Notes under the pieces: generated by a model
What the model was told of the DNA's origin: nothing
The model's database searches: none
What the model saw: only the letters and a program-made list of their open reading frames with translations
Program-made: the position numbers and the translations under genes
In this document: in pieces, positions 1 through 64,000 of the stretch
How positions within the stretch are numbered: position 1 is the stretch's first letter
Layout of the letters: each line of letters starts with the position of its first letter
Source of the DNA: Winogradskyella sp. PC-19
GTDB lineage: Bacteria > Bacteroidota > Bacteroidia > Flavobacteriales > Flavobacteriaceae
Assembly: GCF_002163855.1 (NCBI RefSeq)
Contig: NZ_CP019332.1
Span: 223,213-287,212, forward strand
Direction: 5' to 3'
DNA length: 64,000 bases

Positions 1-118
1 AAATTTTCCAGTCATTTCTGTCTGTATCAGGAATGAAGATGTCTCGCCAAGAACCATCCCAAAAATAAATGTCGTTATTTAATTCTTTCCAATTCAGTTT
101 TTCTAAATGTTTTACAAC
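1..118 (-). CDS. Partial cassette ORF without a visible ATG (left edge)
   Basis: An open frame enters from the window edge and encodes a stretch containing DIYFWDGSWRDIFI, which looks like a real small cytosolic protein. I do not recognise the family with certainty. The frame stays open up to the core GTT of the first recombination site, and an in-frame TAA sits at 122-124. There is no ATG, GTG or TTG between that stop and the conserved protein sequence. Either the start was lost when the cassette formed, or a rare start is used. It is the sixteenth cassette counted from the recombinase. Confidence 0.5.
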
Positions 119-248
119 GGTTTAGTATAACCGTCAGTTACGGGTTTTAAATTACTATTTTTCGATTAAGCACTGACGCTCGCAATTCCGAGTGGATTCG
201 GACGTAGTCGAATCCGCCGTAATTGCGGTTATACATTGTTGTAAACAG
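109..248. repeat. attC-like site 1 (short class)
   Basis: Core AAC at 116-118 and core GTT at 238-240, 125 bp in all. The outer arms GTATAACCGTCAGTTACGG and CCGTAATTGCGGTTATAC pair. The tip is a hairpin of GGATTCG (194-200) with CGAATCC (209-215). Its arm sequence differs from the other sites but the pairing is kept. Confidence 0.85.
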
Positions 249-711
249 TTATTTTTTCAGCGATGTATTTTTCAATCAGTTCTTTGTCCGCTTTATTTTT
301 TAAGATTAATAATTCATTGTTTTTATGTGTCCGATAATTCATTAAGAATTTCGTTTTTCCACTTCGAGTTAATTCCGAATATTCAAATCGATTAGGGTCA
401 AATTTTTCTGCAATCAATTCCATTTTTTGAGTTCGGTCAAGTATTTTTTTCAGTCGTGTCACTTTTCCGCTTTTCTCGTCAATTTTTAATTCCGTATAAT
501 AAATCCAAGAAGCAAATCGATAAAGAGTGTAACCGATTAAAGTCAATATTGCGACAAAAATTCCGACTCCAATTCCGAGAAACCAAATAAGAAAAATGAA
601 TGAAGCAGAAGTCCAAATCATCAGTTCTTTCCAGTTAAATGGAATTCGGTCACTCAAAGTATGAATGTCTCCATTTTTGGAAATTCTAAAATAGTCTTCG
701 TTTTCGTTCAT
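229..711 (-). CDS. Cassette membrane protein, two TM segments
   Basis: 160 residues. Two hydrophobic segments lie at about residues 31-72, followed by a soluble C-terminal half rich in charged residues. The layout resembles small bacterial PH-domain-like membrane proteins, but no family is recognised with confidence. It starts one base after the stop of the upstream 65-residue membrane protein, so the two are probably translated together and form one cassette. The ORF runs through the core and ends inside recombination site 1, so its last residues (TVYNNV) are encoded by the site itself. Confidence 0.75.
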   Translation of the reverse strand: MNENEDYFRISKNGDIHTLSDRIPFNWKELMIWTSASFIFLIWFLGIGVGIFVAILTLIGYTLYRFASWIYYTELKIDEKSGKVTRLKKILDRTQKMELIAEKFDPNRFEYSELTRSGKTKFLMNYRTHKNNELLILKNKADKELIEKYIAEKITVYNNV

Positions 712-909
712 TTAAAATGAGTCGTAAATTAGTTTTATACCAATTGCAAAAAGGATAAATGCACCTAAAATGAATTCAATCGTGAACGACATTCGCATAT
801 AATCTTCATTTTTTCTTTGAGCAACGAATTTCTTTCTTTCGTAATTGTACCATATAATTCCAAGTGCTATTAACAAAGCTCCAAGTAAAAATGTTAGTAC
901 CTTTTCCAT
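712..909 (-). CDS. Small cassette membrane protein, 65 residues
   Basis: Two predicted membrane segments (about residues 5-21 and 43-62) flank a short basic loop with YERKKFVAQRK. It starts about 10 bases inside the core of site 2 and directly abuts the 160-residue membrane protein downstream. A paired function for the two is inferred from their co-packaging in one cassette. No family is recognised. Confidence 0.65.
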   Translation of the reverse strand: MEKVLTFLLGALLIALGIIWYNYERKKFVAQRKNEDYMRMSFTIEFILGAFILFAIGIKLIYDSF

Positions 910-911
910 AA

Positions 912-1114
912 TTGTTTACAACGTTTAGTATATGGCAAGTAGGGCAGTAGAAAGCAATAAACTTTCGGATTTGCACTGAGCCAAAACGTTGTATTTTGTT
1001 TTTATCTTATTCATTTTAAAAGCCAAATCAACGATTTGGCGGTGTTTCAAATAACCACAGGACTTTCAGAAACCACTGAACGCCCTATTTGCTATATACA
1101 TTGTTGTGGTGTCG
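912..1114. repeat. attC-like site 2 (long class)
   Basis: Core AAC at 920-922 and GTT at 1103-1105, 186 bp. The outer arms GTATATGGCAAGTAGGGC and GCCCTATTTGCTATATAC pair with few mismatches. An inner hairpin GCCAAATC / GATTTGGC sits off-centre. The same inner hairpin recurs in the long-class sites at 8726 and 9549. Confidence 0.85.
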
Positions 1115-1117
1115 TTT

Positions 1118-1540
1118 TTATTTTATTTCTTTAATCTTTCCAGTATTATAAAGTTCTTCGAGCATTGGTTTCAATTCCTGCCAATCTATGTCCTTACTCA
1201 TTTCTTTGTATTCATTCGTACTATCTAAATACTCCTTCAAAAACCAAGCATCAATTTTCCCGAACTTTGGTGCATTCGTCAGGATTACTTCAATGTTTTG
1301 TTGTGTTTTTCTTTTATGAAATCCACATTCTCCTCCGTGAAAAGAGTAATTGACTCTTTCAGAAAGTTTACCACTCCTGGGAACCTTTTTGTTTCCTTTC
1401 CAAATTAATTCATCGTATTCCTTTTGAACAGCTATATCGTATTCAAATTTCTTCCCCAATCTGTTCATTAGTTCCATTCCTTCTGAACGATATTCGATAA
1501 TAGCTTTGGCTAATATGTCTAATGTGATTTTTTTATTCAT
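1118..1540 (-). CDS. DUF6896-like cassette protein
   Basis: 140 residues from the ATG at 1540; an upstream TTG extension to 1591 is rejected because it overlaps the preceding gene out of frame. The middle carries YSFHGGECGF and a TNAPKFG-DAWFLKEYL stretch. I associate these with DUF6896, a family of small cytosolic proteins often found in polymorphic toxin/immunity settings; the assignment is from memory. Its start overlaps the stop of the upstream DUF7660-like gene by 8 bases (ATGAATAA), which indicates translational coupling. The function is unknown; an immunity role is speculative. Confidence 0.7.
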   Translation of the reverse strand: MNKKITLDILAKAIIEYRSEGMELMNRLGKKFEYDIAVQKEYDELIWKGNKKVPRSGKLSERVNYSFHGGECGFHKRKTQQNIEVILTNAPKFGKIDAWFLKEYLDSTNEYKEMSKDIDWQELKPMLEELYNTGKIKEIK

Positions 1541-1808
1541 AAAACTTACCTGCATAAAGTAAAAGCGCAAAGCTCTTCCAATTAGGTTCATCCTTTATTT
1601 GTTCGCTGTCTTCACCGTACGCTTCAATGGATTCCAAAAAAGAGGAAATTGTTCCATTTTCCCAACCATTGGCTCCTGAAGAATATGGAGAAGAAGGATT
1701 TGTTTTTTCCTTCTCATCCTCATCAATTTTATCGTCTTTTAGAGCTTTTACAAATTGGAGAAATGTATCCTTTGAGTTTACTCTTTCTAATAATTCATTT
1801 AAATCCAT
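1533..1808 (-). CDS. DUF7660-like cassette protein
   Basis: 91 residues, acidic and cytosolic, with no signal peptide or membrane segment. The pattern NPSSPYSSGANGWENGTI followed by FLESIEAY and a C-terminal W-FALLLYAGKFYE resembles the DUF7660 domain. It is the first gene of a two-gene cassette and overlaps the DUF6896-like gene by 8 bases. Small acidic proteins of this family are commonly annotated as hypothetical. No biochemical role is known to me. Confidence 0.7.
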   Translation of the reverse strand: MDLNELLERVNSKDTFLQFVKALKDDKIDEDEKEKTNPSSPYSSGANGWENGTISSFLESIEAYGEDSEQIKDEPNWKSFALLLYAGKFYE

Positions 1809-1836
1809 TTTAGATGTTCACTTGAGTTTTTTCTAA

Positions 1837-1979
1837 TGCACTACAACGGTCTGGTGTATGATTTCGTTGCGTGTTTAAGCACTAAAGTTAGCAAATAAAA
1901 CACAGATAGAAAGTCCGCTAGGACTTTCGCAAGAAGACTCTAACTAACAATGAATTATACACGGTGTTAGCCTACGTTA
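1837..1979. repeat. attC-like site 3 (short class)
   Basis: Core AAC at 1845-1847 and GTT at 1967-1969, 125 bp. The tip hairpin is GAAAGTCC-GCTA-GGACTTTC. It is very close in sequence to the sites at 13415 and 14767, which suggests copying within the array. Confidence 0.88.
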
Positions 1980-2301
1980 TTTTATTTCCAAATCTAATTT
2001 CTGCAATTATCATCATTGTTATGAAATAAATAAGCGGAATTAGACCAACAAGTATCCAAATCAGATGTTTTTTCCATTCAGGTTTTCTGTTAGACCATAC
2101 AATTAATGGGTGAATTAAAGACCAACAAAGTGAACCAAAAACCAATACTAAATTCAGATAACTACCATATTGATAAATCCAACGATATTCGGAAATTCGA
2201 AATCTTTGCACATAATTCCCAATTAACATTCCAGTCAAACAAATCCCAATGATTATGATTGCTGTCCATTTTGGATTGTATGTTAATTTTGAAAGTTGCA
2301 T
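1972..2301 (-). CDS. Cassette membrane protein, three TM segments
   Basis: 109 residues with about three hydrophobic segments (residues 14-31, 45-65 and 80-103). It abuts the upstream 161-residue membrane protein, whose stop directly precedes this start. The stop TAG lies in the private core sequence of site 3. No family is recognised. Two small membrane proteins in one cassette is an arrangement also seen at 229-909. Confidence 0.65.
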   Translation of the reverse strand: MQLSKLTYNPKWTAIIIIGICLTGMLIGNYVQRFRISEYRWIYQYGSYLNLVLVFGSLCWSLIHPLIVWSNRKPEWKKHLIWILVGLIPLIYFITMMIIAEIRFGNKIT

Positions 2302-2787
2302 CTAAATTAATCCAGCTTTTTTCATTATTCCGAGTGCTTTTTCTGTTTCGTTTGTTCCGTCGTTAAGTGAACCTGGAAGCATAATAAGTCGGCTTTTTAT
2401 TTTCCCTTCATTTTGCTCAAATTCCACTTTGAAGTAACTTCTTGTTAAAAACTTTTTCGCAGGCTTAAATTCCACATTTTTTATTTTATTCCGCTCGATA
2501 ATTGGCGTAGAACTCAAATTCAGGCTTTTAACTAAGCTATACGCAATATAAATTCCAATTCCGCAATAAATAGCGAATTCTATCCAGTCTTCTTTTACGA
2601 TTTTTGTGAACGCTATATAGAATAAAACAATTGACATTATTCCATAAATTCCAAGTATTTGGTAAATGTTATTCCCAGTTGTCAATTCCGCTACATTTCC
2701 AACAATTCCATCACGAGTCAGAACTATCTTGTCAGTCAGAATGTGACAAAATCCAGTTTTGGTTTTAAATTTTTGTTCGTTTTCCAT
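2302..2787 (-). CDS. Cassette membrane protein with PH-like layout
   Basis: 161 residues. A soluble N-terminus (KTGFCHILTDKIVLTRDGI) is followed by two membrane segments (about residues 43-62 and 68-86) and a soluble C-terminal domain. Related flavobacterial proteins are often labelled phosphoribosylaminoimidazole-succinocarboxamide synthase. That name is not supported, because the protein is far too short and has two membrane segments. It is the first gene of the cassette spanning 1967-2800. Confidence 0.7.
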   Translation of the reverse strand: MENEQKFKTKTGFCHILTDKIVLTRDGIVGNVAELTTGNNIYQILGIYGIMSIVLFYIAFTKIVKEDWIEFAIYCGIGIYIAYSLVKSLNLSSTPIIERNKIKNVEFKPAKKFLTRSYFKVEFEQNEGKIKSRLIMLPGSLNDGTNETEKALGIMKKAGLI

Positions 2788-2993
2788 AATGTAGGCTAAC
2801 GGTCTTGTATATGGCTCGTAGCGTGTAAATTAGCTATTAATTTTCGGATTAAGCACAAGCCAGATTTTTAATTTTTATGTTTAATTTTTTATAAATATAA
2901 GTAAATTAAAAATATGGCGAACTCGCAAATATACCTTAACTTAGTTTAAGTAACTGTCTAGCTATGAGCTATATACGTTGTTGTGTGTAGTGC
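2788..2993. repeat. attC-like site 4 (long class)
   Basis: Core AAC at 2798-2800 and GTT at 2980-2982, 185 bp. An inner AT-rich stem pairs GCCAGATTTTTAATTT with AAATTAAAAATATGGC. Its right core GTTGTGTGTA is complementary to the left core at 7905-7913, so the whole 4.9-kb restriction-modification segment is one cassette. Confidence 0.82.
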
Positions 2994-3112
2994 TTTTGCG
3001 TACTACTTGGCTTTAAATAGTTAAATACAGTTCAAATTTGCGCGATGGCGAGACATACTCTTTTACAGTTTTGGTGAAGCTTGGATGAAGCGACTGTAAA
3101 TGTGTATGGCTT
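2994..3112. other. Non-coding 3' flank of the restriction-modification cassette
   Basis: No ORF is seen here. It holds an inverted repeat TTTACAGT / ACTGTAAA around 3062-3100 that could end transcription, and a GCGATGGC motif at 3043. Similar GCGTTGG motifs recur at 3116, 7779 and 7811, so the restriction-modification pair is framed by them inside its cassette. Confidence 0.4.
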
Positions 3113-5932
3113 TTAGCGTTGGCTTTCAGATATGTAATTGTCAATGTTTTCTATAATTTTGTTTGGCGTTAGTTTATCTTTAGGATTACTTCCAATGATA
3201 TGTGGTATATACTTTTCATTTTTCAATTCTGATATAATGTTTGCTTTTGTATTTCCTTTACCAGAGTGATGAAATATTTGACCAGTAACTATGACGGAAA
3301 ATTTACTTTGTCCAATTTGCAATGAGCGAAGTACGTTTGTATTTTGCAATTTACTATTATTAAAAAACTCGATTTTCCAATCCGTAGTTGATACACCAAT
3401 TTTTTCAAAATAATTATTTAACTCCTTTCGAATTAGTGCTTGGTCAGTAACTTCGCCAAGAACGCAAATATTAAATGGATTATCAATTTTAATATCTTTT
3501 TTTGTCCTGTAAACAGGTTGTATTTCATTTAGTGACCTTGAAAGCGTTTCTATATTTTCTTGTGCCTCGTTCAATTGCATTTCCAAGAGTTCGCTTTTAA
3601 ATTTTTCATCTTTTAATTCATCAATTGTTTTCTCAAAATCAGAGAGCCAATCTAAATTTTCCTTTTCCTTTTCTGATTGGTCAGGTTTGCTTTCAATTAA
3701 CTTTTTTTGACTTTGATTATATTTTATCAACCTTTTCTCAAACGATGATTCAAATAGTTCAATTTCTTGGTCTTTTAAAGCGGTAAAGAAAGTAGGGTAG
3801 TCGTTTGGTGAAAGCATAAAGAACCTTACTGTTTCTTTATTCTCGGTTCTTTCTACATAATTTTTTCCCGCTTGTAATTTTAAAGCATTTTCAGGTTTGA
3901 AATCTTTATCATCTTTAATTTCGACGATTATCGTTTCTTTTTTAGTTTTAATCAGAAAGTCAGGATAAAATCCATAATAGAAACCATTTGTTTTCTTATA
4001 TGCAATACCAAAATAGCGACTTTCTCTCTCGCCGTTTTTAAACCACCACAATATATCATCGTCAGTTCTATCAACTTCTTCAATAAAATCTATTTCTGGT
4101 TGTGAGAAATTTATCTTGCCATTTTTATTTTTTTTGACATATAATTTCTGGTCTTGATAGTTTTTTATAATAGACTTATCCGAATTTTCTACAATTTCAT
4201 AATCTGTAAAAATGCTTATGCTTGACGGAATTTCCCAAGAAGTATTAACAACGACTTCATCTTCTCTTGTTGGAAGATTTGCATAAAGGTCTTTTGCTTG
4301 TTCTAATAATCTTCTAATCCTCGGATTATTACTTCGGTTCATAACCACAAGTGATATTTTATCCTCATCTCCAATATCGAATGCTTTTTTAAACCAAGTG
4401 CGAATAGATGATTTTATAACAATTGCTGAACGAGAAATAGCATAAGGCTTTGCCATTTCAGCGCAAAAGTTCGTATAACTTGATGTAATATCATTTATGT
4501 CTTTTCTAATAGATTTTTTATCGGAAAAATCCACTTCTTGCCTTTCATCTGCATCTATACCTTTAACTACTCCTTCTAATCCTACAGTTTTGTGGATTTC
4601 CTTAATGTTTGGATTTATGTCCGACTTCGTATCCAATTCTTTAGCTGAATCTAATAGACATTTTTTAAACGCTCCAGATAATCTTGTAAGTTCTCTTTTT
4701 CTCCTTATAAATTCGCTTGTAAGCTTTATAGGTTTGGAATTTATGTTTTCATCTCTTTCCATTTGTAGTTCACTCACATAATTATTTGCGAGCTCCTGAA
4801 CTATTTCAAAATTGTCAGATGCAGAATATATATAACCATAATTTAATTCAGGATTGTTAACATAATGCTTTTGCTCCGGCATACGCATTATTCTACCTAA
4901 TGTTTGGATATTAAAACTATAGCGTTCTTGTTTCCACTCACGCTGTAAAAAAATTAACGATGCTCTTGGGCAATCCCAACCTAAAGCAATCGCCTCTTTA
5001 AAAATTAATACGTCGACTAGACTGTCATTTGGCTTTACTTTCTCGTCAAGTTCTTTAATATCGACTCCTGAAATTCTTATTTCAAGTTTACCATTTGCAA
5101 TAGTAATGTCTTGGTCTGCCAACAACCCAATAATATAATCTTCTGGGTTTGAACTGTCGGTTTGTTTTTTATTGGGTATTTGTATTAAAAGCAAAGGATT
5201 AATATTTGTTCCCTCATTTTCATACATTTTTTTTAATTGTTTTCTTTTATTTAGAGCAACCTCAAGTAAGTCTTTATTTTCACGAATTTTTTTGCTACTC
5301 GGATTAATTCTCACTTCACTTTTAATCATTCCCTGTGCAATTACTTTTGCCAAAGGAATATCTATTAATGAACCGTTAATACTTGATGGCGTAGCAGTCA
5401 TCTCAATAATTAAAGTGGGATTTATTTCATCGATGACTTCTTTCGCCTTTTCAGCTTTTGCAGTTCTATGACTTTCATCAATAATGAGAATTATCTCTCT
5501 ATCTTCTTCACGAGTATTACTGACTACAGATTTTAAATTTTTATCTAATTCGTTTTCAAGTCGAAAAGAATTATTTTTTTTAATTAAGCTATCCCAATTA
5601 ATAAATACAATTTCGTTTTCTTCTATTAAATTATTTTGTAAATCATCAATAGTTATACATTCAAGCAATTTCTCATCTTCTAAATATCGAGTTAAACTTT
5701 CTCTACTTTGTTCGTGTAAAGAATTAACTGACAGCCAAATGAAGGAATAAGATTTATCAGCTTGTTCTTTAACAAGTTTAGTTAATGATTGAGAAATCAT
5801 ATAAGTTTTACCTGAACCAGTTGGTGCTTTGAAAACTATAGTTCCTTGTTCTCTATACTCATCATTTAATAATTTAATTGCAGTATCTGTAAGCTCATTC
5901 ACATATTCCTGCTGATATGGTATGTGTTTCAT
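3113..5932 (-). CDS. res: Type III restriction enzyme Res subunit
   Basis: 939 residues, a normal length for Res (usually 900-1000). Helicase motifs are in order: Walker A APTGSGKT at 36-43, DESH at about 152, a TATPSS motif, and TLGRIMRMPEQK as motif VI. A PD-(D/E)xK-type nuclease follows at about 650-675 (FYPDFLI, then VEIKDD). Together with Mod it cuts unmethylated DNA after ATP-driven movement between sites. Its start overlaps the mod stop by 4 bases (ATGA). About 120 residues after the nuclease (from about 815) form an extra C-terminal domain I do not recognise. The gene lies entirely within one integron-like cassette. Confidence 0.92.
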   Translation of the reverse strand: MKHIPYQQEYVNELTDTAIKLLNDEYREQGTIVFKAPTGSGKTYMISQSLTKLVKEQADKSYSFIWLSVNSLHEQSRESLTRYLEDEKLLECITIDDLQNNLIEENEIVFINWDSLIKKNNSFRLENELDKNLKSVVSNTREEDREIILIIDESHRTAKAEKAKEVIDEINPTLIIEMTATPSSINGSLIDIPLAKVIAQGMIKSEVRINPSSKKIRENKDLLEVALNKRKQLKKMYENEGTNINPLLLIQIPNKKQTDSSNPEDYIIGLLADQDITIANGKLEIRISGVDIKELDEKVKPNDSLVDVLIFKEAIALGWDCPRASLIFLQREWKQERYSFNIQTLGRIMRMPEQKHYVNNPELNYGYIYSASDNFEIVQELANNYVSELQMERDENINSKPIKLTSEFIRRKRELTRLSGAFKKCLLDSAKELDTKSDINPNIKEIHKTVGLEGVVKGIDADERQEVDFSDKKSIRKDINDITSSYTNFCAEMAKPYAISRSAIVIKSSIRTWFKKAFDIGDEDKISLVVMNRSNNPRIRRLLEQAKDLYANLPTREDEVVVNTSWEIPSSISIFTDYEIVENSDKSIIKNYQDQKLYVKKNKNGKINFSQPEIDFIEEVDRTDDDILWWFKNGERESRYFGIAYKKTNGFYYGFYPDFLIKTKKETIIVEIKDDKDFKPENALKLQAGKNYVERTENKETVRFFMLSPNDYPTFFTALKDQEIELFESSFEKRLIKYNQSQKKLIESKPDQSEKEKENLDWLSDFEKTIDELKDEKFKSELLEMQLNEAQENIETLSRSLNEIQPVYRTKKDIKIDNPFNICVLGEVTDQALIRKELNNYFEKIGVSTTDWKIEFFNNSKLQNTNVLRSLQIGQSKFSVIVTGQIFHHSGKGNTKANIISELKNEKYIPHIIGSNPKDKLTPNKIIENIDNYISESQR

Positions 5933-7722
5933 TTATTCTTAAGTTTTGCAATTTTACGATAAACGTTAAGTATCACTTCTGGAATAGGTTTAACTTTAAA
6001 TTTTTTATTCAAATTTTCAAAATCTTCTTCCATATAATTATGGTCATAACTGAATACATAAATTACTATTTTTCTTATATCCTTCAGCTTATTTAAAGCC
6101 ATACAGCATTCTTCAATAAAATCTTCATCGTAAATAATTGCAGTATGTTGGTTTGTATTTTTGAAAATTGCGAACTTACTTTCTTTTGAATTATCCAAGA
6201 CAACGTCAAAAGTATTCTCTGAAATACAGAGTAATTCTGTACTTTTCGCAACCAAATTTCGTTTATCATTGTCGGTTAAAACAAATGGTACATAATCTGT
6301 TTTGAAGTATTTTAAATTTGCTGGAATACCTTCAATTTCATTATAACCATCAATAACTTTTTGTATTCTTGGATAGGTCACTTCTTCACAAATATTATTT
6401 TCATTATTTGTACAAAGAATAATTTGTCTTTGACCTCCATCCATTTTATTTAATTCGATGACCGCTTGACCAGTTGTTCCACTACCAGCAAAGAAGTCAA
6501 GAATTTTAGCATTCTTATTCCCTGTTATAAAAATGATATCCTTTATTAATTCTAAAGGTTTTGGATTATTAAAAGCCTCATAACCTAATATTGCTTTCAG
6601 TTGATTTGTACCGTTACCGCTACTATATTCTGGACGATATAAAACCGATTTGGGTTTTTTTGATGGTAAATCTCCTAATTTTGGTCTTTGTTTTTTGTTT
6701 AAAGTAATTCCATTTTTTGTACGTGAGACTATAATATCGTTTATGTGAGTTCTAAATTTATGCTCAAAACCCCAAGTCCACCTCAAAAGTTGTTTTTTTG
6801 AATTAATAGGAAGAACAACTTCATATCCTTTTTTAGAATATTTTTTTATTAAGCTGTCAACATATTCATCATTAAATGTGTTTGATTCCTTGTCAAAAAT
6901 TCTATTGTATTCCTTTTCTTTTATTAAGCTAACTTTATCTTTTTTTACCAAAAGTGGAAAATACATTTGTTCTCTATCTTCTCGAAATTTTTCTTTTCCA
7001 TCTGCTAAAATTCCACGTCCTTTTTTATAAGGACCAATTTCGTCTGTAAGCCACTCATCATCTGAATCTTCTTCAATATTAAATTCTAAAATTGATGCTT
7101 GTGTTTTAGATTTAGCATAAAATAGTGTGTATTCGTGAGTTCCTGCAAAACCAAATTGGTCTTGGTTTCCTTTATGGTTCATAATTGTCGGAACTGTCGC
7201 TATATGATTTAGTTCGCCAAATATTTTATCGCAGAGAAGTTTTAGGTTAAAAACCTCGTTGTCATCAATTGATATAGCTATTACACCAGAATTTTTTAAA
7301 AGATTTTTAGCTAAACGTAATCGTTTATTCATAAAAGAAAGCCAAGTACTATGCCTGAATCTATCTTCTTGTTTTATGAATCTATCATTATATCTAAAAT
7401 CAGTTTTTCCCTTTTTATCGGTTTTTCCTGTGTTATATGGTGGGTCAATATAAATAACATCAATACCTTTTTTGTGAGTAAAATTAAGTGTGTATAAAGT
7501 ATGATAATTATCTCCTTCAAATATGAAGTGCGTAGGTTTTTTAGTGTCTTTTTTTATTTCTCGTTTTTTATCCTCAACTAAAACTGGCAATTCTTTTTCA
7601 CATTTGTCTGCTATTCTCTCGGGCTTATCTTCCCATACCAATCCATAACCTTTTTTTTCAAGTCTTTCTAATTTGGCAATTAGTTGTTGTTTAGAATAAT
7701 TTTCGTATTTGGTTTTCGCCAT
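5929..7722 (-). CDS. mod: Type III adenine-specific DNA methyltransferase Mod subunit
   Basis: 597 residues. The catalytic motif DPPYNTG (about residue 93) comes before the SAM-binding motif DFFAGSGTT (about residue 411), the order of beta-class amino-methyltransferases such as Mod of type III systems. The long segment between them is the target recognition region. The N-terminus (YENYSKQQLIAKLERLEKKGYGLVWE) is typical of this Mod branch and supports the ATG at 7722. It methylates one strand of the recognition site, guides Res and protects host DNA. A 4-base overlap couples it to res. Confidence 0.93.
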   Translation of the reverse strand: MAKTKYENYSKQQLIAKLERLEKKGYGLVWEDKPERIADKCEKELPVLVEDKKREIKKDTKKPTHFIFEGDNYHTLYTLNFTHKKGIDVIYIDPPYNTGKTDKKGKTDFRYNDRFIKQEDRFRHSTWLSFMNKRLRLAKNLLKNSGVIAISIDDNEVFNLKLLCDKIFGELNHIATVPTIMNHKGNQDQFGFAGTHEYTLFYAKSKTQASILEFNIEEDSDDEWLTDEIGPYKKGRGILADGKEKFREDREQMYFPLLVKKDKVSLIKEKEYNRIFDKESNTFNDEYVDSLIKKYSKKGYEVVLPINSKKQLLRWTWGFEHKFRTHINDIIVSRTKNGITLNKKQRPKLGDLPSKKPKSVLYRPEYSSGNGTNQLKAILGYEAFNNPKPLELIKDIIFITGNKNAKILDFFAGSGTTGQAVIELNKMDGGQRQIILCTNNENNICEEVTYPRIQKVIDGYNEIEGIPANLKYFKTDYVPFVLTDNDKRNLVAKSTELLCISENTFDVVLDNSKESKFAIFKNTNQHTAIIYDEDFIEECCMALNKLKDIRKIVIYVFSYDHNYMEEDFENLNKKFKVKPIPEVILNVYRKIAKLKNK

Positions 7723-7901
7723 TTAGGTTATTTCGGTTTTGTTTTTTTACGGCACTAAAAATAATTAATTCAAATTGAGCGTTGGCAAAAAACAGCTCTT
7801 TTATTTTTAAGCGTTGGTAGTTCGCGCTGGAAAAAATAAATGTGCTGTTTGTGCGTTTGGCTTTTTTAGTTCAAATGTTCAATTTTAGCACGATTTTTTG
7901 C
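7723..7901. other. Leader region of the restriction-modification cassette
   Basis: About 180 bases lie between mod and the recombination site, unlike most cassettes where the start codon sits 10-20 bases from the core. There is room here for a private promoter; no clean TAnnTTTG box was found. Motifs GAGCGTTGGC (7777-7786) and AAGCGTTGG (7809-7817) match motifs in the 3' flank. Confidence 0.4.
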
Positions 7902-8044
7902 ATTACACACAACGTGTTCGTGTATGGTTAGTTGCGTTGGCTAGCAACTAAATTAGTAAAAGAAAACGAACCAGAGGAAAATCCGTAGGATTTTCCGAGT
8001 ACACACAAACTAGCAATTGGCTATACACGTTGTTGTACGCAGGT
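7902..8044. repeat. attC-like site 5 (short class)
   Basis: Core AAC at 7911-7913 and GTT at 8032-8034, 124 bp. The tip hairpin is GGAAAATCC-GTA-GGATTTTCC. The outer arms GTGTATGGTTAGTTGCG and CTAGCAATTGGCTATACAC pair. Confidence 0.88.
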
Positions 8045-8046
8045 TT

Positions 8047-8352
8047 TTATTTTTTCGATTCTCTGTATTTATATTTTCCATTCTTAAAAACTAAAAAGTG
8101 AGACATACTTAAAATATCTCTATTCCCTTTAATCTTTGTAATTAAGTACCATTCTTCGTTGTCAGAAGTCGTTAGTGGATTATTCCAATCAACTTCAATG
8201 AATTCAGGTTGTTGTTTTTGAACTTCGGTTATGTTTAGTTCAGCCTCAATATTGTCAACCCATTCTATTGTATCATTGTAGTAATCTTTGCAACTAACAA
8301 TAACTACAATTAAGAATAAAAAGATAAAATTCTTAAGGATACTAAATTTCAT
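8047..8352 (-). CDS. Cassette lipoprotein, 101 residues
   Basis: An N-terminal hydrophobic signal of about 20 residues ends in VIVSC, a lipobox, so the mature protein is probably a lipid-anchored envelope protein of about 80 residues. It contains EEWYLITKIKG and a Lys-rich end. It overlaps the upstream 122-residue gene by 4 bases, giving a two-gene cassette. No family is recognised. Confidence 0.65.
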   Translation of the reverse strand: MKFSILKNFIFLFLIVVIVSCKDYYNDTIEWVDNIEAELNITEVQKQQPEFIEVDWNNPLTTSDNEEWYLITKIKGNRDILSMSHFLVFKNGKYKYRESKK

Positions 8353-8717
8353 TCCAATCTATTATTTTTTATCAGCGAGTCCATTTCCGCTTGATATTTT
8401 TCTCGCCAGTCTTTTCCGTTTCTTTTATTCAGATACTTTTCAATTTCTGCGTTATAAGCTTCAATTCCGCGAATAGTTGGTCCAGTTTGGTTACAGCTTG
8501 TATAATGTTCGTGAAATCCATACTCTTCTTTCAGTCCAATACAAGGAACTCCGCAAGGATGTAAAGGTGGTTCAGTTGTTACAATTCTTGCAGAATTTCT
8601 CCAACCGTCAATCTTTGCAGTCAAATAATTAAATCGGTTAAAAAGTCCGAATTGCCAAAATAAAATTCCGACTAATAAGAGTCCAATTCCGATTGTTATT
8701 TTCTTTTTGCGTTTCAT
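8349..8717 (-). CDS. Cassette membrane-anchored protein, 122 residues
   Basis: A basic start (MKRKKK) and one hydrophobic segment (about residues 8-24) suggest an N-terminal membrane anchor with the rest in the periplasm. The soluble part has a Cys/Pro pattern (PPLHPCGVPCIGL) and a third Cys (SCNQTGP), which could form disulfides outside the cytoplasm. It is the first gene of its cassette and is coupled to the lipoprotein by an ATGA overlap. No family is recognised. Confidence 0.65.
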   Translation of the reverse strand: MKRKKKITIGIGLLLVGILFWQFGLFNRFNYLTAKIDGWRNSARIVTTEPPLHPCGVPCIGLKEEYGFHEHYTSCNQTGPTIRGIEAYNAEIEKYLNKRNGKDWREKYQAEMDSLIKNNRLE

Positions 8718-8725
8718 TGTTCAAC

Positions 8726-8932
8726 TTGCGTACAACGGACTTGTGTATGAAACGTAGCGTGCAAAAAGGCACTAACATTTCGGGTTAACACAGAGCCGAA
8801 TTTTTATATTTTGTTTTTAATTTTTCTCTTTTTAAAAGCCAAATTAAAAATTTGGCGGACTTTCTAAATATACACAACCCTTTCGTTTAAGCTCTTATTA
8901 GCTATGTTTTATACACCGTGTTGTGCGCTAGC
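8726..8932. repeat. attC-like site 6 (long class)
   Basis: Core AAC at 8734-8736 and GTT at 8920-8922, 189 bp. The inner hairpin is GCCAAATT-AAAA-AATTTGGC, a covarying version of that in sites 2 and 7. The outer arms ACTTGTGTATGAAACGTAGC and AGCTATGTTTTATACACCG pair. Confidence 0.85.
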
Positions 8933-8937
8933 TTTTT

Positions 8938-9531
8938 TTAATCAGATTGATGAATCCAATACAATTTTCCATTTTTATATGTTATAATTCCACCACCAGC
9001 TTCTTCTTTTCCAACATATATACTTGGTCGTTCCAAATTCACAGTTTTGTCTCCAATTAATTCTCCATCCTCGACTATAATCTCAAAAGTTTCCTTATCA
9101 TAGACAACACACCACAAGTTAACCCAGCCAATAGCATTTGGAAATCCTTTATATTCTTCTTTTCCACAGCCTATTGAAATTGGATTCTGTCCTTTTTCCT
9201 CAATTATCAACTTAGGGCAGTCTTTTTTGTCAAAGTATACTCGTTCTAAAATTCCGTTTCCATTTAGGTCAATACTTATTGTATCGGTAATACGATATTC
9301 TTTATATTTTTTAAATTCAAAAAACTCAGGATGTGTCCAATTACCGGTCGTATTTTTTTCAGCATTCAATGATTCTTTCTCTACTTTGGTCAGCTCTATT
9401 TTTTCCTTAACTGCCTTAGTTTCGATATTAGGTTTTACTTCTTTAATTTCAGTTTTAGTGTTCTCGTTTTCTTTGTTTTTACAACTAAAAAATATGAGTG
9501 ATATTAAAATCAGAAAGAAATAGTTTTTCAT
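8938..9531 (-). CDS. Cassette lipoprotein, 197 residues
   Basis: The signal peptide ends in IFFSC, a lipobox at residue 17, and is followed by a charged Lys/Glu linker (about residues 18-55). The C-terminal domain contains IDLNGNGILERVYFDKKDC, reminiscent of the short Asp/Asn loop of secreted proteins with FG-GAP or calcium-type repeats, and a GGIITYKNGKLYWIHQSD end. It is a single-gene cassette. The function is unknown and an envelope location is inferred. Confidence 0.65.
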   Translation of the reverse strand: MKNYFFLILISLIFFSCKNKENENTKTEIKEVKPNIETKAVKEKIELTKVEKESLNAEKNTTGNWTHPEFFEFKKYKEYRITDTISIDLNGNGILERVYFDKKDCPKLIIEEKGQNPISIGCGKEEYKGFPNAIGWVNLWCVVYDKETFEIIVEDGELIGDKTVNLERPSIYVGKEEAGGGIITYKNGKLYWIHQSD

Positions 9532-9548
9532 TTAGTTCAATTTTTCGG

Positions 9549-9755
9549 GCTTGCGCACAACGACTCGGCTATGGTTAGTACGGGAATTAAAATTACTGAA
9601 TTTCCGATTAAGCACTTAGCCAAAACTTTTTATTTTGTTTTATCTTTTCATTTTTAAAGCCAAATCAAAAGATTTGGCGGACTTTATAAAAATACACTAA
9701 ACTTTGGGTTAAGCAACAAAACCCGTATTAATTATAGCCATTGTTGCCAGTAGTT
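9549..9755. repeat. attC-like site 7 (long class)
   Basis: Core AAC at 9559-9561 and GTT at 9743-9745, 187 bp. The outer arms GGCTATGGTTAGTACGGG and CCCGTATTAATTATAGCC pair although they differ from all other sites. The inner hairpin is GCCAAATC-AAAA-GATTTGGC. Confidence 0.87.
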
Positions 9756-9765
9756 TTTTGTCCGT

Positions 9766-10473
9766 TTAATAAAAATCATAATATAAGCTCCATTCATTTG
9801 TTTGGTCATTTTTTGCAAACATTAAACTTCCGCTGTCAATTACATTTAGGTTTATTTTTTCGTCAGATGAAATTTGAAATACAAACTCAAATCCGTTTCC
9901 AAATCCTTCGTCTATACCAATTCCAGGTTGACAAAAAGATGGAAATCCACCAATTTTGTGCTCATATTGATGAAAGTCAGCTATGTCATAATAGTCTTCA
10001 ATTTCTCCATTGTTTTCAAGTTCAAGTATTTCATCTTCTGTTTCGGATGACAAACCTCCACCATCCCAAATTGGACAATCCTGCTTTTTTTCCGCTTTTA
10101 AAGGAAATTGCTTTATTAAAGATTTTGGGTTTGATAAATCTTTAATAGTGATATTTTCTAAGTTTTCGTATTCTCTTATTAACCAATTTTCTCCCATTTT
10201 CTCAAAGCATTCTGGATATTCATTTGAGATAAAAACTGTCAATATTTTTGTGTTTGATATTTTAGGATGAATAAAAGGTAAATTCGGAATGTAAATTTGA
10301 GCTAAGGGAAACATTAATTCTCCGTTTTTGTCGGTCGGAATAGTTTCCTCAGATTTGTAAGCGGAAACCTTTCCAATCCAACTTTCTTTAATTGTATTTT
10401 CAGGTCTAAATCCACCAACTGTAAAAACGGTAGTGTCTTTAGAAATTTTGTCTTTTACTTCCTTAATTGTCAA
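9766..10473 (-). CDS. DUF1963 (YwqG-like) cassette protein, TTG start
   Basis: 235 residues, cytosolic. MFPLAQIYIPNLPF near residue 75, HKIGGFPSFCQPGI near 180 and a C-terminal DSGSLMF motif match the DUF1963/YwqG fold, whose function is unknown. The frame has no ATG before conserved sequence: the first codon is TTG at 10471-10473, and the next Met is at about residue 74. TTG is therefore the likely start, or the original ATG was lost at the cassette boundary. It is a single-gene cassette. Confidence 0.78.
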   Translation of the reverse strand: MTIKEVKDKISKDTTVFTVGGFRPENTIKESWIGKVSAYKSEETIPTDKNGELMFPLAQIYIPNLPFIHPKISNTKILTVFISNEYPECFEKMGENWLIREYENLENITIKDLSNPKSLIKQFPLKAEKKQDCPIWDGGGLSSETEDEILELENNGEIEDYYDIADFHQYEHKIGGFPSFCQPGIGIDEGFGNGFEFVFQISSDEKINLNVIDSGSLMFAKNDQTNEWSLYYDFY

Positions 10474-10491
10474 TTTCGTTCGTTTTTTTTA

Positions 10492-10637
10492 AATTACTGG
10501 CAACGTGTTTGTGTATGGTTAGTTGCGTGTTTAAGCAACTAATTTAGTAAACAAAAACGAACGCGAGAAAATTCCGAAGGAATTTTCCAAATAGGCAACG
10601 ACCAAAGCAATTAATTATACACGTTGTTGGCATTAGT
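10492..10637. repeat. attC-like site 8 (short class)
   Basis: Core AAC at 10502-10504 and GTT at 10626-10628, 127 bp. The tip hairpin is AAAATTCC-GAA-GGAATTTT. The outer arms GTGTATGGTTAGTTGCG and AGCAATTAATTATACAC pair. Confidence 0.88.
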
Positions 10638-11498
10638 TTTTCTTTTTACATATTCTGAAACTAATTTCTTGCTATTTCTCGATGTTACCATACAACCTTC
10701 CAATGTTACTATTGTAGGTAATTCAGAGTAAACTTTGTCAATCCAATTATCAATTAATTCAGAGTTTTTAAATTCAGATTTGTTTTTCATATAATGTTCA
10801 AATGCCATTAGTCTTGTGCTCGGATTCTTGCTATACATAAGAGTTTGACAAATTTCTGATGACATACTTTTACTTTCCTTTGAGAATATTGCTCTATTTG
10901 TAAAAATACTATTTGCTTCGCCACCATAATAACCATATCTCGTTCCTGAAAATGGTGTCATTAGAAAGCGTAAATTTTCGTTTAGAACAAAATCCGACTT
11001 TATATCCATTAAAGGATTTTCCATTTCTTCAATATTGTAATATCGATTGTATATTCTATTGTCCTCTATTTTAAAAATTCCTGAATATAGATTTAGATAA
11101 CGTTCTGTCAATAATTTATTTCTTGGTATTTGCGGTGAGAGTTCATAGGAAATAATTTGCCCATCTTTTAAAAGCACGTTATAAAAGATACTAACATAGC
11201 CTTTTCCCATACTAGCTTCAATTTGTTCGTATCCAAATCCTAAATTAGTTTTCCTATCTTTTTTGTCTATTTTAAAAATGTCGACAATATTCCTTTCGTC
11301 TTTTTTCAAAACCTTTTTTAAATCTGATAAGAAAAGAGAATCCTCTTTGACCCAACTTTCATTAATAGAATCTAATTCATAAGGGTCTATATATTCCGAT
11401 ATTAGTTTGCTATTAAAATCAGTCGTTACATTCAGCTCATCCCTTTTGCAAGACACTAATAGTGCGAAAATCAAAATGTATATATGTTTGAATTTCAT
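10611..11498 (-). CDS. Cassette lipoprotein, about 295 residues
   Basis: The ATG at 11498 is preferred over a TTG at 11507 because it starts a standard signal peptide (MKFKHIYILIFALLVSC) with a lipobox Cys at residue 17. The mature part shows no motif I recognise; it is mixed alpha/beta with several Trp and Tyr residues. The reading frame passes the core GTT and stops inside recombination site 8, adding ANNVYN encoded by the site. It is a single-gene cassette. Confidence 0.68.
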   Translation of the reverse strand: MKFKHIYILIFALLVSCKRDELNVTTDFNSKLISEYIDPYELDSINESWVKEDSLFLSDLKKVLKKDERNIVDIFKIDKKDRKTNLGFGYEQIEASMGKGYVSIFYNVLLKDGQIISYELSPQIPRNKLLTERYLNLYSGIFKIEDNRIYNRYYNIEEMENPLMDIKSDFVLNENLRFLMTPFSGTRYGYYGGEANSIFTNRAIFSKESKSMSSEICQTLMYSKNPSTRLMAFEHYMKNKSEFKNSELIDNWIDKVYSELPTIVTLEGCMVTSRNSKKLVSEYVKRKTNANNVYN

Positions 11499-11508
11499 TC
11501 GGTTCAAA

Positions 11509-11649
11509 TTAATGCCAACGTGTATGTGTATGATTAGTTGCGTTTTTAAGCACGTAATTTAGCAAATAAAAACCGAATAGAATATTCCGCAGGAATATTC
11601 GCAAGTAGGCAAGAACCAAGCAATTAATTATACACGGTGTTCTACGCAG
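11509..11649. repeat. attC-like site 9 (short class)
   Basis: Core AAC at 11517-11519 and GTT at 11639-11641, 125 bp. The tip hairpin is GAATATTCC-GCA-GGAATATTC. The private right core is GTTCTACGCA, the only one in the array with C directly after GTT. Confidence 0.88.
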
Positions 11650-12283
11650 TTTTTATTCTTTTCAAATTGTTCATCTGTTGTTCAAATCCTTGAAATTTAG
11701 TATTTATGTCTGGTGTATAATTCCTAGAAGTCCATTCTTGATACAATTCTAAATAATCATCCATTACGTTCGTTCCATTTATTTTGTCAGTCCATTTTAG
11801 AGCCATCATTGCACCAGTTTGGTCATAATGCAAGTCTTTTCGTGTCAGATAATAATCAAGATATTTTTTCAGGTATTCAATTCCGTTTTGAGTATTGAAT
11901 TTGGCTAAAGTCAAACAATATCCATTTCCTGCGTAACAAACTTGGCTTTTTAAAAGATGAATTCCAATTATATCCTCAACAGTTTTAAATTCCATTATTG
12001 AGGCGAAATATGCTCCAACAATTCTTGTTCTCCAATTAAAATCTCCGAGTAATTTTTTAACGACTTCTAAATTAAGTTCCGCTTTTATTGGCTCAAAATT
12101 CCTAATGAATTCGTCCGCTTTATTTATTCCGAACATATAAAATGGAACACACCATTTTTTGATAAATTCAGCTTCGAGTTTGTTTTCGTTAGAATAATGT
12201 TCCAACTCAGCGAATGGACTTGAATGTCTGATAGTTGCTCCAGCAGAATGTAATTCAATTTGTTTCTTTGTTTTCTCGTCCAT
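11642..12283 (-). CDS. DUF6000-like cassette protein
   Basis: 213 residues, cytosolic and mostly helical. The stretch LLGDFNWRTRIVGAYFASIM is characteristic of proteins I know as DUF6000. A C-terminal helical part (YLELYQEW) follows. The stop TAG overlaps the private core GTTCTACGC, so the cassette is compact. The function of the family is unknown; it is often found among immunity-like or accessory genes. Confidence 0.75.
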   Translation of the reverse strand: MDEKTKKQIELHSAGATIRHSSPFAELEHYSNENKLEAEFIKKWCVPFYMFGINKADEFIRNFEPIKAELNLEVVKKLLGDFNWRTRIVGAYFASIMEFKTVEDIIGIHLLKSQVCYAGNGYCLTLAKFNTQNGIEYLKKYLDYYLTRKDLHYDQTGAMMALKWTDKINGTNVMDDYLELYQEWTSRNYTPDINTKFQGFEQQMNNLKRIKTA

Positions 12284-12299
12284 TGTTGGTTTGGTTAAA

Positions 12300-12440
12300 T
12301 TGCGTAGAACGGTCTAGTGTATGATTTCGTTGCGTGTTTCAGCAACTAATTAAGCAAATACAAACCGAATAGAAAATCCGCGAGGATTTTCGTAAGTAGG
12401 CGAGTACTAGCAATGAATTATACACGGTGTTAGCATACGT
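12300..12440. repeat. attC-like site 10 (short class)
   Basis: Core AAC at 12308-12310 and GTT at 12429-12431, 124 bp. The tip hairpin is GAAAATCC-GCGA-GGATTTTC, shared with the site at 18562. Confidence 0.88.
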
Positions 12441-12443
12441 TAT

Positions 12444-13346
12444 TTATAGTTTTTTCAGCAATACATAGTCATTATCAAAGTCCTCAACTTTCAAAATTCT
12501 TTTCGGACTACAAGAACTTTCACGATATGCAATTTCTGGATTTCCATAATCGACTTTGGTTCGGTTAAAGCATCCTTGTTTTTTTAAAACGACATAAATT
12601 GTTCCGCTTTTTAAATCGTCATTTGATAATTGAATTCCACAATTAAAAGGAATGGTTTTTGAATGAGAAAAATCATTGCCATAATCAGCGTAATTACCAA
12701 GATACGAACCGTAATCTTTCCACCTCCTAAATTTATATCCTTGTGTTCCCAAGTATTTTAATTCTCCGTTGTTCATTTGATAAACTAAAATTGGTGGTAA
12801 TGAAGGATTGTTGTTTTCTGAAGTTATTGAAACTCGTGCCATAATATGACTATTTCCTCTTTCTGCATCTCTTAAAAAGTATTGACTACCATAATCATCA
12901 AAAGACCAACGTTTACCTTTCCAAATCTTGTCAAATCGTAATGATAAATCTCCATATTTTACTCTTGTTGTGGGTTTCAAAACTTTATAGCCAAGAGCCT
13001 TTTTCCTTTCTGCCTCGATTCTCTTTTGCTCAATCGTTTTATCAATTTTTGCTATTTCCTTTGAAGCAATAGTTGCGTCATTAGTTCCTTTGAAATTATC
13101 TACGATTCCTTGAAATTCAATTTTAGCACTATTCAGATTTTTTTCAGCAAGAAGTTTTTTTGCTCGAATAAACCTATTTTCTGCTGTATTTTTAATTTCA
13201 GTTAATTCAGCCGAACAGTTATTCAATTCCGCTTTTGTCTGTTCAAGTTCAGTTTTTAATTCCGATAACTGCTTTTTGGTTTCTCCGTCCGAACAACTGA
13301 ACAGTAATAATGTTCCAAAAGTAAGTGCGAGTAAATTTCTTTTCAT
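12444..13346 (-). CDS. Cassette lipoprotein with coiled coil, 300 residues
   Basis: A signal peptide with lipobox LLFSC (Cys at residue 18) is followed by a coiled coil at about residues 25-55 (QLSELKTELEQTKAELNN), then a helical segment resembling a TPR-type repeat (60-115). A beta-rich C-terminal domain has paired Cys (QGCFNRT, SSCSPKR). An outer-envelope location is likely. No known family is recognised for the C-terminal domain. It is a single-gene cassette and the stop codon lies just before the core. Confidence 0.68.
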   Translation of the reverse strand: MKRNLLALTFGTLLLFSCSDGETKKQLSELKTELEQTKAELNNCSAELTEIKNTAENRFIRAKKLLAEKNLNSAKIEFQGIVDNFKGTNDATIASKEIAKIDKTIEQKRIEAERKKALGYKVLKPTTRVKYGDLSLRFDKIWKGKRWSFDDYGSQYFLRDAERGNSHIMARVSITSENNNPSLPPILVYQMNNGELKYLGTQGYKFRRWKDYGSYLGNYADYGNDFSHSKTIPFNCGIQLSNDDLKSGTIYVVLKKQGCFNRTKVDYGNPEIAYRESSCSPKRILKVEDFDNDYVLLKKL

Positions 13347-13414
13347 TCTGTTGATGGTTTGTAATAATTGTAAATCTATTACGAAAATTTTAATGTTTAT
13401 TGTGGTTTTCCGTA

Positions 13415-13557
13415 ATGTATGCTAACGTGTTTGTGTATGATTTCGTTGCGTGTTTAAGCACTAAAGTTAGCAAATAAATCACAGATAGAAAGTCCGCGAG
13501 GACTTTCGTAAGTAGGCTATTACTAGCAATGAATTATACACGGTGTTGTAGGTAGTT
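13415..13557. repeat. attC-like site 11 (short class)
   Basis: Core AAC at 13424-13426 and GTT at 13545-13547, 124 bp. The tip hairpin is GAAAGTCC-GCGA-GGACTTTC. It is nearly identical to the next site at 14767, which points to recent duplication or gene conversion between neighbouring sites. Confidence 0.9.
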
Positions 13558-14748
13558 TTTATTCCACACTACATATCCAATTAGTCCAATTCCGATAATA
13601 ATCATTCCTACAATACCAATTTTCAGCCCTAACATTGGGTTATCATATAATTTGTCATTAAACAACCCAAAAACGAAATAAATTAATTTTGTAGGCAGGA
13701 ATGCCAAACTAATTAGAATTGCTAAATATTTTGGATTAGAATATTTTGTTAAAACCGAATGAATTATTGGTGCAATATGAATTTCCGAAATTGCAAGAAA
13801 AAATAATGAAATCAAATAAGTTATTGTATGCTGTTCAGTCGGTATTTCTGGAATCAGAAACAATATTCCAAATGATATTACTCCAAAAACAAACCCAAGC
13901 ATTAATTTAAAGAATTGACTACTGTAAAAATATGTCCACAAAATAATTGCAATTATACTAATGGGTAAAATGAAAATAGAGTTGATTGATTGCCATAAAT
14001 GATTTGGAATACCTAAAGTTGATATTTCGCTCAATTGTAATTGTAAATCAAAAGTCCGAATGCTTGATAATTCGTAGAATCCCCAAAATAAACCAACAAC
14101 AATAAATGCAATTAAGATGTTTAAAATTCTTTTACTTATTGGAAACTCATTTTTCTCAATTTCATCCAATCTTTTTTCCTTTGTAAGAACGATTGGAATT
14201 ATTGAGATTAACATTAAGATTCCAGATAAAACGAATCCAATATTGTAGCCATATTTTTCTCCTAAATAACCAATTAATAAAATACCCAAAAATGAACCTA
14301 AATTTATTGCGAGATAAAATATCGTGAATCCTGAATCTAAAAGTTTAGTCTTATTCAAATACGTCTTTCCAAAATTTGAGATGACATTTGGTGTGAAAAA
14401 CCCACTTCCTAAAACGACAAGAAATAAACCTAAATAAAGTCCAGTTGTGGAAGGAATGCACAAACTAAAAGCTCCGATTGCTTGAATAATTCCACCTATT
14501 ATTATTGATTTTTTATTTCCGATTAGTAAGTCTCCAAAAAGAGCTCCAACGATTTGAGAAAAAACTAATGAAGCTGTAAACCAACCATAAATGCTTAATG
14601 CTTCAGTTCTTTCCATTTTCAGCGTCTCTCCAACCATATAAAGAACCACAAGAGCTCTAAAACCATAATAAGATGCTCTTTCCAACATTCTGGAAATAGA
14701 GTAGTAGAGAGTTTCTTTTGTGTGTTTCTGATTCTGAATTTTTTCCAT
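13534..14748 (-). CDS. POT/PTR-family proton-coupled peptide transporter
   Basis: 404 residues with about 12 membrane segments. The N-terminal MLERASYYGFRALVVLYM corresponds to the ERxxYYGxR-type motif of POT transporters, and FTIFYLAINLGSF matches the PTR2 family signature in TM5. POT proteins import di- and tripeptides with protons. It is shorter than most family members (450-550). The frame passes the core and ends in recombination site 11, so the last residues (NYLQHRV) come from the site. A transporter this large is unusual cargo for a cassette. Confidence 0.82.
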   Translation of the reverse strand: MEKIQNQKHTKETLYYSISRMLERASYYGFRALVVLYMVGETLKMERTEALSIYGWFTASLVFSQIVGALFGDLLIGNKKSIIIGGIIQAIGAFSLCIPSTTGLYLGLFLVVLGSGFFTPNVISNFGKTYLNKTKLLDSGFTIFYLAINLGSFLGILLIGYLGEKYGYNIGFVLSGILMLISIIPIVLTKEKRLDEIEKNEFPISKRILNILIAFIVVGLFWGFYELSSIRTFDLQLQLSEISTLGIPNHLWQSINSIFILPISIIAIILWTYFYSSQFFKLMLGFVFGVISFGILFLIPEIPTEQHTITYLISLFFLAISEIHIAPIIHSVLTKYSNPKYLAILISLAFLPTKLIYFVFGLFNDKLYDNPMLGLKIGIVGMIIIGIGLIGYVVWNKNYLQHRV

Positions 14749-14766
14749 TAAGTTTCTTGGGTTGGT

Positions 14767-14911
14767 AAATTACCTACAACGTGTTTGTGTATGATTTCGT
14801 TGCGTGTTTAAGCACTAAAGTTAGCAAATAAATCATAGATAGAAAGTCCGCGAGGACTTTCGTAGGTAGGCTATAACTAGCAATGAATTATACACATTGT
14901 TGTGCGTAGTT
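14767..14911. repeat. attC-like site 12 (short class)
   Basis: Core AAC at 14778-14780 and GTT at 14899-14901, 124 bp. The tip hairpin is GAAAGTCC-GCGA-GGACTTTC. The outer arms GTGTATGATTTCGTTGCG and AGCAATGAATTATACAC pair. Confidence 0.9.
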
Positions 14912-14912
14912 T

Positions 14913-16034
14913 TTATTCCAAATCCCAATCATCAATTTCAAACCACGCAGATTTCCCTTTTTTTAAATATTTTACTATTCTTTTCTCTGGACGAGTCCAT
15001 TTTTTAGTTTTCTCATTTAAAATCCGAATGTTATCATTATTATAAATTACGATACCTTTCCTATCACAACTTTCAAGAACCTTGACATTGATTTTTAAAT
15101 TTTCTGCATCTTTTTCAATTAGAATTCCTTTAACAATACAAGTGTCGTCCATCCATTTGTCTTCCTGACTTTGGCTGGTAAATTCATAGTTATAATTGAA
15201 CTCCAAAACATCGCCAATATTAAATTCAGCGAATGTCTCTCTCTTTTCTTCCAATTCTTTTTTCTCTCGTTCTAATTCATCCGCTTTTGCTTTTTCTTCC
15301 CATTCTACATATTCTTTTACTTGTTCCTCAAATCTGATGTCTTCATTCTTTAAAGAACGGTAAAAGCTTTCTAAAATCACAACAGACATTGATTCTGGAT
15401 GACCAATTTTATTATCTCTGAAAAATTTAGAAAGACGAGAACCTCCCCAAAGTTGCCAGTTATTTCTCATCCATAATCCAATTCCAAATCTGTAATTTCC
15501 ATTAATATATTCTTTTTCAGTAAGTTTTGTGATTTTTACTTTTAAGCTGTCTGAATAAATCTTATTTAGTGAATTTATAGCATCATCAAGGTCTTTTGGA
15601 ATATAATGTCCTCGCAAACTATCTGTTGTATGTCTGACTTTATTTTCCTCGTTCCATTTGAACTCTAATTTTTTAAAAGGTTCAATTATCTTTTGTTCAT
15701 TAAATTCTCCGTTGTTCAGATATTCTTTAAAGGCAATCAAAATAACTTCAGTTTGATGTTGTGACACACCTTTGTTGTCCAAATACTTTACAATTCTTGA
15801 ACCATAATTATCTCTATCAGTCCAATTGAAAATCGTCTTGTATTCTCCGCCCCAAGGATAACTTATCTTTTTAATAGTATCGTTTCCACTTCTCTTAATT
15901 TGACTTTTAATACTGTCAGAAGCGTGAACATTTAGATAAGAAACTGCTTTTTTTAAATTTTTTGGTGATTTGGTTTCTTGTCCGAATATTGGAATAGAAA
16001 AGATTAAAAGCAGTAAAATAGTCGAGAATTTCAT
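14913..16034 (-). CDS. Secreted protein with two DUF6794-like repeats
   Basis: 373 residues with a cleavable signal peptide (ending about PIFGQ, residue 19). Residues 145-210 carry the DUF6794 pattern (DAINSLNKIYSDSLK, MRNNWQLWGGSRLSKFF, HPESMSVVILESFYR). Residues 25-105 are a diverged second copy (SYLNVHASDSIKSQIK, YGSRIVKYL). A Lys/Glu-rich helix (about 245-270) links to a beta-rich C-terminal domain. It is a single-gene cassette; the function is unknown and a periplasmic location is likely. Confidence 0.72.
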   Translation of the reverse strand: MKFSTILLLLIFSIPIFGQETKSPKNLKKAVSYLNVHASDSIKSQIKRSGNDTIKKISYPWGGEYKTIFNWTDRDNYGSRIVKYLDNKGVSQHQTEVILIAFKEYLNNGEFNEQKIIEPFKKLEFKWNEENKVRHTTDSLRGHYIPKDLDDAINSLNKIYSDSLKVKITKLTEKEYINGNYRFGIGLWMRNNWQLWGGSRLSKFFRDNKIGHPESMSVVILESFYRSLKNEDIRFEEQVKEYVEWEEKAKADELEREKKELEEKRETFAEFNIGDVLEFNYNYEFTSQSQEDKWMDDTCIVKGILIEKDAENLKINVKVLESCDRKGIVIYNNDNIRILNEKTKKWTRPEKRIVKYLKKGKSAWFEIDDWDLE

Positions 16035-16131
16035 TTTTCAGTTATTTAGTTTCTCGAAAATAATTCGTTTCTTTTTATCATAAAAGCCATAATGAGTGAA
16101 CTATGTTTTTCGTTGAGTAACGAGGTTTCTT

Positions 16132-16276
16132 AAATTACGCACAACGGTTAGGTATAAGAATAGTTGCGTGGTTAAGTCACTAATTTAGCAAACAAAAACT
16201 AGCCAGAGGAAAATCCGAAGGATTTTCCGAGTAAGCAATGACCAAGCAATTATTTTTATACAATGTTAGCTACCGT
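16132..16276. repeat. attC-like site 13 (short class)
   Basis: Core AAC at 16143-16145 and GTT at 16265-16267, 125 bp. The tip hairpin is GGAAAATCC-GAA-GGATTTTCC. The outer arms GGTATAAGAATAGTTGCG and AAGCAATTATTTTTATAC pair. Confidence 0.88.
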
Positions 16277-17663
16277 ATTTTTTTAGTTTTTCTTTTAATT
16301 CAATTTCGCTTATCGGTTGCACTTCAACAAATTCTTCTTCATTTTCTCCAATTACTATAACTTTCTCGCCAAAGGTAAGTCCGCTATTATCAAATCCAAT
16401 TGATATGATTATTGCTTTTTCTCCTTTAGGTAATTTGTTGTAACCATCTTCATTTTTCGTAAACCAATATTCATTTGTTGATTTTTCTATTCCGCTTAAA
16501 ATGACATTTCTTTCTTCTAAAATTAGACTTGTTAAATTTGACTTTGTCGAAGTCTTTACAGCTAATTTAGTTGGACTTGCTTTTGGGTCTTCGTAAAAGA
16601 AATCTACATTAATCCATCCAAAATTTATTGCGTCGTAGGTTATAAGAACATTATTCAGTTCCTTGAGTTTTGTTGTGTCAATTATTCGGCTTGTGTCAAT
16701 TTTAGTGAGCTTTTGAGATGCGAATTTTTTATAAAGTTCAATTTTCCAACGTCCGTGTTCTTTTGCATCTTTTAATATTGACTCGTGAGCTTCTTTTTGC
16801 ATTTCCGTTCTAGGGCCTCCATAAAGTCCTGGTGGAATATTATTTAAATGGTAATTGACACTTTCTGTTGAATCTTTGATAAAATATTGAACAGTCAACT
16901 CGTCAATTTCCCAAAGGTTCTTATCAAGATTATTTATGTAAATATTTAAAACATCTTTCCAACAAGTTGTGCTAAATCTATCAGAAAATTCTTTTGTAGC
17001 TAAAAGTGTGTTTTCAAAATCGGTTATGTTCCCATAATAGTTGTAATCCGTATATTTTAATGTATCTGTAGTAATGCCATAATAGTTAGAACATTCTGTC
17101 CAAAACCGATTTTTACTTATAAATTTTATAGGATAAGGTGTTAAAGATTTTGATGGTTCTTCTATTTTGTCCCAATTGATTAATCCATTTTCTTCTCTGA
17201 TTCCTAAAAATATTTTAGCATCTGCTTTATTTCCTTTTTGAGGAATTTGCAATCTTATAGATTTTCCATTTGCTATTTTTAATTCATTCCCGTTTTCATC
17301 ATTTGCCGACAAAAAAACCATTCCTAACGATTCAAGAATTTTATCGTTATGCATAGTTTGCAAATTAGAAGCGATAAAGTCCGATTTAGTGAAATTTTCT
17401 TTAATTTCTATAAAAACGTTTTTAGAAATACCATTACCATTTTGGTCAACAATTGAATTTTCTGGAATAAGTAGAATTGTTCCACTTTTTCCAACTAGCG
17501 TATTCGGTTGAGATGGATTAATTTCAAATACTTGACCTTTATTGATGGATTCTAAAGCACTTATTAATTCAGTCGGAAGGTTCCCGAATTCTTGATTTAT
17601 TTCTTTTTCCTTTGCACAGCTTAAGACTGTGCAAGCCATCAATAAGAAAAGAATTTTATTCAT
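16266..17663 (-). CDS. Cassette lipoprotein with ZU5-like N-terminal domain
   Basis: 465 residues. The lipobox TVLSC (Cys at 16) marks a lipoprotein. Residues about 45-150 (GTILLIPENSIVDQNGNGI, then NVFIEIKENF and KILESLGMVFLSA) resemble the ZU5/beta-sandwich domains common in Bacteroidota surface proteins; this call is tentative. The middle has WTECSNYYGITTDTLKYTDY, and the last third is a second beta-rich domain. Its stop TAA is formed by the recombination core (GCTAAC). It is a single-gene cassette. Confidence 0.68.
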   Translation of the reverse strand: MNKILFLLMACTVLSCAKEKEINQEFGNLPTELISALESINKGQVFEINPSQPNTLVGKSGTILLIPENSIVDQNGNGISKNVFIEIKENFTKSDFIASNLQTMHNDKILESLGMVFLSANDENGNELKIANGKSIRLQIPQKGNKADAKIFLGIREENGLINWDKIEEPSKSLTPYPIKFISKNRFWTECSNYYGITTDTLKYTDYNYYGNITDFENTLLATKEFSDRFSTTCWKDVLNIYINNLDKNLWEIDELTVQYFIKDSTESVNYHLNNIPPGLYGGPRTEMQKEAHESILKDAKEHGRWKIELYKKFASQKLTKIDTSRIIDTTKLKELNNVLITYDAINFGWINVDFFYEDPKASPTKLAVKTSTKSNLTSLILEERNVILSGIEKSTNEYWFTKNEDGYNKLPKGEKAIIISIGFDNSGLTFGEKVIVIGENEEEFVEVQPISEIELKEKLKKYGS

Positions 17664-17682
17664 GTGTTCGGGTGTTTGTTTA

Positions 17683-17824
17683 TATGGTAGCTAACGGTTT
17701 CGGCTATGAGTAGTTGCGTGGTTTAGCACTTAAATTTGCAAGTACACACCAAGTTGGAAATTCCGCAGGAATTTCCAAAGTAGGCGAGAAAAAGCAATTA
17801 CTTATAGCCATTGTTGGGCACAGT
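17683..17824. repeat. attC-like site 14 (short class)
   Basis: Core AAC at 17693-17695 and GTT at 17813-17815, 123 bp. The tip hairpin is GGAAATTCC-GCA-GGAATTTCC. The arm GGCTATGAGTAGTTGCG pairs with AAGCAATTACTTATAGCC, a covarying change relative to most sites, which have GTGTATGA. Confidence 0.88.
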
Positions 17825-18562
17825 ATTTATTTTACATTTTTCTATTTTATTATCTCTTATTGAGTCAAATTTTCGCTCGTACTTAAAATTAAATCTTTCT
17901 GTTAAATCACTATAAGTCGAAACGTAAAATTCGTTAAAAGTGTAAAGGTCATCTTCGTTAGAAACCTCTCCATTTTCATCTATCATTTTTCCCATACTTC
18001 CAGTTCTTCCCCAATGAAAAACTCCAAGTTTGTCTCTTGGTGGTTCGTTAGGATTTTTCTCCAAAGTCCATTCCTCATTAAAGTCTCGAACATCCATTTT
18101 TGGCAATTCAGTTCGTTTACCATTTTGGTCAACCAAATAGTATTTATGGTCGATAAAACCATATTTTTGTTCCTTGTCAAGAATTAGTATTCCGTCATTC
18201 GGTATTTTGTAAACTAATCCTTCTTCGGTTTTTTCCAATTCTATTCCGCAATCTTTTTTATATATGATATTTACTCGTCCACGATAATTTTCAGGGATTA
18301 AAAAAACTTCTGGTCCAACAGTATTTATTCCTCTCCATATTGGCCAAAAGGCTACTATTCCAATAATAAAAATTCCGATTGGAATTAGTCTTTGTTTCCA
18401 AGTCTTTTTTAAAGAGACCAAAACCAGAATAACTCCTATTACAAAAACTGGCAGTCCGATTATTGCAAAGAACGCAGCGAAAGTCAATCCAAATGCTCCT
18501 ATTGCGAGTAAAATCAGTCCGCTGTAATATAGAATGTTACTTGTCTTATCGGTCATTTTCAT
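17798..18562 (-). CDS. Cassette membrane protein with DUF6843-like tail
   Basis: 254 residues. Two to three membrane segments occupy residues 10-75. The periplasmic domain has IPENYRGRVNIIYKKDCG followed by YKIPNDGILIL, a pattern I associate with small Bacteroidota envelope proteins of the DUF6843 kind (tentative). A second in-frame ATG (18556) is equally possible as start. The ORF extends beyond the core GTT into site 14, so its last residues (PNNGYK) come from the site. It is a single-gene cassette. Confidence 0.65.
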   Translation of the reverse strand: MKMTDKTSNILYYSGLILLAIGAFGLTFAAFFAIIGLPVFVIGVILVLVSLKKTWKQRLIPIGIFIIGIVAFWPIWRGINTVGPEVFLIPENYRGRVNIIYKKDCGIELEKTEEGLVYKIPNDGILILDKEQKYGFIDHKYYLVDQNGKRTELPKMDVRDFNEEWTLEKNPNEPPRDKLGVFHWGRTGSMGKMIDENGEVSNEDDLYTFNEFYVSTYSDLTERFNFKYERKFDSIRDNKIEKCKINTVPNNGYK

Positions 18563-18704
18563 ATTGTGCCCAACGGTTTTGTGTATGATTAGTGGCGTGT
18601 TTAAGCACCTAATTTAGCAAATAATTACCGAATAGAAAATCCGCGAGGATTTTCGTAAGTAGGCGAGAACTAGCAATTAATTATACACGTTGTTGTAGGT
18701 AGTT
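18562..18704. repeat. attC-like site 15 (short class, nearest the recombinase)
   Basis: Core AAC at 18572-18574 and GTT at 18692-18694, 123 bp. The tip hairpin is GAAAATCC-GCGA-GGATTTTC. The private right core GTTGTAGGTA is complementary to the attI-side end of the first cassette (19761-19770). Confidence 0.9.
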
Positions 18705-19750
18705 TTTTTACAGTTATTCTTTAATAATTCAATTCCTCTTTTCTGTCCTAGTTCAGATAATTCATTCCAATCTTTACAGGCTAATTCCAGTTTTCCATTT
18801 TCAAAGAAAATAGCAGCTCTGTTATAAAGTGCATCTATGTTTTTTGGGTCTAACTCATAACTTTTGGTGAAGTTTTTTATAGAATTCTCATAATCTTTAT
18901 TCTGATAAGAGATTATTCCTTTATTAAAATATTTTCCAGCTTCTTGAATTATTCTTGTGTCTCCACCATAAAAATTGTCTAACTGATAGAACGAATCAGT
19001 AAAATATTTCATTGAAATTCCACGAAATGTTTTGGTTTTTTCGTCTTTTAAAACAAATGATATTTCCAGCTTTTCAAGATGTTTGAATTTATTTAAATTC
19101 CAAAGTTTATACGATTTGTCAATTACTTTTTTAATTCTCTCAATTTTACTTGAGTCATTTGTGTTAGAGGAATTTATTAAGGTACTTATATTTTTATTTT
19201 TTAAATCAATTGTTATAATTCCTTTAGCTTTAAAGTTGCTGTGTTTTTTTTTGAAAGCTTTGTTCAGTTCAAGCATTAAACTCGATTTTAAAGTTGGTGT
19301 ATAGAATTCATTTGCAACTTGATTTTTACTTTCTCCTTTTTCCTCTTTAATTTCATTGAATAATTTTTGTTCTCTAATAAAATAGAACCTCTTTAATTTG
19401 TCGTTTTCCATTCCGTTTATTCTTTCACAGATAATCAACGTGTCATTTTTTACTCTTTCTATTTCGTAACCAGAAGTTGAAGATGTTTTGATAAAATTTT
19501 GATTTAATGAGAATGGAAAACATACCTCATTTACTCTATGAGTTGGATTTCCATTAGTACACATTTTCAATTTTTTAAAAGTGTAATTAACGTAAGAAGA
19601 GTCAGTAAAGAATCGGTCAATTAAACTACTGCCATCTTTCATCTCAATCTTATATTTTATCCAATCTCCATTCAATTCCGAAATATTGACTTTTTGACAA
19701 TACGATTTGATTGTAATTAGAAGGAATAATAAAAGTATGTTTTTCGTCAT
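18677..19750 (-). CDS. First-cassette secreted protein with TPR repeats
   Basis: 357 residues with a signal peptide (ending about KSYCQ, residue 19). The N-terminal beta domain (SELNGDWIKYKIEMKDGS) is lipocalin-like in rhythm. Residues about 270-340 are two tetratricopeptide repeats (AGKYFNKGIISYQNKDYENS, then KSYELDPKNIDALYNRAAIFF). The start codon is 18 bases from the attI-side core, so this cassette would be the newest under integron rules. The frame ends inside recombination site 15, giving the tail YNNVYN. Confidence 0.75.
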   Translation of the reverse strand: MTKNILLLFLLITIKSYCQKVNISELNGDWIKYKIEMKDGSSLIDRFFTDSSYVNYTFKKLKMCTNGNPTHRVNEVCFPFSLNQNFIKTSSTSGYEIERVKNDTLIICERINGMENDKLKRFYFIREQKLFNEIKEEKGESKNQVANEFYTPTLKSSLMLELNKAFKKKHSNFKAKGIITIDLKNKNISTLINSSNTNDSSKIERIKKVIDKSYKLWNLNKFKHLEKLEISFVLKDEKTKTFRGISMKYFTDSFYQLDNFYGGDTRIIQEAGKYFNKGIISYQNKDYENSIKNFTKSYELDPKNIDALYNRAAIFFENGKLELACKDWNELSELGQKRGIELLKNNCKKTTYNNVYN

Positions 19751-19921
19751 TTTTTTTAATTACCTACAACACATATATATGTCTGTGTTTTGTACTAAAA
19801 TCTAATTTAGGAAAAATTATTATAAAGCAATGTGTTTCCTCATAAAAATTCATTTTACTTATCATTTATTTTGTATAACATTTTTTGTTATTTTAGTATA
19901 ATAGTTATACAAAATACACGT
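19751..19921. promoter_or_regulatory. Candidate attI site and divergent promoter region
   Basis: The array ends at core AAC 19768-19770. Unlike the internal sites there is no long palindrome. Instead a short inverted pair AACACA (19768-19773) / TGTGTT (19784-19789) flanks the palindrome ACATATATATGT. Integron attI sites likewise use a simple pair of recombinase-binding boxes. Reading toward the cassettes, a weak TTG-N23-TAGATTTT pair (about 19792-19826) could be a common promoter; this is only a guess. Confidence 0.6.
19869..19914. promoter_or_regulatory. Perfect 11-bp inverted repeat before the recombinase
   Basis: TTTTGTATAAC at 19869-19879 and GTTATACAAAA at 19904-19914 are exact reverse complements separated by 24 bases, ending 7 bases before the recombinase ATG. 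It may be an operator controlling the recombinase or an accessory recombinase-binding pair. Confidence 0.6.
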
Positions 19922-20989
19922 ATGGATTTTAATAAATATAGTTTTGTCCCAAGTAATCACCGAGGTGTTGCGGTTATACTCATTCAATTTCCACACTTAC
20001 AGGAATTAAAGAAGGCATTAAAAGCAAAATTTCCCTCAGCTAAATGGAGTGCAACAAAAAAATCTTGGTATTTACCAGATATTCCTTCTGTCAGAATCGC
20101 CTTAAATATAAAATCAGTAGATACTGTTGTTAAGAAAGTAAAAAACATTCATCCAATAAATCAAGAAGCATACTTGAAGCTAAATCAGCAACTACAACTT
20201 AAAGATTATAGTAATAGTACCAAACGAATATATTTAGCCGAATTTAATCACCTTTTAAATCTTTTAGATGATTATGATGTTTCCGACTTAAATCCAAAGC
20301 GACTTAAGGACTACTTTCTCTATTGTATTAAGGTAGAAAAAATGGGTGAACGTAAACTTAATGGTAAGATTAATGCCATTAAATTTTATTTTGAACAAGT
20401 ATTACATCGACCAAAGATGTTTTTTGATATTCCTAGACCTAAAAAACCGCTTACACTTCCTAAAATGTTAAGTAAATCCGAAGTTAAAAAGTTATTTGAT
20501 GTGACAACTAACCTTAAGCACAGGATAGCACTTATGCTTTGTTATGGTATGGGATTACGTGTATCTGAAGTCGTACGTCTTAAGTTATACGATATAGATA
20601 GTAAGCGTATGGTTGTACATATCCGTGGTGGTAAAGGAAAAAAAGACCGCTATGTTCCTTTACCAGCGACTATTTTACCAAATCTTAGAGAATACTATCT
20701 AACTTACAAGCCAAAAGAATTTCTTTTTGAAGGGCAATACGGCGGTGCGTATGCTAGATCTAGTCTGCAACAGGTTTTTAAAAAGGCAATGAAAAAAGCT
20801 AACATCAAAAAAAACATTGGTATTCATGGATTACGCCATTCTTATGCAACACATTTATTAGAATCTGGTGCAGATATGCGTTTTATACAAGAGTTATTAG
20901 GACACAATTCTATAAAAACAACCCAAGTATACACAAAAGTTACGCCTAGAAGTATTTCTAAAATTAAAAGCCCATTAGATTCATTATAA
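19922..20989 (+). CDS. Tyrosine recombinase of the cassette array
   Basis: 355 residues from the ATG at 19922; an upstream Met at 19832 would add an unlikely hydrophobic leader across the inverted repeat. Catalytic residues are R213 (GLRVSEV), K238 (GGKGKKDR), H302 and R305 (HGLRHSYATH), H328 (LGHNS) and Y337. The K-to-H distance is 64 residues (72 in E. coli XerD, 106 in IntI1), so the IntI-specific insertion is missing. The C-terminus IKSPLDSL resembles IntI1 (VRSPLDAL). About 65 extra residues (VILIQFPHLQELKKALK, KSWYLPD) precede the SAM-like core-binding domain. Divergent orientation beside the last cassette makes it the likely integrase of the array. Confidence 0.9.
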   Translation: MDFNKYSFVPSNHRGVAVILIQFPHLQELKKALKAKFPSAKWSATKKSWYLPDIPSVRIALNIKSVDTVVKKVKNIHPINQEAYLKLNQQLQLKDYSNSTKRIYLAEFNHLLNLLDDYDVSDLNPKRLKDYFLYCIKVEKMGERKLNGKINAIKFYFEQVLHRPKMFFDIPRPKKPLTLPKMLSKSEVKKLFDVTTNLKHRIALMLCYGMGLRVSEVVRLKLYDIDSKRMVVHIRGGKGKKDRYVPLPATILPNLREYYLTYKPKEFLFEGQYGGAYARSSLQQVFKKAMKKANIKKNIGIHGLRHSYATHLLESGADMRFIQELLGHNSIKTTQVYTKVTPRSISKIKSPLDSL

Positions 20990-21052
20990 TAACTTTAATT
21001 GTTTTATAAATAACGTATAAATATGTGTATTTAAACTAATAGCAAATAAAAA

Positions 21053-21071
21053 AGCTCTGAAAATCAGAGCT
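21053..21071. terminator. Bidirectional terminator between recombinase and photolyase operon
   Basis: AGCTCTGA-AAA-TCAGAGCT has A residues before it and T residues after it, so it can work in both directions. It serves the two convergent genes that end at 20989 and 21180. Confidence 0.85.
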
Positions 21072-21179
21072 TTTTAAATTGTTTTTGAAATGGTTATTCC
21101 GTTTAAGACACTTCTGCCTTATAATCGTAACGTTAAGTATTTTGTTTTATTGTACAAATGGCAAAATATTTTTAAATCT

Positions 21180-22484
21180 CTAATTCAGAGCGCTTTTGTA
21201 GGTTTCTAAACAGCGTTCTCTTGCCATTTTATGCTCTACCATTGGTTGTGGATAGGTGAGTTCTTGAAAATCTGGCACCCATTTTTTTATGTATTCTAGC
21301 TGTTTGTCAAATTTTTGTATTTGAGAAGTCGGATTAAATATTCTGAAGTATGGTGCTGCATCTACACCAGAACCTGCAACCCATTGCCAATTACCTACAT
21401 TACTTGCCATTTCGTAATCGTGTAATTTTTCGGCAAAATAAGCTTCGCCCCAGCGCCAATCGATTAGCAAGTGTTTGCATAAAAAACTACCTACTAACAT
21501 ACGTACGCGGTTGTGCATAAAACCTGTTTCGTTTAATTGACGCATCCCAGCATCTACTAGCGGATAACCAGTTTTACCTTCACACCACTGTTTAAAGTCA
21601 TCTTCGTTGTTTTGCCACTCAATCCTGTCGTACTTAGATTTAAAAGATTGGTCTTTAGTATGCGGAAAATGCCAAAGGATTTGCATAAAAAACTCTCGCC
21701 AAATCAATTCTTTCATGAAGGTTTCGTTTTCCTCTGTCATGGCTTTTTGCATCATTTTACGGACACTCACTGTACCAAACCTTAGATGTGGCCCGAGTCT
21801 AGAGGTGTTGTCTTTTGCAGGGAAATTACGTGTCTCTTCGTAATCTTGAATCAATGTAGGTGAGACCTTATAGGTTGCTACACTTTGCTTAGAGGTTTCA
21901 AATCCAATATCACTTAAACTTAGATTTGGTAAACTGCTATTTTGGATAAGGTTTGAAAAATATGCTTCTGTATTATAAATTTTAAAATCTATAGTCTTAA
22001 ATTTTTCTTTCCATATACGACAATATGGTGTATAGACTACATATGGCTTTCCGTCTTTTTTGACGACTTCGTTTTTTTCAAAAATAACCTGATCTTTAAA
22101 GGTTTTAAAAGCAATGGCATTAGAACCTAAAAATTCCTCTATTTCTTTATCACGTTCTGTCGCATAAGGTTCGTAATCATGGTTAGTGAAAACAGTCTTA
22201 ATATTGTGTTCTTGGACCAATTGCTTAAAGATATCTATTGGTTTACCATGATATATAGCAATATTACTGTTACAGGTATCCTGTAAAGTTTGACGCATAT
22301 TTTGCAACGTTTGGTGAATGAAAGTTACACGGGCATCGTCTTTTGGTAATTTGTCTAAAATTTCAGAATCAAAAATGAAAATTGGTAATACGGAACAATC
22401 GCTTTTTAGGGCTTCATAAAAACCGACGTTGTCATCTAGTCTTAAGTCACGTCTAAACCAGAATATGTTTATTGGCTTGCTCAT
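21180..22484 (-). CDS. phr: Deoxyribodipyrimidine photolyase, class I CPD type
   Basis: 434 residues. The N-terminal Rossmann-like domain starts with NIFWFRRDLRLDDN. The FAD domain shows TSRLGPHLRFGTVSVR, WREFFMQILWHFP, and the signature region with GNWQWVAGSGVDAAPYFRIFNP near residue 365. These are typical of class I cyclobutane pyrimidine dimer photolyases, which split dimers using blue light and FADH-. It is the last gene of the long minus-strand operon, 3 bases after the SRPBCC gene, and is followed by a terminator. Confidence 0.93.
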   Translation of the reverse strand: MSKPINIFWFRRDLRLDDNVGFYEALKSDCSVLPIFIFDSEILDKLPKDDARVTFIHQTLQNMRQTLQDTCNSNIAIYHGKPIDIFKQLVQEHNIKTVFTNHDYEPYATERDKEIEEFLGSNAIAFKTFKDQVIFEKNEVVKKDGKPYVVYTPYCRIWKEKFKTIDFKIYNTEAYFSNLIQNSSLPNLSLSDIGFETSKQSVATYKVSPTLIQDYEETRNFPAKDNTSRLGPHLRFGTVSVRKMMQKAMTEENETFMKELIWREFFMQILWHFPHTKDQSFKSKYDRIEWQNNEDDFKQWCEGKTGYPLVDAGMRQLNETGFMHNRVRMLVGSFLCKHLLIDWRWGEAYFAEKLHDYEMASNVGNWQWVAGSGVDAAPYFRIFNPTSQIQKFDKQLEYIKKWVPDFQELTYPQPMVEHKMARERCLETYKSALN

Positions 22485-22487
22485 AGT

Positions 22488-22949
22488 CTAAAATGTTCCA
22501 AAGAGCTTTTCCATTTGCTCTTTTCTGTAGTTAAAAATGCTTTCAAGTTTAGGTTTTACTAAAAATGGATGAACCAATTGCCCTAAAAAACCTAAGGGTA
22601 CTTTATAATCGATAATATCTTCCATTTCTACACCACCTTTAATCTCATGTACAAAATGTTTGTGATGCCACAATGCATATGGTCCATAAAGCTGTACATC
22701 TACAAAATACTTTTTATGTTCGTATTGTGTTATCTCGCTAACCCATTTGGTCTTAAAACCAGGTAGTGGTGTCACACGGTATTGCAATAATTGCCCTGCA
22801 TACATGGGTCTATCTGCTCCAGAAATTATCTGCATGCCCATATCTTTGGGTGTTAATTTTTCGAGATTAGCAGGATTACAAAGAAAATCCCAAGCTTCAT
22901 CTAAGGAAATAGGCAACTTCTGTTTTTGATGTACTGTGTATATTTTCAT
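22488..22949 (-). CDS. SRPBCC-family protein
   Basis: 153 residues. The START/Bet v1-like fold is indicated by the start (SLDEAWDFLCNPANLEKLTP) and the long C-terminal helix (IFNYRKEQMEKLF). Such proteins bind hydrophobic ligands or act as cyclase-like domains. Homologs are regular neighbours of photolyase genes in Bacteroidota, and here it lies directly before phr. The substrate cannot be told from sequence. Confidence 0.85.
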   Translation of the reverse strand: MKIYTVHQKQKLPISLDEAWDFLCNPANLEKLTPKDMGMQIISGADRPMYAGQLLQYRVTPLPGFKTKWVSEITQYEHKKYFVDVQLYGPYALWHHKHFVHEIKGGVEMEDIIDYKVPLGFLGQLVHPFLVKPKLESIFNYRKEQMEKLFGTF

Positions 22950-22980
22950 TTAAGTCAGATGTAATATCGTAGCGTAGAAG

Positions 22981-23445
22981 TTAGTTATTTAAAACAATAT
23001 ATGCGTTTAGAGATGTGGCAATACAAAGCCAAACCATATAAGGCAACAATAAATACTTTGCTGTTTTTAGCCTATCGTTTCTAAAGGTTATAAAATAGTA
23101 GAAAATGACTAAGGTTAAAAGTATGATTACAACTAGAGCGATATTAGTTAGATGTTGGTTGAAAAAAATCCAGTTCCAACTCACGTTTAACAGTACTTGA
23201 AATGTATATAATATCCAAAGAAATTTTGAGGCTCTATCATAGAAAAGCTCTGCCAAATACCAAGAGAAAGCCAGCATTATTGTTGTCCAAGCAACTCCAA
23301 AAACCCAACCTGGTGGAGTCCAAGGTGCTTTACTGAGATTGTTATACCAATCACCAGTAGAGCCTCCATCCATCAACCAACTACCTATTGCTAATCCGCC
23401 AAAATTGATGATTAAAAACAGTATGAAAAAGTGAACCTTTTTCAT
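22981..23445 (-). CDS. tspO: TspO/MBR-family tryptophan-rich sensory protein
   Basis: 154 residues, five membrane segments. WYNNLSKAPWTPPGWVFGVAW and LLNVSWNWIFF are hallmark TspO motifs. TspO binds porphyrins and is linked to light and oxidative stress control in bacteria, which fits this operon. It is separated by one base from the 56-residue Lacal_2735-type gene upstream. Confidence 0.92.
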   Translation of the reverse strand: MKKVHFFILFLIINFGGLAIGSWLMDGGSTGDWYNNLSKAPWTPPGWVFGVAWTTIMLAFSWYLAELFYDRASKFLWILYTFQVLLNVSWNWIFFNQHLTNIALVVIILLTLVIFYYFITFRNDRLKTAKYLLLPYMVWLCIATSLNAYIVLNN

Positions 23446-23446
23446 C

Positions 23447-23617
23447 TTACTTTGATGTAAGTGCTTCTATTTTTTCTAATATAACTTGAGCTTCAGCAAC
23501 TTTTTTATCGCTGGCAGAACGATTTGATGTAGAGAGTTTATGTGATTCTGCTAAAAGCTTTTCATATTGCTTTTGAAGCTTTTCTAACTCTGATGTTTTT
23601 TTGAATAATCCGAACAT
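23447..23617 (-). CDS. Lacal_2735-family small protein, 56 residues
   Basis: A short ORF with start MFGLFKKTSELEKLQKQYEK and end VAEAQVILEKIEALTSK. It is highly charged, helical and probably a coiled coil. The pattern matches the flavobacterial family named after Lacinutrix locus Lacal_2735. It fits exactly between the glutathione peroxidase (5 bases upstream) and tspO (1 base downstream), which supports it as a real operon gene. The function is unknown. Confidence 0.85.
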   Translation of the reverse strand: MFGLFKKTSELEKLQKQYEKLLAESHKLSTSNRSASDKKVAEAQVILEKIEALTSK

Positions 23618-23622
23618 AACTT

Positions 23623-24159
23623 TTATTTTAGATAAGATGTGATACGAGAGTTCATTGGTTTTGTAATAGAGTAGAAGTAGTCTAAAAACTCGCCTTCTTC
23701 ATCTACAAGATACTTTTGGAAATTCCACTTCACTGAAGAGTTTTGCTTACCATTTATAGCTTTGGTCGTTAACCAAGCATATAAAGGATGTTGCGCGCTA
23801 CCTTTAACATCAATTTTTTCAGTAATCAAAAAATTAACGCCATAGTTAACTTCGCAAAATTCTTGTATCTCGTCAGAGTTTCCAGGTTCTTGTTTTCCAA
23901 ACTGGTTACAAGGAACACCTATTACCACTAAATTGTCGTAGGTGTCATTAAGTTTTTGTAATTCTCTATACTGAGGAGTAAAACCACATTTTGAGGCTAC
24001 ATTTACGAATAAGATTTTTCTGCCTTTGAATTCTGATAAATCAATCGGATGACCTTGTAAAGAATTGATAGTAATATTATGTAAAGATTTTGACGCATTT
24101 TGTCTTATGTTTTTGTCGGTTGTTGAAAGTGTCTCTACGAATGCTTTAAGTGGATTCAT
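23623..24159 (-). CDS. Glutathione peroxidase-family thiol peroxidase
   Basis: 178 residues. The active-site Cys is in VNVASKCGFTPQY, the Gln motif is PCNQFGKQEPG, and KWNFQKYLV holds the conserved Trp/Asn. It has Cys rather than selenocysteine. It lacks an export signal, so it is probably cytosolic and more likely to use thioredoxin than glutathione. It reduces peroxides and fits the photooxidative stress theme of the operon. Confidence 0.92.
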   Translation of the reverse strand: MNPLKAFVETLSTTDKNIRQNASKSLHNITINSLQGHPIDLSEFKGRKILFVNVASKCGFTPQYRELQKLNDTYDNLVVIGVPCNQFGKQEPGNSDEIQEFCEVNYGVNFLITEKIDVKGSAQHPLYAWLTTKAINGKQNSSVKWNFQKYLVDEEGEFLDYFYSITKPMNSRITSYLK

Positions 24160-24163
24160 GATT

Positions 24164-24847
24164 TTATATTTTAAAGCTTGTTATTCCGCAATCCATTTTA
24201 AAGACTTGTCCCGAAAGTGAAGCTGCTTTTTCTGATAATAAAAATGTTGCCATATCTGCTACTTCGGTTGGTTGAAGATATCTTTTAAGCGGGTGACGTT
24301 CCTTCATATTCTCAACCATACGGTCATTGCGTAGTAATTTTGAAGCCAAATCTGTGTCAGTTACAGTCGGTGCAATGGCATTGACTCTGACAGTTGGTGC
24401 TAATTCTGCACCTAAAGACTTGGTTAAACCTTCTACAGCTGATTTTGATGCTGCCACTGATGCATGAAAAGGCATGCCTAAGTCTGAGGCTACAGTGCTA
24501 AAAAATACTATGGATGGGTTATTGCCGTTTTTTAATGCGGGTAAATACTTCTGTACGGTTTTTACAGCACCAATAACATTGATTTCGAAATCATTTTTGA
24601 AATCATCAACACTTAACCTGTTTATAGGTTTTAAATTGATACTACCTGGACAGTAGACCAATCCATCGACTTCATTTATTTCTGGTAAATCATCACTAGT
24701 AACGTCACAATTGTGATGTGTCAAGTTATTATGAGATTGCTCAGGCTCAGTTCGGCTAATGTTTATGACTTCGTGGTTTTCTAAAAGGTTATTTACAATG
24801 GCATTACCAATGCCTTTGCTACCACCTACAACTATATATCTTCCCAT
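24164..24847 (-). CDS. SDR-family protein lacking the catalytic Tyr
   Basis: 227 residues. The NAD(P)-binding motif is VVGGSKGIGNAI at the N-terminus. At the active site the normal YxxxK appears as VAASK (within FHASVAASKSAVEG), so Tyr is replaced by Val while Lys is kept. The start of that segment has FFSTVAS, holding the usual Ser. The divergent SDR branch found beside photolyases in flavobacteria shows similar residues, so this may be a family trait. The substrate is unknown. Confidence 0.85.
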   Translation of the reverse strand: MGRYIVVGGSKGIGNAIVNNLLENHEVINISRTEPEQSHNNLTHHNCDVTSDDLPEINEVDGLVYCPGSINLKPINRLSVDDFKNDFEINVIGAVKTVQKYLPALKNGNNPSIVFFSTVASDLGMPFHASVAASKSAVEGLTKSLGAELAPTVRVNAIAPTVTDTDLASKLLRNDRMVENMKERHPLKRYLQPTEVADMATFLLSEKAASLSGQVFKMDCGITSFKI

Positions 24848-24848
24848 A

Positions 24849-25076
24849 CTATGCTGCCGTTAATGGGCGACCTTTTAAGCGTTTTTCAATCTTTTGTTTT
24901 ATTACAGTAAGACGCTTCATTAAGTCCATTAATTTGGCATCTTTTTTTTGTTTGTAGACTTCATTAACGCCAAGAATAATTTCTTTAGCTTCTCTTGCGG
25001 CTACAATTCTGTCACTTGTAGTTTTGAATGAAAACTTTCTGTTTTCGAATTCAACGGCTCTGTCTAAAATTTCCAT
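24849..25076 (-). CDS. Conserved hypothetical protein, 75 residues
   Basis: A small, basic, all-helical protein (KFSFKTTSDRIVAAREAKEI, KLMDLMKRLTVIKQKIEKRL). It sits 3 bases after folE and 1 base before the SDR gene, so it is part of the operon. I do not recognise a named family. Confidence 0.75.
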   Translation of the reverse strand: MEILDRAVEFENRKFSFKTTSDRIVAAREAKEIILGVNEVYKQKKDAKLMDLMKRLTVIKQKIEKRLKGRPLTAA

Positions 25077-25079
25077 AAT

Positions 25080-25775
25080 CTAACTGTTTATAATATAATT
25101 TTGAAGTTCATTAATTTTTTCTGGCGTATTGAATGCGCCTCCGTAATAAGTCGTCACTGTTGATGACGTGTCATCTTTTACACCTCTTGATGATACACAC
25201 AAATGTTTGGCATCTATAATTATGGCAACATCTTCAGTACCTAAAATCGTTTTAAGGTCGTTTGCTATCTGTTGCGTAAGACGCTCTTGTACTTGCGGTC
25301 TTTTGGCGTAATACTGTACAATTCTATTCAGTTTTGATAAACCAATAACTTTACCTGATGAGATATACGCCACGTGTGCTTTTCCAATGATTGGCACAAA
25401 ATGGTGTTCACAGTTTGAGTAGAAAGTTATATCCTTTTCAACCAACATTTGGTTGTACTGATACTTGTTATCAAACAAGGCAACTTTGGGTTTATTTTTT
25501 GGGTCTAACCCAGAAAATATTTCTTCAATATACATTTTAGCAACTCTATCTGGTGTTCCTTGTAGAGAATCATCAGTAAGGTCTAAACCTAAAACATCCA
25601 TTATTTCTGAAAATAAAATGGAGATACGCTCTTTTTTTTCTTTATCAGACATATCAAAAGCATTTGCCTTCATTGGTGTGTCTAGACTTGTAAATAAATG
25701 ATCGTCTCCAATGTCTTCTGTTGTGAAACCATTTAAGGCATGACCATTTTTTTGTGTTAAAGTTTCCGTTTTCAT
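25080..25775 (-). CDS. folE: GTP cyclohydrolase I
   Basis: 231 residues. Zinc ligands appear in YSNCEHHFVPI and HLCVSSRG; GKVIGLSKLNRIVQYYAKRPQVQERLT is the family core. It converts GTP to dihydroneopterin triphosphate, the first step of tetrahydrofolate synthesis. Methenyltetrahydrofolate is the light-harvesting cofactor of many photolyases and DASH cryptochromes, so its place in a photolyase operon is sensible. The N-terminal 50 residues are a variable extension. Confidence 0.95.
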   Translation of the reverse strand: MKTETLTQKNGHALNGFTTEDIGDDHLFTSLDTPMKANAFDMSDKEKKERISILFSEIMDVLGLDLTDDSLQGTPDRVAKMYIEEIFSGLDPKNKPKVALFDNKYQYNQMLVEKDITFYSNCEHHFVPIIGKAHVAYISSGKVIGLSKLNRIVQYYAKRPQVQERLTQQIANDLKTILGTEDVAIIIDAKHLCVSSRGVKDDTSSTVTTYYGGAFNTPEKINELQNYIINS

Positions 25776-25830
25776 GTAATCTTTTTAATGTGCTGTCTCT
25801 AAGTACTCCAAGCTTAAATCAAAGCACGGT

Positions 25831-26103
25831 TTATCGTTTTGAAATAGAGTTATTTGATATTGATTTTTGTCTCGAGCATTTAAATCTGCCTTCTTCAAAA
25901 TTTCTTTTTTTACTATGTTTTGTAGCTCTGCCTTGCACGCGTTCTCTCCACATTCTGAAACTACTTGGTTTCATCTCTCTTCGCATCAGGTTAATTACTT
26001 CTTGTTCTTTTAGCCCAAACTGAAATTTTATAGCATCGAAAGTAGTTCGGTCTTCCCAAGCCATTTCTATTATGCGGTCTATATCTCTTTCAGTCAATTC
26101 CAT
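25831..26103 (-). CDS. TIGR03643-family protein
   Basis: 90 residues. The core (IDRIIEMAWEDRTTFDAIK, GLKEQEVINLMRREMKPSSF, MWRERVQGRATKH) matches TIGR03643, a small helix-turn-helix-like family usually encoded beside photolyase/cryptochrome genes. It is 1 base after the upstream 141-residue gene. The function is unknown, and DNA binding is only suggested by the helix pattern. Confidence 0.85.
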   Translation of the reverse strand: MELTERDIDRIIEMAWEDRTTFDAIKFQFGLKEQEVINLMRREMKPSSFRMWRERVQGRATKHSKKRNFEEGRFKCSRQKSISNNSISKR

Positions 26104-26104
26104 A

Positions 26105-26530
26105 TTACATTGGCATGGAGAATTCCATGTCGTATTTTACTTTTTCGTCCAAAAGCTTGTCGAAAAACTTTTTATTTTCCTTGAATGTTTTGTTATCTCT
26201 GAAGTGAACAAATTTTCCTTGTGCATGAATGCTAGAACCATTTGTTTTATAAATCACCAATTGATAATAAGGAATTACCCAAGTAAAGTTTTTTAAGCCT
26301 TGATTAATTAGAATTAATATACCTTTAGGTCTTAATTCGATGTTGCCATAATTTAAATCTGAAACGATATTCATCATAGGCTTCATGTTTGGACTAACAT
26401 CGTCAATAATCATACGCTTAGAACCTACACCTTTCATCTTCAACTTCTGTACCAAAGAAAATTCACTGCCAACTAAGTCAGCAATTATTTGCTTGTGCTC
26501 TTTATTAAAATGTGTAGTGTTTAGTATCAT
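26105..26530 (-). CDS. Conserved flavobacterial hypothetical protein, 141 residues
   Basis: Cytosolic, with no signal peptide or membrane segment. LNYGNIELRPKGILILINQGLKNFTWVIPYYQLVIYK suggests a compact beta-rich domain. It is the first gene after the internal promoter element at 26538-26588 and is followed directly by TIGR03643 and folE. Not recognised as a named family. Confidence 0.75.
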   Translation of the reverse strand: MILNTTHFNKEHKQIIADLVGSEFSLVQKLKMKGVGSKRMIIDDVSPNMKPMMNIVSDLNYGNIELRPKGILILINQGLKNFTWVIPYYQLVIYKTNGSSIHAQGKFVHFRDNKTFKENKKFFDKLLDEKVKYDMEFSMPM

Positions 26531-26537
26531 AATAACT

Positions 26538-26588
26538 CAAATTTACAAATGTTTAATCTTTTTACGTATTAGTTAAACAAAAATTAAC
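26538..26588 (-). promoter_or_regulatory. Internal promoter/operator element, copy 2
   Basis: Reading the minus strand: GTTAA-TTTTTG-TTTAAC, a 14-base gap, RTTAAAC, then TAAATTTG, an exact TAnnTTTG minus-7 box 8 bases before the ATG of the 141-residue gene. The same half-sites and spacings occur at 35086-35136. No TTTG minus-33 box sits at normal spacing, so an activator is likely. Confidence 0.75.
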
Positions 26589-26630
26589 AGAGAATTATGA
26601 TTGTAGGAAATTGAATATTAAAATAGACGA

Positions 26631-28124
26631 TTAATCTGTTCTTAACATGCGGTTTCTATCCTGAAGAGTATGTCGTTTTAATATTCGATAACTTTCACGA
26701 ACAACGTCATCATCCTTTTTCATGTTCCATAAAATATCGCTAGCTCGTTTGCGATTTTCCTTAATTTTTACAATAGGTTTCGGATAGTTTTTGCCCAATT
26801 CAAAATCATAAAAAGCAGATTCCATTGGCGTCATTAAGTAAGGTTCGTGTATAAAATGTGTATCTAGATGTGCTAATTCTGGAACCCATTTTTTTATGAA
26901 GGTAGCATCTGGGTCATGTTTTATACTATTTGCTGTTGGATTGTAAATACGGAGCGTATTTATACCTGTTTCTCCTGCTGCCATTTGCAATTGAGGGAAA
27001 TGAATGCCAGGTTCGAAATCTAAGAATTGTTGTGACAAATGTGCAGATGCATCTTGCCAAGGCTGCCAAAGTATGTGTGTAAAAAATGAAGCTAACATCG
27101 CACGCATTCTAAAATTTACATAACCAGTTTCTACCAAACAGCGCATGCTGGCATCTACAAGTGGAAATCCAGTTTGCCCTTCTCTCCATGCTTTTTGATA
27201 CGTTTCTGAAATACTTTTTTTGAGTTTATGAAAGCCTTTATTGACGCTTGCATTTTCCATGGTATGTTCCATTTCAAACTTTTGAATAAAATGCGTTTGC
27301 CAACGTAATCTAGATAAAAAACCACCAATATGTCTTTTGTCTTTAGATTGTAATTTTATAACCTGGCCTTTTTTGAATATTTGACGAATAGACACATTTC
27401 CCCAAGCTATATAAGGTGATAAGCGACTACAACTGCTGCGAGAAGCTTCGGGTTGTGATATATGAAACATATAGTTTTCATGTCGACTATCAAAAAAAGT
27501 ATTAGCGTATTTCCAAGCTGTTGTACTTCCGCCTTTTTGAAATGGCGCTTCCTTTGGTGTTTCTAAATTGGTAACAGTAAAAACAGATTTTAGTTTTTCA
27601 ATTTCTAAAAGTTCAATAAACTGAAGCGGTTTTGGTTGAAAAATCTCCAGTTCTTTTTGCATATAAATTTCAACACTTTCAAACCAATCATCTCTATTTA
27701 CTAATCCACGTTCTACGCCGTTATTTTTATTCTCAACCCAGTTGATAACGTTATTACGGCAATAGCGTTTAAATTCTTTATCTCGATTATAAGTAACTAA
27801 AATTCCTGTTTCTATATGTGAAAAAACGGTGTCTATTTTATAAAACTCTTGTAGATTATTAAAGGCACTAATAATATCAGAATTAATTACCAAGACCTTT
27901 GTATTGTATGGTATTAATTGACGATTTAAATCTCGGATTGACTCTTTTATAAAGTTAAAATGGCGTTCGCTGTAATGATTGTCATTAAGTATAATGTTTT
28001 CAAAAGCATAGAGTAGAAGTGTTCGTTTTTTTGATTTTAGTGCATTCGTAATCGCTTCATTATCCTGAAGTCTCAAATCTCGCTTAAACCAAACAACGTT
28101 AATATGCTCTTTTTCTTTATGCAT
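26631..28124 (-). CDS. Cryptochrome/photolyase-family protein
   Basis: 497 residues. The N-terminal photolyase domain begins [16 protein letters not shown]; the FAD-binding C-terminal half has [43 protein letters not shown] and [13 protein letters not shown]. It belongs to a branch distinct from class I CPD photolyase (434-residue paralog in this operon) and from DASH. Whether it repairs CPD or (6-4) lesions, or acts as a receptor, cannot be read here. It overlaps the upstream COG3046 gene by 8 bases. Confidence 0.88.
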
Positions 28125-29601
28125 TATCTAGCTTATCAAAAAATGCTTCTGCAGCATTAAAATGTCCTTCTAAAGTTTCTTTATTCATACGGTCTAGATT
28201 ACCTAATAGCATGCCTAACCTAGGATTACCTGAAAAGAAGTCACGATGTTTATCCATAAATGTCCAGAACAAGCCATCCCAAGTTTCTTGCCAATCACCT
28301 TTACCATAATTACTCATTTTCTTTATGTAATTACTGCTACTTATATATGGTTTTGTAGACATTAGTCCACCATCAGCATATAAACTCATACCATAAACAT
28401 TAGGTACCATTACCCAATCGTATGCATCAATAAATAATTCCATGAACCATTGGTATACTTCGTCAGGGTCAAACTCGCAAAGCACCATAAAGTTGCCTAA
28501 AATCATAAGACGTTCGATATGATGTGCATACGCCGTTTTGTTAACCTTCTTAATCACGTCGTCAACAGGCTGTATACCTGTTGTACCGTCATAAAATGAT
28601 TTTGGAATTTTTCTTTTAAAACCCCAGAAATTTTTGGTACGTTCTTCTGTACCTTTAACTTCATAAACACCACGAATAAACTCACGCCAGCCTAATATTT
28701 GTCGAACAAAACCTTCTGTTGAATTTATAGGGACATCATTTGATTTGGCATAAGAGGTCGCTTTCTCAATTACATCCATAGGATTTAAAAGACCAACATT
28801 AATAAGTGGTGATAGTAAACTATGATTTAGGAAATGTTCTTCTTTTACAATAGCATCTTCGTATGCGCCAAATTCATGAAAACGATACTCAAAAAATTGT
28901 TCTAACCATGCTTCTGCTGAATTAAAATCAATAGGGTAAACCACAAAATCATTTAAGTCACCATAGTTATTTGCATAGTTCTTCGTTACGTAATCTTCTG
29001 CTTCTTTTTGATGGTCTATTTTATCAGGAAACTGAATGCTAGGTGGCGTTTTATCTTTAGGATATTTTTTTCTGTTTTCAGAATCAAATGTTAGTTTTCC
29101 GCCTTGTGGTGAATCACCATTCATTAAAATGTTTCTATTCTTACGTTCATTCTTGTAAAAAGACGTTTGAAAAAATTTCTTTTTTGTTGGTTTAAAAAAT
29201 GACGATAAATCATCTTTAGTGTTAATGAACAAAGGATTTTCATACCACTTAATGTCTAAACCTTCTGCAGCGTTTTTAATATGTTTTTCAAGATAGTTAT
29301 CTGTTGGGTCAATTATGTGAATAGTCTTTGCACCTTCATCTTTAAGATATGGTAATAGCTTTCTAACATCACTTTTTTTGTCTACAGCATCTATATATTC
29401 GACTGTTTTATTTTTTCCATTTAAATATTCCGCATAGGCTTTCATACTTGCGCGATGAAAGGCTATTTTTTGTTTGTGAAATTTATATTGGTTAAAAAAC
29501 AAATATTCCTCAATCAAAAGGATATTATCAATTTTTTCTAAAACAGGTGTGTTTTTGAAGAGTTGATGCGGAAATATAATATGTAATTCTTTGAATTTCA
29601 T
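28117..29601 (-). CDS. COG3046-type photolyase lacking Fe-S cysteines
   Basis: 494 residues, homologous to bacterial (6-4) photolyases of the FeS-BCP/PhrB type: HIIFPHQLF at the start, [35 protein letters not shown]. PhrB enzymes bind a 4Fe-4S cluster with four Cys after this point. Here the corresponding segment reads [19 protein letters not shown] with no Cys, and GNFMVLCEF has Met at the place of the first ligand. The protein should therefore lack the cluster. It overlaps the next gene by 8 bases and follows DASH by 3 bases. Confidence 0.88.
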
Positions 29602-29604
29602 TTT

Positions 29605-30912
29605 TTAAAATAGATTATGTTGTAGCCAAATGCGTCTAAATTTTCCGTTGGCATCGTAGCGTTCTGCTTGGAGGTCAACATTAAATTTCCGGTCTCTTGG
29701 GTCATTACCTACGCCGGCAACATACATCCAATTTCCAAAGTTGCTATGTACATCAAAGTCGAGTAGGAGTGACTCAAAATATGCGGCACCAATGCGCCAA
29801 TCGAGTTTAAGCTCTTTAGCAAAATAAGATGCTACATTTTGACGACCACGATTACTCATCCAGCCAGTTTCTTTTAGTTCAATCATATTTGCATTTACAA
29901 AGTCAGATTGAGTTTCTCCATGTATCCATTTTTCAATTAGATTCTTGTTGGTACTCCAATCGTACTCCTTTTTGAGAATCCCTTCTAATTTGAAAATTTG
30001 ACTTCCATGTTTTAGCGATACATATTTAAAATAATCGCGCCAAATCAACTCAAATATTAGCCAATATGTCGATTGATTTTTAACGTGTTCTTTTTCGAAT
30101 TTTTTGACTTGCCAGTAAATTGTCCTTGCAGAAATGCTTCCGTTTGCTAGCCATGGTGAAAACTTTGAACTGTAGTCTAAACCAACTAAACCATTTCTGG
30201 TTTTTTTATAGAATCCTAATTTTTTAGTATTGAAAAAATAATGATTCAATCGTTCTGTAGCTGCCGTTTCTCCGCCTTTGAACGGAAATGCTGAGTTTGG
30301 ATGTGTCTCAAAATTTTTAAAATCTAAATCCTGTAATGTTGGGATTTGGGTATTGTTTTCAATTCGGTTTGATGTTGTTAAGCTTTTTATTACAGCTTCT
30401 TCTCGGATATCGACATACTTCTCCAGTTTTTTTCGAAACACAGTAAAGACTTGCGGAAGATTATCAATCTCAAAATTAATATCATCAGGATGATACAATA
30501 ATTGATTGTAATACTTGTGGAATTTTACATCAGGAATTAAAGATTGCACGGCTGTTTCGGTTGCCATTTCATCTTTGGTCCAATCGTTTTGAAGGTAAAT
30601 ATCGGATACATTATAAGTTGATACAATTTCAGAAATTATATCTTCTGGAGCGTCTTGATATACTAATAAATCAATATTAAGCTTTTCAAGTTGGTCTTTT
30701 AAATCTATTATGGTTTCTAATAGAAATTTTGCTCTGAATTTTTCAGTAGTTTTAAATCCGTACTTGTTGTCTTTAAAATACTTTGGGTCAAAACAATATA
30801 AACCAACAACACGTTTTCCACTTTTTGTTGCCTCTGAAAGTACAGTGTTATCAATTGTTCTTAGATCATTTCTAAACCAAACTAAACTTGTGTTGTTTTC
30901 TGTTTTTTGCAT
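29605..30912 (-). CDS. cry: DASH-family cryptochrome
   Basis: 435 residues. The start [14 protein letters not shown], the TVFRKKLE segment, and the C-terminal run [36 protein letters not shown] and [15 protein letters not shown] are diagnostic of cryptochrome DASH. These bind FAD and usually methenyltetrahydrofolate and repair CPDs in single-stranded DNA. Its start lies inside the end of the DUF2256 gene (31-base overlap in another frame). Confidence 0.95.
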
Positions 30913-31034
30913 TTATCGCTACAATATTTTACATTTTCCCAATCACGTTCCCATTTTTTTCGCCATGTAAATGGACGGTTACAAGTCGGACACATTTTGG
31001 TTGGGAGATTTTGTTTTTTTATTCCTTTGGGCAT
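30882..31034 (-). CDS. DUF2256 zinc-ribbon-like protein, 50 residues
   Basis: Short ORF with [19 protein letters not shown] and [10 protein letters not shown]: two Cys pairs that should bind zinc, the DUF2256 signature. DUF2256 genes are typical partners of DASH cryptochromes and photolyases. It overlaps the start of cry by 31 bases in a different frame and lies 2 bases after the SDR-DUF2867 gene, so it is co-translated in the operon. Confidence 0.9.
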
Positions 31035-31036
31035 TC

Positions 31037-32458
31037 TTATTCTTTTTCAATCAATGCATTAATCATTCCTTTAAAAACAAAGGCATGAAACGGTAATACA
31101 GAATACCAGTATAGTCGTCCCCAAACACCTTTTGGTCTAAAAACAGCACGTTGATACAATTTATTTTTTACTATTTTAAATTCTAACCAAGCTTCGCCTG
31201 GTAGTTTCATTTCAGCAAAAAGTAATACTCTTTTTTCATCTTTGTCAGCAAATAAAACGCGCCAAAAGTCTAATGGATCACCAGCTTCTAAATAGGTGTC
31301 ATGTGTTCTTCCGCGTCTAAGTCCAACGCCGCCAAAAAGCTTGTCTACATAACCTCTGATTTTCCAAAGGCGATTAAAGCTATACCAACCATTGCGTCCA
31401 CCGATTCCCCAGATACGACTTATGGTGTAAGCTTCATCTTTGATATCTCTTGAGCGAACATCTTTGAAACAACCGTATTGTGGCAACTCAATATGTTTTG
31501 ATAACTGGTCTTTAAATAAACCGCTACTAACAGCATCCTTCCAACTTGATACGACCTCATTTTGTTGAATTTTTTGAAATGCTAAATCCACAGCCGTTTT
31601 ATAAGACATGGGCTTGATATCAATATGAGAATTGATGTCACTTGGTTTTCCAATAACTTCTACCTTCATGCTATCTACTAAAGCCGAAGCCAATTGAAAG
31701 GATGTCGAAGTCACAAAGTATAACCAATAAGATGATAGTTTAGGGGTTAAAACAGGAAGCGTAACAATGTAACGTTTTAGTTCTCTGACTTCGGCAAACT
31801 GAAGTAGCATTTCCTTATAGGTTAATACTTCAGGTCCAAAAATATCGTATGAGTTATTATATAAATTTGTACTTCCAATAGCGTTTGACAAATAAGTAAG
31901 TACGTCTCTAATCCCAATAGGTTGTGTTTTTGTATTCAACCATTTTGGTGTAATCATAAAAGGTAATTTTTCAACTATATCTCTAATGATTTCGAATGAT
32001 GCACTACCACTACCTACTATAATTCCGGCTCTAAAAGTTGTCAAGGCATAATTTTCAGACTTCAATGTGTTTTCTACCTGAAGTCTTGATTTTAGGTGTT
32101 TTGATAAGGAATCATCATTAACAATTCCGCTTAGATAAATGACTTGCTTGCAGTTGGTGTTGTTTACTAAACTTTTAAAGTTTTCGGCACATTTTCGTTC
32201 TAATTCTTCAAAATCACTTGTAGAATTAGACATAGAATGAATTAAGTAATATGCAGCTTCAATGTCTTTAGGTATTTCTGCTAATTCAGGTTTTAGAAAA
32301 TCTACTTTAATGAAAGTGCATCGTGGATGCTCTTCGATTTCATCAGGTATGCGTTTCATATCACGGACACAGCATATTAGCTCATGGTCGTCTTCAAGTA
32401 GTTGTAATGCCAAGCGTTTGGCAATATAACCTGTAGTTCCTGTGAGTAATATTTTCAT
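31037..32458 (-). CDS. SDR-DUF2867 fusion protein
   Basis: 473 residues. N-terminal extended-SDR Rossmann domain ([19 protein letters not shown]) up to about residue 300, then a DUF2867 domain with [43 protein letters not shown] and LPGEAWLEF. This two-domain form is common beside photolyase genes in Bacteroidota and cyanobacteria. The substrate is unknown. Confidence 0.88.
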
Positions 32459-32460
32459 GT

Positions 32461-33099
32461 TTATTTGTCTCTGTGTGCGTATCCTTCTTTTGGGCGTTGG
32501 TAGTCTAAACGCGTTTTTAATGATGGTACAGCATATCCATCTAGTCCGTTTATAGTTGCAGTTTTTCCTTTTGATAAATCCACAAAACCATCTTTTTCTA
32601 TAAGATTATGAGCAATGTAAAGGGTATCAATCTTTCCGATTACCAAAATAGTGTTGTTTGCTTCTATATGATATTCTTCAACAAACTCCATAGCTATTTG
32701 TAGCGGACAGTCTTTCACGAAAGGTGCATGAAAATTGTTTTTGTATTCTTCTTCTAGTTGTGTAACATCAAACTCCGAAATAGACTTGTCATATTTTGCA
32801 GAGGTATGGTGAGCATCTTCTATAATATTCTGATGGATATGGTTTAAAGTAAACTTACCTGTATTTTTAATATTATCATATGTGTGACGCATAACTGTTG
32901 TTGGTCTTGTGAAGAATCCAAACATTGCAGGATTTGAACCAATATGCGTTACCGAACTGAATACAGCAAGATTACTATTTCCTTCTTTATCTTTTGTGCC
33001 AATGAGATTTGCAGATTTGTACCCAGAACAACTGTTAATCAAATTGATGCGGTAGAGGTGATGCATTTTGTCTATGTCATCGGTCGTGAATTCTACCAT
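32461..33099 (-). CDS. Flavin reductase-like FMN-binding protein
   Basis: 212 residues. The split-barrel flavin reductase fold is shown by NSCSGYKSANLIGTKDKEGN, AVFSSVTHIGSNPAMFGFF and TLNHI. Such proteins reduce free flavin or bind FMN tightly. A role in supplying reduced flavin to the four photolyase-family proteins is inferred from context only. It abuts the ABC1 kinase gene (no gap). Confidence 0.88.
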   Translation of the reverse strand: MVEFTTDDIDKMHHLYRINLINSCSGYKSANLIGTKDKEGNSNLAVFSSVTHIGSNPAMFGFFTRPTTVMRHTYDNIKNTGKFTLNHIHQNIIEDAHHTSAKYDKSISEFDVTQLEEEYKNNFHAPFVKDCPLQIAMEFVEEYHIEANNTILVIGKIDTLYIAHNLIEKDGFVDLSKGKTATINGLDGYAVPSLKTRLDYQRPKEGYAHRDK

Positions 33100-34410
33100 T
33101 TACAGGTTTATAAAATTGTTAATCTGAACGTTTTCTGCTTTTAAATCGAACATTAAATTATAGAGACCAAAAAATGTTCTGTTTATATAAATAAAGTGTG
33201 TAGAGCCTCTATTACCATTCATTTTGCGTAATTCTGTACTTTTTGAATAACGTTGGCCCATTTCTGCTACTTGATTAAAAAAATCTGGGTTTGAAAAATC
33301 AAATATTTCAGAATGAAATGGTTGTGTAAACAAGGATAATAATTCATGAAACATAGCTCCAAAGAACTCTATTTCTTCTGGTGAATCATCATGTCTTAAA
33401 ATTTCTAACTCATATAATTTTTCTTTGAAAAGTTCTGGATTGTCTATGCAATCTTTTTCAGCTAATTCAAAGTATGGTACATAAAAATCATTTGGGATTG
33501 TTTTCATACAACCAAAATCTAGCGCAATCAGTTCACCTTCATTGGAAACTAAAAAGTTACCAGGATGCGGATCTGCATGTACTTTACGTAAATTATGAAT
33601 CTGAAACATGTAAAAGTCCCAAAGCGCTTGTCCTAGTTTATTGGATATATCTTGATTTTCATTGTGTGATACAAATTCTGAAAGGTGTTCACCCTTCATA
33701 TAATCCATTGTAATAATGCGCTCTGATGATAATTCTTCGTAGTAGTTTGGAAACTTAAGATTAGGTATATGTTTACAAGCATCTACAACAGCTTTGCTTT
33801 GCTCTATCTCTAATATGTAATTAGTTTCTTCTGTGAGTTTGTTTTCGACTTCTTTAAAATATTTATCAGAATCTTTTCCTTTGATATTAAACATCTTAAC
33901 GGCAATAGGTTTTACTAAAGCCAAATCTGACGCAATACTTTCTGCAACCCCAGGATATTGGATTTTCACAGCAAATTTTTTCCCATCCTTTTCTGCAAGG
34001 TGGACCTGCCCAATACTGGCAGCGTTTACTGAGGTTGCATTGAAAGTATCAAACAAATCTTCGGGGTGTTGTCCTAAATACTTTTTGAACGTTTTTATCA
34101 CCAATGGTGGTGATAATGGGGGAACCGAAAATTGTGATAATGAAAATTTTTCGACATAAGCTTGCGGTAAAATGCTCTTCTCCATGCTTAGCATTTGGGC
34201 CACTTTAAGCGCACTACCTTTTAGTTTCTTTAAACTATCGTAGATGTCTTCAGCATTATTTTGGTTAAGGCGTTCTTTGGCGTCTTCTTTAGAATTAACC
34301 ATTTTGTCACCATAATACTTTAAATAATTTACACCAACTTTTGCTCCAGTAGACACCAACTTTGATGCTCTGGATATTTTAGTGATAGGTATGCTGTCTA
34401 TTGTCTTCAT
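33100..34410 (-). CDS. ABC1/UbiB-family atypical kinase
   Basis: 436 residues. ABC1 motifs: KLKGSALKVAQMLSME (KxGQ-type), AASIGQVHLAEKDGKKFAVKIQYPG, and the catalytic VHADPHPGNFLV with ALDFGCM. UbiB/Coq8 relatives support quinone or lipid metabolism through ATPase activity. Here it follows the TetR-like gene directly (start one base after its stop) and heads the light operon. The target is unknown. Confidence 0.9.
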   Translation of the reverse strand: MKTIDSIPITKISRASKLVSTGAKVGVNYLKYYGDKMVNSKEDAKERLNQNNAEDIYDSLKKLKGSALKVAQMLSMEKSILPQAYVEKFSLSQFSVPPLSPPLVIKTFKKYLGQHPEDLFDTFNATSVNAASIGQVHLAEKDGKKFAVKIQYPGVAESIASDLALVKPIAVKMFNIKGKDSDKYFKEVENKLTEETNYILEIEQSKAVVDACKHIPNLKFPNYYEELSSERIITMDYMKGEHLSEFVSHNENQDISNKLGQALWDFYMFQIHNLRKVHADPHPGNFLVSNEGELIALDFGCMKTIPNDFYVPYFELAEKDCIDNPELFKEKLYELEILRHDDSPEEIEFFGAMFHELLSLFTQPFHSEIFDFSNPDFFNQVAEMGQRYSKSTELRKMNGNRGSTHFIYINRTFFGLYNLMFDLKAENVQINNFINL

Positions 34411-35067
34411 TTAGCTCATGTGCATTTTTTCTTTGAACAGGAATTTGCCAAAGTCAATGATGCTTTTTAGTGGTGTTGTATCAATTAAATCAAAACTAGC
34501 TTTAACAGATTTTTCTATAAATATATCTGTCTTTTCAAATGATGGAGATGTATCATCTAGCCAAAATTTCATAGTAACTAATAATTGAAGCCATGCAGAT
34601 TCTTTAAGACCTCTGTTTTGAATTTTCTGTAATTGGTCTTGCTTTACATCTATTAAATTTATTCCTAAATGCTCGATATAGTTATTAAAACTCTTCTTTA
34701 AATGAGACAGTATTTTTAAAGACTTCATGTCATTTTTATTACCTTTTAATGCATGAACTACATAACTTCTATTTGCAGTTAAGTTTTCAAAAAACGTGTA
34801 ATAAAAACTTAATAGTTTATTGCGAGCATCAAAGGATTGATAATCTTCACTTTTATCTAATGCCTTATGCGTGTTATCAAAAAACACTTTAAAAATTGAT
34901 TGCTCTAAAGCTTCGAAAGACGTAAAAAATTCATAAAATTTTGATTCATCGAAGTTGTTGTCTTTAGCAAAAGCGTATACAGACTTTGGTTTGTGGTCAT
35001 GCATTAACACATAATCCATGTAAAGTGTGATTAGGTCTGATTGTGAGATTGATTTTTTCTTTGCCAT
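34411..35067 (-). CDS. TetR-like transcriptional regulator
   Basis: 218 residues, all helical. The N-terminal 50 residues (ISQSDLITLYMDYVLMHDHK, SVYAFAKDNNFDESKFYEFF) have the helix-turn-helix rhythm of TetR proteins; the rest is a ligand-binding-like helical domain. It is the first gene of the operon and its promoter carries the palindromic half-sites GTTTAAC/GTTAAAC, so autoregulation is likely. The second copy of the element within the operon is a natural second target. Confidence 0.78.
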   Translation of the reverse strand: MAKKKSISQSDLITLYMDYVLMHDHKPKSVYAFAKDNNFDESKFYEFFTSFEALEQSIFKVFFDNTHKALDKSEDYQSFDARNKLLSFYYTFFENLTANRSYVVHALKGNKNDMKSLKILSHLKKSFNNYIEHLGINLIDVKQDQLQKIQNRGLKESAWLQLLVTMKFWLDDTSPSFEKTDIFIEKSVKASFDLIDTTPLKSIIDFGKFLFKEKMHMS

Positions 35068-35085
35068 TGTATATTATTTACTATA

Positions 35086-35136
35086 CAAATATAATAATGT
35101 TTAACCATATTAAGTTATAGTTAAACAAAATTTAAC
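35086..35136 (-). promoter_or_regulatory. Light-operon promoter/operator element, copy 1
   Basis: Minus strand: GTTAAA-TTTTG-TTTAAC, a 14-base gap, GTTAAAC, then TATATTTG, a perfect TAnnTTTG box about 19 bases before the regulator ATG. The layout matches copy 2 at 26538-26588 position for position over 51 bases. Confidence 0.78.
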
Positions 35137-35160
35137 AAGAAATATTAAATGCATCAAATA

Positions 35161-35829
35161 CTAACAATTAGTATCACAACAATTGTCGTCTTTTACAAGT
35201 TTACAGCTTAAAACAGCAAGTATGGCACCTAAAATAGGAGCTATTAAATAAAGCCATAAATGTTGAAGATTTCCAGAAATTATAGCTGGAGCTAGTGATC
35301 TAGCAGGATTCATTGAGGCTTTAGTCATTGGACCAGCAAACATAGCCTCTAGTAAAATTACAGCACCAACTGCAATTGCTGCCATGGTTCCAATTTCTTT
35401 ACTGCCAGTAGATACATTAATAATTACTAGCATTAAAAAGTAGGTTAGTATGAGTTCTAATATAAATGCTTTGTATGGAGGAAATCCTTCGGCTGGATAT
35501 GTGTGACCAAAACTTTGGCTTTCCGGAAATAAGAACCATAACATAGCGATTGCTAAAAAAGCACCAATAGTTTGAAACACAATATATCTAGGAACTGCTG
35601 ACCAACTGAATTTTTTAGCAACTGCAAATGCAATAGTCACCGCAGGATTAAAATGTGCTCCTGAGATTTCTCCAAAAGCATATATCATTGCCATTACTAT
35701 TAGCCCCCAAGTAATTGCGACACCAACATGAGAAATATCACCACCAGTAATTTCGTTGATTGTCATAGCTCCGCAACCACAAAACACCATTGAAAAAGTG
35801 CCTATTAATTCAGCAATTTCTTTCTTCAT
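35161..35829 (-). CDS. Aquaporin (MIP family) of the arsenic operon
   Basis: 222 residues, six membrane segments with two NPA motifs (HFNPAVTIAF and SMNPARSLAP). Aquaglyceroporins in ars operons (AqpS type) conduct arsenite out of the cell after ArsC reduction. The C-terminus ends DDNCCDTNC, which could bind As(III). It lies 2 bases after the arsC-type gene. Confidence 0.88.
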   Translation of the reverse strand: MKKEIAELIGTFSMVFCGCGAMTINEITGGDISHVGVAITWGLIVMAMIYAFGEISGAHFNPAVTIAFAVAKKFSWSAVPRYIVFQTIGAFLAIAMLWFLFPESQSFGHTYPAEGFPPYKAFILELILTYFLMLVIINVSTGSKEIGTMAAIAVGAVILLEAMFAGPMTKASMNPARSLAPAIISGNLQHLWLYLIAPILGAILAVLSCKLVKDDNCCDTNC

Positions 35830-35831
35830 AG

Positions 35832-36443
35832 TTAGCTAATGTTTGAAAATATGTATTTCATTTCTGTTGCAATTTGTAAACTACGCTCTTGATATTTCTC
35901 TGATTGCTGTGGCGTATTATCAAATGCTTTTGGGTCATCATAACGTACAGGAATGCGTTGTTCTGCACCAGCAATAAAAGGGCAGTTTTCATCAGCATGA
36001 GAACAAGTCATCACTGCAGCAAAGTTACTAGTTGGGTTGAATTCTGCATCAAATTTTTTTGAAAAACAAATAAGAGGATTGTTGTTGTCTGAAAATTTGA
36101 CAGCGTAAACAGGATTATTTTCTTCAGAAAGTTTATCAATATGAAAGCCTTGTTTTTTTAAGGTTTCTCCAACAACAGGAAACATAGCTGTTGCTTCAGT
36201 ACCACCAGAATAGCAAAATACATTTTTGACTTTAAAATTATTTGCCATCGTTTGTGCCCAAATTTGTGACAAGTGACTGCGACGTGAATTATGAGTACAA
36301 ATGAAGTTTAGATTTATGTCTTGGTGCTTATCTTTTTTAGATTGGATGTAGAGTTTAAGTACATCTAAACTTATTTTACGTTCATTAGAAATTGTTTTAA
36401 TATCTAGTGCTTCTATTAATTTGTTGAGTTGTTTGAATTCCAT
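35832..36443 (-). CDS. arsC: ArsC-type low-molecular-weight phosphatase/arsenate reductase
   Basis: 203 residues. The P-loop CTHNSRRS fits CX5R of thioredoxin-type arsenate reductases and LMW tyrosine phosphatases. VMTCSHADENCPFIAGAEQR has further Cys that could shuttle disulfides. It probably reduces arsenate to arsenite in the cytosol. It is longer than S. aureus ArsC (131) because of an N-terminal helical part, as is common in Bacteroidota. Confidence 0.85.
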   Translation of the reverse strand: MEFKQLNKLIEALDIKTISNERKISLDVLKLYIQSKKDKHQDINLNFICTHNSRRSHLSQIWAQTMANNFKVKNVFCYSGGTEATAMFPVVGETLKKQGFHIDKLSEENNPVYAVKFSDNNNPLICFSKKFDAEFNPTSNFAAVMTCSHADENCPFIAGAEQRIPVRYDDPKAFDNTPQQSEKYQERSLQIATEMKYIFSNIS

Positions 36444-36453
36444 ATTTTCAAAA

Positions 36454-36927
36454 TTAGCAGCAACCAGATTCTGGTGTGCAACAATTAGCAGCTTGTGATT
36501 GAATTTCTGATAGTTTTAGTTTTGGTTTTAGTGATGGTATTCCACAGCTATCTAAAGCCAAACAAGCAGTTTTAGTTGATAGTAGTAAAAAGCTTCCATC
36601 TTTAAAATCTAAACTATACTTTCCAATGGTATCGGATTGGTACTCAACTTCAATTTCTACATCACGAAGTCCTAACTTTTCTTCAGAAAGTGTAATAATA
36701 TTTAAAAGTTTGTCTGGGTGTAATCTGTGATCATAATCATCAGCTTCCCAAAGTTGAAAGTTTATAACACTTTCTTGACGTAATGTTCCACCACAATCAA
36801 TAAAGGTTTTTGACACTTTACCGACTTCTGTAACGTGAAAGTGTCTTGGAACTAAACTACCATTAGGTAATTTAAATTCAATATTTTCTAGTTGATTAAG
36901 GTGTTGTTTTATTTCTGATAGTTTCAT
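36454..36927 (-). CDS. DUF6428-family protein
   Basis: 157 residues, cytosolic. HFHVTEVGKVSKTFIDCGG and INFQLWEADDYDHRLHPDKL are characteristic of DUF6428, usually located between arsR and arsC in Bacteroidota. The C-terminus NCCTPESGCC has two vicinal Cys pairs that suggest metalloid binding. Its biochemical role is not established. Confidence 0.85.
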   Translation of the reverse strand: MKLSEIKQHLNQLENIEFKLPNGSLVPRHFHVTEVGKVSKTFIDCGGTLRQESVINFQLWEADDYDHRLHPDKLLNIITLSEEKLGLRDVEIEVEYQSDTIGKYSLDFKDGSFLLLSTKTACLALDSCGIPSLKPKLKLSEIQSQAANCCTPESGCC

Positions 36928-36937
36928 AGTAATATGT

Positions 36938-37267
36938 TTAACAACAATTATTATTTAATATGTCTTGGTTTAAAAATTGGTTAATAGTGGTTTTCATTTC
37001 TGTCCACTTTGCCGTATCAATACAATAGCAAACGCTTGTGCCTTCTATGTTCCCTGAGATTAATCCAATATTTTTTAATTCTTTAAGATGTTGAGATATG
37101 GTAGATTGTGCTAATCCAATTTCTTCAACTAAATCACCACAAATACATGAGTTGGTACTAAAAATATGTTGCAAAATTGCAACTCTAGCAGGATGCGCAA
37201 AAGCTTTTGCTAGAAGCGAAATTTTATTCTGTTCCTCGGTAAAAATTTCAGATTTGACTAAACCCAT
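36938..37267 (-). CDS. arsR: ArsR/SmtB-family repressor
   Basis: 109 residues with a winged helix (LVEEIGLAQSTISQHLKELKNIGLI). Cys residues in SCICGDL and CYCID lie where As(III) sensors place their ligands. The protein ends NNNCC, an extra vicinal pair. It should repress this operon and release DNA on binding arsenite. It is the first gene of the four-gene ars operon. Confidence 0.92.
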   Translation of the reverse strand: MGLVKSEIFTEEQNKISLLAKAFAHPARVAILQHIFSTNSCICGDLVEEIGLAQSTISQHLKELKNIGLISGNIEGTSVCYCIDTAKWTEMKTTINQFLNQDILNNNCC

Positions 37268-37283
37268 GTTTACTTAATTTGTT

Positions 37284-37293
37284 TATTGCAATA
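37284..37293. promoter_or_regulatory. Candidate ArsR operator
   Basis: The perfect palindrome TATTGCAATA lies 17 bases upstream of the arsR start codon. It is the only clear dyad in the short leader, so it is a reasonable operator guess, though it is only 10 bp long. Confidence 0.35.
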
Positions 37294-37424
37294 TTACGAT
37301 TAATGATTCGTTATTTGAAACTTTTCTCTAATTTTTTTGATGCCATTTTAAGGATTAATTAACAATTAAAGCATCGGTTGGGTCGTAATTTTACGGGAGA
37401 AATTAAACACTAACACTTTATAAC

Positions 37425-38270
37425 ATGAAAAAATTAACACTATTAGCATTTGCTTTGACTTTAATGTTCAGCGTAAATGCACAAATTGAGACGCCACAGC
37501 CAAGTCCTTTTACTAAAATAGAGCAGAAGGTAGGTTTAACTGATGTTACTCTTGAATACTCTCGTCCAGGAATGCGAGGACGTACAATTTTTGGTGATTT
37601 AGTACCTTATGGTAAACTATGGAGAACTGGAGCAAATAAAAACACTATGATTACTTTTAGTGATGATGTTGTTGTTGATGGACAAACTTTAAAAGCAGGT
37701 TCTTATGCTATTTTTGTGACACCTAGTGCAAAATCTTGGGATGTCATTTTTTATTCTGACACTGAAAATTGGGGAGCACCAGCAAAATGGGACGATTCTA
37801 AAGTAGCAGCAAAAACTACAATAGAAACAATGAAGTTGCCAATGATGGTAGAAACATTTACTATTACTTTTGATAACTTGACTAATGATTCTGCTGAATT
37901 AGGATTTATTTGGGCAGATACAATGGCAAATTTAAAGTTTGAAGTGCCAACAGATAAAATGGTAACTTCAGCTATCGAAAGTGCAATGGCAGGACCATCA
38001 GCAAACGATTATTATGCTTCTGCAGTTTATTACATGAATGCAGACAAAGACATGAAAAAAGCTGAAATGTGGATGGATAAAGCAATGTCTATGGTTAAAG
38101 AGCCTAGATATTGGCAATTGAGACAGCAATCTTTGTTATACGCTAAACTAGGAAAGAAGAAAGATGCTATTGCTGCCGCTAAAAAATCTTTAGCTGGTGC
38201 AAAAGAAGCTGGAAACGCTGACTATGTAAAAATGAATACGGATTCGCTTAAAGAATGGGGCGGACTATAA
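37425..38270 (+). CDS. DUF2911 secreted protein
   Basis: 281 residues with a signal peptide ending about SVNAQ (residue 20). The DUF2911 domain covers about 25-170 (VTLEYSRPGMRGRTIFG, LVPYGKLWRTGANKNT, GSYAIFVTP). A helical TPR-like C-terminal part (about 190-275) follows. It is a common periplasmic protein of Bacteroidota, function unknown. It is monocistronic with a strong terminator. Confidence 0.9.
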   Translation: MKKLTLLAFALTLMFSVNAQIETPQPSPFTKIEQKVGLTDVTLEYSRPGMRGRTIFGDLVPYGKLWRTGANKNTMITFSDDVVVDGQTLKAGSYAIFVTPSAKSWDVIFYSDTENWGAPAKWDDSKVAAKTTIETMKLPMMVETFTITFDNLTNDSAELGFIWADTMANLKFEVPTDKMVTSAIESAMAGPSANDYYASAVYYMNADKDMKKAEMWMDKAMSMVKEPRYWQLRQQSLLYAKLGKKKDAIAAAKKSLAGAKEAGNADYVKMNTDSLKEWGGL

Positions 38271-38295
38271 TCTAATCACAACATTAATAAAAAAA

Positions 38296-38315
38296 GCGAC
38301 CATATATTTGGTCGC
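38296..38315 (+). terminator. Terminator after DUF2911, bidirectional
   Basis: GCGACC-ATATATTT-GGTCGC is flanked by an A tract on the left and eight T residues on the right. It can serve the DUF2911 gene and the convergent M4 protease gene. Confidence 0.9.
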
Positions 38316-38340
38316 TTTTTTTTGTCAAAATACATGTAGA

Positions 38341-40896
38341 TTAATTCTTGAATATTTTAAAAGTATGTTTTCCACTTTTAGAATTGACTTCTACAAAGTA
38401 TAATCCCGTAGCAGAATTTGAAATATTTACTTGAGTTTCAGTATTCATAGATTCTAAATTAATTTTGTTAATTAACCTACCATTTAAGTCGTATATATTA
38501 GCGAAGGTTAAATCGACTTTACTATTCTTTTTTAAATTAAAAATTCCGTTTGAAGGATTAGGATAAATTGTTAGTATTTCAGCTAAGTCATTAAAGTCTT
38601 TTACAGAAAGTGCAAAATTACAATTATAAACAGCAATTTCATCTAAATACCAGCCATCACGACCATTACAACCGTCTGATCCAACTTCGAATCTTAATTT
38701 TAAAGTAGAATTTGCTACAACACCTATTTGGCTTAAATCCACAATACTAGTTCCCCAACTACTTTCTACAGAACCTTCATCAGAACCTGTAAAAGCATCT
38801 TCGCTCTGCAAAGGATTGTCGTTTCCTGACGTAACTGGGTTTATTGTTCCGTTATATGGATTTTCTGTAAATGCAGAAGCTGGTAATAATGTCCAAGCAC
38901 CACCATCTAGTTGATATTTTATATTTCCACCATCCCAATTTGCTTCAGTAGCTACATAGTGATTAAAAAATAACTCTGTATTTCCAGTAGCATAATTTGG
39001 AATCGTAATTAAAGGGCTTTCTAATCTTATGATTCCATTTTCTAGGTCAGATGTACAGTTTCCATTAATTGGGTTTGTTCCGAATATTGCATTTCCTGTC
39101 CTTTCTGCAGGTAGGTTGGCATTAAGAGTCCAATCTCTATTTTCCCAAGTACTAGGGTTTGATGGAAGTTGTTCAAAACTCCAGCCATCAGTACCTGTTT
39201 CCCAATCTTCTCTAAAAATTGGATTAGAGCTTGAGGCTTCACAAGGTGGAGTAGAGTTTGCTAGAATAGGTTGAAAATTACAGGCATCAGGATTCATTCG
39301 CATTTCTACAGCCAAAATGGCATTCATTACTGTTTGTACGTCAGTTGCAGAAATAATTTCTCCAGAAGGTCCTGCAGGAGTCGTAGTTGTAGATAAACCT
39401 TCAAGGTTAACTCCCAATAAATCTTGAGCAGAAGCCTCAAGCGCGTCAGCTAAATCAATAAAGTCACTACTTTGAGTTAAATATTCACTTTGTGCTCTCC
39501 AAAAAATGTGCGCAGCTTTGGTAAATCCAATGCTATTAATTGTGTACCCATTAAATGTTCCGCCATCTACAAGAAGTGCGTATGCGCGATTAGGAATCCC
39601 AGAATTAATATGAACACCACCAGAATCTGTAGTTTCGCAATGGTATTGCGAATCAGACACTTTTCCTGGGTCGCCATTACATGGCGGTATCCACATATCT
39701 CTTATAGGGTTTCCAAAAGCAGAAGCATCTTCTCCCATTCGCCATCTGTCAGAGCTATTGCAGCCAGTACGTAAGGATAAATCTTCGCCAGCATCTTCGT
39801 AATTATTTAATAAATCTATAGTTTCTCCCCAAATATCAGAGTAAGCTTCGTTAATTGCTCCTGATTGCCATTGATATATTAAGTTGTTTGTGAACTCGGT
39901 ATATGCATGTCCCCATTCATGTGCAATAACGTCATCTGATGCAGTGCCGTCGCAATAATTGGCAGAAAAACCGTTCCAATTCGCGTTAGGACAATTTATG
40001 TTTGGATTATTATTAATAGTAATCATTTGTGCATCAGCACCATCATAAGAAATATATCCAAATGCATTTTTAAAAAAATTGTATGTGTGCTCAGAAGCTA
40101 CAACCTCATTTTGCTGCCATATGGTTAATGAACCAGGAATTGCATCTCCTTCTTGCCAAGCAATGTTTGAGGTATTTTCTTCGTAAACAATTCGGTCTAA
40201 TGCATGTGCCATACCAGTAAACTGCTCGATGCTTTTTCCAGTAATTGCATCAATAAAAATATATTCTCTTACATCAGTATTGTTTCTTACTTCTATATGG
40301 TAGGTCAAGTAGTTTGTGGTTTCAAGACCTTCAACAATGCCTTTTGGATAAATTACCAATTGATTTTCTTCTACAAATAAAGGAACGCCTGATTTGTTTA
40401 AATTTTGATTAGAAATAACTTCTAGAGCCAAAGCATTTGCTTCAGAAATAGAGATTTTAGGAACAGTATTTAGCTTAGGTTTCGAAATTATGTTTCCGTT
40501 TACAGAAGTAATGTTACCATTCTTATTAAAATGAAACTTTAGTCTGCCATCAAAAACAGAAACATTATTGTGGGTCTGAATTAATTCGACATGGTTTAAA
40601 CCATAGGCGTCTGTTTTTACCTTTCCGACTCGAAAATCTTCAGATTGTAAGTCACTAAAAAGTTTGGATTTTTCAATAAAATTTAAAGCTTTAGTAGTTA
40701 CTTTTTCGCCTGCAATTTTATATGAAGAGTTTGAAGGAAACTTAATAAAAGTTACACTTTTAGAATTATTATTAAATGAAACCTTAGCGTTTGTTTTATC
40801 AGAGAATTTTTGAATCTGCTCAGATAAACTCTGAGAATAACCTGTAAACGCTGAAAAACAGCAAATTGCAGTTAAAAAGAAAATAGTTTTTTTCAT
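38341..40896 (-). CDS. M4 (thermolysin-like) metalloprotease exported by T9SS
   Basis: 851 residues. Signal peptide ends about GYSQ (residue 22). A propeptide (FTP/PepSY) covers about 25-230. The catalytic domain has HEWGH with GAINEAYSDIWGE supplying the third zinc ligand. After it comes a jelly-roll-type domain (about 560-770), then a type IX secretion sorting domain from about 775 (LTIYPNPSNGIF to the final TFKIFKN). The enzyme should be secreted and self-processed to digest proteins outside the cell. Confidence 0.93.
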   Translation of the reverse strand: MKKTIFFLTAICCFSAFTGYSQSLSEQIQKFSDKTNAKVSFNNNSKSVTFIKFPSNSSYKIAGEKVTTKALNFIEKSKLFSDLQSEDFRVGKVKTDAYGLNHVELIQTHNNVSVFDGRLKFHFNKNGNITSVNGNIISKPKLNTVPKISISEANALALEVISNQNLNKSGVPLFVEENQLVIYPKGIVEGLETTNYLTYHIEVRNNTDVREYIFIDAITGKSIEQFTGMAHALDRIVYEENTSNIAWQEGDAIPGSLTIWQQNEVVASEHTYNFFKNAFGYISYDGADAQMITINNNPNINCPNANWNGFSANYCDGTASDDVIAHEWGHAYTEFTNNLIYQWQSGAINEAYSDIWGETIDLLNNYEDAGEDLSLRTGCNSSDRWRMGEDASAFGNPIRDMWIPPCNGDPGKVSDSQYHCETTDSGGVHINSGIPNRAYALLVDGGTFNGYTINSIGFTKAAHIFWRAQSEYLTQSSDFIDLADALEASAQDLLGVNLEGLSTTTTPAGPSGEIISATDVQTVMNAILAVEMRMNPDACNFQPILANSTPPCEASSSNPIFREDWETGTDGWSFEQLPSNPSTWENRDWTLNANLPAERTGNAIFGTNPINGNCTSDLENGIIRLESPLITIPNYATGNTELFFNHYVATEANWDGGNIKYQLDGGAWTLLPASAFTENPYNGTINPVTSGNDNPLQSEDAFTGSDEGSVESSWGTSIVDLSQIGVVANSTLKLRFEVGSDGCNGRDGWYLDEIAVYNCNFALSVKDFNDLAEILTIYPNPSNGIFNLKKNSKVDLTFANIYDLNGRLINKINLESMNTETQVNISNSATGLYFVEVNSKSGKHTFKIFKN

Positions 40897-40991
40897 AAGT
40901 TTGGGGTTAATTCGAAAGTGTAAGTATACTAAAAAAAACGCTTACAAGTTCGGCAAATCTAATTACCTACGAAAAAAGTATTACTTAAGTT

Positions 40992-42797
40992 TTACTCTAA
41001 ATCTTGTTTTTTGAAAAAAACATGAACCAAATGTGTAATTAAAATAACCAATGCACATCCAAATAGATTAAGCCATAAGTAGGGCATCCAGTCAAACCAC
41101 CAACCAATAATTATAATGACTTGCGTTATTAATGCACCTGTAAATACAGCGTTTCCTTTGATATATTTAAAGAAAAATGCTAGTAAGAAAATTCCCAACA
41201 CGTTTCCATAAAATATTGAGCCAATAATGTTTACTAGCTGAATTAAATTTTCGGCTAAATTTGCAAAACATGCAATGATAATAGCTATAATTCCCCAAGC
41301 CAAAGTAAACCATTTGGTTACCTTTACCATAGATGCATCGTCAGTATTGTTTTTTGTGTTTCTACTATATAAGTCCATAGACGTAATTGTAGCTAAAGCA
41401 TTAATTTCAGAAGCTGTAGATGACATTGCCGCTGACAAAATCACGGCTAATAGTAATCCAATTAGTCCAACTGGTAGGTGATTTAAGATAAAACGAATAA
41501 ACATATAATCTCTATCATTAGTTTGTGTATCCTTAGCTGCCGAATTGTAGAGTGTTTTTAAAGCCTCAGATTTTGAAATATACGCTTCGCTTTGAGGATT
41601 GGATTTTAGGGCAGCAATTTCATCTTGTAGCTTTTTGTATTCTGCAACATATTCTGGGTCAATTGCCTTTTTTATTAAAAACTTAGATTTACTACGATAC
41701 GTTTTTTCAATACTATCTAATTTGAAGATATCTTGTTTTAATTCTTGATTATCAGTTTTTGATAATTGAATACTTAGTGCTTTCTTCTTCTCAAATAATT
41801 GTTGCTGTTTTGTTTGAAGTATTCTGTAATCATCACCATATTCTGAAGCTAAAACATTCTCCGTTGATGCATCTATAAAGTTGAGTGGTGAAGGATTGAA
41901 CTGATAAAATACAAATACCATTACTCCAACTAATAAGATAAAAAACTGCATTGGTACTTTTAGTAGGCCGTTAAAAATTAAGCCCATTTGCATGTTTTTT
42001 ACATTACTTCCAGAGAGATAACGCTGTACTTGACTTTGGTCTGTTCCAAAATATGAGAGCGCTAAAAATGTACCTCCAATAAGTCCTGACCAAACGGTGT
42101 AGCGATTTTCTAAATCAAAGGAAAAATCCAATACTTCCATACGACCGTTAGCACCAGCAATATCGATAGCATCACTAAAAGATACATCTTCAGGAATTAG
42201 ATTTAATGTTATAAATAGTGCTGCTAGCATCCCTGCGAAAATGACAAACATTTGCTGTTTTTGCGTCACAGTTACAGCTTTTGTTCCACCAGAAACAGTA
42301 TAAATAATGACTAAAACACCAATAATAATATTAAGGTAAACGATGTTAATCCCTAATACTATTGATAGTATAATAGCGGGCGCAAATATGGTTATTCCTG
42401 CAGCTAGTCCACGCTGAATTAGAAATAGGATTGCTGTTAATGTGCGGGTTTTTAAATCGAATCTATTTTCAAGAAACTCGTATGCTGTGTAAACTTTTAA
42501 TCGATGATATAAGGGAATAAATACAAGGCAAATAATGACCATGGCAATAGGCAAACCAAAATAAAATTGTACAAATCCCATACCATCAGAGAATGCTTGC
42601 CCAGTTGTAGATAAAAATGTAATTGCGCTCGCCTGAGTAGCCATTACAGATAATCCGATAGTCCACCAACGGGACGTATTTCCGCCTTTTATATAGTCTT
42701 GCGCACTTTTGTTATTGCGAGTTACCCAAGTTCCGTAACCAACAATAGTAAGTAACGTGGCGGCTAAAACCGTCCAATCAATCCAGCTTAAAACCAT
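40992..42797 (-). CDS. Sodium:solute symporter with coiled-coil loop
   Basis: 601 residues with about 13 membrane segments. The start WIDWTVLAATLLTIVGYGTWV, the LSVMATQASAITFLSTTGQ region and QSQVQRYLS are typical of the SSS family. A hydrophilic insertion of about 110 residues (roughly 315-425) with coiled-coil character (KQQQLFEKKKALSIQLSK) interrupts the membrane core; Bacteroidota members often have this. The substrate is unknown. It follows a 36-residue membrane protein by 1 base and a PIG-L gene. Confidence 0.9.
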   Translation of the reverse strand: MVLSWIDWTVLAATLLTIVGYGTWVTRNNKSAQDYIKGGNTSRWWTIGLSVMATQASAITFLSTTGQAFSDGMGFVQFYFGLPIAMVIICLVFIPLYHRLKVYTAYEFLENRFDLKTRTLTAILFLIQRGLAAGITIFAPAIILSIVLGINIVYLNIIIGVLVIIYTVSGGTKAVTVTQKQQMFVIFAGMLAALFITLNLIPEDVSFSDAIDIAGANGRMEVLDFSFDLENRYTVWSGLIGGTFLALSYFGTDQSQVQRYLSGSNVKNMQMGLIFNGLLKVPMQFFILLVGVMVFVFYQFNPSPLNFIDASTENVLASEYGDDYRILQTKQQQLFEKKKALSIQLSKTDNQELKQDIFKLDSIEKTYRSKSKFLIKKAIDPEYVAEYKKLQDEIAALKSNPQSEAYISKSEALKTLYNSAAKDTQTNDRDYMFIRFILNHLPVGLIGLLLAVILSAAMSSTASEINALATITSMDLYSRNTKNNTDDASMVKVTKWFTLAWGIIAIIIACFANLAENLIQLVNIIGSIFYGNVLGIFLLAFFFKYIKGNAVFTGALITQVIIIIGWWFDWMPYLWLNLFGCALVILITHLVHVFFKKQDLE

Positions 42798-42798
42798 A

Positions 42799-42909
42799 TC
42801 AAAACGCTTTAGTTATGAGATAAAACAAAATGATGTATATAAGATTTGCTACTAAAACCAAGGTATAGGATTTAAGCCATGGTTGTTTTTCTGGTGATTG
42901 ATTGTCCAT
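42799..42909 (-). CDS. Small membrane protein, 36 residues
   Basis: A short ORF (MDNQSPEKQPWLKSYT then a single hydrophobic segment LVLVANLIYIILFYLI). It fits exactly between the PIG-L gene (2 bases upstream) and the symporter (1 base downstream). A short protein of this type before SSS symporters is common in flavobacteria and may be an accessory subunit. The layout supports it as real. Confidence 0.75.
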   Translation of the reverse strand: MDNQSPEKQPWLKSYTLVLVANLIYIILFYLITKAF

Positions 42910-42911
42910 GG

Positions 42912-45434
42912 TTAGTCGTTTAGTTTTTTATTAGCTACGGTTTCTTTTCCGGCAGAAAGCATATTAGCAAACAAACGATAAGCGCCAGAAACTCCTGCTG
43001 GAAATTCTCTAAAAAAGCTTAAACCTGTATACATGTAATTACCTTTACCGTATTTGGCTATCAACAAACTTCCGTTTTTTGGAGATTCTCCTTTGTCATT
43101 TGAAGAGAAAAGAGGAGTAAACTCTTCTGACCATTTATTAGGAAAGTATAAACCACGTTCTTGTACCCAACCATCAAAGTCATTTTCGGTAATTTTATTC
43201 GGAAAATTTAAGAGTGGATGATTTGGCTTAAGTATTGTCATCTCTGCATTTTCATCTGTTACACGGTCACGAGATAGTGTTAATGGGTAAGGTGCAATTT
43301 TATCTACTTTCAGTCGTCTGCTTGTGTTATACTGTACAATCATATTTCCACCATACTTCACATAATCCAAAAGAAATCTTTGTTTAAACTTTAATTCATC
43401 TAATATATTGTATGCTCTGATACCAACAACAATAGCATCAAATTCACTTAAATTATCTGCAGAAATATTTTCAGGTTGTATGATGGTTACATTATAACCT
43501 ATTTGTCTTAAACTTTCAGGAACAACGTCACCAGCACCTTCAATATAACCTATGTTATTTCCACGTTTTTGAATATCCAAGCGTACCAATTTACTTTCGC
43601 TAGGTAAATAAACAGTTTGATAAGGAATGTGGTTATAATCAATTTCTACAAGTTCTCTAGTATAGAATTTACCATCTAAATTTACCATTGGCGTAATAAA
43701 TCCTTCACTTTGATTTTTTGGAGGTATAACAGTAAAAACTAATGTTTGCGCGTCACCTTTGTTCTCTATTTTTATTTTTTGTTTTTCTGGATAAACACTC
43801 CAATCGTTAGGATATGCCATTTGCACGAAACCTTCTACATTGTTTTTACCTGCTTTTACTACAACTTCAATTTCTTTTTGTTGGTCATTTTCGAATATAA
43901 ATACCTTATCTCGCAAGCTAGCCGATACTGGAGGCACGATTTCAAATGGACGATATAACTCGCCTTTATCTGGCTTTGAGTATCGATAAACAACTGGTTT
44001 TGTAATTGGAATTAATACGTTTTCAATATTTAGATTGAAAGTTACATTTACAGCTCGTGGTGTTTCAGGCTTTCCAATAAGTGTTTGGTCTTCGACATTG
44101 TACATGCCTAAAGTTCCTTTTTTATTTAACCAATACGCATTTGTATAATCTACATCGCTAGGAATAGTTATACCTTCTTCTAAATTAATGCGATTATTCG
44201 AAGTTAGTTTGATGTTTTTCGAAACAGCATTCTCTAACGAAGTCATTTTGTAGGATAATAATTCGATATTGGTTTGACTACGATTTAAAGCTTCAATTCT
44301 AAGATTTACAGCTTCATTCTTAGTTGCAGTTGGGCTTGAAGCCGAAACTTCTAAGTATAAGCCAGCACAAGCTTCAATGATGTTAATTAACTCTTTAGAC
44401 TTAATAGTTTTCCAATGTTCATCTTCAACATTTTGTAACATTTGATAGGATTTTACCAATTCAGGAATATGCACAGAAGGATTTGAAAAATTAAAATTTT
44501 CTTCAACAGCTTTTAAAACATCTCCAATGGCTTTTCCACCTTTAATTCTATTCCAAGTAATATCAATTCCTGCGAAGGGATTTTCCCCGTCAAGAGGTTT
44601 CCCTTTTAAAAACTCAATATACTCTTGCTGAGTGCCACGAGACGTCATACGTCCAAATCCTTGACATAAATGCTGACTACTAGCAATTGATGCTAATTCG
44701 TTATTTGATAGTCCTTTGAGCGGATAATAAACACCTATATCAAAGTTGAGCATGTTACTTTTGTCAATTTTATCAAAAGCATCTTGACTGCCATAACGCC
44801 ACCAAGAAGTGTTATAAAAAATACGTTGAGGTTGCCAAGTTTCGGTATGTTTAAGTTGGGAACTATATTTAGTAGCATCGTTAACTAAGTCAAAGGCTTC
44901 GAGGCTTAACATTGCAGAACTTGTATGATGACCGTGAGTTCTGCCTGCACGTCTGTGGTCAAAGCGGTTAATGATAATATCTGGTTTAAACTGACGAATA
45001 TTCCAAACGACATCGGCCAATACTTCGTCTTTGTTCCAAATACTTAATGTTTCGTCAGGGTGTTTTGAGTAGCCAAAATCATTAGCTCTAGTAAAACGTT
45101 GCTCACCTCCATCAACACCGCGAGCTGCCAACAATTCTTGTGTTCTCATTATACCTAATAGCTCTCTAATTTCTGGACCAATGAGATTTTGTCCACCATC
45201 ACCTCGTGTTAAGGATAAATATGCTGTACGTGCTTTGACTTCATTTGACATGTATGAAATAAGACGTGTATTTTCGTCATCTGGATGCGCTGCCACATAA
45301 AGTACAGATGCTAAAACATTGAGTTTTTGAATAGACTCTAATATTTCTGAAGAATTAAGTTTTTTTGGTTGTTGTGCATTTACTGCGAAAACAGTAGTTA
45401 TAAGTAGTAAAACAGATAGTTTTATACGATACAT
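42912..45434 (-). CDS. PIG-L (LmbE-like) deacetylase, large secreted form
   Basis: 840 residues. Signal peptide ends about VNAQ (residue 21). The PIG-L domain follows directly: VAAHPDDENTRL holds the zinc AHPDDE motif and RFDHRRAGRTHGHHTSS the second His site. The remaining 550 residues are beta-sandwich domains and a C-terminal glutamine-amidotransferase-like fold (FDAIVVGIRAYN, GNMIVQYNTS). It probably deacetylates an N-acetyl sugar in the periplasm; the substrate is not known. Confidence 0.88.
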   Translation of the reverse strand: MYRIKLSVLLLITTVFAVNAQQPKKLNSSEILESIQKLNVLASVLYVAAHPDDENTRLISYMSNEVKARTAYLSLTRGDGGQNLIGPEIRELLGIMRTQELLAARGVDGGEQRFTRANDFGYSKHPDETLSIWNKDEVLADVVWNIRQFKPDIIINRFDHRRAGRTHGHHTSSAMLSLEAFDLVNDATKYSSQLKHTETWQPQRIFYNTSWWRYGSQDAFDKIDKSNMLNFDIGVYYPLKGLSNNELASIASSQHLCQGFGRMTSRGTQQEYIEFLKGKPLDGENPFAGIDITWNRIKGGKAIGDVLKAVEENFNFSNPSVHIPELVKSYQMLQNVEDEHWKTIKSKELINIIEACAGLYLEVSASSPTATKNEAVNLRIEALNRSQTNIELLSYKMTSLENAVSKNIKLTSNNRINLEEGITIPSDVDYTNAYWLNKKGTLGMYNVEDQTLIGKPETPRAVNVTFNLNIENVLIPITKPVVYRYSKPDKGELYRPFEIVPPVSASLRDKVFIFENDQQKEIEVVVKAGKNNVEGFVQMAYPNDWSVYPEKQKIKIENKGDAQTLVFTVIPPKNQSEGFITPMVNLDGKFYTRELVEIDYNHIPYQTVYLPSESKLVRLDIQKRGNNIGYIEGAGDVVPESLRQIGYNVTIIQPENISADNLSEFDAIVVGIRAYNILDELKFKQRFLLDYVKYGGNMIVQYNTSRRLKVDKIAPYPLTLSRDRVTDENAEMTILKPNHPLLNFPNKITENDFDGWVQERGLYFPNKWSEEFTPLFSSNDKGESPKNGSLLIAKYGKGNYMYTGLSFFREFPAGVSGAYRLFANMLSAGKETVANKKLND

Positions 45435-45457
45435 ATTAAGTATAGTTAGTTATCTTT

Positions 45458-45465
45458 CAAAGTTA
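45458..45465 (-). promoter_or_regulatory. Minus-7 box for the PIG-L gene
   Basis: TAACTTTG on the minus strand matches TAnnTTTG, 24 bases before the ATG. No clear minus-33 box was seen. Confidence 0.4.
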
Positions 45466-45590
45466 AAAAAGTAAATAGGGCAGCTATGTGATTTTTGATT
45501 TATTTAACGGTTGTAAGAATTGTATTTGTTTTCTTGAATTCTGTTTAGTGGATATGTGTTTTGTCAATTTTTAACTCAAAGATTTGCACC

Positions 45591-46667
45591 TTAAAGCCAC
45601 TTTTTCTTTTTGAAGAAAAATAAAAGTAATACAAACATGAGTAGCATAACACCTATGAGTACAAAATAACCATACTTATATTGCAGCTCAGGTATGTATT
45701 CAAAATTCATCCCATATATACCAGCCAAAAAAGTTAAGGGTATAAAAATAGTAGAGATAATAGTCAATACTTTCATGACCTCATTCATTCTATTACTAAT
45801 GGTTGTCATATACATATCCATGAGACTCCAAATCATTTCACGATAAATGTCTATGTTTTCTGAAACTTGAATTAAATGGTCATAAATATCTCTGTAGTAG
45901 GTAATTGTACGCGTGTTGATAAGTTGGTGTTCTCCTTTTTCAATACGATTTATAATTTCGCGAAGAGGAAATATAGCACGTCTAACTTTAAGTATTTCTC
46001 GTTTTAGTTGTTGTACTTCGATATTTAAGCCTTCTCTTGATGTACCAGCAAAAAGCTCAGTTTCTAAGTCTTCAATTTTATTACCCAAAGTTTCTATGAT
46101 GCTAAAGTAATTGTCTACTACAGCATCTATCAAAGTGTACATCAAGTAATCAGATTTTAATCCTCGAATTCGCCCTTTGTTTTGACGTAATCTGTTGCGG
46201 ATGGTATCGAACACATCTCCTTCGGCTTCTTGAAATGATAACACGTAATTTTCACCTAATACCAAGCTAACTTGTTCGATGACAATTTTTTCGTTTTTAT
46301 CATAGTAGAGCATTTTTAAGACTACAAAAATATAATCATCATACTCGTCAATTTTTGGGCGTTGGCTAGTATTAACAATATGTTCTAAGACCAAAGGATG
46401 TAGTCCATATTGGTCTCCAATACCAGCAATTTCTTTTGTGTAATTAAGGCCATTAATATTTATCCAAGTAACAGATTTTGTATCTTTATAACCTGCAGCT
46501 GCTTCAATATTATCTAAAATAACTTCTTCTACATTTTGCTTGGTGTAATCAAAAGAGTGGATATGCAGACTCTCTTTAGATTTTTCACCAGTGTACACCA
46601 TTGTACCTGGTACTTTACCAATGTGCTTTTTTGAATTTTGAGTTCTTTCTTTACGCTTTTTAATCAT
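45591..46667 (-). CDS. corA: CorA-family magnesium/cobalt transporter
   Basis: 358 residues. A cytosolic alpha/beta N-terminal domain, a long helix, and two C-terminal membrane segments with the YGMNF signature (GIYGMNFEYIPEL) and a basic end KKKKWL. It forms a pentameric Mg2+ channel in the inner membrane. It starts at the last base of the mechanosensitive channel gene, so the two are probably co-transcribed. Confidence 0.93.
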   Translation of the reverse strand: MIKKRKERTQNSKKHIGKVPGTMVYTGEKSKESLHIHSFDYTKQNVEEVILDNIEAAAGYKDTKSVTWININGLNYTKEIAGIGDQYGLHPLVLEHIVNTSQRPKIDEYDDYIFVVLKMLYYDKNEKIVIEQVSLVLGENYVLSFQEAEGDVFDTIRNRLRQNKGRIRGLKSDYLMYTLIDAVVDNYFSIIETLGNKIEDLETELFAGTSREGLNIEVQQLKREILKVRRAIFPLREIINRIEKGEHQLINTRTITYYRDIYDHLIQVSENIDIYREMIWSLMDMYMTTISNRMNEVMKVLTIISTIFIPLTFLAGIYGMNFEYIPELQYKYGYFVLIGVMLLMFVLLLFFFKKKKWL

Positions 46668-47194
46668 TATAAAGTTTCGTCGAGTGCATCTTTCTGAATT
46701 AAAGTTACAGCTTTTTGTAGAATTAAATTATTCGGATAGGTTACTAAATCACCATTGTCCTCTCGTAGAATTAGCTGAAAAGCTCTAATATCTTCAATAA
46801 TGGCTTCTATTGGGTAATCTTTATCATGGATTTTTATTTTATCACCGACCTTATATGGAAATGAGAAAAACATGATTACACCAGACGTGACGTTACTAAG
46901 GATTGACCAAATAGCAAACAGAGCTATACCAATAACTGCAAATACTGATGAAAATACCAAAGAAATATCATCTGTATCAGCACCTAGAATAAAAGCCTCT
47001 ATTAAAAAACCAATTAAGAAGATTGTTACTGTTACATAACGTCCGATAAGATTAGCACGCACTTCTGAAGTACCACTTCGTTTACCAATTTTTTTGACAG
47101 TCAAAACTATGATTGCTCTGATGATTAGCAGAATAACCAATAGTATCGCAGAATATATAATTTCAGATTGATACGTTTTGTAAAAAGTATACAT
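46667..47194 (-). CDS. Small-conductance mechanosensitive channel domain protein
   Basis: 175 residues from the ATG at 47194; a TTG at 47218 is rejected because it overlaps a minus-7 promoter box. Three membrane segments precede a short MscS beta domain (SNVTSGVIMFFSFPYKVGDKIKIHDKDYPIEAIIEDI motif area). It lacks the large C-terminal cage of E. coli MscS. It probably relieves osmotic pressure or tunes ion flow beside CorA. Confidence 0.85.
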   Translation of the reverse strand: MYTFYKTYQSEIIYSAILLVILLIIRAIIVLTVKKIGKRSGTSEVRANLIGRYVTVTIFLIGFLIEAFILGADTDDISLVFSSVFAVIGIALFAIWSILSNVTSGVIMFFSFPYKVGDKIKIHDKDYPIEAIIEDIRAFQLILREDNGDLVTYPNNLILQKAVTLIQKDALDETL

Positions 47195-47215
47195 TTCTAA
47201 ACTAATTTGTTTTAA

Positions 47216-47223
47216 CAAATATA
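47216..47223 (-). promoter_or_regulatory. Minus-7 box for the mscS-corA pair
   Basis: TATATTTG on the minus strand, an exact TAnnTTTG match, 21 bases before the ATG at 47194. A TTG about 24 bases upstream may be the minus-33 element. Confidence 0.5.
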
Positions 47224-47241
47224 GTTTAGATTTTAAGAAGA

Positions 47242-48165
47242 TTATTGCAATCCAAGAGTTTCTCTTAGGACTTCATCTGTGTTATAGTTTTTTCCCCAAT
47301 ATGCAGATTTAATAGTTTTAATCTTAGTTGCTTTGGTTGTTAGCATTTTTGCGTTTTGACCATAACCATCTGGATAGGTTTCTTCCCAACCTGTAATATC
47401 ATACGGGAAGGTTTCAGTAAAATTAATGGTCAACGTTCTGTCTAAGTTTGGGTAATATATGCTGTATGTTTCATTGTCTAATTTAGCATTTGCTTTAAGA
47501 GCCTTAAACTTTACATGTTTTAATCTTAAAAACTCTAATGACGGAAGCACATTGATATTACCAGTTGGTAACGATTTTGGATTAATACGTAGTTGTGTCC
47601 AAATTTGATTCTCTGTAATTACTTTGTCAAGGGTTAAATTTTGGTCCGCTTCGGACTGAAAGTAGGAATGTGACATTATCTCAAAATCATCTCGATTGTT
47701 GAGTTGGGCATACACATGACCACACCATTCCTGTATAGAAGCAGAAACTTTCAAAGCATGTTTATTATTGGAAACTGGATAGAACGTACTTTGCATTACA
47801 GAATATGGATAAATTCCTGTGTTGAAATTTTTGGTGGCATTCAGTTTTAAAACTGGTATATTGTCTTTACTATAATTATCAGCTTTGACCTGTACATCTG
47901 GTAAAAAATCTTCTGTTACAAATACCAGAACGGCATTGCCATCTCGCATTTCTCCATAACGTGCTTGTTCCAATTTATAAGAAGAAATCTCTGCTTCACC
48001 AGCATACCAATAGTTTCTAAAGTCTTTAGATAATTTTTGAGCTGGTTTTGTATTTTCTGTTTTTATTTTTGCTTCCGCAATTTCTTTTGAAGTAGCTTTT
48101 TTGTCTTCATTATTACACGAAAATAGGAGTGAGCTTACTAAAATTGAATAAACGATACGTTTCAT
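47242..48165 (-). CDS. Lipoprotein, function unknown
   Basis: 307 residues with lipobox LLFSC (Cys at residue 17). The mature part has NYWYAGEAEISSYKLEQARYG at the start and ASIQEWCGHVYAQL in the middle. Homologs in flavobacteria are often mislabelled septum formation inhibitor Maf because the neighbour is maf; nothing in this sequence supports that name. It is probably an outer-membrane or periplasmic lipoprotein. Confidence 0.75.
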   Translation of the reverse strand: MKRIVYSILVSSLLFSCNNEDKKATSKEIAEAKIKTENTKPAQKLSKDFRNYWYAGEAEISSYKLEQARYGEMRDGNAVLVFVTEDFLPDVQVKADNYSKDNIPVLKLNATKNFNTGIYPYSVMQSTFYPVSNNKHALKVSASIQEWCGHVYAQLNNRDDFEIMSHSYFQSEADQNLTLDKVITENQIWTQLRINPKSLPTGNINVLPSLEFLRLKHVKFKALKANAKLDNETYSIYYPNLDRTLTINFTETFPYDITGWEETYPDGYGQNAKMLTTKATKIKTIKSAYWGKNYNTDEVLRETLGLQ

Positions 48166-48180
48166 AATTCTGCTTTTTAC

Positions 48181-48188
48181 AAAATTAC
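48181..48188 (-). promoter_or_regulatory. Possible minus-7 box for the lipoprotein gene
   Basis: TAATTTTG on the minus strand matches TAnnTTTG, 15 bases before the ATG and just after the maf stop codon. Confidence 0.35.
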
Positions 48189-48192
48189 GATG

Positions 48193-48786
48193 CTAACTTT
48201 CCTTAGCAATAGCATTTAACGTTTCGTAAAGTAAATGGGTAGGCAAACCTACAACATTGTTATATGAGCCTTGGATATTAGTTATTCCGATGGCACCAAT
48301 CCATTCTTGGATACCATAAGCGCCAGCCTTATCAAAAGGTTTGAAGTTATTGACATAGTACCAGATTTCGTCATCTGTCAAAGCTTTGAAAGTAACCTTA
48401 GTCGTTGTATTGACTATTTTTTGTTGCTTTTGCATTGTAAAACATACTGAAGAAACAACATCATGAGTAGCATTACTCATAGACTTAATCATTTCAAAGG
48501 CATGTTGTGCATTTTTTGGTTTTCCTAAGGCTTTGTTGTTATGCCAGACAATAGTATCGCTTGTTACTAAAATGGTATTTGATTTTATATCCGATTGAAA
48601 AGGTTTTGCCTTTAATTTTGAAAGATAATCTGTAATAGCTTCTCGTTGAAGTACTTCTGGGTAAATTTCCTCAACAGGTTTTAAAATAACTTCGAATTCT
48701 AAATTTAAAGATTTGAAAAAAGCATGGCGTCTAGGTGAACCTGATGCTAAAATTATATGGTAATCTTTTAGAGTTTCTTTCAGCAT
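48193..48786 (-). CDS. maf: Maf-family nucleotide pyrophosphatase
   Basis: 197 residues. LASGSPRRHAFFKSL is the Maf signature and DTIVWHNNKALGKP carries the catalytic acidic site. Maf proteins hydrolyse non-canonical nucleoside triphosphates such as dTTP/UTP analogues and were linked to septum control. It overlaps the UbiA-family gene by one base. Confidence 0.93.
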   Translation of the reverse strand: MLKETLKDYHIILASGSPRRHAFFKSLNLEFEVILKPVEEIYPEVLQREAITDYLSKLKAKPFQSDIKSNTILVTSDTIVWHNNKALGKPKNAQHAFEMIKSMSNATHDVVSSVCFTMQKQQKIVNTTTKVTFKALTDDEIWYYVNNFKPFDKAGAYGIQEWIGAIGITNIQGSYNNVVGLPTHLLYETLNAIAKES

Positions 48787-49715
48787 TATTTAAGTAAAAT
48801 AAATTGAAACAACAACAGCGATAAAACACCTGTGAGCATAACTATTTTTAAAATAGTACTAATAAGTTTATAGTCATTTTTGTCCTTTGCTGTATATAAT
48901 TTAATAGTTGTAAATATTAAAGGTGCAATAATCAAAAGCAAAACATAACCCATAGCAAGTGGTTGTTTGTAAAGATTATTAGACATGTAAAAGACAATAA
49001 CCATCAACGGAATCAAGGATAGTATAAACGTCAATTTTGTAGCACGATGTCGTCCTAATAAGATTGGTAAACTTTTAATTCCCATTTTGTGGTCACCATC
49101 AATATCTTCAATATCCTTAACAATTTCTCTTAATAAACTGAGCATAAAAGCAAAAATGGCATAATCTTTAATTAAGTCAAAAAAGAAAAGCTGTGTAGAT
49201 TGATTAGCTTTTGTAACCATTGGTGTTAAATCAAAAAGTCCAACTAGTAGAATGCTTAAACTAACGAGTGCAGCTACAGTGATATTACCTATAAGCGTTA
49301 TGCTTTTTAAGTAAGTTGAATAAACATACAATAGCGCAGAAGCTAGGACAAAAATCATAAAAAATGACGGTTTTCCAATTCCTGTAGATAGCAAATAACC
49401 AAAAAGTACACCTAAGATGTTTATCCCAATAAAAAGATAAGTAGTGGTTTTTTCTGAAAAGTATTTACCAATGATTATAGCTTCAGGCTTATTAATTTTA
49501 TCGGCCTCAACATCTTCTATGTCATTAATTATATATCCAGCTGCAGCAATGCAAACAGTGGCAATCACTAGATAAGCAAAGCCCATAGTTGTTAACGCTG
49601 TACTTATACCATAGTTTTCTCTTAAAGGTTCGAGAAGTGCATATTTGACTAAAACTTGAGTCAAAATTAAAAGCAGAAGATTTTTCCACCTAATGAGTTT
49701 AAAAAAGTGAATCAT
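48786..49715 (-). CDS. UbiA-family prenyltransferase (GGGP-type)
   Basis: 309 residues, about nine membrane segments. The Asp-rich motifs NDIEDVEADKINKPE and VKDIEDIDGDHKMG bind prenyl diphosphate through Mg2+. In Bacteroidota this protein is usually annotated as geranylgeranylglycerol-phosphate geranylgeranyltransferase. Menaquinone-type activity cannot be excluded from sequence. Confidence 0.85.
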   Translation of the reverse strand: MIHFFKLIRWKNLLLLILTQVLVKYALLEPLRENYGISTALTTMGFAYLVIATVCIAAAGYIINDIEDVEADKINKPEAIIIGKYFSEKTTTYLFIGINILGVLFGYLLSTGIGKPSFFMIFVLASALLYVYSTYLKSITLIGNITVAALVSLSILLVGLFDLTPMVTKANQSTQLFFFDLIKDYAIFAFMLSLLREIVKDIEDIDGDHKMGIKSLPILLGRHRATKLTFILSLIPLMVIVFYMSNNLYKQPLAMGYVLLLIIAPLIFTTIKLYTAKDKNDYKLISTILKIVMLTGVLSLLLFQFILLK

Positions 49716-49720
49716 AATTA

Positions 49721-50032
49721 TTAACGGGACATAATTTGGCTGATGAGGTGAAACACACCAAATGAAAGGAGTAAAAACAATAATACTGAAACAATAGAAG
49801 TTCTTATGTTTACTTTTCTTTCTTGAATTCTTATTTTTTCTTTGATTTTTTGTTTGTCATTTTTACTTAAATCCTTGTGTAAGAATTCCATTTTGTAATG
49901 CAAATGGGCTTCAAGGTCTAGTTTTTCTTTATATTTTGAAAAAGGCTTTTTAGAACTCTGATTAAATACACCTTGACTATTACCAAAGCCTATATATCCA
50001 AAACCAGTACTATGTCTTCTTCCTCTTGACAT
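49721..50032 (-). CDS. Small protein with C-terminal membrane segment
   Basis: 103 residues from the ATG at 50032 (MSRGRRHSTGFGYIGFGNSQ). A longer frame to 50152 overlaps the KdsC-like gene and is rejected. It has a charged coiled-coil middle (LHKDLSKNDKQKIKEKIRIQ) and one membrane segment at the C-terminus. It is conserved in position beside kdsC-like genes in flavobacteria as far as I recall; the function is unknown. Confidence 0.72.
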   Translation of the reverse strand: MSRGRRHSTGFGYIGFGNSQGVFNQSSKKPFSKYKEKLDLEAHLHYKMEFLHKDLSKNDKQKIKEKIRIQERKVNIRTSIVSVLLFLLLSFGVFHLISQIMSR

Positions 50033-50033
50033 T

Positions 50034-50564
50034 TTAATCGTATTTAGCATTAAAATTACCATTCCATTTACCCTGAACTTTAAGTACTTGTTCGATAACA
50101 TCTCGGACAGCACCTTTACCACCGTTTTTATGAGAAATATACTTTGAAACACTTTTTATCTCTTGTACAGCATCTTGAGGGCAACAAGGTAACGCTACTA
50201 TTTTCATGACTGGAAAATCGGGTATATCATCTCCCATGTATAAGGTTTGGTTTTGTGTTATTCCTCTTTTGCTAAAGTAGTCGTTTAGTTGCTCGATTTT
50301 ATTGTGCGCACCCAAATAAATATCTTTTATACCTAAGCCACTCAGTCTTTTACGAACACCTTCGTTAGAACCGCCAGATATAATACATACATTATAGCCA
50401 GCATCTATTGCGGTTTTTAGAGCAAAACCGTCTTTTATATTCATGGTTCTTAGCATTTCGCCATCAGTAGTTACAGTAACCGAACCGTCTGTTAACACAC
50501 CATCCACGTCAAAAATAAAAGTAGTGATATCGTTTAGGTATTCTTTGTAGCTTTTATTATCCAT
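50034..50564 (-). CDS. KdsC-like HAD phosphatase
   Basis: 176 residues. The HAD nucleophile motif is FIFDVDGVLTDGS; CIISGGSNEG and YMGDDIPDFPVM complete the active site. Without a cap domain it resembles KdsC (KDO-8-phosphate phosphatase) of lipopolysaccharide synthesis. It overlaps the DUF2520 gene by 8 bases. Confidence 0.9.
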   Translation of the reverse strand: MDNKSYKEYLNDITTFIFDVDGVLTDGSVTVTTDGEMLRTMNIKDGFALKTAIDAGYNVCIISGGSNEGVRKRLSGLGIKDIYLGAHNKIEQLNDYFSKRGITQNQTLYMGDDIPDFPVMKIVALPCCPQDAVQEIKSVSKYISHKNGGKGAVRDVIEQVLKVQGKWNGNFNAKYD

Positions 50565-51354
50565 TATTTTTTTTGCGTTTTATGTCAAAGCGGTACTTAA
50601 TACCATGAGTTTTTTGAATTGATTTGGTCATCAATTTATAAATTTCTTGGTGTTCTTCGTTATCAATAAGTTTCAAATGTTTTTTTAAAGTCTTTTTATC
50701 GTTGCGTTTAGCTGGTCCAGTCTGCGCCAAATATGGTGACATGTCTTGTACCTTATTAGCGGTTTCCAAAATCAAAGGCTTTAATAAATCAAATTCAATA
50801 TTTTCCTTATCACTTATTTCGTGAGCGATGCGGTACATTTGATTTGTAAAGTTATTAATAAAAACTGCCGCAACATGAAGCGTTTTACGTTGTTCTGTTG
50901 TGACTTTAAAAAATTTACTTCCTAGTGAATTTGCTAAATCTTTTAGCATTTGCATCTTGGATTTATCTTCAGTCTCAATACAAAAAGGAACTTTTGAGAA
51001 ATCTATATCTGCATCTTTTGAGAAACTTTGTAATGGGTAAAAAACACCACGTTTATTTTTCTTTTCCAAATCGTACATGCTTACAGTACCAGAAGTGTGA
51101 ACAATAAAACGGTTTTCGAAGGGTAGTGCTTCAGAAAGATTCGAAATAGCATCATCACTTACAGCCAAAATATAAATATCTGCTTCTTTTAGTTGCGATA
51201 AATCATCGATAACTTCAGTTTCATTTTTAAAACTTTTTATAGTCTCGTATGAACGATTATACCATTGAGAAACATTGATATTTTTTGAAGCTGAAAAGCC
51301 TTTATATAAGTGAGAAGCTACATTGCCAGCTCCGAGTAATACAACTGAAATCAT
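50557..51354 (-). CDS. DUF2520 Rossmann-like protein
   Basis: 265 residues. N-terminal Rossmann domain (VVLLGAGNVASHLYKGF) and C-terminal DUF2520 helical domain (HVAAVFINNFTNQMYRIAHE, LIDNEEHQEIYKLMTKSI). It is related to F420-dependent NADP oxidoreductases and ketopantoate reductases; the substrate is unknown. First gene of the minus-strand run toward maf. Confidence 0.88.
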   Translation of the reverse strand: MISVVLLGAGNVASHLYKGFSASKNINVSQWYNRSYETIKSFKNETEVIDDLSQLKEADIYILAVSDDAISNLSEALPFENRFIVHTSGTVSMYDLEKKNKRGVFYPLQSFSKDADIDFSKVPFCIETEDKSKMQMLKDLANSLGSKFFKVTTEQRKTLHVAAVFINNFTNQMYRIAHEISDKENIEFDLLKPLILETANKVQDMSPYLAQTGPAKRNDKKTLKKHLKLIDNEEHQEIYKLMTKSIQKTHGIKYRFDIKRKKNNG

Positions 51355-51436
51355 GATGCTAAAATACTAAGAAATATAGCGCTACAAAAATCAGATTAAT
51401 CACAATATATTAAAATTATCATCTAACTTTAGTCAC

Positions 51437-51826
51437 ATGGAAAAGTCGGATATCAAAACACGAGAAGATATACATTTGCTAGTGTCTTCATTTTATAAAA
51501 AAGTTAGAAAAGACCATGTCTTAGGTCCTTTTTTTAATGATACCATTAAAGATTGGGATGCACATTTTGAACATTTGACTACATTTTGGGAATCTAGTTT
51601 ATTTTTAAAAACAAAATTTAATGGAAACCCATTAGAAGCTCATGTAAAAGTCGATGCAGACAATAACAATAGTATTACCGAATTGCATTTTGGATTGTGG
51701 TTAAACTTGTGGTTTCAGACTATTGATGAATTATTTAAAGGCGATTACGCCGAAAACGCTAAACGACGTGCACGTAAAATGGGAACTTTTCTGTATTTAA
51801 AAATATTTGAAGCACGTCATAGCTGA
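51437..51826 (+). CDS. Group III truncated hemoglobin
   Basis: 129 residues. LVSSFYKKVRKDHVLGPFFND, then FEHLTTFWESSLF and GNPLEAHVKVD (with the probable heme-ligand His) match group III truncated globins. It binds O2 or NO and may detoxify NO or peroxide. Confidence 0.9.
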   Translation: MEKSDIKTREDIHLLVSSFYKKVRKDHVLGPFFNDTIKDWDAHFEHLTTFWESSLFLKTKFNGNPLEAHVKVDADNNNSITELHFGLWLNLWFQTIDELFKGDYAENAKRRARKMGTFLYLKIFEARHS

Positions 51827-51877
51827 TTTTTACAGGCATTCTTTTATTTTGTAGGCTTATAACTAAAAGACAATAAG

Positions 51878-52327
51878 ATGAAACTACTAAAAGAATTTAA
51901 AGAATTTGCAGTTAAAGGAAATATGATGGATATGGCTATAGGTATCATTATTGGAGCAGCTTTCAATAAAGTTATAGATGTATTGGCCAAACAAGTCTTA
52001 TTACCGCCACTTTCACTGTTATCTGATGGTTCAAATTTCGAATCTCAAAAATTAGTACTTCGGGATGAGGTTTTGGGCGCTGATGGAAATGCCATTATCA
52101 CAGAAGTAGCTGTTGCTTATGGTCAACTTTTAGAAGTGTTTTTGGACTTTATAATTATTGGATTTACCGTTTTTATTGTTGTAAAATTTATGAATAGACT
52201 AAAACGTAAAGCTCAAGACACCAAGGATGTAACCGTTGTAACCCCTAAAGATATTGAGTTGTTGTCCAATTTAAATGAATTAATGGAGGAACAAAATGCG
52301 CTTTTAAGAGCTCAGAAATCTTCATAA
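51878..52327 (+). CDS. mscL: Large-conductance mechanosensitive channel
   Basis: 149 residues. MKLLKEFKEFAVKGNMMDMAIGIIIGAAF is the N-terminal MscL signature (shown in part), with a second membrane segment near residues 85-105 and a C-terminal helix. It opens at high membrane tension to release solutes on osmotic downshock. Confidence 0.95.
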   Translation: MKLLKEFKEFAVKGNMMDMAIGIIIGAAFNKVIDVLAKQVLLPPLSLLSDGSNFESQKLVLRDEVLGADGNAIITEVAVAYGQLLEVFLDFIIIGFTVFIVVKFMNRLKRKAQDTKDVTVVTPKDIELLSNLNELMEEQNALLRAQKSS

Positions 52328-52391
52328 TTTTTGAAAGAATTTTAACAACTTTTAGTAATAATTTATGGTGATAAAAATCCCTTAAAAGCAT

Positions 52392-52399
52392 TATCTTTG
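52392..52399 (+). promoter_or_regulatory. Minus-7 box for ccsBA
   Basis: TATCTTTG, a classical flavobacterial minus-7 sequence, 28 bases before the ATG at 52427. Confidence 0.55.
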
Positions 52400-52426
52400 C
52401 AGGAGCTTAAAAATAAGCCATTCGCT

Positions 52427-55400
52427 ATGCAAAAGAAAATCGCCAATTTCCTGTTTTCCACTAGACTTACAGCCGTTTTATTTATTGTTTTTGCCGTAGC
52501 CATGGCTACCGGCACCTTACTAGACCGTAATATGGATACATCTCCTACGCCATATACGCGTCAGTTAATATATAACGCATGGTGGTTTGAAGCCATCATG
52601 GTATTTTTTCTAATTAATTTTTTAGGTAATATAAAAAGATACCGTTTGTGGCGTAAAGAAAAATGGGCAACATTAATTTTACACTTATCATGGATATTAA
52701 TTATTATCGGCGCTGGTGTGACCCGATATATAGGTTACGAAGGTGCAATGCCTATTAGAGAAGGCGAAACTTCCAACCAAATGTTATCCCTTAAAACCTA
52801 TATTCAAGGTCGTATAATTGGAGATTATGTATATAAAGGCAATTTAGTTCAGTATAATATAGAAGAAGAAGTAGATTTTTCTCCGCGATTAAATAACGAT
52901 TTTGAAGAAACTTTTGATTATGGAGGTACTGAAGTCTCAGTTAAGCTAAAAGATTATATTATTGGAGCTGAAAAGGATATCATTCCTAATGATGATGGTA
53001 AATCTTATTTAAAGATAGTTGAAGCAGGAAACGGAAAACCTCACAACCATTTCTTAGAAGAAGGTCAAGTACAAAGCATTCATAACATTCTGTTTTCTTT
53101 AAATAAATTTCAAAAAGGAGCCATTAATATTACAAATACTGATGATGGTGTTTTTATAAATTCTCCTTATGATGGCGAGTATTTGACTATGGCTACAATG
53201 CAACAAGGCAAATTAGTTAAAGATAGTTTGCAACGTTTAGCGCTACGTTCTCGTTATGTTATAGAAAATATGCAAATTGTATTTCCTAAGCCTGTCGTTA
53301 AAGGTGAGTTTGGAGTGGTTAAGAAATCTAAAATCTTAAAGAATGATGAAGATGGACTAATTTTGGATGTAACCGCTAATGGTGAAACTAAAGAAGTTGG
53401 ATTAATAGGAGGAAAAGGAACTTATGGTGGATTAGAAACTTTTAAAGTCGGTGGTTTAGATATTGAGATGCTTTATGGATCAAAAATTATAGAGTTACCG
53501 TTTCAAGTAAAACTAAATGATTTCATTGCTGAAAAATATCCAGGTACAACAAACGTCCCAAAATCATTTGAAAGTAAAGTAACTGTTGTAGATAGTGAAA
53601 CAGAAGATTTTGATTATCGTATCTATATGAATCATGTTTTAGACCATAAGGGTTACCGCTTTTTTCAATCTGGTTATGACCCTGATGAAAAAGGCACCAT
53701 ACTTTCTGTAAACCATGATATGTGGGGAACTTACATTACCTACGCAGGATATTTATTACTCTATTTTGGACTTATGGCTATTATGCTCTCAAAAAATACG
53801 CGTTTTGATGAATTAAGAAAGCAACTTGAAAAATTGAAAAAGAAAAAAGCAAAAATCTTGACGATTTTAGTTCTATGTTTTGGTCTTTTTGGATTCTCTC
53901 AGGAACATTCTGCTGATAATGGTCATGACCATAGCGTACAGAATCAGCGTCCTTTAAAAGCTCAATTAGATTCAATTTTAAAAGCAAATATAACGCCTAA
54001 AGAACACGCAGATAAGTTTGCCAAAATGGTGATTCAGGATAGTCGTGGACGTATGATGCCTATGCATACATTTTCTTCGGAGGTGTTGCGTAAGCTGAGT
54101 AAGAGTGATACATACGAAGGCTTAGAAGCAACTCAGATATTATTATCTATCCAAGAAAGTTCGCAGCTTTGGTATAATATGCCGATTATTTATTTGGCAA
54201 AACGAAAAGCAGATACCATTCGTACAATAATTGGTTTAGATACTTCAAAAAAGTATGCAAGCTTATTAGATTTTATTAATCCTGATGGTACTAATAAACT
54301 AGAGCCTTATTTAGAAGACGCATTTAGTGCAACTATACCTAATGGGTCACAAAAGGAAATTAAAATGGCTTACGAGCGATTAAGTCTGCTTTCGGATTTG
54401 ATAGAAGGGCGTTCTCTTAAAATATTTCCTGTTCCTAATGACGAAAACAATACATGGATATCGTCTTATGAATACAAAGCTGGTCGTTTTAAAGACGAAA
54501 TCAAAAAAACGGATTCATTGTACGGTAATTTTGTCAAAAATGGATTCAGTTACTATTTAATGACTTTAAATAATGCGAAGCAAAAAAATGATTTCACTAA
54601 CGCTGACAAATTACTTAGAGACTTTAAAGCCACTCAAAAAAAATTCGGAATCTCAGTTATGCTATCTGACGAAAAAGTAAAAACTGAAATTGCTTACAAT
54701 AAGTACGATATTTTTAAGAAGTTGTTCAGTTGGTACATGTATGCAAGTACATTGCTTTTCATTTTTATTATCTGGCAAATTTTAAAATCCAGGAGTAAAA
54801 TTTTAGATGTTTTGACTAAGGTTTTTGTGGGTGTAGTTATTTTCCTTTTTTTAATTCACACTGGTGGATTGATTACACGTTGGTATTTATCTGGTCATGC
54901 ACCATGGAGTGATGCTTACGAATCTATGATTTATGTCGCTTGGGCTACGATGTTATTTGGTCTATTGTTTGGACGTAAAAGTAAATTGACTATTGCGGCT
55001 TCGGCATTTGTAGTTTCTATGGTATTAATGATAGCGCATTGGAGTTGGATGGATCCTGCAATTGGGAATCTACAACCTGTTTTGCAAGGTTATTGGTTAA
55101 TGATACATGTATCTGTAATTGTAGGTAGTTATGGACCATTTGCAATCGGAATGATTTTAGGACTTGTTGCTCTTTTCTTGATGATTATTACCACTAAAGA
55201 GAATAAAGAGCGAATGAAGCTTAACGTAAAAGAACTCACAATCATTAATGAATTAGCGTTGACTGTAGGTTTAGTAATGTTGACGATAGGAAACTTTCTC
55301 GGTGGTATGTGGGCTAACGAAAGTTGGGGACGCTATTGGGGTTGGGACCCAAAAGAAACTTGGGCTTTAATTAGTATAATGTTTTATGCTTTTGTCATAC

Positions 55401-55630
55401 ACATGCGATTAGTGCCAGGATTAAGAAGTAAATGGTTATATAATTTATTATCTGTTCTTACATTCGCAAGTATTATGATGACGTATTTTGGTGTTAACTT
55501 TTATTTATCAGGGCTTCATGCTTACGCTAGTGGTGATAAAATCATAAGTTTTCAGTTTATAGCTATTGCGTTAGGATGTATTGGAGTCATAGCCTTTTTT
55601 GCCTATAGAAAATACAAACGACATTACTAG
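52427..55630 (+). CDS. ccsBA: Fused cytochrome c biogenesis protein CcsB-CcsA
   Basis: 1067 residues from the ATG at 52427; a TTG 30 bases upstream overlaps the promoter box region. The N-terminal half is ResB/CcsB (TRLTAVLFIVFAVAMATGT, WATLILHLSWILIIIGAGVT). The C-terminal half is CcsA with the WWD heme-handling motif WANESWGRYWGWDPKETWAL and further His-bearing segments. System II synthases move heme out and attach it to apocytochromes; fusions occur in Bacteroidota and epsilonproteobacteria. The central region after about residue 490 has a second signal-like segment (TILVLCFGLFGFSQ) and a His-rich patch. Confidence 0.93.
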   Translation: MQKKIANFLFSTRLTAVLFIVFAVAMATGTLLDRNMDTSPTPYTRQLIYNAWWFEAIMVFFLINFLGNIKRYRLWRKEKWATLILHLSWILIIIGAGVTRYIGYEGAMPIREGETSNQMLSLKTYIQGRIIGDYVYKGNLVQYNIEEEVDFSPRLNNDFEETFDYGGTEVSVKLKDYIIGAEKDIIPNDDGKSYLKIVEAGNGKPHNHFLEEGQVQSIHNILFSLNKFQKGAINITNTDDGVFINSPYDGEYLTMATMQQGKLVKDSLQRLALRSRYVIENMQIVFPKPVVKGEFGVVKKSKILKNDEDGLILDVTANGETKEVGLIGGKGTYGGLETFKVGGLDIEMLYGSKIIELPFQVKLNDFIAEKYPGTTNVPKSFESKVTVVDSETEDFDYRIYMNHVLDHKGYRFFQSGYDPDEKGTILSVNHDMWGTYITYAGYLLLYFGLMAIMLSKNTRFDELRKQLEKLKKKKAKILTILVLCFGLFGFSQEHSADNGHDHSVQNQRPLKAQLDSILKANITPKEHADKFAKMVIQDSRGRMMPMHTFSSEVLRKLSKSDTYEGLEATQILLSIQESSQLWYNMPIIYLAKRKADTIRTIIGLDTSKKYASLLDFINPDGTNKLEPYLEDAFSATIPNGSQKEIKMAYERLSLLSDLIEGRSLKIFPVPNDENNTWISSYEYKAGRFKDEIKKTDSLYGNFVKNGFSYYLMTLNNAKQKNDFTNADKLLRDFKATQKKFGISVMLSDEKVKTEIAYNKYDIFKKLFSWYMYASTLLFIFIIWQILKSRSKILDVLTKVFVGVVIFLFLIHTGGLITRWYLSGHAPWSDAYESMIYVAWATMLFGLLFGRKSKLTIAASAFVVSMVLMIAHWSWMDPAIGNLQPVLQGYWLMIHVSVIVGSYGPFAIGMILGLVALFLMIITTKENKERMKLNVKELTIINELALTVGLVMLTIGNFLGGMWANESWGRYWGWDPKETWALISIMFYAFVIHMRLVPGLRSKWLYNLLSVLTFASIMMTYFGVNFYLSGLHAYASGDKIISFQFIAIALGCIGVIAFFAYRKYKRHY

Positions 55631-55708
55631 TTCTCGAAATTTCCTACATTGAATATAAAATAAGTCTTAGTTTTTTGTAACTTGTGGCTTTAAATCCAAT
55701 CAATTTAA

Positions 55709-55897
55709 ATGAATATCTTCAAAAAATTAGGCGCAGGCAATACCTTTATTTTAGGTTTATGTGCGGTTATAATTATTGTAGCAGAATATCTTTTTTTAAC
55801 CGGTGATAAATTACATGGTATTTTTGTAGGTCTTTGGGCTCCAACTTTATTAGGTGTTATGATTTACCTAAAAATCATTAACAATGGAGGCAGATGA
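55709..55897 (+). CDS. Small membrane protein, 62 residues
   Basis: Two hydrophobic segments (about residues 12-30 and 36-56) with a short loop. It begins 78 bases after ccsBA. Not recognised as a named family. Confidence 0.6.
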   Translation: MNIFKKLGAGNTFILGLCAVIIIVAEYLFLTGDKLHGIFVGLWAPTLLGVMIYLKIINNGGR

Positions 55898-55994
55898 TTT
55901 AGTTTTTTGGTTCTCTATTATAGTATCGACTCTCGTAGTGATATGGGCCGTTTTTATAATAAGAGCTTATAATAATATTGGTAATAAAGATTAG
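55884..55994 (+). CDS. Possible small membrane protein, 36 residues
   Basis: An ATG inside the end of the preceding gene starts a 36-residue frame (MEADDLVFWFSIIVSTLVVI, then RAYNNIGNKD) with one clear membrane segment. The 14-base overlap and the hydrophobic pattern make it plausible, but there is no family match and no clear ribosome site. Confidence 0.4.
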   Translation: MEADDLVFWFSIIVSTLVVIWAVFIIRAYNNIGNKD

Positions 55995-56026
55995 TTAAAA
56001 CTTAGTCTTTGGCCTAATTCAACTCT

Positions 56027-56034
56027 TATTTTTG
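56027..56034 (+). promoter_or_regulatory. Minus-7 box before the three-gene membrane operon
   Basis: TATTTTTG, an exact TAnnTTTG match, 16 bases before the ATG at 56050. TTTG at 56008-56011 may be the minus-33 box, though the spacing is short. Confidence 0.5.
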
Positions 56035-56049
56035 TATAAAATAATATTT

Positions 56050-56433
56050 ATGCAACTCACATTACGTCTAGCAGCAATTTATAACATCCTTTGGGGTACT
56101 TGGGTCGTTTTATTTCCTAATCACTTTTTTGACCTTGTAGGTATGGAACCTTTGAATCATCCAATGGTTTGGCAAGGCATGGGAATGGTAATTGGCGTTT
56201 ATGGTCTTGGATATTGGTGGGCATCTTATAACCCAATGAAACATTGGCCAGTAGTAGCTGTAGGGTTTTTAGGAAAGATTTTTGGTCCTCTTGGTTTTAT
56301 TTTTAATTATATAAAAGGAGACGTTCCTTTTGAATTTATCTACACTTTATTTACCAATGACTTTATTTGGTGGATACCTTTCTTCTTAATCTTGAAAAAA
56401 GTACATGCGGATTATAAATGGCAATTAAAGTGA
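56050..56433 (+). CDS. Four-TM membrane protein
   Basis: 127 residues from the ATG at 56050, preferred over a TTG at 56032 that lies in the promoter box. TLRLAAIYNILWGTWVVLFP and VWQGMGMVIGVYGLGYWWAS are typical of small four-helix membrane proteins of Bacteroidota with no known function. It overlaps the DoxX-like gene by 16 bases. Confidence 0.72.
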   Translation: MQLTLRLAAIYNILWGTWVVLFPNHFFDLVGMEPLNHPMVWQGMGMVIGVYGLGYWWASYNPMKHWPVVAVGFLGKIFGPLGFIFNYIKGDVPFEFIYTLFTNDFIWWIPFFLILKKVHADYKWQLK

Positions 56434-56807
56434 TTAAACTTCTAAGAATTTTACTAATTATCTTTTATGCTTTCGCTGGAAGCTATCATTTTATTAATCC
56501 CGAATTTTATTATCCATTAATCCCAGATTATTTACCATACCCAGGATTGATAAATTACACAAGTGGTATTTTCGAAATCATATTAGCTATTGGAGTTGCT
56601 ATTCCCAAAACAAGATTATTAGCAGTAAAAGGAATTATACTAATGCTTATTGCGTTTATACCATCGCATATTTATTTTATTACTGAAGGCGGTTGTATGT
56701 CTGATTCTCTTTGTGTCCCAATTTGGGTAGCTTGGGTACGACTTATTATAATTCATCCTTTATTAATATATTGGGCTTGGTTTGTTAGAAAAACTGAATT
56801 GGGATGA
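56418..56807 (+). CDS. DoxX-family membrane protein
   Basis: 129 residues, four membrane segments. ILLIIFYAFAGSYHFINPEFY and YTSGIFEIILAIGVAIPKTR match the DoxX family. Roles in this family range from quinol oxidation partners to redox stress; none can be assigned here. It overlaps the next gene by 4 bases. Confidence 0.82.
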   Translation: MAIKVIKLLRILLIIFYAFAGSYHFINPEFYYPLIPDYLPYPGLINYTSGIFEIILAIGVAIPKTRLLAVKGIILMLIAFIPSHIYFITEGGCMSDSLCVPIWVAWVRLIIIHPLLIYWAWFVRKTELG

Positions 56808-57220
56808 CTATAGAAATTATAAGATTACTTATCGATGCGGGTTTTGTAGTTCTTATTTGGGCGGTGCAATTAGTTATTTATCCAAGCTTTAAGTTTTATT
56901 CAAAAGCTAATCTGTTTCAGTGGCATAGATTATATACAAAAAGAGTAACAGTAATTGTTTTGCCGTTAATGGGAAGTCAACTTTTGCTTGGTTTTATCTA
57001 TTTATTTCAAGTTCAAAACACATATACATTTTTTAGTTTCGTTATCATTTTAGCATTATGGGTAATAACTTTTACGGTGTTTGTTCCATTACATCAAAGT
57101 ATTGATATAGGAAAACCTGTGGAGAATGTTTGCCTCAAACTTGAAAAAAAGAATTGGATAAGAACACTACTGTGGAGTTTACTTTTTATTATTTCAATTT
57201 TTAATTATCTGTCCATATAA
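56804..57220 (+). CDS. Membrane protein, 138 residues
   Basis: Four membrane segments with WAVQLVIYPSFKFYSKANLF and WHRLYTKRVTVIVLPLMGSQ. The start overlaps the DoxX-like stop (ATGA), so it is the third gene of one operon. No named family is recognised with confidence. Confidence 0.72.
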   Translation: MTIEIIRLLIDAGFVVLIWAVQLVIYPSFKFYSKANLFQWHRLYTKRVTVIVLPLMGSQLLLGFIYLFQVQNTYTFFSFVIILALWVITFTVFVPLHQSIDIGKPVENVCLKLEKKNWIRTLLWSLLFIISIFNYLSI

Positions 57221-57282
57221 AAAATAATGTGCATATTTGTATCATTATGATTGCATAAGTCAAACATTCCAGAAAAATTATC

Positions 57283-57320
57283 GCTTCTTCATGCGGTGTA
57301 TGCTTCTTCATGCGGTGTAT
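57283..57320. repeat. Perfect 19-bp tandem duplication
   Basis: GCTTCTTCATGCGGTGTAT occurs twice without gap in the leader of the MATE gene. It is followed by the inverted repeat TATCAAG (57323-57329) / CTTGATA (57339-57345). The duplication may alter spacing of a regulatory element. Confidence 0.9.
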
Positions 57321-57371
57321 TATATCAAGTAAACTTTGCTTGATACTTCTCATATTAAACTTATTTCAACT

Positions 57372-58778
57372 ATGCAATCAAATAAAATATCAATAAAACA
57401 ATTTTTTAAATATTTCAAAATCGCAGTTTCTGGTAAGGAACAAGATTTTACTTCAGGTAGTATTCGTCGAGCAGTTTTCATGTTAGCTATTCCAATGATT
57501 CTGGAAATGCTTATGGAATCCATTTTTGCCATTGTAGACATTTTTTATGTATCCAAAGTCAGTGTAAATGCTGTAGCTACTATTGGGCTAACAGAATCTG
57601 TGATTACTTTGGTTTATGCGGTAGCGATAGGTCTTAGTATGGCTGCAACTGCTATTGTCGCCAGGCGAATAGGTGAAAAAAATACCGAAGGTGCTTCACA
57701 AGCTGCTGTTCAAGTTATCTTTCTAGGTGTTATAGTCGCTGCTTTTATAAGTGTAATAGGTATTATATACCCTAAAGAAATTTTAGGCTTAATGGGTGGA
57801 GAATTTGACCTTGTCGAAGAAGGCTACGGTTACACACAGATACTTATTGGTGGTAACATAACTATTATGTTACTGTTTTTAATTAATGCAATTTTTAGAG
57901 GTGCAGGTGATGCTTCTGTTGCTATGTGGGCATTGATTGTTTCGAATGTATTAAACATTATTTTAGATCCTATTTTTATTTTTGGATTAGGACCAATCCC
58001 TGCTTATGGAGTTCAAGGTGCAGCAATAGCTACAACAATTGGTAGAGGTGCAGCTGTTATATTTCAGCTATTTATATTGTTTTACGGATGGAGTCGAATT
58101 AAAGTGGGCTTTAAAGATTTAGTGATAAGAGTATCTGTAATGGTTAATCTCATCAAAGTTTCTCTTGGTGGTATAGGGCAGTTTTTAATTGGTACATCTT
58201 CATGGGTTTTTTTAATGCGTATTATGAGTGAATTTGGTAGTGAAGTCTTGGCAGGTTATACTATAGCTATTAGGATAATGATGTTTACATTAATGCCAGC
58301 TTGGGGTTTAAGTAATGCAGCAGCTACATTAGTCGGACAGAATTTAGGAGCTAAAAAGCCAAATCGTGCTGAAAAATCTGTCTGGAAAACTGGTAAGTAT
58401 AGTGCTATTTTTATGGGAATAGTTTCTGTAATTTATTTACTCTCTGCACCAGAGATTGTTAGTGTATTTTCTAAAGAAGTCGAAGTTGTTAAAAATGGTG
58501 CTTTGTGCCTTAGAATAATTGCAGCAGGTTACATTTTTTATGGCTACGGCATGGTTGTAATAAATGCCTTTAATGGAGCCGGAGATACAAAAACGCCAAC
58601 TTGGATTAACTTTATATGCTTTTGGTTGTTTCAATTGCCTTTTGCATATTTAATGGCTATTACATTTGACTTTGGACCAATAGGTGTGTTTTTGGCAATT
58701 ACTCTAGCTGAAGTTCTTATAGTAGTTGTTGGTATCCTTTGGTTCAAAAAAGGATATTGGAAATCAGTAAATGTATAG
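57372..58778 (+). CDS. MATE-family efflux transporter
   Basis: 468 residues from the ATG at 57372 (MQSNKISIKQFFKYF); an upstream TTG at 57336 lies in an inverted repeat. About 12 membrane segments in two repeats (IRRAVFMLAIPMILEMLMES and INAIFRGAGDASVAMWALI). MATE proteins export drugs or metabolites by Na+ or H+ antiport. The substrate is unknown. Confidence 0.9.
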   Translation: MQSNKISIKQFFKYFKIAVSGKEQDFTSGSIRRAVFMLAIPMILEMLMESIFAIVDIFYVSKVSVNAVATIGLTESVITLVYAVAIGLSMAATAIVARRIGEKNTEGASQAAVQVIFLGVIVAAFISVIGIIYPKEILGLMGGEFDLVEEGYGYTQILIGGNITIMLLFLINAIFRGAGDASVAMWALIVSNVLNIILDPIFIFGLGPIPAYGVQGAAIATTIGRGAAVIFQLFILFYGWSRIKVGFKDLVIRVSVMVNLIKVSLGGIGQFLIGTSSWVFLMRIMSEFGSEVLAGYTIAIRIMMFTLMPAWGLSNAAATLVGQNLGAKKPNRAEKSVWKTGKYSAIFMGIVSVIYLLSAPEIVSVFSKEVEVVKNGALCLRIIAAGYIFYGYGMVVINAFNGAGDTKTPTWINFICFWLFQLPFAYLMAITFDFGPIGVFLAITLAEVLIVVVGILWFKKGYWKSVNV

Positions 58779-58809
58779 CACACTTTTCACTATTTTTATA
58801 TCATAAAAA

Positions 58810-59964
58810 ATGATTATGTCAAAAAAAGAATTAGGAGTAAATACAATTTGCACACATGTAGGTGAAGTCAAAGATGAACAGTTTAAAGGCGCTGTGTCGC
58901 CCATGTATTTGAGTTCTTCGTATGAATTTTTAGATGTAGATGTCAAACGCTACCCACGTTATTTTAACACACCAAACCAAGAGTTTTTATCAAAAAAAAT
59001 AGCGGCTTTAGAAGGTACAGAAGCTGCATTGATTTTTAGTTCAGGTATGGCCGCAATTAGTCATATGTTTTTAGCTTTTTTACAAAAAGGGGACCATTTA
59101 GTCGTACAGAATACACTTTACGGCGGAACTGTAAACTTTATAAAAGAAGAATTTCATAAATATGGTATTGAGTATACATTCACAGATGGTTATAAAGCAC
59201 AAGACTTTGAAAAAGCGGTACAACCCAATACAAAATTGATTCATATTGAAACACCTTCAAACCCTTTGCTAACCATAACAGATATTAGAGATATAGCTCA
59301 ATTAGCAAAATCTAAGGGTATTCTAACTTCTATCGATAATACATTTGCTTCGCCAATTAATCAAAAGCCAACGGAATTTGGCGTAGATATGGTTATGCAT
59401 TCCGCAACAAAATATTTTGGTGGACATAGTGATATTTCGGCAGGAGCAGTTGCAAGTTCTCATAAACATATTGAACGTATTTGGAATGTATCTAAAAATT
59501 TAGGAGGAAACTTGAGTGATATGACTGTTTGGATGTTAGAGCGCAGCATGAAAACCTTGGGATTACGTGTTAGAGCACAAACTAAAAATGCGTTAAAGCT
59601 AGCCAAATGGCTTAATAAGCATCCTAAAATTTCCAAAGTATATTACCCTGGTTTAAAATCGCATCCAGAATATAAATTAGCTAAATCACAAATGACAGGT
59701 TTTGGTGCGATGTTATCATTTGAGTTATGCAAAAGTTTTGATTCAGAGAATTTTCAAAAGAAATTAAAGCTTATAAAATCATCGATGAGCTTGGCAGGAG
59801 TAGAAAGCACAGTGATATCACCACATTTGACATCACACGCTTTATTAACCCAAGAAGAGCGTGATGCTGTCGGCATTAGTGACCAATTGATTCGTTTTTC
59901 TGTTGGTATTGAAGATGTAAAAGATTTAAAGGCAGATATTAATCAAGCTATAGGCTCGCTATAG
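58810..59964 (+). CDS. Trans-sulfuration-family PLP enzyme
   Basis: 384 residues. The PLP lysine is in MHSATKYFGGHSDISAGAV; other family motifs are FSSGMAAISHMFLAFL, IETPSNPLLTITDI and SIDNTFASP. It resembles cystathionine gamma-synthase, cystathionine lyase and methionine gamma-lyase; the exact reaction cannot be told apart by eye. A second ATG at 58816 (MSKKELG) is an alternative start. Confidence 0.9.
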   Translation: MIMSKKELGVNTICTHVGEVKDEQFKGAVSPMYLSSSYEFLDVDVKRYPRYFNTPNQEFLSKKIAALEGTEAALIFSSGMAAISHMFLAFLQKGDHLVVQNTLYGGTVNFIKEEFHKYGIEYTFTDGYKAQDFEKAVQPNTKLIHIETPSNPLLTITDIRDIAQLAKSKGILTSIDNTFASPINQKPTEFGVDMVMHSATKYFGGHSDISAGAVASSHKHIERIWNVSKNLGGNLSDMTVWMLERSMKTLGLRVRAQTKNALKLAKWLNKHPKISKVYYPGLKSHPEYKLAKSQMTGFGAMLSFELCKSFDSENFQKKLKLIKSSMSLAGVESTVISPHLTSHALLTQEERDAVGISDQLIRFSVGIEDVKDLKADINQAIGSL

Positions 59965-60000
59965 TAATTATAAGTTCATATAGTAATGTTTTATAAAAAA

Positions 60001-60022
60001 AAGAGCCCATTTCTGGGCTCTT
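60001..60022 (-). terminator. Terminator between convergent genes
   Basis: AAGAGCCC-ATTTCT-GGGCTCTT. On the minus strand it is followed by a T tract, so it mainly ends pckA and probably also helps to end the PLP-enzyme gene. Confidence 0.85.
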
Positions 60023-60042
60023 CCTTATCAAATCATGGAATA

Positions 60043-61668
60043 TTAAACGTGGTCATTTAAGTGATGATGTTCATCAATCAGTGGACCGCCTTCAATAATT
60101 TGTTCAGAAGCTTCACTAGCAAATTTTTCAAAATTTAAGTGAAACGAGTGTGCTAATTGTATGGCTTTACTTATGTAAGCGCCTTTTTGTAGCCATGTGT
60201 TCATAGGATCTAACATTTCTGTTGGAACATTAGGACAATATTTTGGCATGTTTAATCCGAATATTGGGTGTTGTTCAAAGTCTACATTGTCTAATTCGCC
60301 TTCTAATATTGCAGTAATCATTGCTCTTGTATACTTAAGCTTAATACGTGAACCAACACCGTAAGGTCCGCCGCTCCATCCAGTATTCACTAACCAGACA
60401 TTAACACCAGCTTCTTGCATTTTCTTACTTAACATCTCAGCATATTTAGTAGGGTGTAATGGCATAAAAGGTTCGCCAAAACAAGCTGAGAATGATGGAA
60501 CAGGTTCTGTAATTCCTGCTTCAGTACCTGCAACTTTTGCTGTGTAACCCGAGATAAAATGGTACGCAGCTTGACCAGGAGTTAGCTTTGATACTGGTGG
60601 TAATACACCAAAAGCATCACAAGTCAAGAAGAAGATATTTTTTGGGTTATCCGCGTAAGAGGACTCTTGTATATTATCAATATGGTAAATAGGGTAGCTT
60701 ACACGCGTGTTTTGCGTAATACTACTGTCCATAAAGTCAATTTCGTTATTATCTTTAAAAATGACATTTTCTAAAATAGCTCCAGGCTTAATTGCTCTAT
60801 AAATTTCTGGTTCCTTATCTTCAGTAAGGTCAATAACTTTTGCATAGCAACCACCTTCAAAATTAAAGATTCTATTCTCAGCTGTCCAGCCATGTTCATC
60901 ATCACCAATTAATTTACGATTTGGATCCGCAGAAAGTGTAGTTTTACCTGTACCAGATAGTCCAAAGAAAATAGCTGTATCTCCAGTTTCTCCTACATTA
61001 GCAGAACAGTGCATTGGTAAGACATTTTTGTCAACAGGTAAAATCATGTTTAAAGCAGAGAAAATACCTTTTTTCATTTCGCCTGTGTAAGCTGAACCGC
61101 CTACTAAAGCTATTTTTTTAGTAAAGTTTAATATAGAGAAATTGCCTTGGCGAATACCATACTTTTTGGGCTCTTTACATTCATATCCAGGAGCACAAAG
61201 CACCAACCATTCTTCTTCAAAATTTTCTAATTCAGAATCATCAGGTCTTAAAAACATATTATAAATAAACATGTTTGACCATGGATATTCAGTAATTGTT
61301 CTAACATTCATTTTGTATTTAGGGTCAGCACAAACATATCCATCTCTTGCATAAATTTCTTTTCCGCTAAGATATTTTTCGATTTCAGATTGTAAATAAT
61401 CAAAATTTTCCGCTGAAACGGGTTTGTTAGTTTTTCCCCACCAAACACGGTCTTTTGTGTAATCATCTTTAACTAAAAATCTGTCTTGTGGTGAACGACC
61501 AGTAAACTTACCAGTATTAATTGCTAACGTACCATTTGCTGTTTCTTTACCCATTCTTTTTTTGATAGTTATGGCTTGTAGTTCTTCTGGAGAAAGATTC
61601 CAATGTGCATTGGTGTCCGTTATACCATATTTTGTTAGGTCTCTAGTTTTGTTTAATAATGTTTCCAT
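60043..61668 (-). CDS. pckA: ATP-dependent phosphoenolpyruvate carboxykinase
   Basis: 541 residues. GRSPQDRFLV, the kinase P-loop GLSGTGKTTLSADPNR and IGDDEHGW are diagnostic. It converts oxaloacetate and ATP to phosphoenolpyruvate and CO2 in gluconeogenesis (or the reverse under fermentative growth). Length is normal. Single gene with its own terminator. Confidence 0.96.
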   Translation of the reverse strand: METLLNKTRDLTKYGITDTNAHWNLSPEELQAITIKKRMGKETANGTLAINTGKFTGRSPQDRFLVKDDYTKDRVWWGKTNKPVSAENFDYLQSEIEKYLSGKEIYARDGYVCADPKYKMNVRTITEYPWSNMFIYNMFLRPDDSELENFEEEWLVLCAPGYECKEPKKYGIRQGNFSILNFTKKIALVGGSAYTGEMKKGIFSALNMILPVDKNVLPMHCSANVGETGDTAIFFGLSGTGKTTLSADPNRKLIGDDEHGWTAENRIFNFEGGCYAKVIDLTEDKEPEIYRAIKPGAILENVIFKDNNEIDFMDSSITQNTRVSYPIYHIDNIQESSYADNPKNIFFLTCDAFGVLPPVSKLTPGQAAYHFISGYTAKVAGTEAGITEPVPSFSACFGEPFMPLHPTKYAEMLSKKMQEAGVNVWLVNTGWSGGPYGVGSRIKLKYTRAMITAILEGELDNVDFEQHPIFGLNMPKYCPNVPTEMLDPMNTWLQKGAYISKAIQLAHSFHLNFEKFASEASEQIIEGGPLIDEHHHLNDHV

Positions 61669-62007
61669 GATTTAAGATTTTATTTGACATATATTTTTAC
61701 ATATCAATTTAATGATGTCAGTTCTAGATTTTTCTTTTTAGAACACCACTAAATTACAGTCAATCACTGCATTTTACTATGATAAATGTCATACTTGGCA
61801 TAAATGAATATTTTTCAATTTATCTCATAAAATGAAGTATAAATATGATTTTTTATAATCCTAAATCGTTTGAGAAATAAAAAGAAATCTGTTATCTCTG
61901 TTCTTTTTGATATTTTTGATAATTATACGAAATGAGATAAGTGGTTATTTTGAAACTTTTATCTTTAATATAGAAGTAAACAACATCTTATAACTAAATA
62001 AATTTTA
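61669..62007. promoter_or_regulatory. Divergent intergenic region of pckA and bshB1
   Basis: A 339-base AT-rich stretch without an ORF. It must hold the promoters of both divergent genes. I see an inverted repeat GTTCTA (61721-61726) / TAGAAC (61739-61744) about 55 bases before pckA, but no clean TAnnTTTG box for either gene. Confidence 0.45.
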
Positions 62008-62724
62008 ATGAAATTAGACATATTAGCCATTGGTGCTCATCCTGATGATGTAGAGTTGGGTTGTGGTGGTACAGTTGCCAAAGAAGTTTCCAATGGAAAA
62101 AAAGTTGGTATCTTAGATTTGACTCGCGGAGAACTTGGAACCAGAGGAACAGCTGAAACTAGAGATGAAGAAGCTTCTAATGCAGCACAAATTTTGGGTG
62201 TTATCGTAAGGGAAAATATTGCCTTTGCAGATGGTTTTTTTACGAATGACAAAAAGCACCAGTTAGAAATTATTAAGGTAATTCGAAAATATCAACCTGA
62301 AATTGTGCTCTGTAATGCTGTCGATGATAGGCATATTGACCATGGTAAAGGAAGTAAACTTGTAAGTGATGCTTGTTTTTTAAGTGGACTAATTAAAGTA
62401 GAAACACAAGTTGATGGAAAAAAGCAATCACCATGGCGTCCAAAAACTGTATATCATTATATACAATGGAAGGAATTAAAGCCTGATATTGTTGTCGATA
62501 TATCGGGTTTTATGGACAAAAAAATGGACTCTGTGTTTGCTTACAAAACTCAGTTTTATAATCCAGATAGTAGCGAGCCTGAAACACCAATTTCTAGCAA
62601 GAATTTTTCTGATAGTATTGAGTATAGAGCCAGAAATATTGGACGTATTATTGGTGTAGAATATGCTGAAGGCTATACAGTTGAGAGATATCCTGCTGTT
62701 GAAAGCTTATTTGATTTAAAATAA
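62008..62724 (+). CDS. bshB1: Bacillithiol biosynthesis deacetylase BshB1
   Basis: 238 residues, cytosolic. IGAHPDDVELGCGGT holds the zinc-binding AHPDD motif, DDRHIDHGKGSKL the second His site, and YKTQFYNPDS is typical of BshB1. It removes acetyl from GlcNAc-malate in bacillithiol synthesis. It is far smaller than the secreted PIG-L paralog at 42912. Confidence 0.93.
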   Translation: MKLDILAIGAHPDDVELGCGGTVAKEVSNGKKVGILDLTRGELGTRGTAETRDEEASNAAQILGVIVRENIAFADGFFTNDKKHQLEIIKVIRKYQPEIVLCNAVDDRHIDHGKGSKLVSDACFLSGLIKVETQVDGKKQSPWRPKTVYHYIQWKELKPDIVVDISGFMDKKMDSVFAYKTQFYNPDSSEPETPISSKNFSDSIEYRARNIGRIIGVEYAEGYTVERYPAVESLFDLK

Positions 62725-62737
62725 GTTAAAAAAAGAC

Positions 62738-62768
62738 TTTGCAGAAAATAAGAATTAATATACATTTG
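62738..62768 (+). promoter_or_regulatory. Promoter of tRNA-His
   Basis: TTTG (62738-62741), 19 bases, then TACATTTG (62761-62768): an exact match in sequence and spacing to the Bacteroidota housekeeping promoter. It lies 17 bases before the tRNA. Confidence 0.8.
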
Positions 62769-62785
62769 CAATCCTAATTAAAATG

Positions 62786-62859
62786 GTGGTTGTAGCTCAG
62801 TTGGTTAGAGCGCCGGTTTGTGGTACCGGAGGTCGCCGGTTCGAGACCGGTCTTCCACC
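62786..62859 (+). tRNA. tRNA-His (anticodon GTG)
   Basis: A 74-base cloverleaf: D arm GCTC/GAGC, anticodon stem CCGGT/ACCGG with loop TTGTGGT, T arm GCCGG-TTCGAGA-CCGGT. A G at 62785 supplies the G-1 typical of tRNA-His. CCA is not encoded. In the acceptor stem, GTGGTTG against CTTCCAC gives T-T mismatches at pairs 5-68 and 6-67. Confidence 0.92.
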
Positions 62860-62870
62860 CAACAAAAAAA

Positions 62871-62890
62871 GCCTTTCAGTATTGAAAGGC
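62871..62890 (+). terminator. Terminator after tRNA-His
   Basis: GCCTTTCA-GTAT-TGAAAGGC, preceded by seven A and followed by seven T. It can also serve the convergent peptidase gene. Confidence 0.9.
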
Positions 62891-62919
62891 TTTTTTTGTA
62901 TAATGATTTCATATAATTA

Positions 62920-64000
62920 TTACTCTGCTTTATCAACTGTAACACGATTATCTCTGTTGGCAACTTCCCAAGCGGTATGAAAAACCAACCTTGTTCTGTT
63001 CTCTAATAAATCATATTCAATTTTATCTGGAGTATCAGTTGGTCTATGATAATCATCATGTGTACCATTAAAATAAAATATTACAGGTATATTATTCTTA
63101 GCAAAATTATAGTGATCAGAACGATAATAATAACGGTTCTTATCATTTTCGTCGTTATAAGTGTAATCTAACTCTACGTTTGTATATTTTTTATTTACTT
63201 CCTCAGAAAGGTTATGTAATTCTGAGCTTAACTTATCACTACCAATTAAATAAACATAGTTTCTGTCACCTTCTTTACGTTTTGGGTCTATACGACCAAT
63301 CATATCTATATTTAAATCAGCTACAGTATTTTCTAGAGGGAAAATAGGATTTATATCCGTATAGTATCGAGAGCCTAAAAGACCTTTTTCTTCACCAGTA
63401 ACGTGCAAGAAAAGTATAGAACGTTTCGGTTGGTGTCCATCTTTTACTGCTTTTTGAAATGCTTCAGCTATTTCTAAAATGGCTACTGTTCCAGAACCAT
63501 CGTCATCCGCACCGTTATAAACTTCACCATCTTTAATACCTTCATGGTCTAAATGTGCAGAAATTACAAGAATTTCATCTGGTTTTTCAGAACCTTTGAT
63601 AAAAGCAACAACATTTTCAGACATCACGTCTTCAGCTTTTCTATCTGCTTTTAAAGATATATTAGTTTTTAAATTCTTTGCCGAACTATCTTCGCTAATT
63701 GAAGAATGTAAAGCTTTGGCCATATCTTTATTAATCATCATAAATGCAAAATCAGAAGCGTTATCATTAAGCGATAATCTTCCTGAGAAACCAGACTCAG
63801 ATTGTCTTTGATAAAATGGTGCGTATCTCGAAAATAATGCATCATCAAAATATAACATGGCTTTAGCACCATTATCTCTCGCTGCATTTCTTTTGCTAGA
63901 TAATGACTGACGGCCATTAGTCCATTTTGTATCTTCTGTATTTCCAGAAGTAATATAATTTCCGCTTGCATCTTTTGGTTCACCTGCTTTTGCTAAAATT
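62920..64000 (-). CDS. M28-family metallopeptidase, partial at right edge
   Basis: The frame stays open from the stop at 62920 to the end of the window, at least 360 residues; the start is outside. Zinc ligands of M28 are seen: SAHLDHEG, GADDDGSGTVA, TGEEKGLLGS, LNIDMIGRID and RSDHYNFA. The visible N-terminal part resembles a protease-associated (PA) domain insert. It is probably a secreted aminopeptidase, though the signal peptide is not in the window. Confidence 0.92.
   Translation of the reverse strand, partial: ILAKAGEPKDASGNYITSGNTEDTKWTNGRQSLSSKRNAARDNGAKAMLYFDDALFSRYAPFYQRQSESGFSGRLSLNDNASDFAFMMINKDMAKALHSSISEDSSAKNLKTNISLKADRKAEDVMSENVVAFIKGSEKPDEILVISAHLDHEGIKDGEVYNGADDDGSGTVAILEIAEAFQKAVKDGHQPKRSILFLHVTGEEKGLLGSRYYTDINPIFPLENTVADLNIDMIGRIDPKRKEGDRNYVYLIGSDKLSSELHNLSEEVNKKYTNVELDYTYNDENDKNRYYYRSDHYNFAKNNIPVIFYFNGTHDDYHRPTDTPDKIEYDLLENRTRLVFHTAWEVANRDNRVTVDKAE

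Follow-up and report, generated by a model that had tools for sequence, protein, structure and literature searches.

A 64,000-nt stretch of DNA from Winogradskyella sp. PC-19 (the window) very probably carries an integron-like cassette-capture platform driven by a tyrosine recombinase that does not belong to the IntI family. Canonical integrons recombine at a G|TT crossover and have complementary cassette ends, and the present system is like them in both respects. With IntI integrons, whether class 1, chromosomal or archaeal, it further shares arrays of one orientation, an attI site by the recombinase and hairpin sites with AAC/GTT ends. However, its enzyme has no IntI insertion and falls outside the IntI clade, its R box of 10–11 nt is cassette-specific instead of GTTRRRY, and its sites have conserved wobbles. 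We found no earlier description of such a system in the literature searched, the scope of which did not include preprints.

The cassette array and its folded sites

The minus strand of the window carries the larger cargo ORFs, and the plus strand carries the recombinase gene (Table 1). Fifteen complete cassettes of 791–5,113 bp are each closed by one of 15 related sites with AAC...GTT ends (repeat search and reading; positions 116–18694), and a 16th cassette is interrupted by the left edge of the window. The sites form two size classes, 11 of 123–127 nt and four of 185–189 nt, and internal sequence families are common to them. All 15 match the model R1 by construction, given that it was trained on them, and R1 E-values are rough owing to a short calibration. 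An independent pairing-based detector finds exactly the 15 known sites on the plus strand and two matches at threshold score (14/16) on the minus strand, at 40780–40950 and 18431–18538; we take both as chance, the latter falling inside an array ORF. The same detector finds zero matches on one strand of each of five first-order Markov copies of the window. Both it and R1 are built on the bottom strand with set spacer lengths, which biases them towards sites found that way. The ORF list, the repeat search and the detector together confirm what the sequence-only reading had described: at least 16 cassettes, 15 related palindromic sites and cargo on one strand. Also confirmed is its account of an array that ends at a simple site beside a divergent tyrosine recombinase, and the layout and functional analogy to an integron that it proposed are supported.

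Table 1 Features of the array region, in window coordinates
Feature	Position	Strand	Remarks
Complete cassettes (15)	118..19769	-	ORF listing, own-end matching; many cargo ORFs without assigned function
Type III restriction-modification cassette, 5.1 kb	2800..7912	-	mod 5929-7722, res 3113-5932; domains ResIII and N6_N4_Mtase; ends match over 10 nt; includes attC-like site 4
attC-like site 1	116..240	-	R1 92.3 bits
attC-like site 2, long class	920..1105	-	R1 74.2 bits
attC-like site 3	1845..1968	-	R1 111.2 bits
attC-like site 4, long class	2798..2982	-	R1 78.8 bits
attC-like site 5	7911..8034	-	R1 107.3 bits
attC-like site 6, long class	8734..8922	-	R1 89.6 bits
attC-like site 7, long class	9559..9745	-	R1 77.2 bits
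attC-like site 8	10502..10628	-	R1 117.6 bits
attC-like site 9	11517..11641	-	R1 119 bits
attC-like site 10	12308..12431	-	R1 118.8 bits
attC-like site 11	13424..13547	-	R1 117.7 bits
attC-like site 12	14778..14901	-	R1 117.6 bits
attC-like site 13	16143..16267	-	R1 116.3 bits
attC-like site 14	17693..17815	-	R1 115.2 bits
attC-like site 15	18572..18694	-	R1 127.1 bits
attI-like site (simple site)	19768..19793	-	Same site upstream of recombinase in related loci
Inverted repeat TTGTATAAC...GTTATACAA	19871..19912		Before recombinase start; operator-like
Tyrosine recombinase, 355 aa, non-IntI, clade A	19922..20989	+	Phage_integrase PF00589 139.5 bits

G directly follows AAC in 211 of 213 sites, as it does "in most attC sites" of integrons according to a passage of PMC2727003. 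The bottom strand of the window sites folds into a 16-bp stem in which 98.8% of 240 cells pair, and none of 500 shuffles equals it on all five measures. G·T wobbles are near-invariant in this stem (pair 12 is G·T in 211 of 212 sites) and the top strand therefore folds worse; the L arms are more stable on the bottom strand in 211 of 213 sites. The stem pairs without a bulge in 138 of 212 sites and requires one bulged base in the other 74, so bulges are not absent, and no extrahelical base conserved across the sites is seen.

The same platform could instead work by an ordinary double-strand Xer-like exchange over an 11-bp arm, a 6-nt centre and an 11-bp arm, with the hairpin incidental or a terminator. 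The Xer core site has arm–spacer–arm lengths that the present sites resemble, the enzyme lacks the IntI insertion, and the enzyme could contact the invariant bases of the stem. However, 11 of the 16 stem pairs covary, the stem extends past the core site and the asymmetry between strands is almost universal. We regard a double-strand exchange as unlikely, but as the likeliest of the alternatives.

Cassette ends and the attI crossover

In 14 of the 15 window cassettes the first 9–10 nt and the 3' end of the same cassette are reverse complements; the remaining cassette has diverged ends. Own-end matching reaches 144 of 165 positions, compared with 71.7 ± 8.1 when permuted, and none of 100,000 permutations (maximum 114) attains the observed score. 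Across 26 loci, 170 of 209 cassettes match their own ends at 6/7 or better, compared with 7.8 (maximum 18) under free permutation and 25.8 (maximum 42) under permutation within loci; these figures exclude L005 and L019 because of their overlap with L080 and L081 (175/216 with them, 167/203 with exact copies counted once). The 39 cassettes that do not match their own ends may in part, on our reading, reflect a missed site that fuses two cassettes. Complementarity of this kind would characterise units that form circles and insert again.

The attI crossover is conserved at the recombinase in related loci, and a pattern recovers attI in 23 of 25 loci, L005 and L019 giving none. Comparison with L014/L079 puts the crossover, G|TT on the cargo strand, at 19770/19769, a position resting on one close pair, two relatives that are 96% identical over 7,371 bp and cease matching at the crossover. 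The sequence-only reading had held that a lack of cassette polymorphism between close strains would speak against an integron; this pair diverges at the crossover itself. Among 191 pairs with more than 150 nt of upstream DNA, 24 alignments stop no more than 15 nt from the crossover, five run past it and 162 end earlier; the L017 crossover in this analysis is probably misplaced. One cassette of ~1 kb is common to four genomes, with its gene part also in a fifth, and 17 of 56 alignment ends are, in both genomes, no more than 30 nt from a crossover.

Mobility could also lie in the past, the arrays being relics rearranged by homologous recombination between repeats. The window cassette with diverged ends, the 39 poor own-end matches and the stops in two orthologues, L017 and L023, would fit such decay. 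We consider it improbable, given that the ends are kept in the other 14 window cassettes, that the window recombinase ORF has no stop and its catalytic residues (R213, K240, H302, R305, H328 and Y337) are invariant in 26 aligned orthologues, and that attI differs between the 96%-identical relatives.

Orthologous upstream regions show, by eye, inverted repeats similar to the one that precedes the window recombinase. An excerpt of PMC8565304 gives the Flavobacteriaceae SOS box as GGA-N5-TCC. Read by eye only, positions 19771–19921 contain a different inverted repeat and no such box, and this reading gives no support to SOS control of the recombinase.

The recombinase and its distribution

The start in Table 1 is the most likely one by comparison with orthologues. 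The enzyme has the fold and catalytic residues of XerC/XerD and archaeal XerA, but misses the NCBIfam equivalog cut-offs for XerC (176.8 versus 335.15 bits) and XerD (175 versus 329.6 bits). The IntI model TIGR02249 matches it in two pieces at 194 bits, below the cut-off of 265, and its best NCBIfam match, NF040815 at 194.5 bits, is also under cut-off. As the sequence-only reading had claimed, the IntI insertion of ~40 residues is absent, with 23–25 residues compared with 65 in IntI; it is also missing from every non-IntI row compared, a comparison that omitted L061, L160 and L186 because of an internal stop. An Acinetobacter plasmid recombinase that adjoins tet(X3) and is 47% identical over residues 120–355 was dropped as a lead, its record holding no R1 site.

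In a tree of 61 of the 130 recombinase rows (another analysis of these rows took 77), IntI is monophyletic (100/100) and the window clade lies outside it (100/100). IntI branches from among a range of insertion-less array recombinases, the deep nodes having weak support. Because of this placement, shared ancestry with IntI appears at least as likely as parallel invention. Of the two origins that the earlier reading had offered, a lineage missed by IntI-based searches is upheld, and parallel invention needs refining.

Sites of this kind occur in 212 of 249 genomes of a Maribacter family draw, and in none of the 249 did a true IntI exceed the TIGR02249 cut-off, although with 9–17 candidates scored per genome in the surveys absences are weak. 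The model had no match even in the 14 control genomes of this draw, and the result was trusted after IntI exceeded the cut-off in 84 of 296 genomes of a phylum draw, which thus served as a working control; 12 family-draw genomes recur there, none of them over the cut-off. The draws take their family and phylum names by inference from their centre genomes (Maribacter halichondriae and a Chloroflexi MAG). Sites are present at all 15 orthologue loci for which 2 kb or more of upstream DNA is available, and the 10 of 28 loci without any R1 match all have less than 1.8 kb; L017 is matched only at E 0.13. All 11 genomes examined hold 9–55 sites at E ≤ 0.01. Hence, neither many genomes with the recombinase but no sites nor a distant true intI, both of which the earlier reading would have weighed against an integron, was seen in these samples. 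Sites lie near 18 of 30 recombinases compared with 0 of 14 other Xer-type genes, and the other 12 recombinase loci have none within the ~1.5 kb examined. Two further Xer-type genes are present in each of seven genomes, five of which have one above the XerD cut-off, and array-bearing genomes hold many tyrosine recombinases. Some viral contigs also bear such arrays.

Recombinases of clades B–D are codirectional and read towards the array, with attI 34–135 nt past the stop codon at all 11 loci, which were chosen for having a site close to the recombinase. In this they resemble the codirectional integrons of Treponema, in which, according to a passage of PMC3607928, the recombinase reads towards attI and the cassettes. 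However, Treponema integrons use intI, whereas the present enzymes are insertion-less and the window locus is divergent.

A true IntI encoded at another genomic locus and acting in trans on ordinary integron cassettes is a very improbable explanation of the arrays. IntI and sites do co-occur in a few phylum-draw genomes (among them G279, G290, G340 and G343), and in IntI-bearing G317 a decayed site lies ~1 kb from the IntI gene. An excerpt of PMC9892861 reports that the P12002L phage site recombines with IntI1, and if that site is one of the present sites, IntI can use them too. However, in the family draw sites are widespread and IntI is not found, 20 true-IntI loci yield three weak R1 matches (E 0.064 or more), and 12 of 170 cassette starts fit GTTRRRY. 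Just as implausible are MITE-like or terminator repeats spread by transposition beside a bystander phage-type integrase: the shared internal families and the wealth of tyrosine recombinases would suit them, but own-end matching binds each site to its own gene unit, each array has one orientation (bar four weak mirror matches that overlap stronger ones), attI lies at the recombinase in divergent and codirectional arrangements alike, and the 14 other Xer-type loci have no sites.

A proposed mechanism and its implications

In the cassette-capture platform that we propose, each circular cassette would combine a single gene unit with a single hairpin site. The recombinase would bring the folded bottom strand of this site together with attI, which lies double-stranded next to the recombinase gene, and exchange strands at G|TT, so that a new cassette would take first place in the array; the reverse reaction would excise cassettes, and the product would be resolved by replication. 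The strand may be chosen by the G·T wobbles and the unequal spacer (5–6 versus 3 nt) rather than by extrahelical bases read by an IntI insertion. The sequences themselves show the cassette units with their complementary ends, the attI crossover, the fold of the bottom strand, the anatomy of the enzyme, the co-location of enzyme and sites and the sharing of cassettes; the role of this enzyme, a single-strand substrate, the direction, the basis of strand choice and replicative resolution are inferred. Reportedly, Messier and Roy found in 2001 that the IntI insertion is necessary for activity (as cited in PMC9668308). A passage of PMC4792948 proposes it as what allowed recognition of a single-strand substrate. 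The same source describes, in part, CTX-type phage integration by host XerCD, which resembles the present system in that insertion-less recombinases use a hairpin site, there without extrahelical bases, but has neither a cassette array nor a dedicated recombinase.

If a non-IntI recombinase runs an integron-like cassette system, IntI-based searches would miss such arrays. The integrase rule of IntegronFinder needs an IntI domain, as stated in an excerpt of PMC9668308, and the present system would accordingly be missed or called orphan sites. For Bacteroidetes proper, a passage of the IntegronFinder 2.0 paper (PMC9024848) lists one complete integron, that of Salinibacter ruber M1.

An insertion-less natural system would bring the origin of integrons within reach of direct tests and points to another way of choosing the strand, and it would be an added route of gene exchange in marine bacteria. 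We tentatively entertain, with somewhat more doubt than belief, that cassette capture of the integron type predates IntI and extends beyond it, with a broad set of insertion-less recombinases having run, and still running, arrays with folded sites in Bacteroidota and some viral contigs, and IntI being one derived branch to which the insertion and the reading of extrahelical bases were added later. If so, Flavobacteriaceae would rank with the families that have the most integron-like arrays.

Array layout and fold of the sites

The sequence-only reading had described fifteen related palindromic sites, cargo on one strand and a divergent tyrosine recombinase, and an independent detector (AAC, 5–6 nt, 16-bp stem, 3 nt, GTT) recovers the identical fifteen sites on the plus strand. 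Two matches reach threshold on the minus strand, and none was found in five Markov copies of the window, one strand each. On the plus strand the sites run from AAC to GTT, with a length of 123–127 nt in 11 and 185–189 nt in 4; the longer class has a different interior and the same outer arms. The cargo includes type III restriction-modification genes, a POT/MFS transporter, and TPR and DUF proteins; several proteins had no match in a Pfam search of the cargo, and one has a sub-threshold match to an 'integron cassette protein' family. Right of the recombinase, the ORF table reads as ordinary genes, a photolyase-like one among them. Rfam at gathering thresholds returned a tRNA as its sole match in the whole window.

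Features of the array and its surroundings in the window
Feature	Positions	Strand
Cargo ORFs with hairpin sites between them (ORF and repeat reading)	1-19770	minus
Longer sites	920-1105, 2798-2982, 8734-8922, 9559-9745	plus
Cassette with two overlapping ORFs (DUF6896, DUF7660), ends diverged	1105-1845	
Cassette with 9-nt own-end run	8922-9559	
Detector matches at threshold	18431-18538, 40780-40950	minus
Inverted repeat TTGTATAAC...GTTATACAA or similar, overlapping the recombinase promoter region	19871-19912	
Tyrosine recombinase	19922-20989	plus

In the 15 window sites, the L arms of the plus strand (the cassettes' bottom strand) form a 16-bp stem in which 98.8% of 240 cells pair and 11 of 16 pairs show both-sided changes. 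None of 500 shuffles paired as highly, and slid structures drop to 26–43%. G·T occupies pair 12 in 15/15 window sites and pair 7 in 14/15; in a wider set of 212 sites from 20 loci it does so in 211 and 171, neighbouring pairs covary and 138 stems are bulge-free. Since each G·T wobble becomes a C·A mismatch in the opposite strand, the bottom strand has the more stable L arms in 211/213 sites and the more stable entire site in 199/213. As a caution, both detector and covariance model were built on this strand, and the invariant stem letters may also serve as base contacts.

Cassettes as units and probable exchange at attI

If cassettes move as circles, their first bases must complement their own 3' end. 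From GTT onward this own-end identity runs for 10 nt in 13 of 15 window cassettes; it is shortest, at 5 nt, in the cassette with overlapping ORFs, which is perhaps fused or decaying. Over the 11 positions after GTT the window sum is 144/165, compared with a permuted mean of 71.7 and maximum of 114 (100,000 permutations). In a set of 26 loci made up of the window, loci of clade A and segments of other genomes, 170 of 209 cassettes agree with their own ends at 6 or 7 of 7 positions, against 7.8 (maximum 18) freely permuted and 25.8 (maximum 42) permuted within loci; an earlier count, 175/216, included two overlapping loci. Position 11 of the cassette is A in all 170. Judged from sequence, the cassettes are real units.

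In clade A, that of the window recombinase, the gene diverges from the array. In clades B–D it reads towards the array, the first cassette starting 34–135 nt past the stop codon, and at 11 chosen loci the own-end match is 7/7 in 8, 6/7 in 2 and 5/7 in 1. Sites occur near 18 of 30 recombinases within the ~1.5 kb examined, and near 0 of 14 XerC/XerD-type genes. The inverted repeat is seen likewise, by eye, upstream of the recombinase in many of the clade A loci L001–L028.

The clade A attI is conserved as far as AAC and much less beyond. One pair of close relatives differs at attI: L014 and L079 are 95.9% identical across 7,371 bp up to the crossover, where the cargo strand reads ...CGTG|TT versus ...CGTG|AT. 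The 28 matches between different genomes (at least 350 bp, at least 80%) have 56 ends, of which 17, by our own count, lie no more than 30 nt from a crossover in both genomes. One ~1-kb cassette is common to G121, G250, G170 and G152; G004 has its gene part. Just upstream of attI in L014, L015, L025 and L028, first cassettes start with AT, not TT, after the attI G; some of these resemble ~100-nt palindromic units without an ORF.

Recombinase anatomy and phylogeny

The best NCBIfam matches of the recombinase are XerA_Arch (194.5 of 220 bits) and IntI TIGR02249 (194 of 265 bits), the latter split into two stretches. Its predicted structure best matches IntI4 in the PDB (E 1.7e-15), then XerA. The proposed absence of the IntI-specific insertion holds: alignment to solved IntI4 (2A3V) breaks, chain residues 208–243 having no counterpart, and among 130 aligned proteins this stretch spans 65 residues in 32/32 IntI, 25–34 in 14/14 XerC/XerD-type proteins and 23–25 in the remaining 84, including the 17 array rows kept. 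The residues assigned to catalysis are invariant across 26 aligned orthologues. In trees computed without the insertion columns, IntI forms one clade (100/100) and the window orthologues another (100/100), with array recombinases in several clades, all outside IntI. When XerC/XerD-type rows serve as the root, IntI falls amid the array recombinase clades, with weak deep support (91/89, 85/41).

Distribution and reading of the system

A genome scan yielded 30 loci; L001–L028 share 64–81% identity along the full or almost full length of the protein (L011 aligned from residue 28 onward). Of their source records, 26 have flavobacterial names; the other 2 are called Cytophaga or Cytophagaceae. Recombinase and sites co-occur: matches to R1, the covariance model built from the 15 window sites, lie upstream in 17/28 loci at E <= 0.01, 18/28 at E <= 1, and 15/15 with 2 kb or more upstream. 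Upstream contig is under 3 kb in 17/28, a pattern that assembly-breaking repeats would cause. Over all sources, 92 of 93 matches are on the expected strand, the remaining one being a weak mirror match, and 11/11 genomes examined carry 9–55 sites.

Among 249 genomes of the Maribacter halichondriae family, 212 have R1 sites and 13 close orthologues (62–77% identical, one with internal stops), the next relatives standing at 49%. In a draw from the phylum of M. halichondriae 49/296 have sites, and 11 of these 49 genomes recur in the family draw; 0/151 do in the phylum of a Chloroflexi genome, a draw without positive control. A distant true intI behind the arrays was also considered: IntI over cut-off occurs in 0/249 of the family draw versus 84/296 of the phylum draw, and R1 gives 3 weak matches (E 0.064 or more) on 20 true-IntI loci. 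A phylum-draw genome, G317, has a site of the R1 family whose right end is decayed (L175:11148-11271); it lies ~1 kb away from a true IntI, which suggests cassette traffic between IntI and non-IntI systems. The Chryseobacterium plasmid NZ_CP041688 has four R1 matches (30–42 bits) downstream of a codirectional recombinase, and the system may thus also reside on plasmids. A tet(X3)-adjacent recombinase on an Acinetobacter plasmid (L238:2916-3623) is 47% identical to the window catalytic part; its record has no R1 site.

IMG/VR contigs L089–L118 carry recombinase relatives (35–48% identical, mostly 265–282 aa), some with rows of sites upstream. L092, L096, L105, L106 and L107 have short-cassette rows upstream of ~267-aa recombinases; L097 and L109 exceed 150 kb. 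With a looser detector, 19/39 viral cassettes match their own end at 6/7 or better versus 1.5 (maximum 7) permuted, counts that partly double, L106 and L109 being near copies. Polaribacter phage P12002L has 7 R1 matches (14503-39244, E under 1e-4), some adjoining methyltransferase genes. PMC9892861 reports that P12002L_attC2, perhaps one of these sites although it could be matched to none of them, recombines with attI1 via IntI1 with zero top-strand recombinants.

A literature search, with preprints and most subscription journals outside its reach, found such a system described nowhere. By its anatomy and inferred action the system is integron-like and lies outside the IntI-defined family. A bolder reading, possible but one we lean slightly against, would make IntI a late offshoot of such systems.
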